Shown one piece after another: positions 1 to 64,000 of a stretch of DNA of 64,000 bases. The stretch comes from Dysidea avara (taxonomy: Eukaryota; Porifera; Demospongiae; Dictyoceratida; Dysideidae): NCBI RefSeq assembly GCF_963678975.1, contig NC_089274.1:30815053-30879052 (forward strand). Reading direction: 5' to 3'. The translations under genes were made by a program, and so were the position numbers. The notes under the pieces were generated by a model, which saw only the letters and a list, made by a program, of their open reading frames with translations, ran no database searches and had not been told where the DNA came from. The first letter of the stretch is position 1; the number at the start of each line of letters is the position of its first letter.

Positions 1-1310
1 GCACCTTTTTGTTTAATTACCTGTTATTAACAGTTTCAGGACTTTTTGTTATCACCTTTTGTTTAATTATTATTATTTTTTACTCTCCGGACTTTTTGGT
101 AGCACCTTTTTGTTTAATTACCTTTTATTAACAGTTTCAGGACCATTTGGTAGCGCTAACCTTTTTGTTCAATTACCTGTTATTAATATTTTCAGGACTT
201 TTTGGTAGCACCTTTTTGTTTAATTGCCTTTTATTAACAGTTTCAGGACCTTTTGGTAGCACCTTTTTGTTTTATTACCTTTTATTAACAGTTTCAGGAC
301 GATTTGGTAGCACCTTTTTGTTCAATTACCTTTTGTTAACAGTTTCAGGACCTTTTGGTAGCACCTTTTTGTTTTATTACCTTATATTAACAGTTTCAGG
401 ACCTTTTGGTAGCACCTTTTTGTTTAATTACCTTTTATTAACAGTTTCAGGACCATTTGGTTGCACCTGTTTGTTCAATTACTTGTTATTAATAGTTTCA
501 GGACTTTTTGGTAGCACCTTTTTGTTTAATTACCTTTTATTAACAGTTTCAGGACCTTTTGGTAGCACCTTTTTGTTTAATTACCTGTTATTAACAGTTT
601 CAGGACTTTTTGGTAGCACCTTTTGTTTAATTACCTTTTATTAACAGTTTCAGCACTTTTTGATAGCACCTTTTGATTTATTATTTTTTACACACTGGAC
701 TTTTTGATAGCACCTTTTTGTTTAATTACTTTATATTAACAGTTTCAGGACTTTTTGGTAGCATCTTTTTGTTTAATTACCTTTTATTAACAGTTTCAGG
801 ACCATTTGGTAGCACCTGCTTTCTTAGTTATTATTTCTTTACAGAAATTGTAGATAAGAATGTGGTATATAGCTATAATGAAAGAATCATACAGCAAGCT
901 AGTGTTCTACTGTTCCATGGCACCATTGCTCATTTCCAATACACTACTTTAGTCCTTCGTGACTATCCTTGAATTGTTAATAGTCCATACAATTAGTTAT
1001 AATTTGTTCAGCATCTAGAAGTGTTTGCAATAAATTGTCTTCGCATAGAGTAGTACCATGCAGAGTATACAGTAATAGCACAAGCATCAGCCTGTGATAA
1101 GTACACTCACTCCACAAAGGTATATATATTAATAACTGTTCTTAACTTGTTGATACTTCACACTAATAATTATTATTGTTTAGCATTAAACAAAAATCAT
1201 TTATTTATCCCTTTAGTACAATGCAAATTTAATGTCTGAGTCTTTAATATAACACACATGTACAGAGCACGTGGGATAGAAATATACTAATTGGTGTGCA
1301 TTACAATTGT

Positions 1311-1385
1311 GGTCCTAATTGTTCAATGGTTACTGCATTGGGATGCTCACGCAGAGGTCCATGGTACAGATCCAGTGTGGGGAAC
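1311..1385 (+). other. Weak tRNA-like segment in array block
   Basis: The string ttgttcaatgg fits a pol III box A apart from its second base. It is followed by a stretch like the anticodon region of Glu-type tRNAs (gggctgctcaccc in most copies). A degraded box B-like ggtacagatcc lies about 40 bases further on, with three mismatches to the consensus. The acceptor stem does not pair well. Every block has an equivalent segment. It may be a decayed SINE head or chance similarity. Confidence 0.35.
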
Positions 1386-1455
1386 ATTTAAAAAAAATTT
1401 TTTTTTAACTTCAATTTTATGTATTTAAATAGCACATAAAATACTACTCCATCAG

Positions 1456-1550
1456 TGCCTAGTTGATGGACCAGAGTGGTTGAAGGAGACCGCTTGGGAA
1501 ACCCTGCGGGTGGTGCTGGCATCAGGGGTTCGATCCCCGGACTAGGAGCA
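1456..1550 (+). other. tRNA-Ser/Leu-like segment with box A and box B
   Basis: An acceptor-like 5' CCTAG (1458-1462) pairs exactly with 3' CTAGG (1542-1546). Between them, tggaccagagtggttgaagg resembles the D arm of class II tRNAs with single-base insertions. The string ggttcgatccc (1527-1537) is a perfect box B. The total length of about 95 nt suits a Ser/Leu tRNA with a long variable arm. The T stem and anticodon arm are imperfect, so this is a tRNA-derived relic or SINE promoter and not a working tRNA. Equivalents occur in every block except the truncated last one, for example near 3196, 10286, 50818 and 61648. Confidence 0.5.
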
Positions 1551-2558
1551 GCCAGTTTCCTCCCTTATCCTAACAGCTTTCTTCTGGTAGGTTAGCTAGG
1601 CCAAGTCACTAGCAAAGCCGATGACCAAGTCCGCGTGTGGGCCATGTGGTGCTCCACTGGCTGTTCCCTGTATCTATGACCAAGTCCGTGTGTAGTTGGG
1701 GGGCAATCAGGATTGGGCCAACTTCCCAATGTGAAATGGCACCCTCTAGTGACATTTTATTTTATTTTTACATTTTCTGGACTTTTTGGTAGCACCTTTT
1801 TGTTTAATTACCTTTTATTAACAGTTTCAGGACTTTTTGGTAGCACCTTTTGTATTATTATTATTTTTTACTCTCTGGACTTTTTGGTAGCACCTTTTTG
1901 TTTAATTACCTTTTATTAACAGTTTCAGGACCATTTGGTAGCGCTAACCTTTTTTTTCAATTACTGTTATTAATATTTTCAGGACTTTTTGGTAGCACCT
2001 TTTTGTTTAATTACCTTTTATTAACAGTTTCAGGACCTTTTGGTAGCACCTTTTTGTTTAATTACCTTTTATTAACAGTTTCAGGACCTTTTGGTAGCAC
2101 CTTTTTGTTTAATTACCTGTTATTAACAGTTTCAGGAGTTTTTGGTAGCACCTTTTGTTTAATTATTATTATTTTTTACTCTCTGGATTTTTTGGTAGCA
2201 CCTTTTTGTTTAATTACCTTTTATTAACAGTTTCAGGACCATTTGGTAGCACCTTTTTGTTCAATTACCTTTTGTTAACAGTTTCAGGACCTTTTGGTAG
2301 CACCTTTTTGTTTTATTACCATATATTAACAGTTTCAGGACTTTATGGTAGCACCTTTTGTTTAATTACCTTTGATTAACAGTTTCAGGACTTTTTGGTT
2401 GCACCTTTTTGTTTAATTGCCTTTTATTAACAGTTTCAGGACCTTTTGGTAGCACCCTTTTGTTTAATTACCTGTTATTAATAATTTCAGGACTTTTTGG
2501 TAGCACCTTTTTGTTTAATTAACTTTTATTAACAGTTTCAGGACTTTTTGGTAGCACC

Positions 2559-3522
2559 TGCTTTCTTAGTTATTATTTCTTTACAGAAATTGTAGATTAG
2601 AATGTGGTTTATAGCTATAATGAAAGAATCATACAGCAAGCTAGTGTTCTACTGTTCCATGGCACCATTGCTCATTTCCAATACACTACTTTAGTCCTTC
2701 GTGACTATCCTTGAATTGTTAATAGTCCATACAATTAGTTATAATTTGTTTAGCATCTAGAAGTGTTTGCAATAAATTGTCTTCGCATAGAGTAGTACCA
2801 TGCAGAGTATACAGTAATAGCACAAGCATCAGCCTGTGATAAGTTCACTCACTCCGCAAAGGTATATATATTAATAACTGTTCTTAACTTGTTGATACTT
2901 CACACTAATAATTATTATTGTTTAGCATTAAACAAAAATCATTTATTTATCCCTTTAGTACAATGCAAAATTAATGTCTGAGTCTTTAATATAACACACA
3001 TGTACAGAGCACGTGGGATAGAAATATACTAATTGGTGTGCATTACAATTGTGGTCCTAATTGTTCAATGGTTACTGCATTGGGCTGCTCACCCGGAGGT
3101 CCATGGTACAGATCCAGTGTGGGGAAAATTTAAAAAAAATTATTTTTTTAACTTCAATTTTATGTATTTAAATAGCACATAAAATACCACTCCATCAGTG
3201 CCTAGCTGATGGACCAGAGTGGTTGAAGGAGACCGCTTGGGAAACCCTGCGGGTGGTGCTGGCATCAGGGGTTCGATCCCCGAACTAGGAGCAGCCAGTT
3301 TCCTCCCCCATCCTAACAGCTTTCTTCTGGTAGGTTAGCTAGGCCAAGTCACTAGCAAAGCCGATGACCAAGTCCGCGTGTGGGCCATGTGGTGCTCCAC
3401 TGGCTGTTCCCTGCATCTATGACCAAGCCCGTGTGTAGTTGGGGGGCAATCAGGATTGGGCCAACTTCCCAATGTGAAATGGCACCCACTAGTGACATTT
3501 TATTTTTTTTTACATTTTCTGG
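2559..3522 (+). repeat. Conserved array block 2
   Basis: Same layout as block 1. The open tail is interrupted by TAG (gtagattagaat), a variant shared with the blocks at 9647, 16288 and 53859, which marks them as one subfamily. Confidence 0.9.
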
Positions 3523-4248
3523 ACTTTATGGTAGCACCTTTTTGTTTAATTACCTTTTATTAACAGTTTCAGGACCTTTTGGTAGCACCTTTTTGTTTAA
3601 TTACCTGTTATTAACAGTTTCAGGACTTTTTGGTAGCACCTTTTGTTTAATTATTATTTTTTACACTCTGGACTTTTTGGTAGCACCTTTTTGCTTAATT
3701 ACCTTTTATTAACAGTTTCAGGACCATTTGGTAGCGCTAACCTTTTTGTTCAATTACCTGTTATTAATATTTTCAGGACTTTTTGGTAGCACCTTTTGTT
3801 TAATTGCCTTTTATTAACAGTTTCAGGACCTTTTGGTAGCACCTTTTTGTTTAATTGCCTTTTATTAACAGTTTCAGGACCATTTGGTTGCACCTGTTTG
3901 TTCAATTACTTGTTATTAATAGTTTCAGGACTTTTTGGTAGCACCTTTTTGTTTAATTACTTTTATTAACAGTTTCAGGACCTTTTGGTAGCACCTTTTT
4001 GCTTAATTACCTGTTATTAACAGTTTCAGGACTTTTTGGTAGCACCTTTTTGTTTAATTACTTTTATTAACAGTTTCAGGACTTTTTGGTTGCACCTTTT
4101 GTTTAATTGCCTTTTATTAACAGTTTCAGGACCTTTTGGTAGCACCCTTTTGATTAATTACCTGTTATTAATAATTTCAGGACTTTTTGGTAGCACCTTT
4201 TTGTTTAATTACCTTTTATTAACAGTTTCAGAAATTTTTGGTAACACC

Positions 4249-5212
4249 TGCTTTCTTAGTTATTATTTCTTTACAGAAATTGTAGATAAGAATGTGGTAT
4301 ATAGCTATAATGAAAGAATCATACATCAAGCTAGTGTTCTACTGTTCCATGGCACCATTGCTCATTTCCAATTCACTACTTTAGTCCTTCGTGACTATCC
4401 TTGAATTGTTAATAGTCCATACAATTAGTTATAATTTGTTTAGCATCTAGAAGTGTTTGCAATAAATTGTCTTCGCATAGAGTAGTACCATGCAGAGTAT
4501 ACAGTAATAGCACAAGCATCAGCCTGTGATAAGTACACTCACTCCGCAAAGGTATATATATTAATAACTGTTCTTAACTTGTTGATACTTCACACTAATA
4601 ATTATTATTGTTTAGCATTAAACAAAAATCATTTATTTATCCCTTTAGTACAATGCAAAAATAATGTCTGAGTCTTTAATATAACACACATGTACAGAGC
4701 ACGTGGGATAGAAATATACTAATTGGTGTGCATTACAATTGTGGTAATAATTGTTCAATGGTTACTGCATTGGGCTGCTCACCTGCAGGTCCATGGTACA
4801 GATCCAGTGTGGGGAACATTTAAAAAAATTTTTTTTTAACTTCAATTTTATGTATTTAAATAGCACATAAAATACTACTCCATCAGTGCCTAGCTGATGG
4901 ACCAGAATGGTTGAAGGAGACCGCTTGGGAAACCCTACGGGTGGTGCTGGCATCAGGGGTTCGATCCCCGGACTAGGAGCAGCCAGTTTCCTCCCTTATC
5001 CAAACGGCTTTCTTCTGGTAGGTTAGCTAGGCCAAGTCACTAGCAAAGCCGATGACCAAGTCCGCATGTGGGCCATGCGGTGCTCCACCGGCTGCTCCCT
5101 GCAACCATGACCAAGTCCGTGCGTAGTTGGGGGGCAATAAGGATTGGGCCAACTTCCCTATGTGAAATGGCACCCACTAGTGACATTTTATTTTTTTTTA
5201 CATTTTCTAGAC
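4249..5212 (+). repeat. Conserved array block 3
   Basis: The open tail is intact (no TAG). The tRNA-like part has several private changes (ccagaatgg, accctacgg), and 'gtggtaataattg' replaces the usual 'gtggtcctaattg', a change shared with the block at 22269. Confidence 0.9.
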
Positions 5213-5627
5213 TTTTTGGTAGCACCTTTTTGTTTAATTACCTTTTATTAACAGTTTCAGCACTTTTTGATAGCACCTTTCGATTAATTATTTTTTACAC
5301 ACTCTGGACTTTTTGTTAGCACTTTTTTGTTTAATTAACTTATATTAACAGTTTCAGGACTTTTTGGTAGCACCTTTTGTTTAATTACCTTTTATTAACA
5401 GTTTTAGGACTTTTTGGTAGCACCTTTTTGTTTAATTACTTTTTATTAACAGTTTCAGGACCTTTTCTTAGCACCCTTTTGTTTAATTACCTGTTATTAA
5501 TAATTTCAGGACATTTTGGTACAACCTTTTTGTTTAATTACCTTTTATTAACAGTTTCAGGACTTTTTGGTTTCACCTTTTCGTTAATTATCATTATTTT
5601 TTACACTCTGGTCGTTTTGGTAAGACC

Positions 5628-6579
5628 GTCTTTTTTAGTCATTTCTTTACAGAAATTGTAAATAAGAATGTGGTATATAGCTATAATGAAAAAAAATACA
5701 GCAAGCTAGTGTTCTACTGTTCCATGGCACCATTGCTCATTTCCAATACACTACTTTAGTCCTTCGTGACTATCCTTGAATTGTTAATAGTCCATACAAT
5801 TAGTTATAATTTGTTCAGCATCTAGAAGTGTTTGCAATAAATTGTCTTCGCATAGAGTAGTACCATGCAGAGTATACAGTAATAGCACAAGCATCAGCCA
5901 GTGATAAGTACACTCACTCCGCAAAGGTATATATATTAATAACTGTTCTTAACTTGTTGATACTTCACACTAATAATTATTATTGTTTAGCATTAAACAA
6001 AAATAATTTATTTATCCCTTTAGTACAATGCAAAATTAATGTCTGAGTCTTTAATATAACACACATGTACAGAGCACGTGGGATAGAAATATACTAATTG
6101 GTGTGCATTACAATTGTGGTCCTAATTGTTCAATGGTTACTGCATTGGGCTGCTCACCCGGAGGTCCATGGTACAGATCCAGTGTGGGGAATATTTAATT
6201 TTTTTTAACTTCAATTTTATGTATTTAAATAGCACATAAAATACTACTCCATCAGTGCGTAGCTGATGGACCAGAGTGGTTGAAGGAGACCGCTTGGGAA
6301 ACCCTGCGGGTGGTGCTGGCATCAGGGGTTCTATCCCCGGACCAGGAGCAGCCAGTTTCCTCCCCCATCCTAACAGCTTTCTTCTGGTAGGTTAGCTAGG
6401 CCAAGTCACTAGCAAAGCCGATGACCAAGTCCGCGTGTGGGCCATGTGGTGCTCCACTGGCTGTTCCCTGTATCTATGACCAAGTCCGTGTGTAGTTGAT
6501 GAGCAATCAGGATTGGGCCAACTTCCCAATGTGAAATGGCAACCACTAGTGACATTTTATTTTTTTTTACATTTTCTGG
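5628..6579 (+). repeat. Conserved array block 4, divergent 5' end
   Basis: The 5' end is altered (gaccgtcttttttagtc) and a few bases are missing where other copies read gaaagaatcatacag, so the tail frame is broken. The central A-run is replaced by aatatttaattttttt, a variant shared with the blocks at 7354 and 51568. Confidence 0.88.
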
Positions 6580-7353
6580 ATTTTTTGCTAGCACCTTTTT
6601 GTTTAATTACCTTTTATTAACAGTTTCAGGACCTTTTGGTAGCACCTTTTTGTTTAATTACCTGTTATTAACAGTTTCAGGACTTTTTGGTAGCACCTTT
6701 TGTTTAATTATTATTATTTTTTACACTCTGGACTTTTTGGTAGCACCTTTTTGTTTAATTACCTTTTATTAACAGTTTCAGGACCATTTGGTAGCGCTAA
6801 CCTTTTTGTTCAATTACCTGTTATTAATATTTTAAGGACTTTTTTGTAGCACCTTTTTGTTTAATTGCCTTTTATTAACAGTTTCAGGACCTTTTGGTAG
6901 CACCTTTTTGTTTAATTACCTTTTATTAACAGTTTAAGGACCATTTAGTTGCACCTGTTTGTTCAATTACTTGTTATTAATAGTTTCAGGACTTTATGGT
7001 AGCACCTTTTTGTTTAATTACTTTTATTAACAGTTTCAGGACCTTTTGGTAGCACCTTTTTGTTTAATTACCTGTTATTAACAGTTTCAGGACTTTTTGG
7101 TAGCACCTTTTTGTTTAATTACCTTTTATTAACAGTTTCAGCACTTTTTGATAGCAACTTTTGATTAATTATTTTTTACACACTGGTCTTTTTGATAGCA
7201 CTTTTTTGTTTTATTACCTTATATTAACAGTTTCAGGACTTTTGGTAGCACCTTTTGTTTAATTACCTTTTATTAACAGTTTCAGGACTTTTTGGGTGCA
7301 CCTTTTTGTTTAATTGCCTTTTATTAACAGTTTCAGGACTTTTTGGTAGCACC

Positions 7354-8309
7354 TGCTTTCTTAGTTATTATTTCTTTACAGAAATTGTAGATAAGAATGT
7401 GGTATATAGCTATAATGAAAGAATCATACAGCAAGCTAGTGTTCTACTGTTCCATGGCACCATTACTCATTTCCAATTCACTACTTTAGTCCTTCGTGAC
7501 TATCCTTGAATTGTTAATAGTCCATACAATTAGTTATAATTTGTTCAGCATCTAGAAGTGTTTGCAATAAATTGTCTTCGCATAGAGTAGTACCATGCAG
7601 AGTATACAGAAATAGCACAAGCATCAGCCTGTGATAAGTACACTCACTCCGCAAAGGTATATATATTGATAACTGTTCTTAACTTGTTGATACTTCACAC
7701 TAATAATTATTATTGATTAGCATTAAACAAAAATAATTTATTTATCCCTTTAGTACAATGCAAAATTAATGTCTGAGTCTTTAATATAACACACATGTAC
7801 AGAGCACGTGGGATAAAAATATACTAATTGGTGTGCATTACAATTGTGGTCCTAATTGTTCAATGGTTACTGCATTGGGCTGCTCACCCGGAGGTCCATG
7901 GTACAGATCCAGTGTGGGGAATATTTAATTTTTTTTAACTTCAATTTTATGTATTTAAATAGCACATAAAATACTACTCCATCAGTGCCTAGCTGATGGA
8001 CCAGAGTGGTTGAAGGAGACCGCTTGGGAAACCCTGCGGGTGGTGCTGGCATCAGGGGCTCTATCCCCGGACCAGGAGCAGCCAGTTTCCTCCTCCATCC
8101 TAACAGCTTTCTTCTGGTAGGTTAGCTAGGCCAAGTCACTAGCAAAGCCGATGACCAAGTCCGCGTGTGGGCCATGTGGTGCTCCACTGGCTGTTCCCTG
8201 TATCTATGACCAAGTCCGTGTGTAGTTGGGGGGCAATCAGGATTGGGCCAACTTCCCAATGTGAAATGGCACCCACTAGTGACATTTTATTTTTTTTTAC
8301 ATTTTCTGG
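7354..8309 (+). repeat. Conserved array block 5
   Basis: Carries the short aatatttaattttttt centre and box B changed to ggctctatccc. Its closest relative in the window is the block at 51568, at an offset of 44214. Confidence 0.9.
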
Positions 8310-9646
8310 ATTTTTTGCTAGCACCTTTTTGTTTAATTACCTTTTATTAACAGTTTCAGGACCTTTTGGTAGCACCTTTTTGTTTAATTACCTGTTATTA
8401 ACAGTTTCAGGACTTTTTGGTAGCACCTTTTGTTTAATTATTATTACTTTTTACACTCTTGACTTTTTGGTAGCACCTTTTTGTTTAATTACCTTTTATT
8501 AAAAGTTTCAGGACCATTTGGTAGCGCTAACCTTTTTGTTCAATTACCTGTTATTAATATTTTCAGGACTTTTTGGTAGCACCTTTTTGTTTAATTACCT
8601 TTTATTAACAGTTTCAGGACCTTTTGGTAGCACCTTTTTGTTTAATTACCTGTTATTAACAGTTTCAGGACTTTTTGGTAGCACCTTTTGTTTAATTATC
8701 ATTACTTTTTACACTCTGGACTTTTTGGTAGCACCTTTTTGTTTAATTGCCTTTTATTAACAGTTTCAGGACCTTTTGGTAGCACCTTTTTGTTTAATTA
8801 CCTTTTATTAACAGTTTCAGGACCATTTGGTTACTCCTGTTTGTTCAATTACTTGTTATTAATAGTTTCAGGACTTTTTGGTAGCACCTTTTTGTTTAAT
8901 TACTTTTATTAACAGTTTCAGAACCTTTTGGTAGCACCTTTTTGTTTAATTACCTGTTATTAACAGTTTCAGGACTTTTTAGTACCACCTTTTTGTTTAA
9001 TTACCTTTTATTAACAGTTTCAGCACTTTTTGATAGCAACTTTTGATTAATTATTTTTTACACACTCTGTTCTTTTTGATAGCACTTTTTTGTTTTATTA
9101 CCTTTTATTAACAGTTTCAGGACCTTTTGGTAGCACCTTTTTGTTTAATTACCTTTTATTAACAGTTTCAGGACCTTTTGGTAGCACCTTTTTGTTTAAT
9201 TACCTGTTATTAACAGTTTCAGGACTTTTTGGTAGCACCTTTTGTTTAGTTATTATTATTTTTTACTCTCTGGACTTTTTGGTAGCACCTTTTTGTTTAA
9301 TTACCTTTTATTAACAGTTTCAGGACCATTAGGTAGCACCTTTTTGTTCAATTACCTTTTATTAACAGTTTCAGGACCTTTTGGTAGCACCTTTTTGTTT
9401 TATTACCTTATATTAACAGTTTCAGGACTTCATGGTAGCACCTTTTGTTTAATTACCTTTGATTAACAGTTTCAGGACTTTTTAGTTGCACCTTTTTGTT
9501 TAATTGCCTTTTATTAACAGTTTCAGGACCTTTTGTAAGCACCCTTTTGTTTAATTACCTGTTATTAATAATTTCAGGACTTTTTGGTAGCACCTTTTTG
9601 TTTAATTAACTTTTATTAACAGTTTCAGGACTTTTTGGTAGCACCT

Positions 9647-10609
9647 GCTTTCTTAGTTATTATTTCTTTACAGAAATTGTAGATTAGAATGTGGTTTATA
9701 GCTATAATGAAAGAATCATACAGCAAGCTAGTGTTCTACTGTTCCATGGCACCATTGCTCATTTCCAATACACTACTTTAGTCCTTCGTGACTATCCTTG
9801 AATTGTTAATAGTCCATACAATTAGTTATAATTTGTTTAGCATCTAGAAGTGTTTGCAATAAATTGTCTTCGCATAGAGTAGTACCATGCAGAGTATACA
9901 GTAATAGCACAAGCATCAGCCTGTGATAAGTTCACTCACTCCGCAAAGGTATATATATTAATAACTGTTCTTAACTTGTTGATACTTCACACTAATAATT
10001 ATTATTGTTTAGCATTAAACAAAAATCATTTATTTATCCCTTTAGTACAATGCAAAATTAATGTCTGAGTATTTAATATAACACACATGTACAGAGCACG
10101 TGGGATAGAAATATACTAATTGGTGTGCATTACAATTGTGGTCCTAATTGTTCAATGGTTACTGCATTGGGCTGCTCACCCGGAGGTCCATGGTACAGAT
10201 CCAGTGTGGGGAACATTTAAAAAAAAAATTTTTTTAACTTCAATTTTATGTATTTAAATAGCACATAAAATACCACTCCATCAGTGCCTAGCTGATGGAC
10301 CAGAGTGGTTGAAGGAGACCGCTTGGGAAACCCTGCGGGTGGTGCTGGCATCAGGGGTTCGATCCCCGGACCAGGAGCAGCCAGTTTCCTCCCTTATCCT
10401 AACAGCTTTCTTCTGGTAGGTTAGCTAGGCCAAGTCACTAGCAAAGCCGATGACCAAGTCCGCGTGTGGGCCATGTGGTGCTCCACTGGCTGTTCTCTGT
10501 ATCTATGACCAAGTCCGTGTGTAGTTGGGGGGCAATCAGGATTGGGCCAACTTCCCAATGTGAAATGGCACCCACTAGTGACATTTTATTTTTTTTTTAC
10601 ATTTTCTGG
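9647..10609 (+). repeat. Conserved array block 6
   Basis: TAG-type tail. It is duplicated 6641 bp downstream at 16288 and has a close relative at 53859. Confidence 0.9.
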
Positions 10610-11096
10610 ACTTTTTGGTAGCACCTTTTTGTTTAATTACCTTTTATTAACAGTTTCAGGACCTTTTGGTAGCACCTTTTTGTTTAATTACCTGTTATTA
10701 ACAGTTTCAGGACTTTATGGTAGCACCTTTTGTTTAATTATTACTATTTTTTACATTCTGGACTTTTTGGTAGCACCTTTTTGTTTAATTACCTTTTATT
10801 AACAGTTTCAGGACCTTTTGGTAGCACCTTTTTGTTTAATTACCTTTTATTAACAGTTTCAGGAACTTTTGGTAGCACCTTTTTGTTTAATTACCTGTTA
10901 TTAACAGTTTCAGGACTTTTTGGTAGCTCCTTTTGTTTAATTACCTTTTATTAACAGTTTGAGCACTTTTTGATAGCACCTTTTGTTTACTTAATATTTT
11001 TTACACACTCTAGACTTTTTGATAACACCTTTTTGTTTAATTATTATTATTTTTTACACTCTCTGGACTTTTTGGTAGCACCATTTTGTTTAATTA

Positions 11097-11454
11097 GGCC
11101 AATGAAACTTGATTACCAGTTTCTCGCTCAGATTTTTGAAAATTTGATGCGGGCGGGCGGTAATTATTCATTATTCATCATTTTCCAAAAGGCACAACAC
11201 ACATCCCAAACATGAAGATTTCTGCCAAAAAAGTGAGTCTACATTTATTACTCGTACATTAAATAGCTAAAATACGTTACTAATCCATATAACAAGTGAT
11301 TTTTCCATTAGAGTATAGCTCATTGCTCCATTAGAGTAAAAGTGACTGCTCTATTAGAGTATTTCAATCTGAAATACCAATAATGAAATTCCATGCGGGT
11401 GTATCAAAAGCATGCGGGCGATGACGCGAAACTGCTAATCAAATTTCATTGGCC
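11097..11454. mobile_element. Harbinger-like MITE, array copy 1
   Basis: A 358-bp element with inverted ends ggccaatgaaa...tttcattggcc, flanked on both sides by TTA. Three-base TTA/TAA duplications and GG(C/G)C-type termini are typical of PIF/Harbinger elements. The interior contains gcgggcggg motifs near each end and three 'attagagta' motifs. I see no transposase. Short frames run across it by chance. Confidence 0.75.
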
Positions 11455-11698
11455 TTACCTTTTATTAACAGTTTCAGGACCTTTTGGTAGCACCTTTTTG
11501 TTTAATTACATTTTGTTAACAGTTTCAGGACTTTTTGGTAGCACCTTTTTGTTTAATTACCTTTTATTAACAGTTTAGGAACCTTTTGGTAGCACCATTT
11601 TGTTTAATTACCTGTTATTAATAGTTTCAGGACTTTTTGGTAGCTCCTTTTTGATTAATTACCTTTTATTAACAGTTTAAAGACCTTTTGGTAGCACC

Positions 11699-12661
11699 TG
11701 CTTGTTTAGTTATTATTTCTTTACAGAAATTGTAAATAAGAATGTGGTATATAGCTATAATGAAAGAATCATACAGCAAGCTAGTGTTCTACTGTTCCAT
11801 GGCACCATTGCTCATTTCCAATCCACTACTTTAGTCCTTCGTGACTATCCTTGAAATGTTAATAGTCCATACAATTAGTTATAATTTGTTCAGCATCTAG
11901 AAGTGTTTGCAATAAATTGTCTTCGCATAGAGTAGTACCATGCAGAGTATACAGTAATAGCACAAGCATCAGCCTGTGATAAGTACACTCATTTCGCAAA
12001 GGTATATATATTAATAACTGTTCTTAACTTGTTGATACTTCACACTAATAATTATTATTGTTTAGCATTAAACAAAAATCATTTATTTATCCCTTTAGTA
12101 CAATGCAAAATGAATGTCTGAGTCTTTAATATAACACACATGTACAGAGCACGTGAGATAGAAATATACTAATTGGTGTGCATTACGATTGTGGTCCTAA
12201 TTGTTCAATGGTTACTGCATTGGGCTGCTCACCAGGAGGTCCATGGTACAGATCCAGTGTGGGGAACATTAAAAAAAAAATTTTTTAAACTTCAATTTTA
12301 TGTATTTAAATAGCACATAAAATACTACTCCATCTGTGGCTAGCTGATGGACCAGAGTGGTTGAAGGAGACCGCTTGGGAAACCCTGCGGGTGGTGCTGG
12401 CATCAGGGGTTCGATCCCCGGACCAGGAGCAGCCAGTTTCCTCCCTTATCCTAACAGCTTTCTTCTGGTAGGTTAGCTAGGCCAAGTCACTAGCAAAGCC
12501 GATGACCAAGTCCGCGTGTGGGCCATGTGGTGCTCCACTGGCTGTTCCCTGTATCTATGACCAAGTCCATGTGTAGTTGGGGGGCAGTCAGGATTGGGCC
12601 AACTTCCCAATGTGAAATGGCACCCACTAGTGACATTTTATTTTTTTTTTACATTTTCTGG
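11699..12661 (+). repeat. Conserved array block 7
   Basis: Begins gcttgtttag rather than gctttcttag, a subfamily mark shared with the blocks at 13747, 18340, 20388, 57550, 61018 and 63155. 'gagatagaaat' and 'catctgtggctag' are shared with 18340 and 57550. Confidence 0.9.
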
Positions 12662-13746
12662 ACTTTTTGGTAGCACTTTTTTGTTTAATTACCTTTTATT
12701 AACAGTTTCAGGACCTTTTGGTAGCACCTTTTTGTTTAATTACGTTTATTAACAGTTTCAGGACCTTTTGGTAGCACCTTTTTGTTTAATTACCTGTTAT
12801 TAACAGTTTCAGCACTTTTTGATAGCACCTTTTGATTAATTATTTTTTACACACTCCGGTTTTTCTGATAGCACTTTTTTGTTTTATTACCTTATATTAA
12901 CAGTTTCAGGACTTTTTGGTAGCACCTTTTGTTTAATTACCTTTTATTAACAGTTTCAGGACTTTTTGGTTGCACCTTTTTGTTTATTGTTTAATTGCCT
13001 TTTATTAACAGTTTCAGGACCTTTTGGTAGCACCCTTTTGTTTAATTACCTTTTATTAACAGTTTCAGGACCATTTGGTTGCACCTGTTTGTTCAATTAC
13101 TTGTTATTAATAGTTTCAGGACTTTTTGGTAGCACCTTTTTGTTTAATTACTTTTATTAACAGTTTCAGGACCATTTGGTAGCATCTTTTTGTTTAATTA
13201 CCTGTTATTAACAGTTTCAGGACCTTTTGCTAGCACCTTTTTGTTTAATTACCTGTTATTAACAGTTTCAGGACTTTTTGGTAGCACCTTTTGTTTAATT
13301 ACCTTATATTAACTATTTCAGGACTTTTTGGTAGCATCTTTTTGTTTAATTACCTTTTATTAACAGTTTCAGGACCATTTGGTTGCACCTGTTTGTTCAA
13401 TTACTTGTTATTAATAGTTTCAGGACTTTTTGGTAGCACATTTTTGTTTAATTACTTTTATTAACAGTTTCAGGACCTTTTGGTAGCATCTTTTTGTTTA
13501 ATTACCTGTTATTAACAGTTTCAGGACCTTTTGCTAGCACCTTTTTGTTTAATTACCTGTTATTAACAGTTTCAGGACTTTTTGGTAGCACCTTTTTGTT
13601 TAATTACCTTTTATTAACAGTTTAGGAACCTTTTGGTAGCACCTTTTTGTTTAATTACCTGTTATTAATAGTTTCAGGACTTTTTGGTAGCACCTTTTTG
13701 ATTAATTACCTTTTATTAACAGTTTTAAGACCTTTTGGTAGCACCT

Positions 13747-14707
13747 GCTTGTTTAGTTATTATTTCTTTACAGAAATTGTAAATAAGAATGTGGTATATA
13801 GCTATAATGAAAGAATCATACAGCAAGCTAGTATTCTACTCTTCCATGGCACCATTGCTCATTTCCAATCCACTACTTTAGTCCTTCGTGACTATCCTTG
13901 AAATGTTAATAGTCCATACAATTAGTTATAATTTGTTCAGCATCTAGAAGTGTTTGCAATAAATTGTCTTCGCATAGAGTAGTACCATGCAGAGTATAAA
14001 GTAATAGCACAAGCATCAGCCTGTGATAAGTACACTCATTTCGCAAAGGTATATATATTAATAACTGTTCTTAACTTGTTGATACTTCACACTAATAATT
14101 ATTATTGTTTAGCATTAAACAAAAATTATTTATTTATCGCTTTAGTACAATGCAAAATGAATGTCTGAGTCTTTAATATAACACACATGTACAGAGCACG
14201 TGAGATAGAAATATACTAATTGGTGTGCATTACGATTGTGGTCCTAATTGTTCAATGGTTACTGCATTGGGCTGCTCACCAGGAGGTCCATGGTACAGAT
14301 CCAGTGTGGGGAACATTAAAAAAAAATTTTTTTAAACTTCAATTTTATGTATTTAAATAGCACATAAAATACTACTCCATCAGTGGCTAGCTGATGGACC
14401 AGAAGGTTGAAGGAGACCGCTTGGGAAACCCTGCGGGTGGTACTGGCATCAGGGGTTCGATCCCTGGACTAGGAGCAGCCAGTTTCCTCCCTTATCCTAA
14501 CAGCTTTCTTCTGGTAGGTTAGCTAGGCCAAGTCACTAACAAAGCCGTTGACCAAGTCCGCGTGTGGGCCATGTGGTGCTCCACTGGCTGTTCCCTGTAT
14601 CTATGACCAAGTTCGTGTGTAGTTGGGGGGCAATCAAGATTGGGCCAACTTCCCAATGTGAAATGGCACCCACTAGTGACATTTTATTCATTTTTTACAT
14701 TTTCTGG
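13747..14707 (+). repeat. Conserved array block 8
   Basis: gcttgtttag subfamily. Box B reads ggttcgatccctgg. The D-arm-like region is damaged (ccagaaggttg), which is one of the few differences from its 6641-bp duplicate at 20388. Confidence 0.9.
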
Positions 14708-16287
14708 ACTTTTTGGTAGCACCTTTTTGTTTAATTACCTTTTATTAACAGTTTCAGGACCTTTTGGTAGCACCTTTTTGTTTAATTACCTGTTATTAAC
14801 AGTTTCAGGACATTTTGGTAGCACCTTTTGTTTAATTACCTTTATTAACAGTTTCAGCACTTTTTGATAGCACCTTTTGATTTATTATTTTTTACACACT
14901 CTGGACTTTTTGATAGCACCTTTTTGTTTAATTACCTTATATTAACAGTTTCAGGACTTTTTGGTAGCATCTTTTTGTTTAATTACTTTTAATTAACAGT
15001 TTCAGGACCATTTGGTTGCACCTGTTTGTTCAATTACTTGTTATTAATAGTTTCAGGACTTTTTGGTAGCACCTTTCTGTTTAATTACTTTTATTGACAG
15101 TTTCAGGACCTTTTTGTAGCACCTTTTTGTTTAATTACCTGTTATTAACAGTTTCAGGACTTTTTGGTAGCACCTTTTGTTTAATTATCATTACTTTTTA
15201 CACTCTGGACTTTTTGGTAGCACCTTTTTGTTTAATTGCCTTTTATTAACAGTTTCAGGACCTTTTGGTAGCACCTTTTTGTTTAATTACCTGTTATTAA
15301 CAGTTTCAGGACTTTTTGGTAGCACCTTTTGTTTAATTATCATTACTTTTTACACTCTGGACTTTTTGGTAGCACCTTTTTGTTTAATTGCCTTTTATTA
15401 ACAGTTTCAGGACCTTTTGGTAGCACCTTTTTGTTTAATTACCTTTTATTAACAGTTTCAGGACCATTTGGTTACTCCTGTTTGTTCAATTACTTGTTAT
15501 TAATAGTTTCAGGACTTTTTGGTAGCACCTTTTTGTTTAATTACTTTTATTAACAGTTTCAGAACCTTTTGGTAGCACCTTTTTGTTTAATTACCTGTTA
15601 TTAACAGTTTCAGGACTTTTTAGTACCACCTTTTTGTTTAATTACCTTTTATTAACAGTTTCAGCACTTTTTGATAGCAACTTTTGATTAATTATTTTTT
15701 ACACACTCTGTTCTTTTTGATAGCACTTTTTTGTTTTATTACCTTTTATTAACAGTTTCAGGACCTTTTGGTAGCACCTTTTTGTTTAATTACCTTTTAT
15801 TAACAGTTTCAGGACCTTTTGGTAGCACCTTTTTGTTTAATTACCTGTTATTAACAGTTTCAGGACTTTTTGGTAGCACCTTTTGTTTAGTTATTATTAT
15901 TTTTTACTCTCTGGACTTTTTGGTAGCACCTTTTTGTTTAATTACCTTTTATTAACAGTTTCAGGACCATTAGGTAGCACCTTTTTGTTCAATTACCTTT
16001 TATTAACAGTTTCAGGACCTTTTGGTAGCACCTTTTTGTTTTATTACCTTATATTAACAGTTTCAGGACTTCATGGTAGCACCTTTTGTTTAATTACCTT
16101 TGATTAACAGTTTCAGGACTTTTTAGTTGCACCTTTTTGTTTAATTGCCTTTTATTAACAGTTTCAGGACCTTTTGTAAGCACCCTTTTGTTTAATTACC
16201 TGTTATTAATAATTTCAGGACTTTTTGGTAGCACCTTTTTGTTTAATTAACTTTTATTAACAGTTTCAGGACTTTTTGGTAGCACCT

Positions 16288-17250
16288 GCTTTCTTAGTTA
16301 TTATTTCTTTACAGAAATTGTAGATTAGAATGTGGTTTATAGCTATAATGAAAGAATCATACAGCAAGCTAGTGTTCTACTGTTCCATGGCACCATTGCT
16401 CATTTCCAATACACTACTTTAGTCCTTCGTGACTATCCTTGAATTGTTAATAGTCCATACAATTAGTTATAATTTGTTTAGCATCTAGAAGTGTTTGCAA
16501 TAAATTGTCTTCGCATAGAGTAGTACCATGCAGAGTATACAGTAATAGCACAAGCATCAGCCTGTGATAAGTTCACTCACTCCGCAAAGGTATATATATT
16601 AATAACTGTTCTTAACTTGTTGATACTTCACACTAATAATTATTATTGTTTAGCATTAAACAAAAATCATTTATTTATCCCTTTAGTACAATGCAAAATT
16701 AATGTCTGAGTATTTAATATAACACACATGTACAGAGCACGTGGGATAGAAATATACTAATTGGTGTGCATTACAATTGTGGTCCTAATTGTTCAATGGT
16801 TACTGCATTGGGCTGCTCACCCGGAGGTCCATGGTACAGATCCAGTGTGGGGAACATTTAAAAAAAAAATTTTTTTAACTTCAATTTTATGTATTTAAAT
16901 AGCACATAAAATACCACTCCATCAGTGCCTAGCTGATGGACCAGAGTGGTTGAAGGAGACCGCTTGGGAAACCCTGCGGGTGGTGCTGGCATCAGGGGTT
17001 CGATCCCCGGACCAGGAGCAGCCAGTTTCCTCCCTTATCCTAACAGCTTTCTTCTGGTAGGTTAGCTAGGCCAAGTCACTAGCAAAGCCGATGACCAAGT
17101 CCGCGTGTGGGCCATGTGGTGCTCCACTGGCTGTTCTCTGTATCTATGACCAAGTCCGTGTGTAGTTGGGGGGCAATCAGGATTGGGCCAACTTCCCAAT
17201 GTGAAATGGCACCCACTAGTGACATTTTATTTTTTTTTTACATTTTCTGG
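16288..17250 (+). repeat. Conserved array block 9 (duplicate of block 6)
   Basis: Lies exactly 6641 bp from the block at 9647. I saw no differences between the two by eye. Confidence 0.9.
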
Positions 17251-17737
17251 ACTTTTTGGTAGCACCTTTTTGTTTAATTACCTTTTATTAACAGTTTCAG
17301 GACCTTTTGGTAGCACCTTTTTGTTTAATTACCTGTTATTAACAGTTTCAGGACTTTATGGTAGCACCTTTTGTTTAATTATTACTATTTTTTACATTCT
17401 GGACTTTTTGGTAGCACCTTTTTGTTTAATTACCTTTTATTAACAGTTTCAGGACCTTTTGGTAGCACCTTTTTGTTTAATTACCTTTTATTAACAGTTT
17501 CAGGAACTTTTGGTAGCACCTTTTTGTTTAATTACCTGTTATTAACAGTTTCAGGACTTTTTGGTAGCTCCTTTTGTTTAATTACCTTTTATTAACAGTT
17601 TGAGCACTTTTTGATAGCACCTTTTGTTTACTTAATATTTTTTACACACTCTAGACTTTTTGATAACACCTTTTTGTTTAATTATTATTATTTTTTACAC
17701 TCTCTGGACTTTTTGGTAGCACCATTTTGTTTAATTA

Positions 17738-18095
17738 GGCCAATGAAACTTGATTACCAGTTTCTCGCTCAGATTTTTGAAAATTTGATGCGGGCGGGCG
17801 GTAATTATTCATTATTCATCATTTTCCAAAAGGCACAACACACATCCCAAACATGAAGATTTCTGCCAAAAAAGTGAGTCTACATTTATTACTCGTACAT
17901 TAAATAGCTAAAATACGTTACTAATCCATATAACAAGTGATTTTTCCATTAGAGTATAGCTCATTGCTCCATTAGAGTAAAAGTGACTGCTCTATTAGAG
18001 TATTTCAATCTGAAATACCAATAATGAAATTCCATGCGGGTGTATCAAAAGCATGCGGGCGATGACGCGAAACTGCTAATCAAATTTCATTGGCC
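17738..18095. mobile_element. Harbinger-like MITE, array copy 2
   Basis: The 6641-bp duplicate of the copy at 11097, with the same TTA flanks and host context. It is therefore a copy by array duplication and not a new insertion. Confidence 0.75.
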
Positions 18096-18339
18096 TTACC
18101 TTTTATTAACAGTTTCAGGACCTTTTGGTAGCACCTTTTTGTTTAATTACATTTTGTTAACAGTTTCAGGACTTTTTGGTAGCACCTTTTTGTTTAATTA
18201 CCTTTTATTAACAGTTTAGGAACCTTTTGGTAGCACCTTTTTGTTTAATTACCTGTTATTAATAGTTTCAGGACTTTTTGGTAGCTCCTTTTTGATTAAT
18301 TACCTTTTATTAACAGTTTAAAGACCTTTTGGTAGCACC

Positions 18340-19302
18340 TGCTTGTTTAGTTATTATTTCTTTACAGAAATTGTAAATAAGAATGTGGTATATAGCTATA
18401 ATGAAAGAATCATACAGCAAGCTAGTGTTCTACTGTTCCATGGCACCATTGCTCATTTCCAATCCACTACTTTAGTCCTTCGTGACTATCCTTGAAATGT
18501 TAATAGTCCATACAATTAGTTATAATTTGTTCAGCATCTAGAAGTGTTTGCAATAAATTGTCTTCGCATAGAGTAGTACCATGCAGAGTATACAGTAATA
18601 GCACAAGCATCAGCCTGTGATAAGTACACTCATTTCGCAAAGGTATATATATTAATAACTGTTCTTAACTTGTTGATACTTCACACTAATAATTATTATT
18701 GTTTAGCATTAAACAAAAATCATTTATTTATCCCTTTAGTACAATGCAAAATGAATGTCTGAGTCTTTAATATAACACACATGTACAGAGCACGTGAGAT
18801 AGAAATATACTAATTGGTGTGCATTACGATTGTGGTCCTAATTGTTCAATGGTTACTGCATTGGGCTGCTCACCAGGAGGTCCATGGTACAGATCCAGTG
18901 TGGGGAACATTAAAAAAAAAATTTTTTAAACTTCAATTTTATGTATTTAAATAGCACATAAAATACTACTCCATCTGTGGCTAGCTGATGGACCAGAGTG
19001 GTTGAAGGAGACCGCTTGGGAAACCCTGCGGGTGGTGCTGGCATCAGGGGTTCGATCCCCGGACCAGGAGCAGCCAGTTTCCTCCCTTATCCTAACAGCT
19101 TTCTTCTGGTAGGTTAGCTAGGCCAAGTCACTAGCAAAGCCGATGACCAAGTCCGCGTGTGGGCCATGTGGTGCTCCACTGGCTGTTCCCTGTATCTATG
19201 ACCAAGTCCATGTGTAGTTGGGGGGCAGTCAGGATTGGGCCAACTTCCCAATGTGAAATGGCACCCACTAGTGACATTTTATTTTTTTTTTACATTTTCT
19301 GG
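18340..19302 (+). repeat. Conserved array block 10 (duplicate of block 7)
   Basis: Lies 6641 bp from the block at 11699, with the same private variants. Confidence 0.9.
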
Positions 19303-20387
19303 ACTTTTTGGTAGCACTTTTTTGTTTAATTACCTTTTATTAACAGTTTCAGGACCTTTTGGTAGCACCTTTTTGTTTAATTACGTTTATTAACAGTTTC
19401 AGGACCTTTTGGTAGCACCTTTTTGTTTAATTACCTGTTATTAACAGTTTCAGCACTTTTTGATAGCACCTTTTGATTAATTATTTTTTACACACTCCGG
19501 TTTTTCTAATAGCACTTTTTTGTTTTATTACCTTATATTAACAGTTTCAGGACTTTTTGGTAGCACCTTTTGTTTAATTACCTTTTATTAACAGTTTCAG
19601 GACTTTTTGGTTGCACCTTTTTGTTTATTGTTTAATTGCCTTTTATTAACAGTTTCAGGACCTTTTGGTAGCACCCTTTTGTTTAATTACCTTTTATTAA
19701 CAGTTTCAGGACCATTTGGTTGCACCTGTTTGTTCAATTACTTGTTATTAATAGTTTCAGGACTTTTTGGTAGCACCTTTTTGTTTAATTACTTTTATTA
19801 ACAGTTTCAGGACCATTTGGTAGCATCTTTTTGTTTAATTACCTGTTATTAACAGTTTCAGGACCTTTTGCTAGCACCTTTTTGTTTAATTACCTGTTAT
19901 TAACAGTTTCAGGACTTTTTGGTAGCACCTTTTGTTTAATTACCTTATATTAACTATTTCAGGACTTTTTGGTAGCATCTTTTTGTTTAATTACCTTTTA
20001 TTAACAGTTTCAGGACCATTTGGTTGCACCTGTTTGTTCAATTACTTGTTATTAATAGTTTCAGGACTTTTTGGTAGCACATTTTTGTTTAATTACTTTT
20101 ATTAACAGTTTCAGGACCTTTTGGTAGCATCTTTTTGTTTAATTACCTGTTATTAACAGTTTCAGGACCTTTTGCTAGCACCTTTTTGTTTAATTACCTG
20201 TTATTAACAGTTTCAGGACTTTTTGGTAGCACCTTTTTGTTTAATTACCTTTTATTAACAGTTTAGGAACCTTTTGGTAGCACCTTTTTGTTTAATTACC
20301 TGTTATTAATAGTTTCAGGACTTTTTGGTAGCACCTTTTTGATTAATTACCTTTTATTAACAGTTTTAAGACCTTTTGGTAGCACCT

Positions 20388-21349
20388 GCTTGTTTAGTTA
20401 TTATTTCTTTACAGAAATTGTAAATAAGAATGTGGTATATAGCTATAATGAAAGAATCATACAGCAAGCTAGTATTCTACTCTTCCATGGCACCATTGCT
20501 CATTTCCAATCCACTACTTTAGTCCTTCGTGACTATCCTTGAAATGTTAATAGTCCATACAATTAGTTATAATTTGTTCAGCATCTAGAAGTGTTTGCAA
20601 TAAATTGTCTTCGCATAGAGTAGTACCATGCAGAGTATAAAGTAATAGCACAAGCATCAGCCTGTGATAAGTACACTCATTTCGCAAAGGTATATATATT
20701 AATAACTGTTCTTAACTTGTTGATACTTCACACTAATAATTATTATTGTTTAGCATTAAACAAAAATTATTTATTTATCGCTTTAGTACAATGCAAAATG
20801 AATGTCTGAGTCTTTAATATAACACACATGTACAGAGCACGTGAGATAGAAATATACTAATTGGTGTGCATTACGATTGTGGTCCTAATTGTTCAATGGT
20901 TACTGCATTGGGCTGCTCACCAGGAGGTCCATGGTACAGATCCAGTGTGGGGAACATTAAAAAAAAATTTTTTTAAACTTCAATTTTATGTATTTAAATA
21001 GCACATAAAATACTACTCCATCAGTGGCTAGCTGATGGACCAGAGTGGTTGAAGGAGACCGCTTGGGAAACCCTGCGGGTGGTACTGGCATCAGGGGTTC
21101 GATCCCTGGACTAGGAGCAGCCAGTTTCCTCCCTTATCCTAACAGCTTTCTTCTGGTAGGTTAGCTAGGCCAAGTCACTAACAAAGCCGTTGACCAAGTC
21201 CGCGTGTGGGCCATGTGGTGCTCCACTGGCTGTTCCCTGTATCTATGACCAAGTTCGTGTGTAGTTGGGGGGCAATCAAGATTGGGCCAACTTCCCAATG
21301 TGAAATGGCACCCACTAGTGACATTTTATTCATTTTTTACATTTTCTGG
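20388..21349 (+). repeat. Conserved array block 11 (duplicate of block 8)
   Basis: Lies 6641 bp from the block at 13747. The D-arm-like region is intact here (ccagagtggttg), adding one base, so the offset after this point is 6642. Confidence 0.9.
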
Positions 21350-22268
21350 ACTTTTTGGTAGCACCTTTTTGTTTAATTACCTTTTATTAACAGTTTCAGG
21401 ACCTTTTGGTAGCACCTTTTTGTTTAATTACCTGTTATTAACAGTTTCAGGACATTTTGGTAGCACCTTTTGTTTAATTACCTTTATTAACAGTTTCAGC
21501 ACTTTTTGATAGCACCTTTTGATTTATTATTTTTTACACACTCTGGACTTTTTGATAGCACCTTTTTGTTTAATTACCTTATATTAACAGTTTCAGGACT
21601 TTTTGGTAGCATCTTTTTGTTTAATTACTTTTAATTAACAGTTTCAGGACCATTTGGTTGCACCTGTTTGTTCAATTACTTGTTATTAATAGTTTCAGGA
21701 CTTTTTGGTAGCACCTTTCTGTTTAATTACTTTTATTGACAGTTTCAGGACCTTTTTGTAGCACCTTTTTGTTTAATTACCTGTTATTAACAGTTTCAGC
21801 ACTTTTTGATAACACCTTTTGATTAATTATTTTTTACACACTCTGGTCTTTTGATAGCAGCTTTTTTGTTATATTACCTTATATTAACAGTTTGAGGACT
21901 TTTTGGTAGCACCTTTTGTTTAATTACCTTTTATTAACAGTTTCAGGACTTTTTGGTTGCACCTTTTTGTTTAATTGCCTTTTATTAACAGTTTCAGGAC
22001 CTTTTGGTAGCACCCTTTTGTTTTATTACCTGTTATTAATAATTTCATGACTTTTTGGTAGTACCTTTTGTTTAATTACCTTTTATTAACAGTTTCAGGA
22101 CTTTTTGGTTGCACCTTTTTGTTTAATTGCCTTTTATTAACAGTTTCAGGTCCTTTTGGTAGCACCCTTTTGTTTAATTACCTGTTATTAATAATTTCAG
22201 GACTTTATGGTAGCACCGTTTTGTTTAATTACCTTTTATTAACAGTTTCAGGACTTTTTGGTAGCACC

Positions 22269-23230
22269 TGCTTTCTTAGTTATTATTTCTTTACAGAAAT
22301 TCTAAATAAGAATGTGGTATATAGCTATAATGAAAGAATCATACAGCAAGCTAGTGTTCTACTGTTCCATGGTACCATTGCTCATTTCCAATTCACTACT
22401 TTAGTCCTTCGTGACTATCCTTGATTTGTTAATAGTCCATACAATTAGTTATAATTTGTTTAGCATCTAGAAGTGTTTGCAATAAATTGTCTTCGCATAG
22501 AGTAGTACCATGCAGAGTATACAGTAATAGCACAAGCATCAGCCTGTGATAAGTACACTCACTCCGCAAAGGTATATATATTAATAACTGTTCTTAACTT
22601 GTTGATACTTCACACTAATAATTATTATTGTTTAGCATTAAACAAAAATCATTTATTTATCCCTTTAGTACAATGCAAAATTAATGTCTGAGTATTTAAT
22701 ATAACACACATGTACAGAGCACGTGGGATAGAAATATACTAATTGGTGTGCATTACAATTGTGGTAATAATTGCTCAATGGTTACTGCATTGGGCTGCTC
22801 ACCCGGAGGTCCATGGTACAGATCCAGTGTTGGAAACATTTAAAAAAAATTTTTTTTAACTTCAATTTTATGTATTTAAATAGCACATAAAATACTACTC
22901 AATAAGTGCGTAGCTGATGGACCAGAGTGGTTGAAGGAGACCGCTTGGGAAACCCTGCGGGTGGTGCTGGCATCAGGGGCTCGATCCCCGAACTAGGAGC
23001 AGCCAGTTTCCTCCCTTATCCTAACAGCTTTCTTCTGGTAGGTTAGCTAGGCCAAGTCACTAGCAAAGCCGATGACCAAGTCCGCGTGTGGGCCATGTGG
23101 TGCTCCACTGGCTGTTCCCTGTATCTATGACCAAGTCCGTGTGTAGTTGGGGGGCAATCAGGATTGGGCCAACTTCCCAATGTGAAATGGCACCCACTAG
23201 TGACATTTTATTTTTTTTTACATTTTCTGG
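22269..23230 (+). repeat. Conserved array block 12
   Basis: gctttcttag type, with private changes (attctaaataag, ttggaaacatt, aataagtgcgtag). It shares 'gtggtaataattg' with the block at 4249. Confidence 0.9.
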
Positions 23231-24815
23231 ACTTTTTGGTAGCACCTTTTTGTTTAATTACCTTTTATTAACAGTTTCAGGACCTTTTGGTAGCACCTTT
23301 TTGTTTAATTACCTGTTATTAACAGTTTCAGGACTTTTTGGTAGCACCTTTTGTTTAATTATTATTTTTTACACTCTGGACTTTTTGGTAGCACCTTTTT
23401 GTTTAATTACCTTTTATTAACAGTTTCAGGACCATTTGGTAGCGCTAACCTTTTTGTTCAATTACCTGTTATTAATATTTTCAGGACTTTTTGGTAGCAC
23501 CTTTTTGTTTAATTACCTTTTATTAACAGTTTCAGGACCTTTTGGTAGCACCTTTTTGTTTAATTACCTTTTATTAACAGTTTCAGGACCTTTTGGTAGC
23601 ACCTTTTTGTTTAATTACCTGTTATTAACAGTTTCAGGAGTTTTTGGTAGCACCTTTTGTTTAATTATTATTATTTTTTACTCTCTGGACTTTTTGGTAG
23701 CACATTTTTGTTTAATTACCTTTTATTAACAGTTTCAGGACCATTTGGTAGCACCTTTTTGTTCAATTACCTTTTGTTAACAGTTTCAGGACCTTTTGGT
23801 AGCACCTTTTTGTTTTATTACCTTATATTAACAGTTTCAGGACTTTATGGTAGCACCTTTTGTTTAATTACCTTTGATTAACAGTTTCAGGACTTTTTGG
23901 TTGCACCTTTTTGTTTAATTGCCTTTTATTAACAGTTTCAGGACCTTTTGGTAGCACCCTTTTGTTTAATTACCTTTTATTAACAGTTTCAGGACTTTTT
24001 GGTAGCACCTTTTTGTTTAATTACTTTTATTAACAGTTTCAGGACCTTTTGGTAGCACCTTTTTGTTTAATTACCTGTTATTAACAGTTTCAGGACTTTT
24101 TGGTAACACCTTTTGTTTAATTACCTTTTATTAACAGTTTCAGGACTTTTTGGTTGCACCTTTTGTTTAATTACCATTTATTAACAGTTTCAGGACTTTT
24201 TGGTTGCACCTTTTTGTTTAATTGCCTTTTATTAACAGTTTCAGGACCTTTTGGTAGCACCCTTTTGATTAATTACCTGTTATTAATAATTTCAGGACTT
24301 TTTGGTAGCACCTTTTTGTTTAATTACCTTTTATTAACAGTTTCAGGACTTTTTGGTAGCACCTTTTGTTTAATTATTATTATTTTTTACTCTCTGGACG
24401 TTTTGGTAGCACCTTTTTGTTTAATTACCTTTTATTAACAGTTTCAGGACCATTTGGTAGCACCTTTTTGTTCAATTACCTGTTATTAATATTTTCAGGA
24501 CTTTTTGGTAGCACCTTTTTGTTTAATTACCTTTTATTAACAGTTTCAGGACCTTTTGGTAGCACCTTTTTGTTTAATTACCTGTTATTAACAGTTTCAG
24601 GACTTTTCGGTAGCACCTTTTGTTTAATTACCTTTTATTAACAGTTTCAGCACTTTTTGATAGCACCTTTTGATTTATTATTTTTTTACACACTGGACTT
24701 TTTGATAGCACCTTTTTGTTTAATTACCTTATATTAACAGTTTCAGGACTTTTTGGTAGCATCTTTTTGTTTAATTACCTTTTATTAACAGTTTCAGGAC
24801 CATTTGGTAGCACCT

Positions 24816-25140
24816 GGATGCAAGGATCACTCCGCCATCCAAATACTATATCTATGCAAAGCATAAAACTTTAGCACTTGGCGCGCGCAGCGCGCCAAGC
24901 GCTAAAGTTTTATGCTTTGCATAGATATAGTATTTGGAAGTTGGAATTAATGAATTCCAATTTGCAAAGTTTATATTTTTAAGTGCTTCCAGCTTTTAAT
25001 GCGATGGTTACGGTGGTTGCTGTGGCTTATAGGCGATAATTGAAGCCATTGTATACAGACCTTACTGTAAGATTTTCTAGGTTTTCTGTGTGGGTATTGT
25101 TTAAAGGAAGCATGCTAAATGCATTATCTACATTACACAG
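24816..25140 (+). repeat. Left terminal inverted repeat of the giant element
   Basis: Matches the reverse complement of 49845-50176. By eye, fewer than about ten differences occur in the first 260 bp. Similarity fades near 25080 but returns in 'aaggaagcatgctaaatg'. It contains the 101-bp palindrome (24838-24938) and a second small palindrome, ggaattaatgaattcc. Confidence 0.88.
24838..24938. repeat. 101-bp near-perfect palindrome in left terminal repeat
   Basis: Arms of about 48 bases run from tccaaatactatatc inward to a GC-only centre (gcgcgcgcagcgcgc) and back. One mismatch is visible (agcActtgg against ccaagCgct). The centre is far richer in GC than its surroundings. Such a structure could extrude as a hairpin or bind element proteins. 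Confidence 0.9.
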
Positions 25141-25656
25141 CTACAAGATACAGGCTTTGAGCTGCAGCACTAGCTCCTGCTAAACGTCGAACTATCCTAA
25201 TAGAACAGTCAGTACAATTATTCATAAAAATGAAGTCATTGTGATTAATGATTTGGCTATAGCTATAACCACAAAATAATATGTTTGGAAGCATGATCAT
25301 GAAGGCTTGCAATTGCAAGATGTGAAGACAGAGACTAGTCATCTAATCAGCGCTACATTGCTTGCAGTAGCCCAACACTTGCAGCTTCCTGTCAGGATAA
25401 CTATGCAATTTAAGCGAGGTGGTTTTCAGTGTACATGTAGGACTGTTCAATTTATTGGACCATGTCTTCTCACTGACCAAAGATATATACTGCTGCTCCT
25501 GTGTCAAGTTCCATCACTAGGTGATTGCCATTCAGTTATTAAACAGGCACTTTGTAGCTTTCAGGAACTGTTGATGAGACTGAATGTACGTGGATTATGT
25601 CGGCAGTGGAATCTTCATCTGAAGGCTCAGTGTTCAGCTGTTGGAGGTCATCATTG

Positions 25657-25821
25657 TTAATGTGATCCACTCCATCCATTGCATTTGCCAGACTTTGTTT
25701 CTGAGGACTCTTTCTTATGACTGTTGTGATTCTGCTGTGTCCTCCTCTTTCCAGGAGCTTTGCTTCTGCCAGCTTTAGCAATGTGGTCTGTGCGAAAGCG
25801 CTTGCAATTGTTGCAAACCAA
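25657..25821 (-). pseudogene. Candidate last exon with CxxC motif
   Basis: Read on the minus strand after a possible acceptor (tttag/ttggtttgc), 54 codons run to a stop. They begin LVCNNCKRFRTDHIAKAG and continue with a basic, hydrophilic tail (GKRRTQQNH..HKKESSETKSGK). The C-x2-C followed by H looks zinc-binding. I do not recognise a family. A second frame on the same strand (to 25539) continues with an acidic stretch rich in D, E and S, so a frameshift may separate two parts of one old reading frame. No upstream exon was found. The region just inside the left terminal repeat is where an element gene could end. Confidence 0.25.
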
Positions 25822-26366
25822 CTAAACTACTCCTCGCCATTTGTTACATTTTAAGTTAACGAACAAGATGTATGAATAGATAGTTAACACAGAGCCATAA
25901 CATGTACAAATTCTAAATATTATATTACAAGCACACATACAGAATATATTGTAAATCAGTTACACACACTTATATCAATAGAAGATTACATCATATGCAA
26001 TTACAACATTTAAATGTATACAATCACATTGACTATCCTAATGTGTGTGTTACTTTAATTTTAGTTGTCAGTGAAAATCTGGTTTTCCATCTTTTAAACC
26101 TAAACATTAAGATCAGAATACGCATAAAACTTGTTTTATGTTGCTTACCCACATACCAGTTGGTCAGATGTAAGGCATAACTACTTGTGGTGTCTCCTCT
26201 TCATTGACCTCTCCTTCTCTTATTGACCCCTGCCTCGCACTTGCCTTTTATTTGTCACTTGACATACTAGCAGAGAGTTGATGACGAATAGCGGGCATGT
26301 CATCCTACAAATGTTTCAGCAGAGGTCAGTAATTTTAAGTCTTAGGCTCAGGTATCACTTTATTAG

Positions 26367-26519
26367 GTTAGGAGAATTCTAAAGGCTGCAGCACATGTTG
26401 CTGTCAGACCTTCAGTGCTGGTCACTGTAAAGCAGTACAATAACAATAACAATAACAATAAGAGTGACTTTGACTGTTCGTCTAGAGCATTTATGATAGC
26501 AAGTGTTTCACAAAATTAA
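26367..26519 (+). pseudogene. Possible decayed exon related to the one at 46967-47153
   Basis: After an acceptor-like tttattag, 50 codons follow, including VAVRPSVLVTVKQ. The exon candidate at 46967-47153 (minus strand) contains FAVRPSVLANVKY in a similar setting (LRRxLKAAAH versus LRYVAKDVEY by rough alignment). Here the frame then runs into an (aataac)n repeat giving seven Asn, and the end does not match, so this is probably a broken copy in inverted orientation. The family is not recognised. Confidence 0.3.
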
Positions 26520-26848
26520 TAGTCACTGTATGTGTTACCTCCTTTTTATCCATACTGCTGTCCTGAGATCGACACCATAACCATGAAAATCTTGTTTGAA
26601 CTTTCTTTGGGCATAAGGTTCTTGTACAAACTAAATGCAGTAAAGACATTACCACAAAGTGCATACTGACACACTGCTATAACATACCGATGGAAGTGGT
26701 TGTTGAAATAGTAAAATAGATTGGTGTAGCCAAATGCCAACTGTAATACCTAACACGAAACAGAATTTTTCATACTGTATGTGGCAAGATGTTATACATA
26801 CATAATATAAAGAACTTCGTGTGGGAGGATCATGCTCATGCACATTAC

Positions 26849-27087
26849 GGGATACTAAGTATTGCAAGATCTAGAGGCTCCCTGCTATCAGACACCCTGC
26901 TATCAGACATCCAGAATGTACCCAGGTATCTTGGGATACTAAGTATTATAGGATCTAGAAGCTTCCCACTATCAGACATCCTGGGATGTACTCAGGTATC
27001 TCGGCATACTTAGTATTGTAGGATCTAGTGGATCCATGCTATGAGACGTCCTGGGATATACTCAGGTATCTCGGGATACTAAGTACA
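26849..27087 (+). repeat. 70-bp minisatellite, about 3.3 copies
   Basis: Units begin gggatactaagtatt at 26849, 26933, 27003 and 27073. The first is 14-15 bases longer because 'accctgctatcagac' is repeated inside it. Confidence 0.85.
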
Positions 27088-28680
27088 ATGACTTCAGACA
27101 CACTGATATGAATATTTAAAGTATCCTTTTAGAACTTCATGAGGTGACAAAGTTGCACTAGTTCAAAAGCAGCTCTCAAGATGCATGCTCAACCTCCTCT
27201 GGTCCCAGGTCATTGACCATCCCTTCATATTCCCATGCTCACCTGAGCGGTGACCTTCAACTCCTTCACTTTAGTTTAAAAGTATTAGTGTAACTCCTTC
27301 ACAAAAGTGCACTCTTGTAAGATAGGGTATAGCTACTGTAGATAATGTATATAGGTTTCATCACTTTTGCAGGATTTTATCACTAAAAGCTTGATATATC
27401 GGTCATTATGTGATGTATAAGGGTCATTTGTCAATTTAAATATAATGTACCTTGAATAACACCTTCTATGAAATTTTTGAGCCTGGTGGGTGGGTCCTCG
27501 CGAAAATAGGTTTTACGTCAATTTTTACAGTAATTCCCCTTTGAAGCATTGTTTTCATGTTTAAATGGTGTGAGATGTCGTAAATGTCACAAAGGAGCTT
27601 TAAAATGTGTAACAGAACATGTGGGTGTGTCTTGTGGTCAGAATATGGACTTGAAATTGGGAGCAGATTTCACAGCTATTATTTCCGACTGGATATCAGT
27701 TCTGATGTTTGAAACTTATTTAATGGGTAAAGGTACTGTGTGTCTACGCATGCGTGAAAAATTGTGGTCAAGGAGGAGTTTCATTTTGAGATATCGATTT
27801 CCGTAAAAATTGCTAGATCTTCCATTCTATCAAGTTACCTTTCAATAGAACACTCCCACAACACATCAAATATGTACACCATACACCGACCAACTACCTG
27901 ACAACATGTTACTATGTGGTTCTGGTCACAAAACATAACCATCGGCATTTCCAAGTACTGCAAGTAGTGATGTTCTATTTGGTTATGAGCAGAGCAGAAC
28001 TTGGTCTCCTGTCCACCTTATTTGGATGCTATGGGAAGCCATATGAGGCAACTACACAATTTTTTTACAACTTTCACATATATATACAGAAACGAATGTT
28101 GTGTGGTGCACTTAATGATAGCTTAATTTACCCAAGCATATTGTATGTTACAAAGGTATGTTTCTTATGTGAAGCCATATAGTTTCATTTGATTAACCAT
28201 CGTGATTATTATATATACAAGTAGATCGATCACTATTAAGTATTATAATGCACATCGTACTGTTTCTTTTAATCACTTAATATTATAAGAAGTACGTACG
28301 AATGTATTATGCATCACTACACTATTATGATAATGAACAGATCTGGTGATGACAAACTTGGCACGACCACTGCATCAATACACCTCCATCGAAGAGACAC
28401 TACTTCAAAGTTATTTAGTGTGCAACGGATTAGGTAAAACAAGTAAGTGTAAAAGAGGGACTCACTATGTACGATAGCACATCCACTTAATAGCACACTC
28501 AATCATTGTGTCATGGAGAAGTGGTAGATACAAAAAAGGCTTGGTTGATACCAACATTTCGTTGCTACGTATATGGAATACGTTCAGAAGCAACGACATG
28601 CTTGTAACAAGCAACCCTAAGTGATGAATCTCATCTGTAAGTAAAAGAGATATAAATAATATAGTCCACTGGAGTGTATG
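27088..28680. other. No recognisable gene
   Basis: Short frames of 85-88 codons occur at 27549-27806 (+) and 27916-28182 (+). The first has several Cys (CRKCHKG, KCVTEH). Neither has a recognisable domain or clear splice context. The rest is AT-rich, with no strong inverted repeat seen. Confidence 0.5.
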
Positions 28681-28767
28681 CATGTGTGTGTTGTGTGTGT
28701 GTAGATATGTGTGCGCATGTGTGTAGTGTGTGTGTGCATGCGTGAATGTAGTGTGGTATGTGTAGTG

Positions 28768-28838
<71 letters not shown>

Positions 28839-28960
28839 TGTGTATGTGTACATGTACATGTATAGTGTGCGTGTGTGTAATATGTGTGTCTTTCTAGTTG
28901 GGTGTGTGTTATGTGCGTGTGATGTGGTGTGGTGTGTGTTGGGTCATGTAAGTGTGTATA
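28681..28960. repeat. Compound (TG)n microsatellite
   Basis: A pure GT run at about 28771-28836 is flanked by imperfect gtgtgt, gcatgtg and tgtag variants. It opens meaningless Cys/Val or His/Thr frames in several registers. Confidence 0.95.
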
Positions 28961-29223
28961 CAGTATGTATGCATGAATTTGTGTCTGTAGTATGTGTACA
29001 TGCAAGTGTCTCTAGATATTAATGTGTACCAAAAATTAAATTTTACAATAGCTCATACACTGTATTCTAACATGTATGTTATATGTTACAATAATATATG
29101 TACCTTTCAATATAGTTGCTGCTTGAAATCATTGTAGCACAGTCAGACATACACATATTTATCAGATAATTTTTTTTACAGCAATGAATCTGTAATAAGG
29201 AGTGACAAAGCCACGTGAAATCC

Positions 29224-30886
29224 TGACACACAATAACACAATAGTGTGATATAGTGAGGGGAAGGGCATCACGACACACAATAACATAGTGAGGGTAGGG
29301 GCATCACAACACACAATATTACAATAGTGTAACATAGTAAGGGGAGGGGCATCACAACACACAGTAATACAGTAGTGTAACATAGTGAGGGTAGGGGCAT
29401 CACAACACATAATAATACAATATTGTAACATAGTGAGGGTAGGGGCATCACGACACACAATAATACAATAGTGTAACATAGTGAGGGTAGGGGCATCACA
29501 ACACACAATAATACAATAGTGTAACATAGTGAGGGTAGGGGCATCACGACACACAATAATACAATAGTGTAACATAGTGAGGGCAGGGGCATCACGACAC
29601 ACAATAATACAATAGTGTAACATAGTGAGGGTAGGGGCATCACGACAGACAATAATACAATGGTGTAACATAGTGAGGGTAGGGGCATCACGACAGACAA
29701 TAATACAATAGAGTAACATAGTGAGGGTAGGGGCATCACAAAACACAATAATACAATAGTGTAACATAGTGAGGGTAGGGGCATCATGACACACAATAAT
29801 ACAATAGTGTAACATAGTGAGGGTAGGGGCATCACGACAGACAATAATACAATGGTGTAACATAGTGAGGGTAGGGGCATCACGACAGACAATAATACAA
29901 TAGAGTAACATAGTGAGGGTAGGGGCATCACAAAACACAATAATACAATAGTGTAACATAGTGAGGGTAGGGGCATCACGACACACAATAATATAATAGT
30001 GTAACATAGTGAGGGTAGGGGCATCACGACAGACAATAATACAATGGTGTAACATAGTGAGGGTAGGGGCATCACGACAGACAATAATACAATAGTGTAA
30101 CATAGTGAGGGTAGGGGCATTACGGCAGACAATAATACAATAGTGTAACATAGTGAGGGGAGGGGCATCACAACACACAAAAATACAATAGACAATAATA
30201 CAATACTGTATCACAACACACAATAATACAATAGTGTAACATAGTGAGGGCAGGGGCATTACGACAGACAATAATACAATAGTGTAACATAGTGAGGGTA
30301 GGGGCATTACGGCAGACAATAATACAATAGTGTAACATAGTGAGGGGAGGGGCATCACAACACACAAAAATACAATAGCGTAACATAGTGAGGGTAGGGG
30401 CATCACAACACAAAATAATACAATAGTGTAACATAGTGAGGGTAGGGGCATTACGACAGACAATAATACAATAGTGTAACATAGTGAGGGTAGGGGCATT
30501 ACGGCAGACAATAATACAATAGTGTAACATAGTGAGGGGAGGGGCATCACAACACACAAAAATACAATAGCGTAACATAGTGAGGGGAGGGGCATCACGA
30601 CGCACAATAATACAATAGCGTAACATAGTGAGGGGAGGGGCATCACGACGCACAATAATACAATAGCGTAACATAGTGAGGGGAGGGGCATCACAACACA
30701 CAATAATACAATAGCGTAACATAGTGAGGGGAGGGGCATCACGACGCACAATAATACAATAGCGTAACATAGTGAGGGGAGGGGCATCACAACACACAAT
30801 AATACAATAGCGTAACATAGTGAGGGGAGGGGCATCACGACGCACAATAATACAATAGCGTAACATAGTAAGGGGAGGGGTATCAT
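29224..30886. repeat. 48-bp minisatellite, about 35 copies
   Basis: The unit is tagtgagggtaggggcatca, then cgacacacaataatacaata, then gtgtaaca; the period is exactly 48 bp. Variants (cgacagac, cggcagac, cgacgcac; gtaggggc, ggaggggc) recur in groups, showing higher-order duplication. One irregular junction lies at 30185-30225. Because 48 is divisible by three and the unit lacks stops in reverse, frames of 588, 308 and 232 codons overlap on the minus strand (16-residue repeat such as MPLPSLCYTIVLLSVV). I do not call these genes: three overlapping frames open at once is expected from the period alone. Confidence 0.93.
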
Positions 30887-31540
30887 AGCTTCACAACTTA
30901 GGGGTGGGAGACATATACACAAAATCATATGGTACTACTGTGTTTTATTGAGTACTTTATGGTTGCATGCATGTCCACTAGGCCAAGCCGTAGAAAATTT
31001 CTATGATGTATTATGTGGCCATTGCAAAGTGGCATTAATTTAGTGCAGTGTGAAACATGTCTAACTTCAGACATGGCTTGTACTCCAGTATGTTGGAGAC
31101 ATCATGTGCCCACAACATTTACCAAATAAACAAATCATTCATCAGGTAAATATACATCAACAATTCACAGTTTGTGCTAACCTGACACATGTATAACACG
31201 ACCACTCAAGTTCTGCCTTGTAATAAACCATAGAACAGTCCTTCGCCATTTCACTAACGCCATTTCAACCATGCATCACGTACACAATTGATCATGTGAT
31301 GCAATAGATATGGTTCAGCATTAATGTGATGTGACCCTCAAGAGTAGTACAAAGGAGCACCAGTGGGCAAATAGCTACCGGAGAGCTACAGGGCTGTAAG
31401 ATTTGGTGTGATTTTTAATTTTTAAGAAATTCTGCTTCTGAAAGGGGGGTTCATCCGAACCCCCCACTGCCTACACCCTTGATCGTAACAAAGTTCTATA
31501 GCTTTAGCAATAAATTAATTTTAGCCTTGACAGGCCTATA
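30887..31540. other. No gene seen
   Basis: AT-rich unique sequence. A G-run/C-run pair (aggggggttc / gaaccccccac) near 31443-31468 forms a short hairpin. Confidence 0.5.
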
Positions 31541-31542
31541 TC

Positions 31543-32411
31543 AAGGTGGCACTCCAATATATCCTGTACTCTAGTGTTCATCCTTGGTCAAGGCGAAAAT
31601 CAAAGTGAAGCTAGAATTTTGCAATCAGCCAAAGATAATTGCATTGCAGAAAATGCATTTGCAAACATTATTTGTTGCACTTAAACATGTCTGTTTTGGT
31701 GACGATCTGATAGCGATATGCAAAAATGCGGACGATATATGGTTTGCCAATAACCAGTCAGATTTTTTATGTAACACTACTAGTTAAAATAGCAACAGCT
31801 GGATCAGCTGAGAGCTGAGAATAATGTTTAGCTGGAAAAAAGTATTGCCAACTAAGGGACTCGAGTGTGGAGGGCTTCCGTGCACTAGGAAATTGAAGTT
31901 GGCTGTCAGTATGCTGTCTGGAAGTAAAGATAAGTTAGTTTTACAATAGGCTAATAGTTTCTATAGCTGCATAAACAGCAGTGTGTAGGTTTTAGCTAGT
32001 TAGATGCACAAACAGCACCTTTTAATCTTACTGCCTAAGGGCATATTTTGTGTATGCACTATTTTAGTAACATGGTCTAGGGGAAGCACCCAGGCCTTCC
32101 TCTTAAGACATTCCACTTTAAATCCGAACCTCCTTCAAAAAAATCCTGGCTACACCCCTGATGATGCTTACAATAAAACCTAACAGTACACATTTAAACA
32201 GTATGCTTAGTAAGGACAAGCTCTCAGCTCAAAAGTTATATACAATTATTGATACATTTAGAACAATTTAAATGTACTTTACAAAAATGTACTAAATTCC
32301 AGAGTCAAGTGCAACTTTTAGTGAAAGTCAGAAGTCAAAGCATATTTTTTGAGGTTGACCACTTCGACTGAGGATGAACATAGGAGTACAGGATATGTTG
32401 GTGTGGCACCC
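31543..32411. mobile_element. Degenerate inverted-repeat element (about 870 bp)
   Basis: The left arm ggtggcactccaatatatcc with tgtactctagtgttcatcc (31545-31583) is matched imperfectly in reverse by 32365-32411 (gatgaacataggagtacagg, then ggtgtggcacc). No target duplication is clear. A 67-codon frame at 31584-31787 is not recognised. Probably an old non-autonomous DNA transposon. Confidence 0.45.
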
Positions 32412-32669
32412 CCTCACTGTTTATATATATATAACTAGGCACTAAGGTGTTTTAGTATTACGAAAACACTCTCCAACAAATCTGTGTGACACTATCTTTC
32501 AAGTTAAGCACAAGAGTGCTGTCTTAAAACATCATATTGCATCTTAGCTACCTGTCACTTGATGCAGTGGTTATTCAAACATTTATAAGTATTCTCCACT
32601 AATTTGCAGTGGTGTTTTAGTAGATCAAAATATCAAGGTAGTGTTACTTGTAATATTGTAGAATGAATA

Positions 32670-33063
32670 GACCGTATTCCAAATGATGTCACACGGATTT
32701 TCTATTTGGGGGATTCTTATATTTTCGAGTATTATCACCAATGGCGATCGAGATTTCAAAGATTGATATAGAAACTAACAAACTAGATATCGATGCGAAA
32801 TTACCAGGTTTGGTTATTACAGCAAAGAAACAATAGTTTTTCTTCTAAACTTTGAAAACCAACTGAAAATTTTTAACCTGGCATTAGAGAATAGATTTTA
32901 TACCCTTATAATTGTACCTGTTAGTTTTAGGTCAATATCTTCTTCCAGGGTTGAATAGCGATTTGAATATTATTAAGCCCCATTGGAACTCTCACTCGAA
33001 ATTGTTAGAATACCCCAAATAGCCACAGCCATTTTATTTTGTGACGTCATTTGGAATACGGTC
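32670..33063. mobile_element. TA-flanked MITE (394 bp)
   Basis: Termini gaccgtattccaaatga and its reverse complement tcatttggaatacggtc, extending to gtcac, are flanked by TA at 32668-32669 and 33064-33065. A TA duplication is typical of Tc1/mariner-type elements. Inner similarity continues (ctatttgggg / accccaaatag). There is no coding capacity. Confidence 0.75.
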
Positions 33064-33927
33064 TATTGTGGCACTGTTCAAGTGTGATGGTACAGCATTT
33101 AATCAAGAAAAAATTTCCTGACCTTATACTTTATGTATAATTGACACATTTAATTCAGCAGGTGGCTACATTAGGCAGGTCACAATTGACATTCTTCATA
33201 AGAATGGTCAGCTAGACATATTCTGGGACCATCACATAGTGTTATGTGCCATCCCTCCCCATTGTTAAATAGACTACCGACTACCCAGCTTGCCAGTGCT
33301 AGGACAGCCGTGTATCATCCCCATACCTTTCGCGTTCCAGTCAAAATGTAGCACGCGCTTCTTTTCTCCCGTTAGCGTACGCAAATACATGTCTTATCAC
33401 CATTCGCCACTATATACTCCTCTGACAGCAACCTCTCGTCCACTGTTGTCACAAAGTACACCCCAATGTAAGCGCCTGGCATGAAAAAAGGGCGGATTGT
33501 CGTTTGATAAAACATTTTAAATCGATCGATGGAACAAAAATAAGATGGCGTTGAGAGAATGCTGAAACTTTACTAAGGAAAAGCCAGTCGTGTTTCATTG
33601 TCAGCTGAAAGTAAATCACCCATAAACACCTCTGCTGTGATAATGATTTGTTTAAACCCAGACTCGAATAGATTTGACGTCACCAGGTGGATCTACCAGC
33701 AACTTCAAGCCAAAATGGTATGTTTTTTTTAAAATTCATAGCCAGGTGTTAACCCCTCGTAATCGCTACACTTTATGCAGAAGTATGGTATATACGGTGT
33801 GCTTTAGGTCCTACACCCAGACCCAAAGGTGTAACCCTCGCGTATGGAAAGTTCCCCAATGGGTGCCTATACTTTGGCCATCGATTTTTTTTAAATAGCT
33901 CATGACCTAGGATTTCCGGTAACGCCC
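33064..33927. other. No gene seen
   Basis: Contains 64- and 74-codon frames (33290-33484 and 33674-33898, +) without recognisable domains. The minus-strand frame ending at 33773 begins in the palindrome arm described next. Confidence 0.45.
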
Positions 33928-33970
33928 TCTGCAGGGTAATTCGATCGGATTCAGTAGCCCTATCAGCCAT
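33773..33970 (-). pseudogene. Inverted partial copy of RING gene exon 1
   Basis: From the mirrored ATG, the first 14 residues match the RING protein's N terminus with one change (E for Q at residue 7). The next residues (RALPEILGHELFKK...) are unrelated and the frame closes after 65 codons. There is no donor at the exon-1 boundary because the copied segment stops before it. It probably arose when the palindrome formed and is unlikely to make a functional protein, though the duplicated promoter may fire leftward. Confidence 0.5.
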
Positions 33971-34518
33971 ATGGTTAAGCAAATGCAGTTTATCTGATGC
34001 CTGTCACAGCACGTAGGCTATTTATACCTTGTGTGCAGTAGCTAATAGACCTCTACTAGACCTCAAACCATACTTTCAAATACAATACACATTATGCTCC
34101 TTCTTTGTTCAACCTGTAACATTCTTTGTTAGTTACTGGATTTGACACTTAAGTATGCTTAGCTATATATTCCGGCACAGTATAGAAACTTGTGGTTAGT
34201 GGGTACTAGAAGAAAGAACTAAACTGGCAAGCAGCCATATAGTTCTTAATTACCTAGCTAAACCTCTATGTCAGAGTAGCTAGCTAACTACGTGTCAAAT
34301 CTAGTATCTAATAAAGAATGCTACAGGTCGAACAAAGAAGGAGCATAATGTGTATTGTATTTGAAAGTATGGTTTGAGGTCTAGTAGAGGTAGCTAGTAG
34401 CTACTGCACACAAGGTATAAATAGCCTACGTGCTGTGACAGGCATCAGATAAACTGCATTTGCGTAACCATATGGCTGATAGGGCTACTCAATCCGATCG
34501 AATTACCCTGCAGAAGGG
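33928..34518. repeat. Large palindrome spanning the RING gene's 5' end
   Basis: The left arm 33928-34165 and right arm about 34283-34518 are near-identical reverse complements around a spacer of about 118 bp. The right arm includes the upstream region, start codon and first 14 codons of the RING-type gene. The left arm holds a mirror copy with its own ATG at 33970 (minus) reading MADRATESDRITLQ before it diverges. The arms differ at scattered bases and small indels (for example tagctaatagacctc versus its mirror with an extra tagctag). Confidence 0.88.
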
Positions 34519-34582
34519 AGAACAGCAAGCTGATGTGTTCATGCATCAAGTGACTACTGAAAATCTCCGCCGCTTGTTTCAG
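34472..34582 (+). CDS. RING gene, exon 1 (too short to stand alone)
   Basis: 37 codons, MADRATQSDRITLQKGEQQ..., ending LRRLFQ before GTTAGC. The start was chosen because the ATG is the first in frame, is preserved in the mirrored copy, and exon 2 joins in phase 0. Confidence 0.7.
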
Positions 34583-35854
34583 GTTAGCTATAGCTAGCTA
34601 ACAGAGGGACGTGGATCTACCTTGCAGGATTGCTATGGCTAGCTATATCATAGCTATACGTACAGTGTATAATGGTGTTTTTTATTTTTTATATATTTTT
34701 TTTGTTTTAAACTAGCTATAGCTAAGTACTTCATAGATTGCATTTTTTTCCTTTCACATACAGGTTGACCCTTCAGTCGTCTTCTTGAAGGACAGTATTG
34801 ACGAATCGATGTATTTTCCAAGTGAGAATGGGACCTTTAACCTGTCTCAAGAAGGTGTGATGCCCTTTTCAACTCTACTGGTGGAAGGCAGGAACTTGAC
34901 AGAGGGCCGTACCAGGACCCCAACTGGGACCCCATCTTCCCATGTCCAGTCTTTAAACAGCAGCAACAGCAGTATACCCGGGACCAATCCACCTGTACAT
35001 GTACTTGCATCGTCCACTCCCTACCAGGGGTCATCTAACTCTATGTTCAGATCGGTGGTGGCAAGGCGTCCTCCACCATCTTCCACTGTGAAACTGGTGC
35101 AAGCCAAGCTAACAAAGAACGGCAGGACAATAAGGTTTCATGATAAAGCCCAGATATTTGTGAATATCACAGAATCTACGGCTCACACTGAGTTTATATT
35201 GGCTGCAATACAACAAAAGTGGGGATCGGATCACGTTATTGTGACAAATAATGGCCTAAAAATTGAAAATTCATCTGCCACTCAAGGTAGCTAGCTGTAT
35301 GTAAAAGCAATGTGCATATACTGTACACAGTAACAATACAGGACTTGTGGTTTACCGTATGTATAACTTTATCATTTTCAGGGTTAGCTTTCTGGAAGGC
35401 ACCCAGAAGGAAATTATATGCCATGACACAGAGGGATCTCAATATGATTCAAGATGATGCTGACGATGACATTGACGAAGAGCTGGCACCTCGTGCTGCC
35501 AAAAGGATCAAAAATGAACTGAGGGATATGAGGGATGAGTTTAGAGGCTTAAGATCAATCATTGAAAGGACATTGCCAATCTCATTAAGGGACAAATTGA
35601 AAGATATATTAAAATGTTGCATATGTCAGGTGGTCCCGATAAGGCCACCGATGGTTATATCAATGTGCTGCAAGTCAATCGTAGGATGTGAACAATGTGT
35701 TCAGCAGTTGCTGGCAACCAGTCATTCAGCAAATTGCCCGCTGTGCAGGGACACGGACTTTGAGACTGTCAAAGTTCTCGGTCTTGATGGCTTGATTACT
35801 GCTGTAAGCAGTTACTTAGAAGATGAGACTGACACTGCTGGAGATGAGAGTTGA
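34472..35854 (+). CDS. RING-type zinc-binding protein, 3 exons, 368 aa
   Basis: Exons 34472-34582, 34764-35286 and 35382-35854 join in phase with GT-AG introns of 181 and 95 bp (donors CAG/GTTAGC and AAG/GTAGCT; acceptors CATACAG and TTTTCAG). Residues 1-211 are Ser/Thr/Pro-rich in the middle (about 90-140). Residues 233-275 are charged and likely helical. A RING-like module follows: C290-x2-C293, C307/C308, C314-x2-C317, C330-P-L-C333. The usual His is absent, with Cys in its place. Such modules usually mediate E2 binding and ubiquitin or SUMO transfer, but activity here is only an inference. It lies in the same orientation about 5.5 kb upstream of the integrase gene, within the giant element. 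I recall similar RING proteins near integrase-type genes in fish and cnidarian genomes, but cannot verify that here. An ATTAAA lies at 36034, 180 bp past the stop. Confidence 0.75.
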
Positions 35855-36154
35855 CCAAAGTTAAACTGTATAGCTAGCTAGTAGTTTGTTGTAACCTTCT
35901 TCATTATTATAATTACAGGTATATTTCACTTGAATTAATATTTGTTATTGTAGTCATTGTAGCTATCTAGCTACATTGCTCATATTATTTATTATTTGTA
36001 TTGTAAGTGATCACATGCAATCTTTAAATTGACATTAAATTTAAAACAAACAAGTTGAAAGTCAAGGAGAGGATGGGGATGGGGTTTAGAGAAACTAAAA
36101 TAAAACTAGATGATATCTGGCTGTATATGACTGTTGACATGAAAGTGCTGATAA

Positions 36155-36882
36155 GGCCACTACAATGAGATTACTTGTTTCTCATCAACCGCCCGCACCA
36201 AAATTTTCTTTTGCCCATGCGCACTCATTATTGCACAAGATGGCAGCATGGCTTTTTTGAGTGTTGTGGTAGTGGGTTTATCACGTAGAAAAGCACTATT
36301 TCCATGAAAAACTGCAATCCCATTGAGATACAGACACCATTTATGAGTGTTTTTTACTTCTGTGTTGATTAGAGAGCTTTCTGGAGCATCAACGACCACC
36401 AAGGCATCAATAGTGAGTGCTACAGTGTACATTAGACCATACACTAGCATTGGTATCGTGACCTGCATGCCCTATGTGCAGGGCCATCATATCTAAGAGA
36501 CATAGTAGCTTTAGTGTTGCTACTTCTGCCACAAGCTTACACAGCCCCTCCCCCTAATAAGACTGACCAGCCTACATGTGCTAAGACTGCTGCTGTCTGC
36601 TGCTGCATGGTACATGACTCCAAGACTGGTGGAACTTTCGCAAAGGACTTGAATGCTATGTTACTGAAGTTGAAGTTTATGTGCACTTGGAATTTTACCC
36701 TCAGTGTGCACCAGTGCTTGGTGTGCATTCTGCCAATAGCCTAAAAATAAAGGATTATTATACTGGTTTTGTACAAATATGCTATGGCTTGTGCAATAAT
36801 GAGATAATGAGATAACCCGCCCGCCCGCATGTGTTACTCAATGAGAAGTTGATGAGAAACAAGTTATCTCATTGTAGTGGCC
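36155..36882. mobile_element. GGCC-ended inverted-repeat element (728 bp)
   Basis: Ends ggccactacaatgagat and atctcattgtagtggcc, followed inward by acttgtttctcatcaa and its mirror, then cgcccgc motifs at both ends. Flanks are TAA on the left and TAT on the right, close to a 3-bp Harbinger-type duplication. The termini resemble the 358-bp array MITE (ggcca..., cgggcggg), suggesting related elements. Frames at 36160-36468 (-) and 36514-36744 (+) show no transposase motifs. Confidence 0.65.
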
Positions 36883-36975
36883 TATTACAGGTTACGTAGC
36901 AACGCGCATGATCAACCAAGTCTCACGATCACGTGACAAATTCAAAATTATAGCGGTTTTCACGAGTGATCCGGC

Positions 36976-37039
36976 ATGACTGGAGAAGAAGCAGTGAAGA
37001 TTTGCAACAGACATGGACCATGGGCTATGAAATACACTA
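36976..37039 (+). CDS. Possible first exon of an unidentified gene
   Basis: ATG at 36976 opens MTGEEAVKICNRHGPWAMKYT and runs to a perfect donor (A/GTAAGT at 37040), phase 1. The next 2.6 kb is filled with tandem repeats and I could not find a convincing second exon. A real gene would need an intron of several kilobases, unlike the two clear genes nearby. It may be a cut-off gene start. Confidence 0.3.
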
Positions 37040-37637
37040 GTAAGTGTTCCGTATTCTACAGTATATGCATATACATGCACGCATGTTCCCAAGCTACGTA
37101 GCTAGCTAACCAACCAGGACTGAAGGCTGCAGAGCTCAGTTGCCGTGTCATGTGTATCTATAGCTAGCTAGCTAAGTACAAATGTGAATTTATTTGTCAA
37201 ATCCCCTAGTGTCAAGGGAGAAAGGCTACGTAAAGTAAAAAACAAGTGGAAAAAAAATTTTAGATGGAAGACATTCAAAACAATTAGACCAGACCTCAAA
37301 CAATGGAAGTGACCAGTGCTAATTATAACCAGTGCTACCACATTGGCTTCTAAAATAAATTGCCAGAACAACAACAACAACAACAAAAAACCACTCCTTT
37401 TTCTATTATGCAATCCATGTGGTACATAAATATAACTTCTATTGTTCAACCAACCATTGTACCATTTAACCAGTGTGGTTTTGTTTCATTTGGGATTACC
37501 ATATGTGTGCATCGAACCACTGGACTGAACTATACTATGACCACCCTTCTATTTCCATTCTGCAATCCATGTGGTACATATATATTTTATTTAATTTCGA
37601 TTGTTTAACAATTGCAGTGTGATTGTGCCATGTATCA

Positions 37638-37638
<1 letters not shown>

Positions 37639-37669
<31 letters not shown>

Positions 37670-37719
37670 CAAGTACGGCAAACATGTGGAGAGTGTGTGA
37701 AAAAGGGGGGGGGGGGGGA
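37639..37719 (+). repeat. (TG)n and poly-G in first 929-bp unit
   Basis: A TG run at about 37639-37666 and a run of more than ten G near 37705-37718. The second unit has equivalents at about 38563-38600 and 38636-38648. Confidence 0.9.
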
Positions 37720-38561
37720 TCATGACTAGCACAAGTAAAGTACCGGTGGAGGAGAGGATATATAGTTTGTGCAGTACATCAAAAGGTGCATACAACCACT
37801 TTATGGCTATAATTATATGATCGTTTTACAATCATATCGCTTCATACGTCCGAACAATTTCAAATCTAGCCAGGCTTGTAGTCAGTGTAGCTATACGGCC
37901 AGACCATATGACAATTATATGATATTTTTATTAATTAATTTAAAAATAATTTTCCTTTGTCTTCCCCAGCATATCATCTGCTATATAGTTATTAGCCAGT
38001 TGATTTATTTTTGTTTATTCATTTTTTTGTTTAAAAAAAAATTATCGATTTGACAGTTATGGTACAGCTACAAGCTAACAATACATGCAGTTGATATATA
38101 GATGGCTAGATTGTGGTGTAGATGAAATGTACAAGTCGTGCATGTTGTCTCAGTCGAAATTAAAGCAGGCAGGATACTTTTTTTTTTTTAGATGGAAGAC
38201 ATGCAAAACAATTAGACCAAGCCTCAAACAATGGAAGTGACCAGTGCTAATTATAACCATTGCTACCACATTGGCTTCTAAATTAAACAGCCAGACACAC
38301 ACAAAAAAAAACCACTCCTTTTTCTATTATGCAATCCATGTGGTACATAAATATAACTTCTATTGTTCAACCAACCATTGTACCATTTAACCAGTGTGGT
38401 TTTGTTTCATTTGGGATTACCATATGTGTGCATCGAACCACTGGACTGAACTATACTATGACCACCCTTCTATTTCCATTCTGCAATCCATGTGGTACAT
38501 ATATATTTTATTTAATTTCGATTGTTTAACAATTGCAGTGTGATTGTGCCATGTATCATGT

Positions 38562-38602
<41 letters not shown>

Positions 38603-39486
38603 CAAGTACGGCAAACATGTGGAGAGTGTGTGAAAAGGGGGGGGGGGGAATCATGACTAGCACAAGTAAAGTACCGGTGGAGGAGAGGATATATAGTTTG
38701 TGCAGTGCATCAAAAGGTGCATACAACCACTTTATGGCTATAATTATATGATTGTTTTACAATCATATCGCTTCATACGTCCAAACAATTTCAAATCTAG
38801 CCAGGCTTGTAGTCAGTGTAGCTATACAGCCAGACCATATGACAATTATATGATACTTTTATTAATTAATTTAAAAATAATTTTCCTTTGTCTTCCCCAG
38901 CATATCGTCTGCTATATAGTTATTAGCCAGTTGATTTATTTTTGTTTATTCATTTTTTTGTTTAAAAAAAAATTATCGATTTGACAGTTATGGTACAGCT
39001 ACAAGCTAACAATACATGCAGTTGATATATAGATGGCTAGATTGTGGTGTAGATGAAATGTACAAGTCGTGCATGTTGTCTCAGTCGAAATTAAAGCAGG
39101 CAGGATACTTTTTTTTTTAGATGGAAGACATGCAAAACAATTAGACCAAGCCTCAAACAATGGAAGTGACCAGTGCTAATTATAACCATTGCTACCACAT
39201 TGGCTTCTAAATTAAACAGCCAGACACACACACAAAAAAACCACTCCTTTTTCTATTATGCAATCCATGTGGTACATAAATATAACTTCTATTGTTCAAC
39301 CAACCATTGTACCATTTAACCAGTGTGGTTTTGTTTCATTTGGGATTACCATATGTGTGCATCGAACCACTGGACTGAACTATACTATGACCACCCTTCT
39401 ATTTCCATTCTGCAATCCATGTGGTACATATATATTTTATTTAATTTCGATTGTTTAACAATTGCAGTGTGATTGTGCCATGTATC

Positions 39487-39549
39487 ATGTGTGTGTGTGT
39501 GTGTGTGTGTGCGTGCGTGCGTGTGTGTGTATGTGTGTGTGTGTGTGTG

Positions 39550-39615
<66 letters not shown>
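39487..39615 (+). repeat. Expanded (TG)n microsatellite
   Basis: About 128 bp of TG with a few gcgtgcg, tatg and catg interruptions, much longer than in the other two units. It marks the break point of the third copy. Confidence 0.95.
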
Positions 39616-39616
<1 letters not shown>

Positions 39617-40005
39617 CATGATCATGTAGCTGCTAGACAAATAATAGGGGCACATGACACCTCACTAGCCAATATGACTATAACCCTGGGCATTGGGGAG
39701 GAGGCATTGGTAGTTTATGTAACATGACCCAGGCACTCAGTATTCCCAGAGTGCCTTTGCACTGATACTCTATAGCACCATGTAACTATAGATTCCCTGT
39801 AGACATAATTAAACATTACATTATATTTGTTTTATTCTTCTAGATGAATTAACAATATTACTTTATTTTTTTTATAGATAGCTAATTAACCATAAGATTA
39901 CAACCTGCTCATGGATTGCTTTACATTGTATCAAGAGAAAATTAAAGTGTAGCTGTACAGAAGGAGACCAAAGTGAGTAGTAGTGATTAGCATACGGGCT
40001 GTGTT
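39616..40005. other. No gene seen
   Basis: AT-rich unique sequence between the 929-bp repeats and the next MITE. Confidence 0.5.
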
Positions 40006-40008
40006 TTA

Positions 40009-40244
40009 CACTGCTTGAAGTATCTTAGTTTACTACAGTGGTATATCCCCAGTATATGGAACAGTTAATTGTTTGTTATTTTAGTAGTTTTTCAGTAAAC
40101 CTGCATCACTGATGTTTTACTGATAGTTTAAAACTTAGTAAAATAATTATGTTCCATATACTTAAGTTTACTGACACTTTACTATCAGTATAACTACAGT
40201 AAGGCATCTTAACAAATTGGTAAACTAAGAACCTTCAAGCAGTG
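40009..40244. mobile_element. TTA-flanked MITE (236 bp)
   Basis: Ends cactgcttgaag..ttagtttac and the reverse complement gtaaactaag..cttcaagcagtg are flanked by TTA at 40006-40008 and 40245-40247. Inner inverted similarity includes gtatatggaaca / tgttccatatac. The 3-bp TTA fits a Harbinger-type non-autonomous element. Confidence 0.7.
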
Positions 40245-40377
40245 TTATTTGCTTATGCTTGCTGTTGTTACAGGCTACTGGCCTAAAACACATGGATACA
40301 ATTAACTCACATGGATGCAATTAACTGTAGTTATAATTATATATAGCTAATGATGTTAAAAATATTACCATTTTTTT

Positions 40378-40430
40378 GTTGTGTGTGTATGTGTGTGTAT
40401 GTGTACATATGTGTGTGTACAGATGTATAC
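40378..40430 (+). repeat. Short (TG)n tract
   Basis: Imperfect tgtgtg with tatgtg and tacatatg variants. Confidence 0.85.
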
Positions 40431-40480
40431 AGTTTCACTGTAGCTACATAAGAAGCTAATTGAAGTGTATTTTTTGTTGC

Positions 40481-40715
40481 ACCTATAAATGTCAAGCCCC
40501 ACCCCCAGTAGGGTGGATATAGTGGGGATTTGATGAAGTGGAAAGTCAAATTCCCCTACCTAGCTGGGACGAATTATATAATTATTAGGTCAAATCCCAC
40601 ATATAGTCCCATGCACCATGTGACGAAGGGGATTTGACACAAAAAAGTACTTGTGCTGCCCAACCCCCACATATCCCGTACTGGTTTGGTGGGAGTGGGG
40701 TTGACATTGATAGGT
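40481..40715. mobile_element. Inverted-repeat MITE (about 235 bp)
   Basis: Ends acctataaatgtcaagcccc and ggggttgacattgataggt mirror each other. A second, inner mirrored pair (gtcaaattcccct / aggggatttgac) lies within. No clear target duplication was seen. Confidence 0.6.
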
Positions 40716-40922
40716 CAGTGCATGATTACGTGATTCAGTACTGATGTAGCAAGTATTGAAATGCTCAGTGCAGGCCTCCAGTAGCAATATAATTATACTA
40801 ACTGCAATTAGCTACTTAGCTCTATTGTTATGTGAAGATTAGATCTTATCTAGCTAGCTATCATTGCTTGTTAATTAATCTCAACTAGAGGGGATGCGCT
40901 AATTATAATGTACAGATAGTTA

Positions 40923-41270
40923 GGCCAATGAAACTTGATTACTAGTTTCTCGCTCAGATTTTTGAAATTTTGATGCGGGCGGGCGGTTTTTATTCATTAT
41001 TCATTATTGCCTACTCAGGGTGTGCTGAGATCAGAAACCTTCATATTGTCACTAAAGTGTTGTAAAATTGCATGGATAACACTTCTCATTTGAATAAAAA
41101 GAATATTAGTACTCCTGGCATGCCTATAATAAAGTGACTTCTTTATTAGAGTAAAAGTGACTGCTCTATTAGAGTATTTCGATCTAAATTGCCAATAATG
41201 AAATTCCATGCGGGTGCTAGTGAAGGGATGTGGGCGGTGACGCGAAGCTGCTAATCAAGTTTCATTGGCC
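40923..41270. mobile_element. Harbinger-like MITE, copy outside the array
   Basis: Same family as the copies at 11097, 17738, 56948 and 60365 (ggccaatgaaacttgatta ... ttcattggcc; TTA at 40920-40922 and 41271-41273), but with a different middle. This independent insertion confirms the element's ends. It lies only about 130 bp upstream of the integrase start codon. Confidence 0.75.
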
Positions 41271-41397
41271 TTAGTTAGCCTCAGGGCCAGCCGCTTACAC
41301 TCATTGTATAGACGCGAGAGGCGCAGTTCAACAATAGCTAATTGGTTGGCACCATGCAAATAAGTAGCTACAGGTATATAGCCTCGAATATATAGCC

Positions 41398-43851
41398 ATG
41401 GCTGGGATACGCTTGCTGGATGAGTTGGAAGAGTTCATAAGGGAGAAAATAGAGAAGGAGCGATGGACCCACAAACGTATGAGTCTTCACCTGCAATACA
41501 AATATCCTAGCAGGAAAGGACTGAGTGTTCGCTCATTGGAGAGGTTTGTATACATATAGCTAGCTAAGTAGCTTGGTACATGAACCTACTGTATATAGCT
41601 ACAAACAGCTGCAAGCCCGTTGCAGAGTCAGAACTGTATTATATATATAGTTACTTACAGTTGCAAAAAGAGCTCACTAGTGCTGCATACGTAGGTAATA
41701 GCTATGGGTATATAACTATAGATAATATAACTAGCTATATAAAGGGTCCGTGCATTCAGTTTTCAACAATAATTAATTGCATCATGTTTGATTGAGACGG
41801 GCTAACAAGCTAGATTACCGCGTAAGTAGCTAGTAATTTTTTTTTACCTACTTGTCCACATGTGTTTGTGTAGCTTGTATGTATACATGCATACATGCTC
41901 TACAGTGAATATCACCAGTCTAGCCCCACATTGAAGCGCAAACATTAGGTACTATATTGTATACCAGACCAGACGATCACCATTATTATGATCATGAATA
42001 GTCTAACTAATACATGCACTGATTCCAATTATTACTGGCTAAGTAATTTAAGACTGAGAATCATATATGTGTAGTAATTCACTACCAGTTTATTTAATAG
42101 TATAGCTACATTGCTATATAATGCATGGCAAAATTTTAGAGACCCAAATGTAGGCTTCATTCAATGTACACTGTAGCTATATATAGGGTTTGCATATATG
42201 TTTATGAATAATCAGCATACAAAAGTAATATAGTCCTTAGATTGGTTCATCCTATATATAGGTTCTGCCGTGAAAGGAACATTCACAAAACAAGCCGGCT
42301 GACAAAACCTGAGTTAGATGAGGTCGTAGCCGCTGCTGTCAGTGAGGTACAACATGATATAACCATTTATTTAAAACCATACTATGTGTTATATACATAT
42401 AGGTGGGTCCTGTGTATGGACGCAGAACATTTACAGGGGTATTGGCATCAAGGGGAATCAGAACAGGAGAAAAGAGAGTTGGCGAATCATTGAGATATGT
42501 CTCACCTGTGTACTGCCGTGCCCGTACAAACTCCACTGCCAGGATGACAAATCCTACAACATACAGGGCAGATTATTTTGGTCACAAACTACACATCGAC
42601 CAAAATGAAAAAAATGTTATGTTTGGTGTGACCCACATATGTGCAGTGGATGGCTTTAGCCGGAAAATTGTGGCATTTAGCACTATGCCTATTAAAAACA
42701 ACAGTGTGATTTATGATACAGTGTACAGGTACTTCATTACTTGTAGCAACTACACTAGCACTGCATTACTACCCACACATTCATCCATAACGTTAACAGT
42801 GATTATTAAAATTCTATGAAGTATTGTTAGAATCACATTTCTTTTAATTATTAGCATTTGAATTGTTTAGGCAAACCATATGCCAGTATGGTATGTGGGA
42901 TCAGATCAGGGTTGACCATGGAAGGGAGTGGTATCTTATGTTGTACATCCAAGAACACCTGGCAGGATATAGACGAAACCCTTCTGGACCACCTCACCTG
43001 CAGACATCCTCTACTCAAGTGAGATTGTATTTGTCACATTATCATGATGTAACAAGAATAACCTATAGTGGACTACTGATGTTTAGCAGCAGCTATTGTA
43101 GTTGGATAAGCAGGGTAAACCCCCAAATTAAAAAAAAACAACAATATATTAATGCTGACTAGATGACATTCTAAAACAATGATATAAGAGTGGGACACAC
43201 ATACAATAACTGTTGTTTCATTTCATGTGATGTTCATTCTGATTTGCTTTGGTGTCTTGTAATAGAATCATGTGATCGAAAGGATATGGGTAGAGGTCAA
43301 CGGAAGGGTCAACTACCCCATAAAGGCCGCTCTAATAGAAATGCAAGAAAATGGCGATTTCAACCTGGAAGACGATCACATTAAACATTGCGTCTCCTGG
43401 TACACTTTACACGTCAGCCAAGTTGGGACTACAATGTTTGTGACAGCCTGGAACGAGCATCGCATATCAGGTATATTTCACTATAGATAGCCAGCTACTT
43501 TATGAAATTTTTATCACCGTTACTTTAGGTACAAACAAAGGCATCCCGAATGTGATGATGGCACGAAATAATCAGACCAAGCAAATTGATAACACTCTGG
43601 TTCCAACAGCAGATGAAGCTGTTAGAATGTACGAAGAAAACGGAGGACATATAACTATATTCAATGAGTTTGGACAAGACCCTTTAAGAGGAAGACAAGA
43701 GTTAATAACCATTAGAAAGGAACGATTTGCTGAGCAATGGCCAAGCTTTGGCAATATTTTTCATTCACTTGTAAATGGTGACAATACAATGTTCCATGAT
43801 GGACTGCTATGTTTTATTAATATAAGCATGCAACTAACAGCACAGCTGTGA
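41398..43851 (+). CDS. DDE integrase/transposase, 6 exons, 410 aa
   Basis: Exons 41398-41543, 42262-42346, 42403-42728, 42871-43018, 43266-43470 and 43529-43851 join in phase, all with GT-AG introns. The start has a good context (gccATGG). Residues 1-77 look like a helical DNA-binding region (LLDELEEFIREKIEKERW, LSVRSLERFCRERNIHKTSR). Residues 82-115 (YGRRTF..LASRGIRTGEKRVGESLRYVSP) resemble the helix-turn-helix before the catalytic domain of IS3-type transposases. The integrase core follows: D143 (HKLHIDQNEK), D201 (IRVDHGRE) and E240 (HVIERIWVEVN), spacing DD38E, with WNEHRISG near residue 300. This fold cuts and joins DNA ends, so it is the likely transposase of the surrounding element. 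Integrase-core proteins of this type are common in fish and invertebrate genomes. A possible AATAAA is at 44116. Confidence 0.82.
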
Positions 43852-45535
43852 GAGAGTTTTACATGCAATTGTATTTTATTGTTAATTTTATTTACTTCAT
43901 TTCTATTTATCTGTTGCTAAGATATATCATGTTATGGTTATTGACACTTGTATTTTGCATGTTTGATGCTTGCATAAATGGTTCCATCTCTGTATAGTAG
44001 GCTAGTTATCAGTTTTTTTTTGCATAAAAAAAACACTTGAAGTGATATACCAATATTCTGTTGTAGGGATTAAACCTCAAAATAATGTTGGTGAAGAGCA
44101 TAACAAAGTTTCCACAATAAATCCTATTACTTCTGGGTTCCCAACTATACAACATTATGGTGTATAATTTCATTTATATAATGAGAAGTTACTGTACAAG
44201 ACTTAGAATTGAGCATAAAAGTACAAATTTAATTTAATTATCGCTTAAACTGTTCTTATAAATGGGAGGGATGTTTATGATACAGTATTGCCGCTTGATT
44301 TGGTAACTGGCTATTCCACGTAAGAATGGTTGAAAGAGAGAATCAATATTAATATTTGTATCAGTCTATAGCCTGGTAGCTGGCTAAATGAATCTGCATG
44401 AATGGCGTCGAGAGATGTTATTATGGTTTAATGGTAAATTGTGCTGACTATATGCAAGTATATGGATGATTCTGTACAACATTATCAGTTTCATCTTATC
44501 TCTTCTTCAATATAAAATGGGCCAAATGCAATCTAGCTGTTGTAAGATGCTTGTAACACACTCGTATATCTAGTAGCAGTTAACAGTAAACCTAGCTGAT
44601 CTTCTCTGGATATTATTTAGATAGTCTGGTGACCAGACAGTGCTGGTGTACTCTAAAGTCTGTTGTGGGAGTGGGTGGAGGGTGTGTACTGATTTTAAGC
44701 AATATGAGATGAGCTATTGTCACAGTTACATTTAAATGTGTTGTGAATTGATTGACGGTTGATAGCTAACTGCTAAAGCATAACCCCTGCTGTGAACTCA
44801 CCAACATTGACAAAATAACAAATTGTATATACAGTGTAGAACGCGACAAAATAAATATTGTATTGGAATGATTTTATTGGAGTGGTTGGGGGCATATTAA
44901 ATAAAGGTATAGGCACATATATATGGGATATTTTGTTATAGTGTGTGCCCCCCTTTTTTTATTACATGAACATCAGACCATCCATCTGTGCATGTCTGTC
45001 ACTCTGTTATGTAATGTGTTTATCTTCACTATTAAGGGGGAGGCTATAGCTAGTGATTTGAAATGACAAATCCTTGGATATCAAACTCTAGTTTAGATCT
45101 AGAAGAGCTAAAGTGAAAACTACCTTCGTGAATGTGAGAATATGTATTTACGCATAATATTGCCTATACACTATAGGGAATATTGTTGCTAATGGGGTAT
45201 GCAAAACTTGTCCAACATTAACGTACAGTAGTATGTTAAAGCAGCATGCCATGACTATACATGGATTTTAAAGAACAGTATACACAGGTATATAATTAAT
45301 TTTTTTTTGGAAAGTTTGGGGTTTTAACAGCTTGACCACAAACCACACCAACATAACATACATAAAGTGGAATGCAGAGGGTAATGATGATACACTCAAT
45401 AACACATGCAGCTAATGGATTTGCCAGTAAAGTGTGGGAATTAATTCAGCTAGGGTGACACGAGTGATGTGATTCATAATCTGATCAAAAGCCTCCATGC
45501 AATTCCTCACTGCATGCAGTCTGCAGTTACAAGGA
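43852..45535. other. 3' flank of integrase gene; no further gene seen
   Basis: AT-rich, with AATAAA at 44116-44121 as a possible polyadenylation signal and a mirrored tttttttt-gcat-aaaaaaaa near 44013-44033. No domain-bearing frame and no strong repeat. Confidence 0.5.
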
Positions 45536-46966
45536 CGTATTAAGACACTTGGTACTTGGTAGCTGCCCGCTGTACAGTGCACTGCTATAGCAGAGTTCTA
45601 TGATTCCTCCTGAAGCAGTGACAAATTGGTAGCTCCACAAAAGTTGCGATGTCTACTCTTCCTCCACAAACTGCGACCACAAGGACGTATTAAGACACAC
45701 TCACACACACACACACACACATGCACATACTGATTGTTACCGAACGAATGTCACAGACATTAACATCTAGTGATAATTGTATTAAAAGTGGCATCATCTG
45801 TAAGAATGTTGTATTAGAGAGTATATACCTGTATTTACCTTAATGGAGTATACGTATATGTGGAGTACCAAACTAACGTATGTATATAACGTATAGTGAA
45901 CATAACGTATAGTGAACATAACGTATAGTGAAATACTATAATTGTGATGGTGACAACCCACAGCCTTAATAGTAATGCCTGCAGGAGTGATCTTAATTGA
46001 AACTGTACGTGTGCTTTATAATGACATGAATATGGTTATGCAGGGCTGTGTGATTAATACATACATATGTACAATACAATAGTGATATTGACGTTATTCA
46101 CACCTTTAAAAACTTTAGATAAATATTGACCCCCTGTACATGTGATTTAATAAATTTGACGTCCGCCATATATGGGGTTTTAAAGAGGGAATCATGAACT
46201 GCCAACATCCAACTGCAAGGTGTACATGCATAATTCAAAGACGATTGCTGGTCCAATATCACAACAATGTCATTTTATTAAGTTCTGTGATTACAAGTGT
46301 ATGAACGACATTACCCTGCTTGCAGCATCATGTAAGAACGACACAGAGCATATCAATGAATCATGTGAAAGTACATACAATATGAATACGTTTACAAATG
46401 TGTGTGCATCTATGATTTTCATTGTTCATGTTCTAATTACAGAGTTCCTACAACTAGTATTGCAAATGTTGAGTGTAGTTTGGTTACATTGTGCATACTA
46501 TTACATGGAGCTTGTAAAGTTTAACACGGTTTGTATATACATGGTGGGCCGGAAAAAAAATTACATAAAAGTGCTGATATCTACATTCTTGTAAACATTA
46601 AATGGCATTCTAAATTATCACCTGTTGTTAGAACTATTTAGGAATCAATGCTTCTTATCAAACTGCATGCATGGTTCCATTCATACTTAAACAACACACC
46701 CCAGTGTGTTTCTATGGACTATACGCGTCTGCCTTTAATTCTGGTGTACTATATATATGGAAGCATATAATGGACGGTAATGATTTACCATCTGTCATTA
46801 CCTTACAATTGCATCTAATTGCAGAAGATACAGAGTACTTCAGACAAATTAATTCTCTGGGTGCATGGTGTGGAGATTTGGTTGGTCTTTTTACACCCCT
46901 TCTGAGATATTTGTCCCTTTTCACTTAAAGTGATTTAGCTCTAAGATTTTCACTTAGGCGCCTGGG

Positions 46967-47153
46967 CTATGGGTAAATACTTCGTACAGGCTCTACCTTC
47001 TGTGTACTCCCTCCAGAAAACAAAATTTGTTTGTTAGTATACTTTACATTGGCCAGCACTGAAGGTCTGACTGCAAAATATTCTACATCCTTAGCTACAT
47101 AACGTAACCTAAACTGTACTTGGGACACTGAACTACTTTTAGACCGAAAATAA
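46967..47153 (-). CDS. Candidate terminal exon, copy 1
   Basis: On the minus strand, a strong acceptor (tgttttcccag) precedes 62 codons beginning YFRSKSSSVSQVQFRLRYVA, containing FAVRPSVLANVKYTNKQILF, and ending RSIYP-stop. Composition is more protein-like than the surrounding frames, and a similar segment occurs at 26367-26519. I could not find the preceding exon and do not recognise the family. Confidence 0.35.
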
Positions 47154-48691
47154 CTGGGAAAACAATGGACGATTGGTATTATAAAAATAACAATAGAACA
47201 CTGTGCACTTGGGGCCCACTACTCAGGGGATTAGGTTATAAAAAAAGACACTTGGTACTCGTATTAAGACACTTGGTACTTGGTAGCTGTCCGCTGTACA
47301 GTGCACTGCTATAGCAGAGTTCTATGATTCCTCCTGAAGCAGTGACAAATTGGTAGCTCCACAAAAGTTGCGATGTCTACTCTTCCTCCACAAACTGCGA
47401 CCACAAGGACGTATTAAGACACACTCACACACACACACACACACACATGCACATACTGATTGTTACCGAACGAATGTCACAGAAATTAACATCTAGTGAT
47501 AATTGTATTAAAAGTGGCATCATCTGTAAGAATGTTGTATTAGAGAGTATATACCTGTATTTACCTTAATGGAGTATACGTATATGTGGAGTACCAAACT
47601 AACGTATGTATATAACGTATAGTGAACATAACGTATAGTGAACATAACGTATAGTGAAATACTATAATTGTGATGGTGACAACCCACAGCCTTAATAGTA
47701 ATGCCTGCAGGAGTGATCTTAATTGAAACTGTACGTGTGCTTTATAATGACATGAATATGGTTATGCAGGGCTGTGTGATTAATACATACATATGTACAA
47801 TACAATAGTGATATTGACGTTATTCACACCTTTAAAAACTTTAGATAAATATTGACCCCCTGTACATGTGATTTAATAAATTTGACGTCCGCCATATATG
47901 GGGTTTTAAGGAGGGAATCATGAACTGCCAACATCCAACTGCAAGGTGTACATGCATAATTCAAAGACGATTGCTGGTCCAATATCACAACAATGTCATT
48001 TTATTAAGTTCTGTGATTACAAGTGTATGAACGACATTACCCTGCTTGCAGCATCATGTAAGAACGACACAGAGCATATCAATGAATCATGTGAAAGTAC
48101 ATACAATATGAATACGTTTACAAATGTGTGTGCATCTATGATTTTCATTGTTCATGTTCTAATTACAGAGTTCCTACAACTAGTATTGCAAATGTTGAGT
48201 GTAGTTTGGTTACATTGTGCATACTATTACATGGAGCTTGTAAAGTTTAACACGGTTTGTATATACATGGTGGGCCGGAAAAAAATTACATAAAAGTGCT
48301 GATATCTACATTCTTGTAAACATTAAATGGCATTCTAAATTATCACCTGTTGTTAGAACTATTTAGGAATCAATGCTTCTTATCAAACTGCATGCATGGT
48401 TCCATTCATACTTAAACAACACACCCCAGTGTGTTTCTATGGACTATACGCGTCTGCCTTTAATTCTGGTGTACTATATATATGGAAGCATATAATGGAC
48501 GGTAATGATTTACCATCTGTCATTACCTTACAATTGCATCTAATTGCAGAAGATACAGAGTACTTCAGACAAATTAATTCTCTGGGTGCATGGTGTGGAG
48601 ATTTGGTTGGTTTTTTTACACCCCTTCTGAGATATTTGTCCCTTTTCACTTAAAGTGATTTAGCTCTAAGATTTTCACTTAGGCGCCTGGG

Positions 48692-48879
48692 CTATGGGTA
48701 AATACTTCGTACAGGCTCAACCTTCTGTGTACTCCCTCCAGAAAACAAAATTTGTTTGTTAGTATACTTTACATTGGCCAGCACTGAAGGTCTGACTGCA
48801 AAATATTCTACATCCTTAGCTACATAACGTAACCTAAACTGTACTTGGGACACTGAACTACTTTTAGACCGAAAATAAC
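48692..48879 (-). CDS. Candidate terminal exon, copy 2
   Basis: Duplicate of 46967-47153, with the same acceptor and stop. One base differs in the region I compared (gctcaacc versus gctctacc). An upstream exon would have to lie right of 48900, where I see none. Confidence 0.33.
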
Positions 48880-48972
48880 TGGGAAAACAATGGACGATTG
48901 GTATTATAAAAATAACAATAGAACACTGTGCACTTGGGACCCACTACTCAGGGGATTAGGTTATAAAAAAAG

Positions 48973-49844
48973 AATAATTATAGAAATGCATTTAATCTTT
49001 GCATCTTTATTAGAATTTAGTAGGCCTAACAGGCTTCGAATCCATATCTCATCATCTCAAAAGTAGCCGTGACCCATACTTATACAGAACTTTTTAAACT
49101 TTCTTTATATAGCTATATGGTGAGTGTTCTATTAGGATACTATGCATGCTTGACTGTTGCAATTGGGTAAATAGGGTGACTGATTGTCAGTGTATTTCAA
49201 GTGGACCTTACACAACTGATCTGTACATCATTACATGGAGTGGGGTTTCTCTGTGTCTCTTTATTCTTACCAGTCACCAATGCCAAGGAGATGAGGTCAA
49301 CTTGTGATTGTGCTGCGTAAGCATTAATTGATTATCAAAAGATGTGGTCATCTTGCTCCTAGCTGGTTGATACAAGATTCACAAGTTCTGAGGCATACTG
49401 CGTGTGCATACATAATGTAGTGGCAATCTTAATATTGAACACAGTAAGGCTTTGTTACCGAAGCTAAATATTCAGCATTATAAATATATATATATGCAGG
49501 GCTGGAAGGTATATCCCACAGGCAGAATACGGTGACCATATACTGTGTTGTTTAAATTCTAGCCTTGTTGTGATCATATAGAGGCTTGTAGATAAAAATT
49601 TTGTAAGATGCTTCTATGGTGTAGTTTTAAGGGGATGTCCATTTGGAAGGGGGGTGGTGGGGTGTTACTTTAGGGAGTCACTACTATACAGTACACTGAG
49701 ACCTCATTTAGTGACCACTTCTGCAATTAGATCATGCAAGTTATAGTTAAATCATTAAACTCAGTGACTGGTCATTTACGAATATACCGACTGTTCTATT
49801 AGGGTAGTTCGATCTTTAGCAAGGGCTACCTGTATAATATAGAT
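48973..49844. other. No gene seen, fragment of MITE-like sequence
   Basis: Mostly unique AT-rich sequence. Near 49790-49815, 'ctgttctattagggtagttcgatct' in part resembles the 'ctctattagagtatttcgatct' motif inside the Harbinger-like MITEs and may be a remnant. Confidence 0.4.
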
Positions 49845-50176
49845 ATATAATGTAGATAATACATTTAGCATGCTTCCTTAAAGCAATAGCCACAAGGAAA
49901 CCATATCGTAGAGAGTAAATCTTACAGTAATGTCTGTATACAATGGCTTCAATTATCGCCTATAAGCCACAGCAACCACCGTAACCATCGCATTAAAAGC
50001 TGGAAGCACTTAAAAATATAAACTTTGCAAATTGGAATTCATTAATTCCAACTTCCAAGTACTATATCTATGCAAAGCATAAAACTTTAGCGCTTGGCGC
50101 GCGCAGCGCGCCAAGCGCTAAAGTTTTATGCTTTGCATAGATATAGTATTTGGATGGCGGAAAGATCCCTGCATCC
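49845..50176 (-). repeat. Right terminal inverted repeat of the giant element
   Basis: Inverted counterpart of 24816-25140, ending tgcatcc just before the ACCT duplication. The inner limit is approximate. Confidence 0.88.
50054..50154. repeat. 101-bp palindrome in right terminal repeat
   Basis: Same palindrome as at 24838. The agcgcttgg/ccaagcgct pairing is restored here, and one outer position differs (tccaagtac against gtatttgga). The asymmetric GC centre reads the same on the + strand as in the left copy, although the terminal repeats are inverted. Confidence 0.9.
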
Positions 50177-50180
50177 ACCT

Positions 50181-51142
50181 GCTTTCTTAGTTATTATTTC
50201 TTTACAGAAATTGTAGATAAGAATGTGGTATATAGCTATAATGAAAGAATCATACAGCAAGCTAGTGTTCTACTGTTCCATGGCACCATTGCTCATTTCC
50301 AATACACTACTTTAGTCCTTCGTGACTATCCTTGAATTGTTAATAGTCCATACAATTAGTTATAATTTGTTCAGCATCTAGAAGTGTTTGCAATAAATTG
50401 TCTTCGCATAGAGTAGTACCATGCAGAGTATACAGTAATAGCACAAGCATCAGCCTGTGATAAGTACACTCACTCCACAAAGGTATATATATTAATAACT
50501 GTTCTTAACTTGTTGATACTTCACACTAATAATTATTATTGTTTAGCATTAAACAAAAATCATTTATTTATCCCTTTAGTACAATGCAAATTTAATGTCT
50601 GAGTCTTTAATATAACACACATGTACAGAGCACGTGGGATAGAAATATACTAATTGGTGTGCATTACAATTGTGGTCCTAATTGTTCAATGGTTACTGCA
50701 TTGGGCTGCTCACCCGGAGGTCCATGGTACAGATCCAGTGTAGGGAACATTTAAAAAAAATTTTTTTTTAACTTCAATTTTATGTATTTAAATAGCACAT
50801 AAAATACTACTCCATCAGTGCCTAGTTGATGGACCAGAGTGGTTGAAGGAGACCGCTTGGGAAACCCTGCGGGTGGTGCTGGCATCAGGGGTTCGATCCC
50901 CAGACTAGGAGCAGCCAGTTTCCTCCCTTATCCTAACAGCTTTCTTCTGGTAGGTTAGCTAGGCCAAGTCACTAGCAAAGCCGATGACCAAGTCCGCGTG
51001 TGGGCCATGTGGTGCTCCACTGGCTGTTCCCTGCATCTATGACCAAGTCCGTGTGTAGTTGGGGGGCAATCAGGATTGGGCCAACTTCCCAATGTGAAAT
51101 GGCACCCACTAGTGACATTTTATTTTTTTTTTACATTTTCTG
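50181..51142 (+). repeat. Conserved array block 13, adjoining the giant element
   Basis: Directly follows the ACCT duplication at the right end of the giant element. It shares the 'gcaaatttaatg' variant with block 1. An ATG in the element's terminal repeat at 50150 opens a chance 61-codon frame into this block's tail. Confidence 0.9.
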
Positions 51143-51567
51143 GACTTTTTGGTAGCACCTTTTTGTTTAATTACCTTTTATTAACAGTTTCAGTACCTTT
51201 TCGTAGCACCTTTTTGTTTAATTACCTGTTATTAACAGTTTCAGGACTTTTTGGTAGCACCTTTTGTATTATTATTATTTTTTACTCTCTGGACTTTTTG
51301 GTAGCACCTTTTTGTTTAATTACCTTTTATTAACAGTTTCAGGACCATTTGGTAGCGCTAACCTTTTTGTTCAATTACCTGTTATTAATATTTTCAGGAC
51401 TTTTTGGTAGCACCTTTTTGTTTAATTACCTTTTATTAACAGTTTCAGGACCTTTTGGTAGCACCTTTTGTTTAATTACCTTTTATTAACAGTTTCAGGA
51501 CTTTTTGGGTGCACCTTTTTGTTTAATTGCCTTTTATTAACAGTTTCAGGACTTTTTGGTAGCACCT

Positions 51568-52522
51568 GCTTTCTTAGTTATTATTTCTTTACAGAAATTG
51601 TAGATAAGAATGTGGTTTATAGCTATAATGAAAGAATCATACAGCAAGCTAGTGTTCTACTGTTCCATGGCACCATTACTCATTTCCAATTCACTACTTT
51701 AGTCCTTCGTGACTATCCTTGAATTGTTAATAGTCCATACAATTAGTTATAATTTGTTCAGCATCTAGAAGTGTTTGCAATAAATTGTCTTCGCATAGAG
51801 TAGTACCATGCAGAGTATACAGTAATAGCACAAGCATCAGCCTGTGATAAGTACACTCACTCCGCAAAGGTATATATATTGATAACTGTTCTTAACTTGT
51901 TGATACTTCACACTAATAATTATTATTGATTAGCATTAAACAAAAATAATTTATTTATCCCTTTAGTACAATGCAAAATTAATGTCTGAGTCTTTAATAT
52001 AACACACATGTACAGAGCACGTGGGATAGAAATATACTAATTGGTGTGCATTACAATTGTGGTCCTAATTGTTCAATGGTTACTGCATTGGGCTGCTCAC
52101 CCGGAGGTCCATGGTACAGATCCAGTGTGGGGAATATTTAATTTTTTTTAACTTCAATTTTATGTATTTAAATAGCACATAAAATACTACTCCATCAGTG
52201 CCTAGCTGATGGACCAGAGTGGTTGAAGGAGACCGCTTGGGAAACCCTGCGGGTGGTGCTGGCATCAGGGGCTCTATCCCCGGACCAGGAGCAGCCAGTT
52301 TCCTCCTCCATCCTAACAGCTTTCTTCTGGTAGGTTAGCTAGGCCAAGTCACTAGCAAAGCCGATGACCAAGTCCGCGTGTGGGCCATGTGGTGCTCCAC
52401 TGGCTGTTCCCTGTATCTATGACCAAGTCCGTGTGTAGTTGGGGGGCAATCAGGATTGGGCCAACTTCCCAATGTGAAATGGCACCCACTAGTGACATTT
52501 TATTTTTTTTTACATTTTCTGG
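51568..52522 (+). repeat. Conserved array block 14
   Basis: Near copy of the block at 7354, with the same short centre and ggctctatccc box B. Confidence 0.9.
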
Positions 52523-53858
52523 ATTTTTTGGTAGCACCTTTTTGTTTAATTACCTTTTATTAACAGTTTCAGGACCTTTTGGTAGCACCTTTTTGTTTAA
52601 TTACCTGTTATTAACAGTTTCAGGACTTTTTGGTAGCACCTTTTGTTTAATTATTATTACTTTTTACACTCTTGACTTTTTGGTAGCACCTTTTGTTTAA
52701 TTACCTTTTATTAACAGTTTCAGGACCATTTGGTAGCGCTAAGCTTTTTGTTCAATTACCTGTTATTAATATTTTCAGGACTTTTTGGTAGCACCTTTTT
52801 GTTTAATTACCTTTTATTAACAGTTTCAGGACCTTTTGGTAGCACCTTTTTGTTTAATTACCTGTTATTAACAGTTTCAGGACTTTTTGGTAGCACCTTT
52901 TGTTTAATTATTATTACTTTTTACACTCTGGACTTTTTGGTAGCACCTTTTTGTTTAATTGCCTTTTATTAACAGTTTCAGGACCTTTTGGTAGCACCTT
53001 TTTGTTTAATTACCTTTTATTAACAGTTTCAGGACCATTTGGTTGCACCTGTTTGTTCAATTACTTGTTATTAATAGTTTCAGGACTTCTTGGTAGCACC
53101 TTTTTGTTTAATTACTTTTATTAACAGTTTCAGAACCTTTTGGTAGCACCTTTTTGTTTAATTACCTGTTATTAACAGTTTCAGGACTTTTTAGTACCAC
53201 CTTTTTGTTTAATTACCTTTTATTAACAGTTTCAGCACTTTTTGATAGCAACTTTTGATTAATTATTTTTTACACACTCTGTTCTTTTTGATAGCACTTT
53301 TTTGTTTTATTACCTTTTATTAACAGTTTCAGGACCTTTTGGTAGCACCTTTTTGTTTAATTACCTTTTATTAACAGTTTCAGGACCTTTTGGTAGCACC
53401 TTTTTGTTTAATTACCTGTTATTAACAGTTTCAGGACTTTTTGGTAGCACCTTTTGTTTAGTTATTATTATTTTTTACTCTCTGGACTTTTTGGTAGCAC
53501 CTTTTTGTTTAATTACCTTTTATTAACAGTTTCAGGACCATTTGGTAGCACCTTTTTGTTCAATTACCTTTTATTAACAGTTTCAGGACCTTTTGGTAGC
53601 ACCTTTTTGTTTTATTACCTTATATTAACAGTTTCAGGACTTCATGGTAGCACCTTTTGTTTAATTACCTTTGATTAACAGTTTCAGGACTTTTTGGTTG
53701 CACCTTTTTGTTTAATTGCCTTTTATTAACAGTTTCAGGACCTTTTGGTAGCACCCTTTTGTTTAATTACCTGTTATTAATAATTTCAGGACTTTTTGGT
53801 AGCACCTTTTTGTTTAATTAACTTTTATTAACAGTTTCAGGACTTTTTGGTAGCACCT

Positions 53859-54822
53859 GCTTTCTTAGTTATTATTTCTTTACAGAAATTGTAGATTAGA
53901 ATGTGGTTTATAGCTATAATGAAAGAATCATACAGCAAGCTAGTGTTCTACTGTTCCATGGCACCATTGCTCATTTCCAATACACTACTTTAGTCCTTCG
54001 TGACTATCCTTGAATTGTTAATAGTCCATACAATTAGTTATAATTTGTTTAGCATCTAGAAGTGTTTGCAATAAATTGTCTTCGCATAGAGTAGTACCAT
54101 GCAGAGTATACAGTAATAGCACAAGCATCAGCCTGTGATAAGTTCACTCACTCCGCAAAGGTATATATATTAATAACTGTTCTTAACTTGTTGATACTTC
54201 ACACTAATAATTATTATTGTTTAGCATTAAACAAAAATCATTTATTTATCCCTTTAGTACAATGCAAAATTAATGTCTGAGTATTTAATATAACACACAT
54301 GTACAGAGCACGTGGGATAGAAATATACTAATTGGTGTGCATTACAATTGTGGTCCTAATTGTTCAATGGTTACTGCATTGGGCTGCTCACCCGGAGGTC
54401 CATGGTACAGATCCAGTGTGGGGAACATTTAAAAAAAAAATTTTTTTTAACTTCAATTTTATGTATTTAAATAGCACATAAAATACCACTCCATCAGTGC
54501 CTAGCTGATGGACCAGAGTGGTTGAAGGAGACCGCTTGGGAAACACTGCGGGTGGTGCTGGCATCAGGGGTTCGATCCCCGGACCAGGAGCAGCCAGTTT
54601 CCTCCCTTATCCTAACAGCTTTCTTCTGGTAGGTTAGCTAGGCCAAGTCACTAGCAAAGCCGATGACCAAGTCCGCGTGTGGGCCATGTGGTGCTCCACT
54701 GGCTGTTCTCTGTATCTATGACCAAGTCCGTGTGTAGTTGGGGGGCAATCAGGATTGGGCCAACTTCCCAATGTGAAATGGCACCCACTAGTGACATTTT
54801 ATTTTTTTTTTACATTTTCTGG
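53859..54822 (+). repeat. Conserved array block 15
   Basis: TAG-type tail, near copy of the blocks at 9647 and 16288. Confidence 0.9.
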
Positions 54823-55395
54823 ACTTTTTGGTAGCACCTTTTTGTTTAATTACCTTTTATTAACAGTTTCAGGACCTTTTGGTAGCACCTTTTTGTTTAA
54901 TTACCTGTTATCAACAGTTTCAGGACTTTATGGTAGCACCTTTTGTTTTATTATTACTATTTTTTACACTCTGGACTTTTTGGTAGCACCTTTTTGTTTA
55001 ATTACCTTTTATTAACAGTTTCAGGACCATTTGGTAGCGCTAACCTTTTTGTTCAATTACCTGTTATTAATATTTTCAGGACTTTTTGGTAGCACCTTTT
55101 TGTTTAATTACCTTTTATTAACAGTTTCAGGACCTTTTGGTAGCACCTTTTTGTTTAATTACCTGTTATTAACAGTTTCAGGACTTTTTGGTAGCACCTT
55201 TTGTTTAATTACCTTTTATTAACAGTTTCAGCACTTTTTGATAGCACCTTTTGATTTATTATTTTTTACACACTGGACTTTTTGATAGCACCTTTTTGTT
55301 TAATTACCTTATATTAATAGTTTCAGGACTTTTTGGTAGCATCTTTTTGTTTAATTACCTTTTATTAACAGTTTCAGGACCATTTGGTAGCACCT

Positions 55396-56358
55396 GCTTT
55401 CTTAGTTATTATTTCTTTACAGAAATTGTAGATAAGAATGTGGTATATAGCTATAATGAAAGAATCATACAGCAAGCTAGTGTTCTACTGTTCCATGGCA
55501 CCATTGCTCATTTCCAATACACTACTTTAGTCCTTCGTGACTATCCTTGAATTGTTAATAGTCCATACAATTAGTTATAATTTGTTCAGCATCTAGAAGT
55601 GTTTGCAATAAATTGTCTTCGCATAGAGTAGTACCATGCAGAGTATACAGTAATAGCACAAGCATCAGCCTGTGATAAGTACACTCACTCCGCAAAGGTA
55701 TATATATTAATAACTGTTCTTAACTTGTTGATACTTCACACTAATAATTATTATTGTTTAGCATTAAACAAAAATCATTTATTTATCCCTTTAGTACAAT
55801 GCAAAATTAATGTCTGAGTCTTTAATATAACACACATGTACAGAGCACGTGGGATAGAAATATACTAATTGGTGTGCATTACAATTGTGGTCCTAATTGT
55901 TCAATGGTTACTGCATTGGGCTGCTCACCCGGAGGTCCATGGTACAGATCCAGTGTGGGGAACATTTAAAAAAAAAATTTTTTTAACTTCAATTTTATGT
56001 ATTTAAATAGCACATAAAATACTACTCCATCAGTGCCTAGCTGATGGACCAGAGTGGTTGAAGGAGACCGCTTGGGAAACCCTGCGGGTGGTGCTGGCAT
56101 CAGGGGCTCGATCCCCGGACCAGGAGCAGCCAGTTTCCTCCCCCATCCTAACAGCTTTCTTCTGGTAGGTTAGCTAGGCCAAGTCACTAGCAAAGCCGAT
56201 GACCAAGTCCGCGTGTGGGCCATGTGGTGCTCCACTGGCTGTTCCCTGTATCTATGACCAAGTCCGTGTGTAGTTGGGGGGCAATCAGGATTGGGCCAAC
56301 TTCCCAATGTGAAATGGCACCCACTAGTGACATTTTATTTTTTTTTACATTTTCTGGA
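55396..56358 (+). repeat. Conserved array block 16
   Basis: Its upstream junction (accatttggtagcacctgctttc) equals that of block 1, so it is a second uninterrupted paralogue of the giant element's insertion site. Confidence 0.9.
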
Positions 56359-56947
56359 TTTTTTGGTAGCACCTTTTTGTTTAATTACCTTTTATTAACA
56401 GTTTCAGGACCTTTTGGTAGCACCTTTTTGTTTAATTACCTGTTATTAACAGTTTCAGGACTTTTTGGTAGCACCTTTTGTTTAATTATTATTTTTTAAA
56501 CTCTGGACTTTTTGGTAGCACCTTTTTGTTTAATTACCTTTTATTAACAGTTTCAGGACCATTTGGTAGCGCTAACCTTTTTGTACAATTACCTGTTTTT
56601 AATATTTTCAGAACTTTTTGGTAGCACCTTTTTGTTTAATTACCTTTTATTAACAGTTTCAGGACCTTTTGGTAGCACCTTTTTGTTTAATTACCTTTTA
56701 TTAACAGTTTCAGGAACTTTTGGTAGCACCTTTTTGTTTAATTACCTGTTATTAACAGTTTCAGGACTTTTTGGTAGCTCCTTTTGTTTAATTACCTTTT
56801 ATTAACAGTTTGAGCACTTTTTGATAGCACCTTTTGTTTACTTAATATTTTTTACACACTCTAGACTTTTTGATAACACCTTTTTGTTTAATTATTATTA
56901 TTTTTTACACTCTCTGGACTTTTTGGTAGCACCATTTTGTTTAATTA

Positions 56948-57305
56948 GGCCAATGAAACTTGATTACCAGTTTCTCGCTCAGATTTTTGAAAATTTGATG
57001 CGGGCGGGCGGTAATTATTCATTATTCATCATTTTCCAAAAGGCACAACACACATCCCAAACATGAAGATTTCTGCCAAAAAAGTGAGTCTACATTGATT
57101 ACTCATACATTAAATAGCTAAAATACGTTACTAATCCATATAACAAGTGATTTTTCCATTAGAGTATAGCTCATTGCTCCATTAGAGTAAAAGTGACTGC
57201 TCTATTAGAGTATTTCAATCTGAAATACCAATAATGAAATTCCATGCGGGTGTATCAAAAGCATGCGGGCGATGACGCGAAACTGCTAATCAAATTTCAT
57301 TGGCC
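56948..57305. mobile_element. Harbinger-like MITE, array copy 3
   Basis: Same insertion point relative to the repeat units as the copies at 11097 and 17738. Small changes include 'ttgattactcat' for 'tttattactcgt'. Confidence 0.75.
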
Positions 57306-57549
57306 TTACCTTTTATTAACAGTTTCAGGACCTTTTGGTAGCACCTTTTTGTTTAATTACATTTTGTTAACAGTTTCAGGACTTTTTGGTAGCACCTTTT
57401 TGTTTAATTACCTTTTATTAACAGTTTAGGAACCTTTTGGTAGCACCTTTTTGTTTAATTACCTGTTATTAATAGTTTCAGGACTTTTTGGTAGCACTTT
57501 TTTGATTAATTACCTTTTATTAACAGTTTAAAGACCTTTTGGTAGCACC

Positions 57550-58512
57550 TGCTTGTTTAGTTATTATTTCTTTACAGAAATTGTAAATAAGAATGTGGTA
57601 TATAGCTATAATGAAAGAATCATACAGCAAGCTAGTGTTCTACTGTTCCATGGCACCATTGCTCATTTCCAATCCACTACTTTAGTCCTTCGTGACTATC
57701 CTTGAAATGTTAATAGTCCATACAATTAGTTATAATTTGTTCAGCATCTAGAAGTGTTTGCAATAAATTGTCTTCGCATAGAGTAGTACCATGCAGAGTA
57801 TAAAGTAATAGCACAAGCATCAGCCTGTGATAAGTACACTCATTTCGCAAAGGTATATATATTAATAACTGTTCTTAACTTGTTGATACTTCACACTAAT
57901 AATTATTATTGTTTAGCATTAAACAAAAATCATTTATTTATCCCTTTAGTACAATGCAAAATGAATGTCTGAGTCTTTAATATAACACACATGTACAGAG
58001 CACGTGAGATAGAAATATACTAATTGGTGTGCATTACGATTGTGGTCCTAATTGTTCAATGGTTACTGCATTGGGCTGCTCACCAGGAGGTCCATGGTAC
58101 AGATCCAGTGTGGGGAACATTAAAAAAAGAATTTTTTAAACTTCAATTTTATGTATTTAAATAGCACATAAAATACTACTCCATCTGTGGCTAGCTGATG
58201 GACCAGAGTGGTTGAAGGAGACCGCTTGGGAAACCCTGCGGGTGGTGCTGGCATCAGGGGTTCGATCCCCGGACCAGGAGCAGCCAGTTTCCTCCCTTAT
58301 CCTAACAGCTTTCTTCTGGTAGGTTAGCTAGGCCAAGTCACTAGCAAAGCCGATGACCAAGTCCGCGTGTGGGCCATGTGGTGCTCCACTGGCTGTTCCC
58401 TGTATCTATGACCAAGTCCGTGTGTAGTTGGGGGGCAGTCAGGATTGGGCCAACTTCCCAATGTGAAATGGCACCCACTAGTGACATTTTATTTTTTTTT
58501 TACATTTTCTGG
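57550..58512 (+). repeat. Conserved array block 17
   Basis: gcttgtttag subfamily, close to the blocks at 11699 and 18340. It follows a MITE copy at the same distance as they do. Confidence 0.9.
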
Positions 58513-60364
58513 ACTTTTTGGTAGCACCTTTTTGTTTAATTACCTTTTATTAACAGTTTCAGGACCTTTTGGTAGCACCTTTTTGTTTAATTACCTGTTA
58601 TTAACAGTTTCAGCACTTTTTGATAGCACCTTTTGATTAATTATTTTTTACACACTCTGGTTTTTCTGATAGCACTTTTTTGTTTTATTACCTTATATTA
58701 ACAGTTTCAGGACTTTTTGGTAGCACCTTTTGTTTAATTACCTTTTATTAACAGTTTCAGGACTTTTTGGTTGCACCTTTTTGTTTAATTGCCTTTTATT
58801 AACAGTTTCAGGACCTTTTGGTAGCACCCTTTTGTTTAATTACCTGTTATTAACAGTTTCAGGACCATTTGGTTGCACCTGTTTGTTCAATTACTTGTTA
58901 TTAATAGTTTCAGGACTTTTTGGTAGCACCTTTTTGTTTAATTACTTTTATTAACAGTTTCAGGACCATTTGGTAGCATCTTTTTGTTTAATTACCTGTT
59001 ATTAACAGTTTCAGGACCTTTTGCTAGCACCTTTTTGTTTAATTACCTGTTATTAACAGCTTCAGGACTTTTTGGTAGCACCTTTTGTTTAATTACCTTA
59101 TATTAACAGTTTCAGGACTTTTTGGTAGCATCTTTTTGTTTAATTACCTTTTATTAACAGTTTCAGGACCATTTGGTTGCACCTGTTTGTTCAATTACTT
59201 GTTATTAATAGTTTCAGGACTTTTTGGTAGCACATTTTTGTTTAATTACTTTTATTAACAGTTTCAGGACCTTTTGGTAGCATCTTTTTGTTTAATTACC
59301 TGTTATTAACAGTTTCAGGACCTTTTGCTAGCACCTTTTTGTTTAATTACCTGTTATTAACAGTTTCAGGACTTTTTGGTAGCACCTTTTTGTTTAATTA
59401 CCTTTTATTAACAGTTTAGGAACCTTTTGGTAGCACCTTTTTGTTTAATTACCTGTTATTAACAGTTTCAGGACTTTTTGGTAGCACCTTTTTGTTTAAT
59501 TACCTTTTATTAACAGTTTAGGAACCTTTTGGTAGCACCTTTTTGTTTAATTACCTGTTATTAATAGTTTCAGGACTTTTTGGTAGCACCTTTTTGTTTA
59601 ATTACCTTTTATTAACAGTTTCAGGACCATTTGGTAGCGCTAACCTTTTTGTTCAATTACCTGTTATTAATATTTTCAGGACTTTTTGGTAGCACCTTTT
59701 TGTTTAATTACCTTTTATTAACAGTTTCAGGACCTTTTGGTAGCACTTTTTTGTTTAATTACCTGTTATTAACAGTTTCAGTACTTTTTGGTAGCACCTT
59801 TTGTTTAATTACCTTTCATTAACAGTGTCAGCACTTTTTGATAGCACCTTTTGATTTATTATTTTTTACACACTCTGGACTTTTTGATAGCACCTTTTTG
59901 TTTAATTACCTTATATTAACAGTTTCAGGACTTTTTGGTAGCATCTTTTTGTTTAATTTCCTTTTATTAACAGTTTCAGGACCATTTGGTTGCACCTGTT
60001 TGTTCAATTGCTTGTTATTAATAGTTTCAGGACTTTTTGGTAGCACCTTTTTGTTTAATTACTTTTATTAACAGTTTCAGGACCTTTTGGTAGCATCTTT
60101 TTGTTTAATTACCTGTTATTAACAGTTTCAGGACCTTTTGCTAGCACCTTTTCGTTTAATTACCTGTTATTAACAGTTTCAGGACTTTTTGGTAGCACCT
60201 TTTGTTTAATTACCTTTATTAACAGTTTGAGCACTTTTTGATAGCACCTTTTGTTTACTTAATATTTTTTACACACTCTAGACTTTTTGAGAACACCTTT
60301 TTGTTTAATTATTATTATTTTTTACACTCTCTGAACTTTTTGGTAGCACCTTTTTGTTTAATTA

Positions 60365-60722
60365 GGCCAATGAAACTTGATTACCAGTTTCTCGCTCAGA
60401 TTTTTGAAAATTTGATGCGGGCGGGCGGTTATTATTCATTATTCATCATTTTCCAAAAGGCACAACACACATCCCAAACATGAAGATTTCTGCCAAAAAA
60501 GTGAGTCTACATTGATTACTCCTACATTAAATAGCTAAAATACGTTACTAATCCATATAACAAGTGATTTTTCCATTAGAGTATAGCTCATTGCTCCATT
60601 AGAGTAAAAGTGACTGCTCTATTAGAGTATTTCAATCTGAAATACCAATAATGAAATTCCATGCGGGTGTATCAAAAGCATGCGGGCGATGACGCGAAAC
60701 TGCTAATCAAATTTCATTGGCC
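60365..60722. mobile_element. Harbinger-like MITE, array copy 4
   Basis: Same insertion point, slightly diverged (gcggttattatt; ttgattactcctac). The following block at 61018 is the same subfamily as after the other copies. Confidence 0.75.
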
Positions 60723-61017
60723 TTACCTTTTATTAACAGTTTCAGGACCTTTTGGTAGCACCTTTTTGTTCAATTACCTGTTATTAATAGTTTCAGGACT
60801 TTTTGGTAGCACCTTTTTGTTTAATTACCTTTTATTAACAGTTTCAGGACTTTTTGGTAGCACCTTTTTGTTTAATTACCTTTAATTAACAGTTTAGGAA
60901 CCTTTTGGTAGCACCTTTTTGTTTAATTACCTGTTATTAATAGTTTCAGGACTTTTTGGTAGCAACTTTTTGATTAATTACCTTTTATTAACAGTTTCAA
61001 GACCTTTTGGTAGCACC

Positions 61018-61980
61018 TGCTTGTTTAGTTATTATTTCTTTACAGAAATTGTAAATAAGAATGTGGTATATAGCTATAATGAAAGAATCATACAGCAAGC
61101 TAGTGTTCTACTGTTCCATGGCACCATTGCTCATTTCCAATCCACTACTTTAGTCCTTCGTGACTATCCTTGAAATGCTAATAGTCCATACAATTAGTTA
61201 TAATTTGTTCAGCATCTAGAAGTGTTTGCAATAAATTGTCTTCGCATAGAGTAGTACCATGCAGAGTATAAAGTAATAGCACAAGCATCAGCCTGTGATA
61301 AGTACACTCACTTCGCAAAGGTATATATATTAATAACTGTTCTTAACTTGTTGATACTTCACACTAATAATTATTATTGTTTAGCATTAAACAAAAATAA
61401 TTTATTTATCCCTTTAGTACAATGCAAAATGAATGTCTGAGTCTTTAATATAACACACATGTACAGAGCACGTGGGATAGAAATATACTAATTGGTGTGC
61501 ATTACGATTGTGGTCCTAATTGTTCAATGGTTACTGCATTGGGCTGCTCACCCGGAGGTCCATGGTACAGATCCAGTGTGGGGAACATTAAAAAAAAAAA
61601 ATTTTTAACTTGAATTTTATGTATTTAAATAGCACATAAAATACTACTCCATCAGTGGCTAGCTGATGGACCAGAGTGGTTGAAGGAGACCGCTTGGGAA
61701 ACCCTGTGGGTGGTGCTGGCATCAGAGGTTCGATCCCCGGACTAGGAGCAGCCAGTTTCCTCCCTTATCCTAACAGCTTTCTTCTGGTAGGTTAGCTAGG
61801 CCAAGTCACTAGCAAAGCCGATGACCAAGTCCGCGTGTGGGCCATGTGGTGCTCCACTGGCTGTTCCCTGTATCTATGACCAAGTCCGTGTGTAGTTGGG
61901 GGGCAATCAGGACGTGGCCAACTTCCCAATGTGAAATGGCACCAACTAGTGACATTTTATTTTTTTTTTACATTTTCTGG
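61018..61980 (+). repeat. Conserved array block 18
   Basis: gcttgtttag subfamily with a private change in the T-loop region (agaggttcgatcc) and 'aggacgtggcc' for 'aggattgggcc'. It follows a MITE copy at 60365. Confidence 0.9.
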
Positions 61981-63154
61981 ACTTTTTGGTAGCACCTTTT
62001 TGTTTAATTACCTTTTATTAACAGTTTCAGGACATTTTGGTAGCACCTTTTGTTTAATTACCTTTATTAACAGTTTCCGCACTTTTTGATAGCATCTTTT
62101 GATTTATTATTTTTTACACACTCTGGACTTTTTGATAGCACCTTTTTGTTTAATTACCTTATATTAACAGTTTCAGGACTTTTTGGTAGCATCTTTTTGT
62201 TTAATTACCTTTAATTAACAGTTTCAGGACCATTTGGTTGCACCTGTTTGTTCAATTACTTGTTATTAATAGTTTCAGGACTTTTTGGTAGCACCTTTTT
62301 GTTTAATTACTTTTATTAACAGTTTCAGGACCTTTTGGTAGCACCTTTTTGTTTAATTACCTGTTATTAACAGTTTCAGGACTTTTTGGTTACACCTTTT
62401 GTTTAATTACCTTATATTAACAGTTTCAGGACTTTTTGGTAGCATCTTTTTGTTTAATTACCTTTAATTAACAGTTTCAGGACCATTTGGTTGCACCTGT
62501 TTGTTCAATTACTTGTTATTAATAGTTTCAGGACTTTTTGGTAGCACCTTTTTGTTTAATTACTTTTATTAACAGTTTCAGGACCTTTTGGTAGCACCTT
62601 TTTGTTTAATTACCTGTTATTAACAGTTTCAGCACTTTTTGATAGCACCTTTTGATTAATTGTTTTTTACACACTCTGGTCTTTTTGATAGCAGCTTTTT
62701 TGTTTTATTACCTTATATTAACAGTTTCAGGACTTTTTGGTAGCACCTTTTGTTTAATTACCTTTTATTAACAGTTTCAGGACTTTTTGGTTGCACCTTT
62801 TTGTTTAATTGCCTTTTATTAACAGTTTCAGGACCTTTTGGTAGCACCCTTTTGTTTAATTACCTGTTATTTATAATTTCAGGACTTTTTGTTAGCACCT
62901 TTTGTTTAATTACCTTTTATTAACAGTTTCAGGACTTTTTGGTTGCACCTTTTTGTTTAATTGCCTTTTATTAACAGTTTCAGGACCTTTTGGTAGCACC
63001 CTTTTGTTTAATTACCTGTTATTAATAATTTCAGGACTTTTTGGTAGCACCCTTTTGTTTAATTACCTTTTATTAACAGTTTCAGGACTTTTTGGTATCA
63101 CCTTTTCGTTTAATTATTATTATTTTTTACACTCTGGACTTTTTGGTAGCACCT

Positions 63155-63733
63155 GCTTGTTTAGTTATTATTTCTTTACAGAAATTGTAAATAAGAATGT
63201 GGTATATAGCTATAATGAAAGAATCATACAGCAAGCTAGTGTTCTACTGTTCCATGGCACCATTGCTCATTTCCAATCCACTACTTTAGTCCTTCGTGAC
63301 TATCCTTGAAATGTTAATAGTCCATACAATTAGTTATAATTTGTTCAGCATCTAGAAGTGTTTGCAATAAATTGTCTTCGCATAGAGTAGTACCATGCAG
63401 AGTATACAGTAATAGCACATGCATCAGCCTGTGATAAGTACACTCACTCCTCAAAGGTATATATATTAATAACTGTTCTTAACTTGTTGATACTTCACAC
63501 TAATAATTATTATTGTTTAGCATTAAACAAAAATAATTTATTTATCCCTTTAGTACAATGCAAAATTAATGTCTGAGTCTTTAATATAACACACATGTGC
63601 AGAGCACGTGGGATAGAAATATACTAATTGGTGTGCATTACAATTGTGGTCCTAATTGTTCAATGGTTACTGCATTGGGCTGCTCATCCGGAGGTCCATG
63701 GTACAGATCCAGTGTGGGGAACATTTAAAAAAA
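63155..63733 (+). repeat. Conserved array block 19, truncated; array end
   Basis: Identical in layout to other blocks up to 'gggaacatttaaaaaaa', then switches to unrelated sequence. The whole Ser/Leu-like segment and 3' half are missing. This is the right edge of the array. Confidence 0.9.
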
Positions 63734-64000
63734 CAATTCTGAGCTTATGTAGAGCAAGCAGCAAAATATAAATACTTTGTTTTGGTGTGCTAGATATAGG
63801 ATGGAGATGGTACAACTACTGCAAATGATGGTAAAGTACATAGCTACAATTCTTAATGATTATGCTGTAACACCTAAACAAGTATTATTATTATCAATTA
63901 TAAAAAAATAATCCAGCTGGTCCTGACAATTGTCACCCTTATGCTTCGTCTATAATGTTTAAATCACATAGTTCTACCCATGAGAACACTTTTAACAAAG
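63734..64000. other. Unique sequence right of the array; no gene seen
   Basis: AT-rich sequence beginning where the last block breaks in a poly-A tract. No frame of note. Confidence 0.5.

Follow-up and report, generated by a model that had tools for sequence, protein, structure and literature searches.

The segment 24817-50175 of the window (i.e. the whole stretch of 64,000 nucleotides of Dysidea avara DNA analysed here) is very probably a recently inserted copy of a giant DNA transposon family, which would be moved by its own integrase acting at hairpin ends with a 6-bp stagger. The copy is a discrete unit with inverted termini, 6-bp target duplications and paralogous empty sites. Near-identical copies occur in the same genome, where they share a pair of genes and a hairpin plan at their ends, and the tips of these hairpins are found in both orientations.

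The borders were fixed by comparison with other copies. A sequence-only reading had placed a 25.4-kb transposon in a satellite at 24816..50176; the giant transposon and its satellite setting stand, with the exact borders now 24817-50175. Within the window the target duplication can be parsed in more than one way because a G and a C sit at the two junctions. The other copies show GATGCA..TGCATC termini and 6-bp duplications, which settles the reading as CACCTG on both sides and rules out a 4-bp ACCT duplication. The latter had been the main reason for stating that the element matched no family. The inverted ends, formerly put at ∼320 bp, consist of 270 nt at 96% identity and 77 nt at 82%. When the two flanks were joined (400 + 400 bp), the query matched positions 419-1217 at 99.1% and positions 54993-55795 at 99.0%, two paralogous empty sites of ∼800 bp each, in agreement with the uninterrupted sites seen earlier in the same array. 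More satellite repeat units matched at 89-95%.

Table 1. Features of the transposon copy (positions in the window)
Feature	Position	Strand	Basis
Left target-site duplication, CACCTG	24811-24816		6-bp duplications in 21/21 copies
Left terminal inverted repeat, begins GATGCA	24817-25154	+	Self-alignment of window and other copies
Left terminal hairpin, near-perfect palindrome, centre CGCAG	24838-24938		Self-alignment, end comparison, folding
48-bp minisatellite in element, 33.5 units	29282-30885		Repeat analysis
Internal inverted duplication; right arm holds likely RING gene start; spacer unflipped (14/14)	33925-34517		Self-alignment, copy comparison
RING gene, probable first exon, putative start codon	34472-34582	+	Frame; conserved in family B
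RING gene, exon 2	34764-35286	+	Frame reading, genome matches
RING gene, exon 3, holds RING finger	35382-35854	+	Frame reading, Pfam
Integrase, exon 1	41398-41543	+	Frame reading; part conserved in family B
Integrase, exon 2	42262-42346	+	Frame reading
Integrase, exon 3, first candidate catalytic Asp	42403-42728	+	Frame reading, Pfam, triad assignment
Integrase, exon 4, second candidate catalytic Asp	42871-43018	+	Frame reading, triad assignment
Integrase, exon 5, candidate catalytic Glu	43266-43470	+	Frame reading, triad assignment
Integrase, exon 6 and stop	43529-43851	+	Frame reading, genome matches
Right terminal inverted repeat, ends TGCATC	49829-50175	-	Self-alignment of window and other copies
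Right terminal hairpin, centre CTGCG read from terminus	50054-50154		Self-alignment, end comparison, folding
Right target-site duplication, CACCTG	50176-50181		Junction reading

The genome-wide search with the terminal sequence that the sequence-only reading had suggested returned inverted pairs 16.5-35.8 kb apart, mostly carrying the same two genes. We verified 21 complete copies of this family (family A) on 10 contigs, with a median length of 26.5 kb. All 21 have exact 6-bp target duplications and GATGCA..TGCATC ends, and the duplications show a weak palindromic preference, YWNNWR. Where parts of seven other copies were compared with the window copy, identity was mostly 98.0-99.9% in the interior and 94.7-97.5% in the end segments; the shortest copy (16.5 kb) derives from this backbone by deletion. 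The presence of many near-identical sequences suggests recent movement. The family has the general marks of a DNA transposon: dispersed copies with inverted ends and target duplications, and empty sites as well. Two findings had been named in advance as telling against a giant element, namely ends scattered as solo MITEs and ends not joined by the interior. The ends are not solo MITEs, since 38 of the 40 full-length end matches scored (from 101 candidates) sit in verified pairs, and the interior is common to the copies compared.

Both of the genes proposed earlier are present, and both give open frames once their introns are removed by eye at GT/AG sites. The integrase matched Pfam rva_4 (E 1.9e-18, match 140-317) and, weakly, the IS3 model NF033516 (E 1.2e-4, but scoring 21 bits where the cut-off is 160). 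A candidate triad assigned by eye, D143/D201/E240, lies inside the rva_4 match with 38 residues between the putative D and E; IS3-type enzymes are D,D35E, with a shorter D-E spacing. Pfam gave no zinc-binding integrase N-domain at E 1, and a search of solved structures gave 0 matches. The viral contigs scanned contained no close relatives of the integrase, and bacterial and archaeal genomes gave eight pattern matches, none of which was confirmed as a close relative.

Integrase and RING are the only genes recognised in the element, and both are small; the interior also contains minisatellites, duplicated blocks and MITE-like inserts. A 590-codon frame at 29165-30934 was rejected as a gene, as it is formed by the 48-bp minisatellite, which is open in several frames. 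Ten selected longer frames (90-590 codons, chosen to the exclusion of further repeat-derived frames, one duplicated frame, some frames of similar length and shorter exons) had no Pfam match to a capsid, ATPase or protease. Across family A, gene matches, some of them partial, were found for the integrase in 20/21 copies, for RING in 18/21 and for both in 17/21; three copies are without a RING match and one is without an integrase match. Among the matches listed for the genome (one position per locus, with some loci perhaps counted twice), a RING match lay within 25 kb of the integrase at 36 of 69 integrase loci. The two genes are thus not always found together, since 33 of these 69 loci and 32 of 67 RING loci had no partner within that distance. 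No recognisable element ends were seen at the two RING-less integrase loci inspected for them.

Each end of the window copy contains a near-perfect palindrome with arms of 56-57 nt and a 3-nt loop. Folding of the two hairpins as single-strand DNA gave z values of −17.05 and −15.54, with 0 of 200 shuffles as good, and a hairpin pattern search produced 89 + 86 matches versus 0 + 0 with the reversed control. The 5-bp centre was present in both orientations, 18:18 in the 36 readable ends (six of the 42 ends were omitted: five had no readable centre and one had a 3-base centre). The tree required 10 changes of orientation, where shuffling gave a mean of 10.36 (i.e. no tree signal), and orientation was random among ends with few or no differences over 560 bp. 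The tips suggest physical formation of the hairpin or cruciform, with frequent reopening relative to the age of the copies. At least two of the five unreadable centres arose through deletion of the centre (L040 and L041), and all five ends sit in copies with intact target duplications; either the palindrome decayed later or the element can do without the hairpin. In the internal inverted repeat, the spacer had the same orientation in 14/14 copies and never flipped; this repeat is not an ideal control for tip flipping because its spacer is long (137 nt).

Two diverged families, B and D, carry integrase and RING sequence together with subterminal hairpins. Family B comprises six pairs, of which five are 27.8-33.7 kb and one is 12.2 kb by end positions, and all six have 6-bp duplications and GAT..ATC ends (termini GATAGA/GATGAG). 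Its integrase is 61-78% identical to that of the window over the exons compared. Over the 18 kb of B compared, similarity to A was confined to the genes, the hairpin and a dispersed repeat. This repeat, of 84 bp, was recognised as dispersed because 16 of the 40 matches scored (567 candidates) were shorter, 89-92% identical and outside A copies. Among the matches listed, the main exons of both genes appeared in no more than three of the six B pairs, the rest having pieces. With genes missing or partial in some A and B copies, such copies would depend on others. Family D has one copy on contig C6, with 30.3 kb between matching ends, GGTCC termini and a duplication that also admits a reading of 8 bp; over the exons compared its integrase is 39-56% identical to the window integrase. 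The C6 copy and a relative on C5 cease to match ∼12 kb before the C6 right end. A pair of D-like hairpins on C7 was rejected as an element, having no common duplication and appearing by eye to be two ends of the same type. The hairpin stem of D differs in sequence from that of A; between families the stem sequence changes and the structure is retained. The earlier proposal of a poorly described giant class is borne out by the 21 complete copies and these related large families; we found no description in the literature of a giant integrase and RING family with hairpin ends.

The closest known elements, compared by description and by the rva_4 and IS3 model matches, are IS3EU/GingerRoot. In the sections of two papers that describe them, IS3EU elements have 6-bp target duplications and a DDE integrase-like transposase related to bacterial IS3 and without HHCC, with accessory genes in rust fungi; complete IS3EU families are always TA..TA, and GingerRoot is mostly TA..TA and sometimes TG..CA (PMC10045372, PMC12730594). 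The present element falls near this group because it has 6-bp duplications (21/21 in A, 6/6 in B) and an IS3-like integrase, with no HHCC-type N-domain matched, though the termini differ, being GAT..ATC in A and B and GGTCC in D. It is also set apart by its length of 16-36 kb, its long terminal hairpins and its RING partner. Ginger1 and Ginger2 are likewise integrase-encoding DNA transposons with TIRs. According to the cited part of their description, Ginger TIRs are 40-270 bp with 4-bp (TDD: 5-bp) duplications, and Ginger1 has TGT termini and a length of 2.6-7 kb (PMC2836005); here, in contrast, duplications are 6 bp in 21/21, termini are GAT and lengths are 16-36 kb. The available portion of a 2019 review of giant eukaryotic elements, which like ours are mobile units >20 kb, lists Teratorn, Polinton, Helitrons, Terminons and Burro, with other mechanisms, and does not contain the word IS3EU (PMC6431247).

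It is conceivable, although we consider it unlikely, that the family is an ordinary IS3EU/GingerRoot in which nested insertions and tandem repeats enlarged a single master copy that was then copied, so that giant size is accidental. The repeat-laden interior, the two small genes and the 6-bp duplications would all fit, and the ∼12 kb of a complete-looking D copy absent from its relative may account for part of the length. However, five of six B pairs and the D copy are of similar giant length despite the divergence of their integrases, and none of the families has TA..TA termini; giant size looks like a property of the lineage. A Polinton/Maverick or other integrated DNA virus that has lost most of its genes, with the flipping tips as relics of viral replication, is highly improbable. 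Polinton/Maverick elements do have an integrase, long inverted ends and a large size, as here, and share the 6-bp duplication; flip-flop tips also resemble parvovirus ends. Against this, the protein-primed DNA polymerase PolB (PF03175) occurs in this genome at only two places on contig C14 and in none of the elements (0 matches in 14 control genomes), the ground on which Polinton identity was rejected, and the ten frames scanned contained no other Polinton gene. The integrase is moreover of another type, rva_4/IS3-like, and had no close relative in the viral contigs scanned. There is next to no probability that the copy is an assembly chimera or a chance juxtaposition of unrelated solo end-repeats. 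Of the 40 end matches scored, two are unpaired, but the other 38 rule out chance pairing, and 21 pairs on 10 contigs have matching duplications.

The chances are about even that the hairpin centre flips through general cruciform formation or replication slippage at short-loop palindromes, unrelated to transposition. Perfect short-loop palindromes are generally unstable, the ends without a readable centre are consistent with this, and the non-flipping internal repeat is an imperfect match to the tips. The random tip state among near-identical ends fits either view. That hairpin ends are the working part of a superfamily, extruded, cut and refilled during movement as in parvoviruses, with an IS3-like integrase handling up to 36 kb with two conserved genes, is a speculative reading that we regard as distinctly unlikely.

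Under our preferred reading of a giant transposon moved by its own enzyme, the encoded DDE integrase (rva_4/IS3-like) would recognise both ends, with the conserved hairpin-forming palindrome as its probable site of binding and synapsis. It would then join the ends to target DNA across a 6-bp stagger, producing the 6-bp duplications with their weak YWNNWR preference. The RING protein has stayed next to the integrase through deep divergence and most likely serves as an accessory factor of the E3-ligase type, for host or transposase control. Counting against this reading are the gene loci that have no partner, the copies that lack one of the genes, the long D-E spacing, the ambiguous duplication and unshared ∼12 kb of family D, and the ends whose hairpin centre is unreadable.

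Natural DNA transposition is said, in the part of the 2019 review that deals with cargo, to lose efficiency above ∼6 kb, with 100-200 kb moved in artificial constructs (PMC6431247). Here, a lineage with integrases as little as 39-56% alike stays mostly at 20-36 kb, with two small genes recognised in common. Hairpins conserved in structure, with tips in two orientations, offer a direct and testable handle on the synapsis and movement of long elements. With this family, the few giant transposons described in eukaryotes would come to include one of IS3 type.

The element in the window is flanked by a 6-bp target duplication, CACCTG, and its left end reads GATGCAAGG. The sequence-only reading had placed the element correctly except that its boundaries were off by one base, and the window does contain inverted ends with palindromes inside them, as well as empty sites. 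Its 4-bp target duplication has to be replaced by the 6-bp one; the shorter reading was possible from the window alone because the two junctions carry complementary bases, G and C. Two uninterrupted paralogous repeat units match the joined flanks at 99.1% and 99.0% over ∼800 bp, so the insertion site was a single unit within a satellite array.

Features of the window element and its surroundings (window positions)
Feature	Position	Remarks
Satellite around the element	1-24815, 51125-63167	51-bp minisatellite blocks alternating with ∼1-kb spacers; many repeats
Element, corrected boundaries	24817-50175	
Segment inverted in the 16.5-kb copy	31062-31792	731 bp
Long inverted duplication	33925-34517	Around the RING gene start; right arm holds the probable start codon
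MITE-like insert	36148-36892	Inverted ends, by eye; missing from the 16.5-kb copy
Repeated block	∼37258-39622	∼950 bp, about three copies
MITE-like insert	40930-41276	Inverted ends, by eye
Segment absent from the 16.5-kb copy	41953-49765	Includes the integrase
Tandem duplication	45500-48900	∼1.7 kb
Dispersed repeat	46933-47016	84 bp; 40 matches scored among 567 first-look candidates genome-wide

The genome to which the window belongs (550.8 Mb, 108 contigs), which its introns mark as eukaryotic and which may be that of a sponge, was searched with a 263-bp query from the left end. Full-length end matches were scored for 40 of 101 candidates; the same search also returned shorter matches, in which the palindrome is aligned against itself. 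Verified pairs account for 38 of the 40 matches. When the ends were fetched, all 21 complete pairs, window included (family A), had exact 6-bp duplications and GATGCA..TGCATC termini, with element sizes of 16,488–35,786 bp (median 26,531). The two unpaired matches lie on contigs C9 (18.8 Mb) and C5 (8.77 Mb); at the former, homology on the other side ends 487 bp before the terminus.

The window element is one unit, not two separate ends. A 16.5-kb copy (L049/L050) can be aligned with it throughout its own length, most blocks being 97–99.6% identical and repeat-rich blocks lower. Seven other copies, among them the two unpaired ones, were compared in part: they are mostly 98.0–99.9% identical to the window interior, with the end segments of four stretches at 94.7–97.5%. 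For the remaining copies the interior was seen at gene matches only, plus an internal repeat in 12. An integrase match is present in 20 of the 21 complete copies, a RING match in 18 and both in 17, several of these matches being partial or broken. At C1:46.39–46.45 Mb (L044–L046), two complete copies lie ∼1 kb apart, 61 kb in all, and neither has a RING match.

The window integrase gene has six exons and an open frame of 410 codons. Residues 140–317 match Pfam rva_4 (E 1.9e-18), the N-terminal part weakly resembles HTH_21 (E 0.042, below the Pfam cut-off), and the NCBI IS3 model gives another weak match (E 1.2e-4; 21 bits, where the cut-off is 160). Judged from the sequence, the catalytic triad is likely to be D143, D201 and E240; 38 residues separate D201 from E240. 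The RING finger, at the C-terminus of its gene product, is under the Pfam cut-off but consistent; the nearest solved relative is RBBP6 (E 7.9e-4). Ten further frames of 90–590 codons gave no Pfam match except one at chance level (E 0.025).

Two diverged families, B and D, also carry integrase and RING sequence. Compared with an 18-kb stretch of one B copy (part of the element), the window element is alike only in the exons of the integrase and RING genes, the 84-bp dispersed repeat and the terminal hairpin, a near-perfect palindrome inside each terminal inverted repeat. From hairpin matches, B ends lie 12 to 34 kb apart, and each of the six pairs examined shows GAT..ATC termini next to an exact 6-bp duplication. 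Among the matches listed, the main exons of both genes occur in three of these pairs (C1:29.0, C2:39.8 and C6:4.97), one exon piece of each gene in two (C5:8.6 and C10) and a RING piece in the last (C5:30.7). By eye, the flanks of a B copy at C5:8.61–8.64 Mb (L064/L065) resemble a related element's hairpin end, and these look like nested giants. Across 27 duplications from families A and B the target sites fit YWNNWR, with Y/R at the outer positions in 42/54 cases and A/T beside them in 49/54 (the A/T test assumed 60% A+T).

Family D is more diverged (39–56% identity per aligned piece for the integrase, 28–41% for RING), and its hairpins have a different stem sequence on the same plan. The copy on C6 has ∼30.3 kb between matching ends and a 6-bp duplication, AATAAG, for which an 8-bp reading is also possible. 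It resembles the copy on C5 over ∼18 kb, after which the match is lost, ∼12 kb short of the right end on C6; a full length for D is thus known from one copy. Among the matches listed, a RING match lies within 25 kb of 36 of the 69 integrase loci, and an integrase match equally close to 35 of the 67 RING loci. The partnerless loci (33 integrase, 32 RING) indicate that many loci are solo or decayed, or belong to other families.

In the way it works, the window element family resembles an integrase-type DNA transposon, and it stands near IS3EU. According to two papers (PMC10045372, PMC12730594), IS3EU has 6-bp duplications and, in complete families, TA..TA termini, which are also usual in GingerRoot; the window element family lacks this terminal signature. 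From Ginger (PMC2836005) it differs in duplication length and size. The word IS3EU is absent from the portion consulted of a 2019 review of giant eukaryotic transposons (PMC6431247), and, Repbase aside, a literature search by abstract openings turned up no account of an element like this. A genome-wide search for DNA polymerase B (PF03175) reported matches at two places only, C14 387553 and 1963154, one in a 2041-aa open frame; these loci are possibly Polinton-like.

The middle 5 bp of the hairpin, read from the terminus, is CTGCG or CGCAG in a ratio of 18:18 among 36 readable family A ends. In a tree built from the adjoining 560 bp the tip labels need 10 changes, compared with a mean of 10.36 in 300 shuffles (159/300 at or below the observed value), and orientation is thus without detectable ancestry, although the force of this test is lowered by the weak resolution of the tree (4 starred of 29 branches). 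In one set of seven ends identical over the 560 bp, six tips have one orientation and the seventh has the opposite one. An inverted repeat in the interior of the same elements served as control: its spacer has a single orientation in 14/14 copies (the window, the 16.5-kb copy and 12 more that were fetched), but at 137 nt this spacer is an imperfect counterpart of the tips.

In the mechanism that we favour, insertion would be driven by the integrase with a 6-bp stagger, and the hairpin would be the structure by which the ends are recognised. Judging by the tip data, hairpins or cruciforms probably arise and reopen frequently, and this may be linked to transposition.
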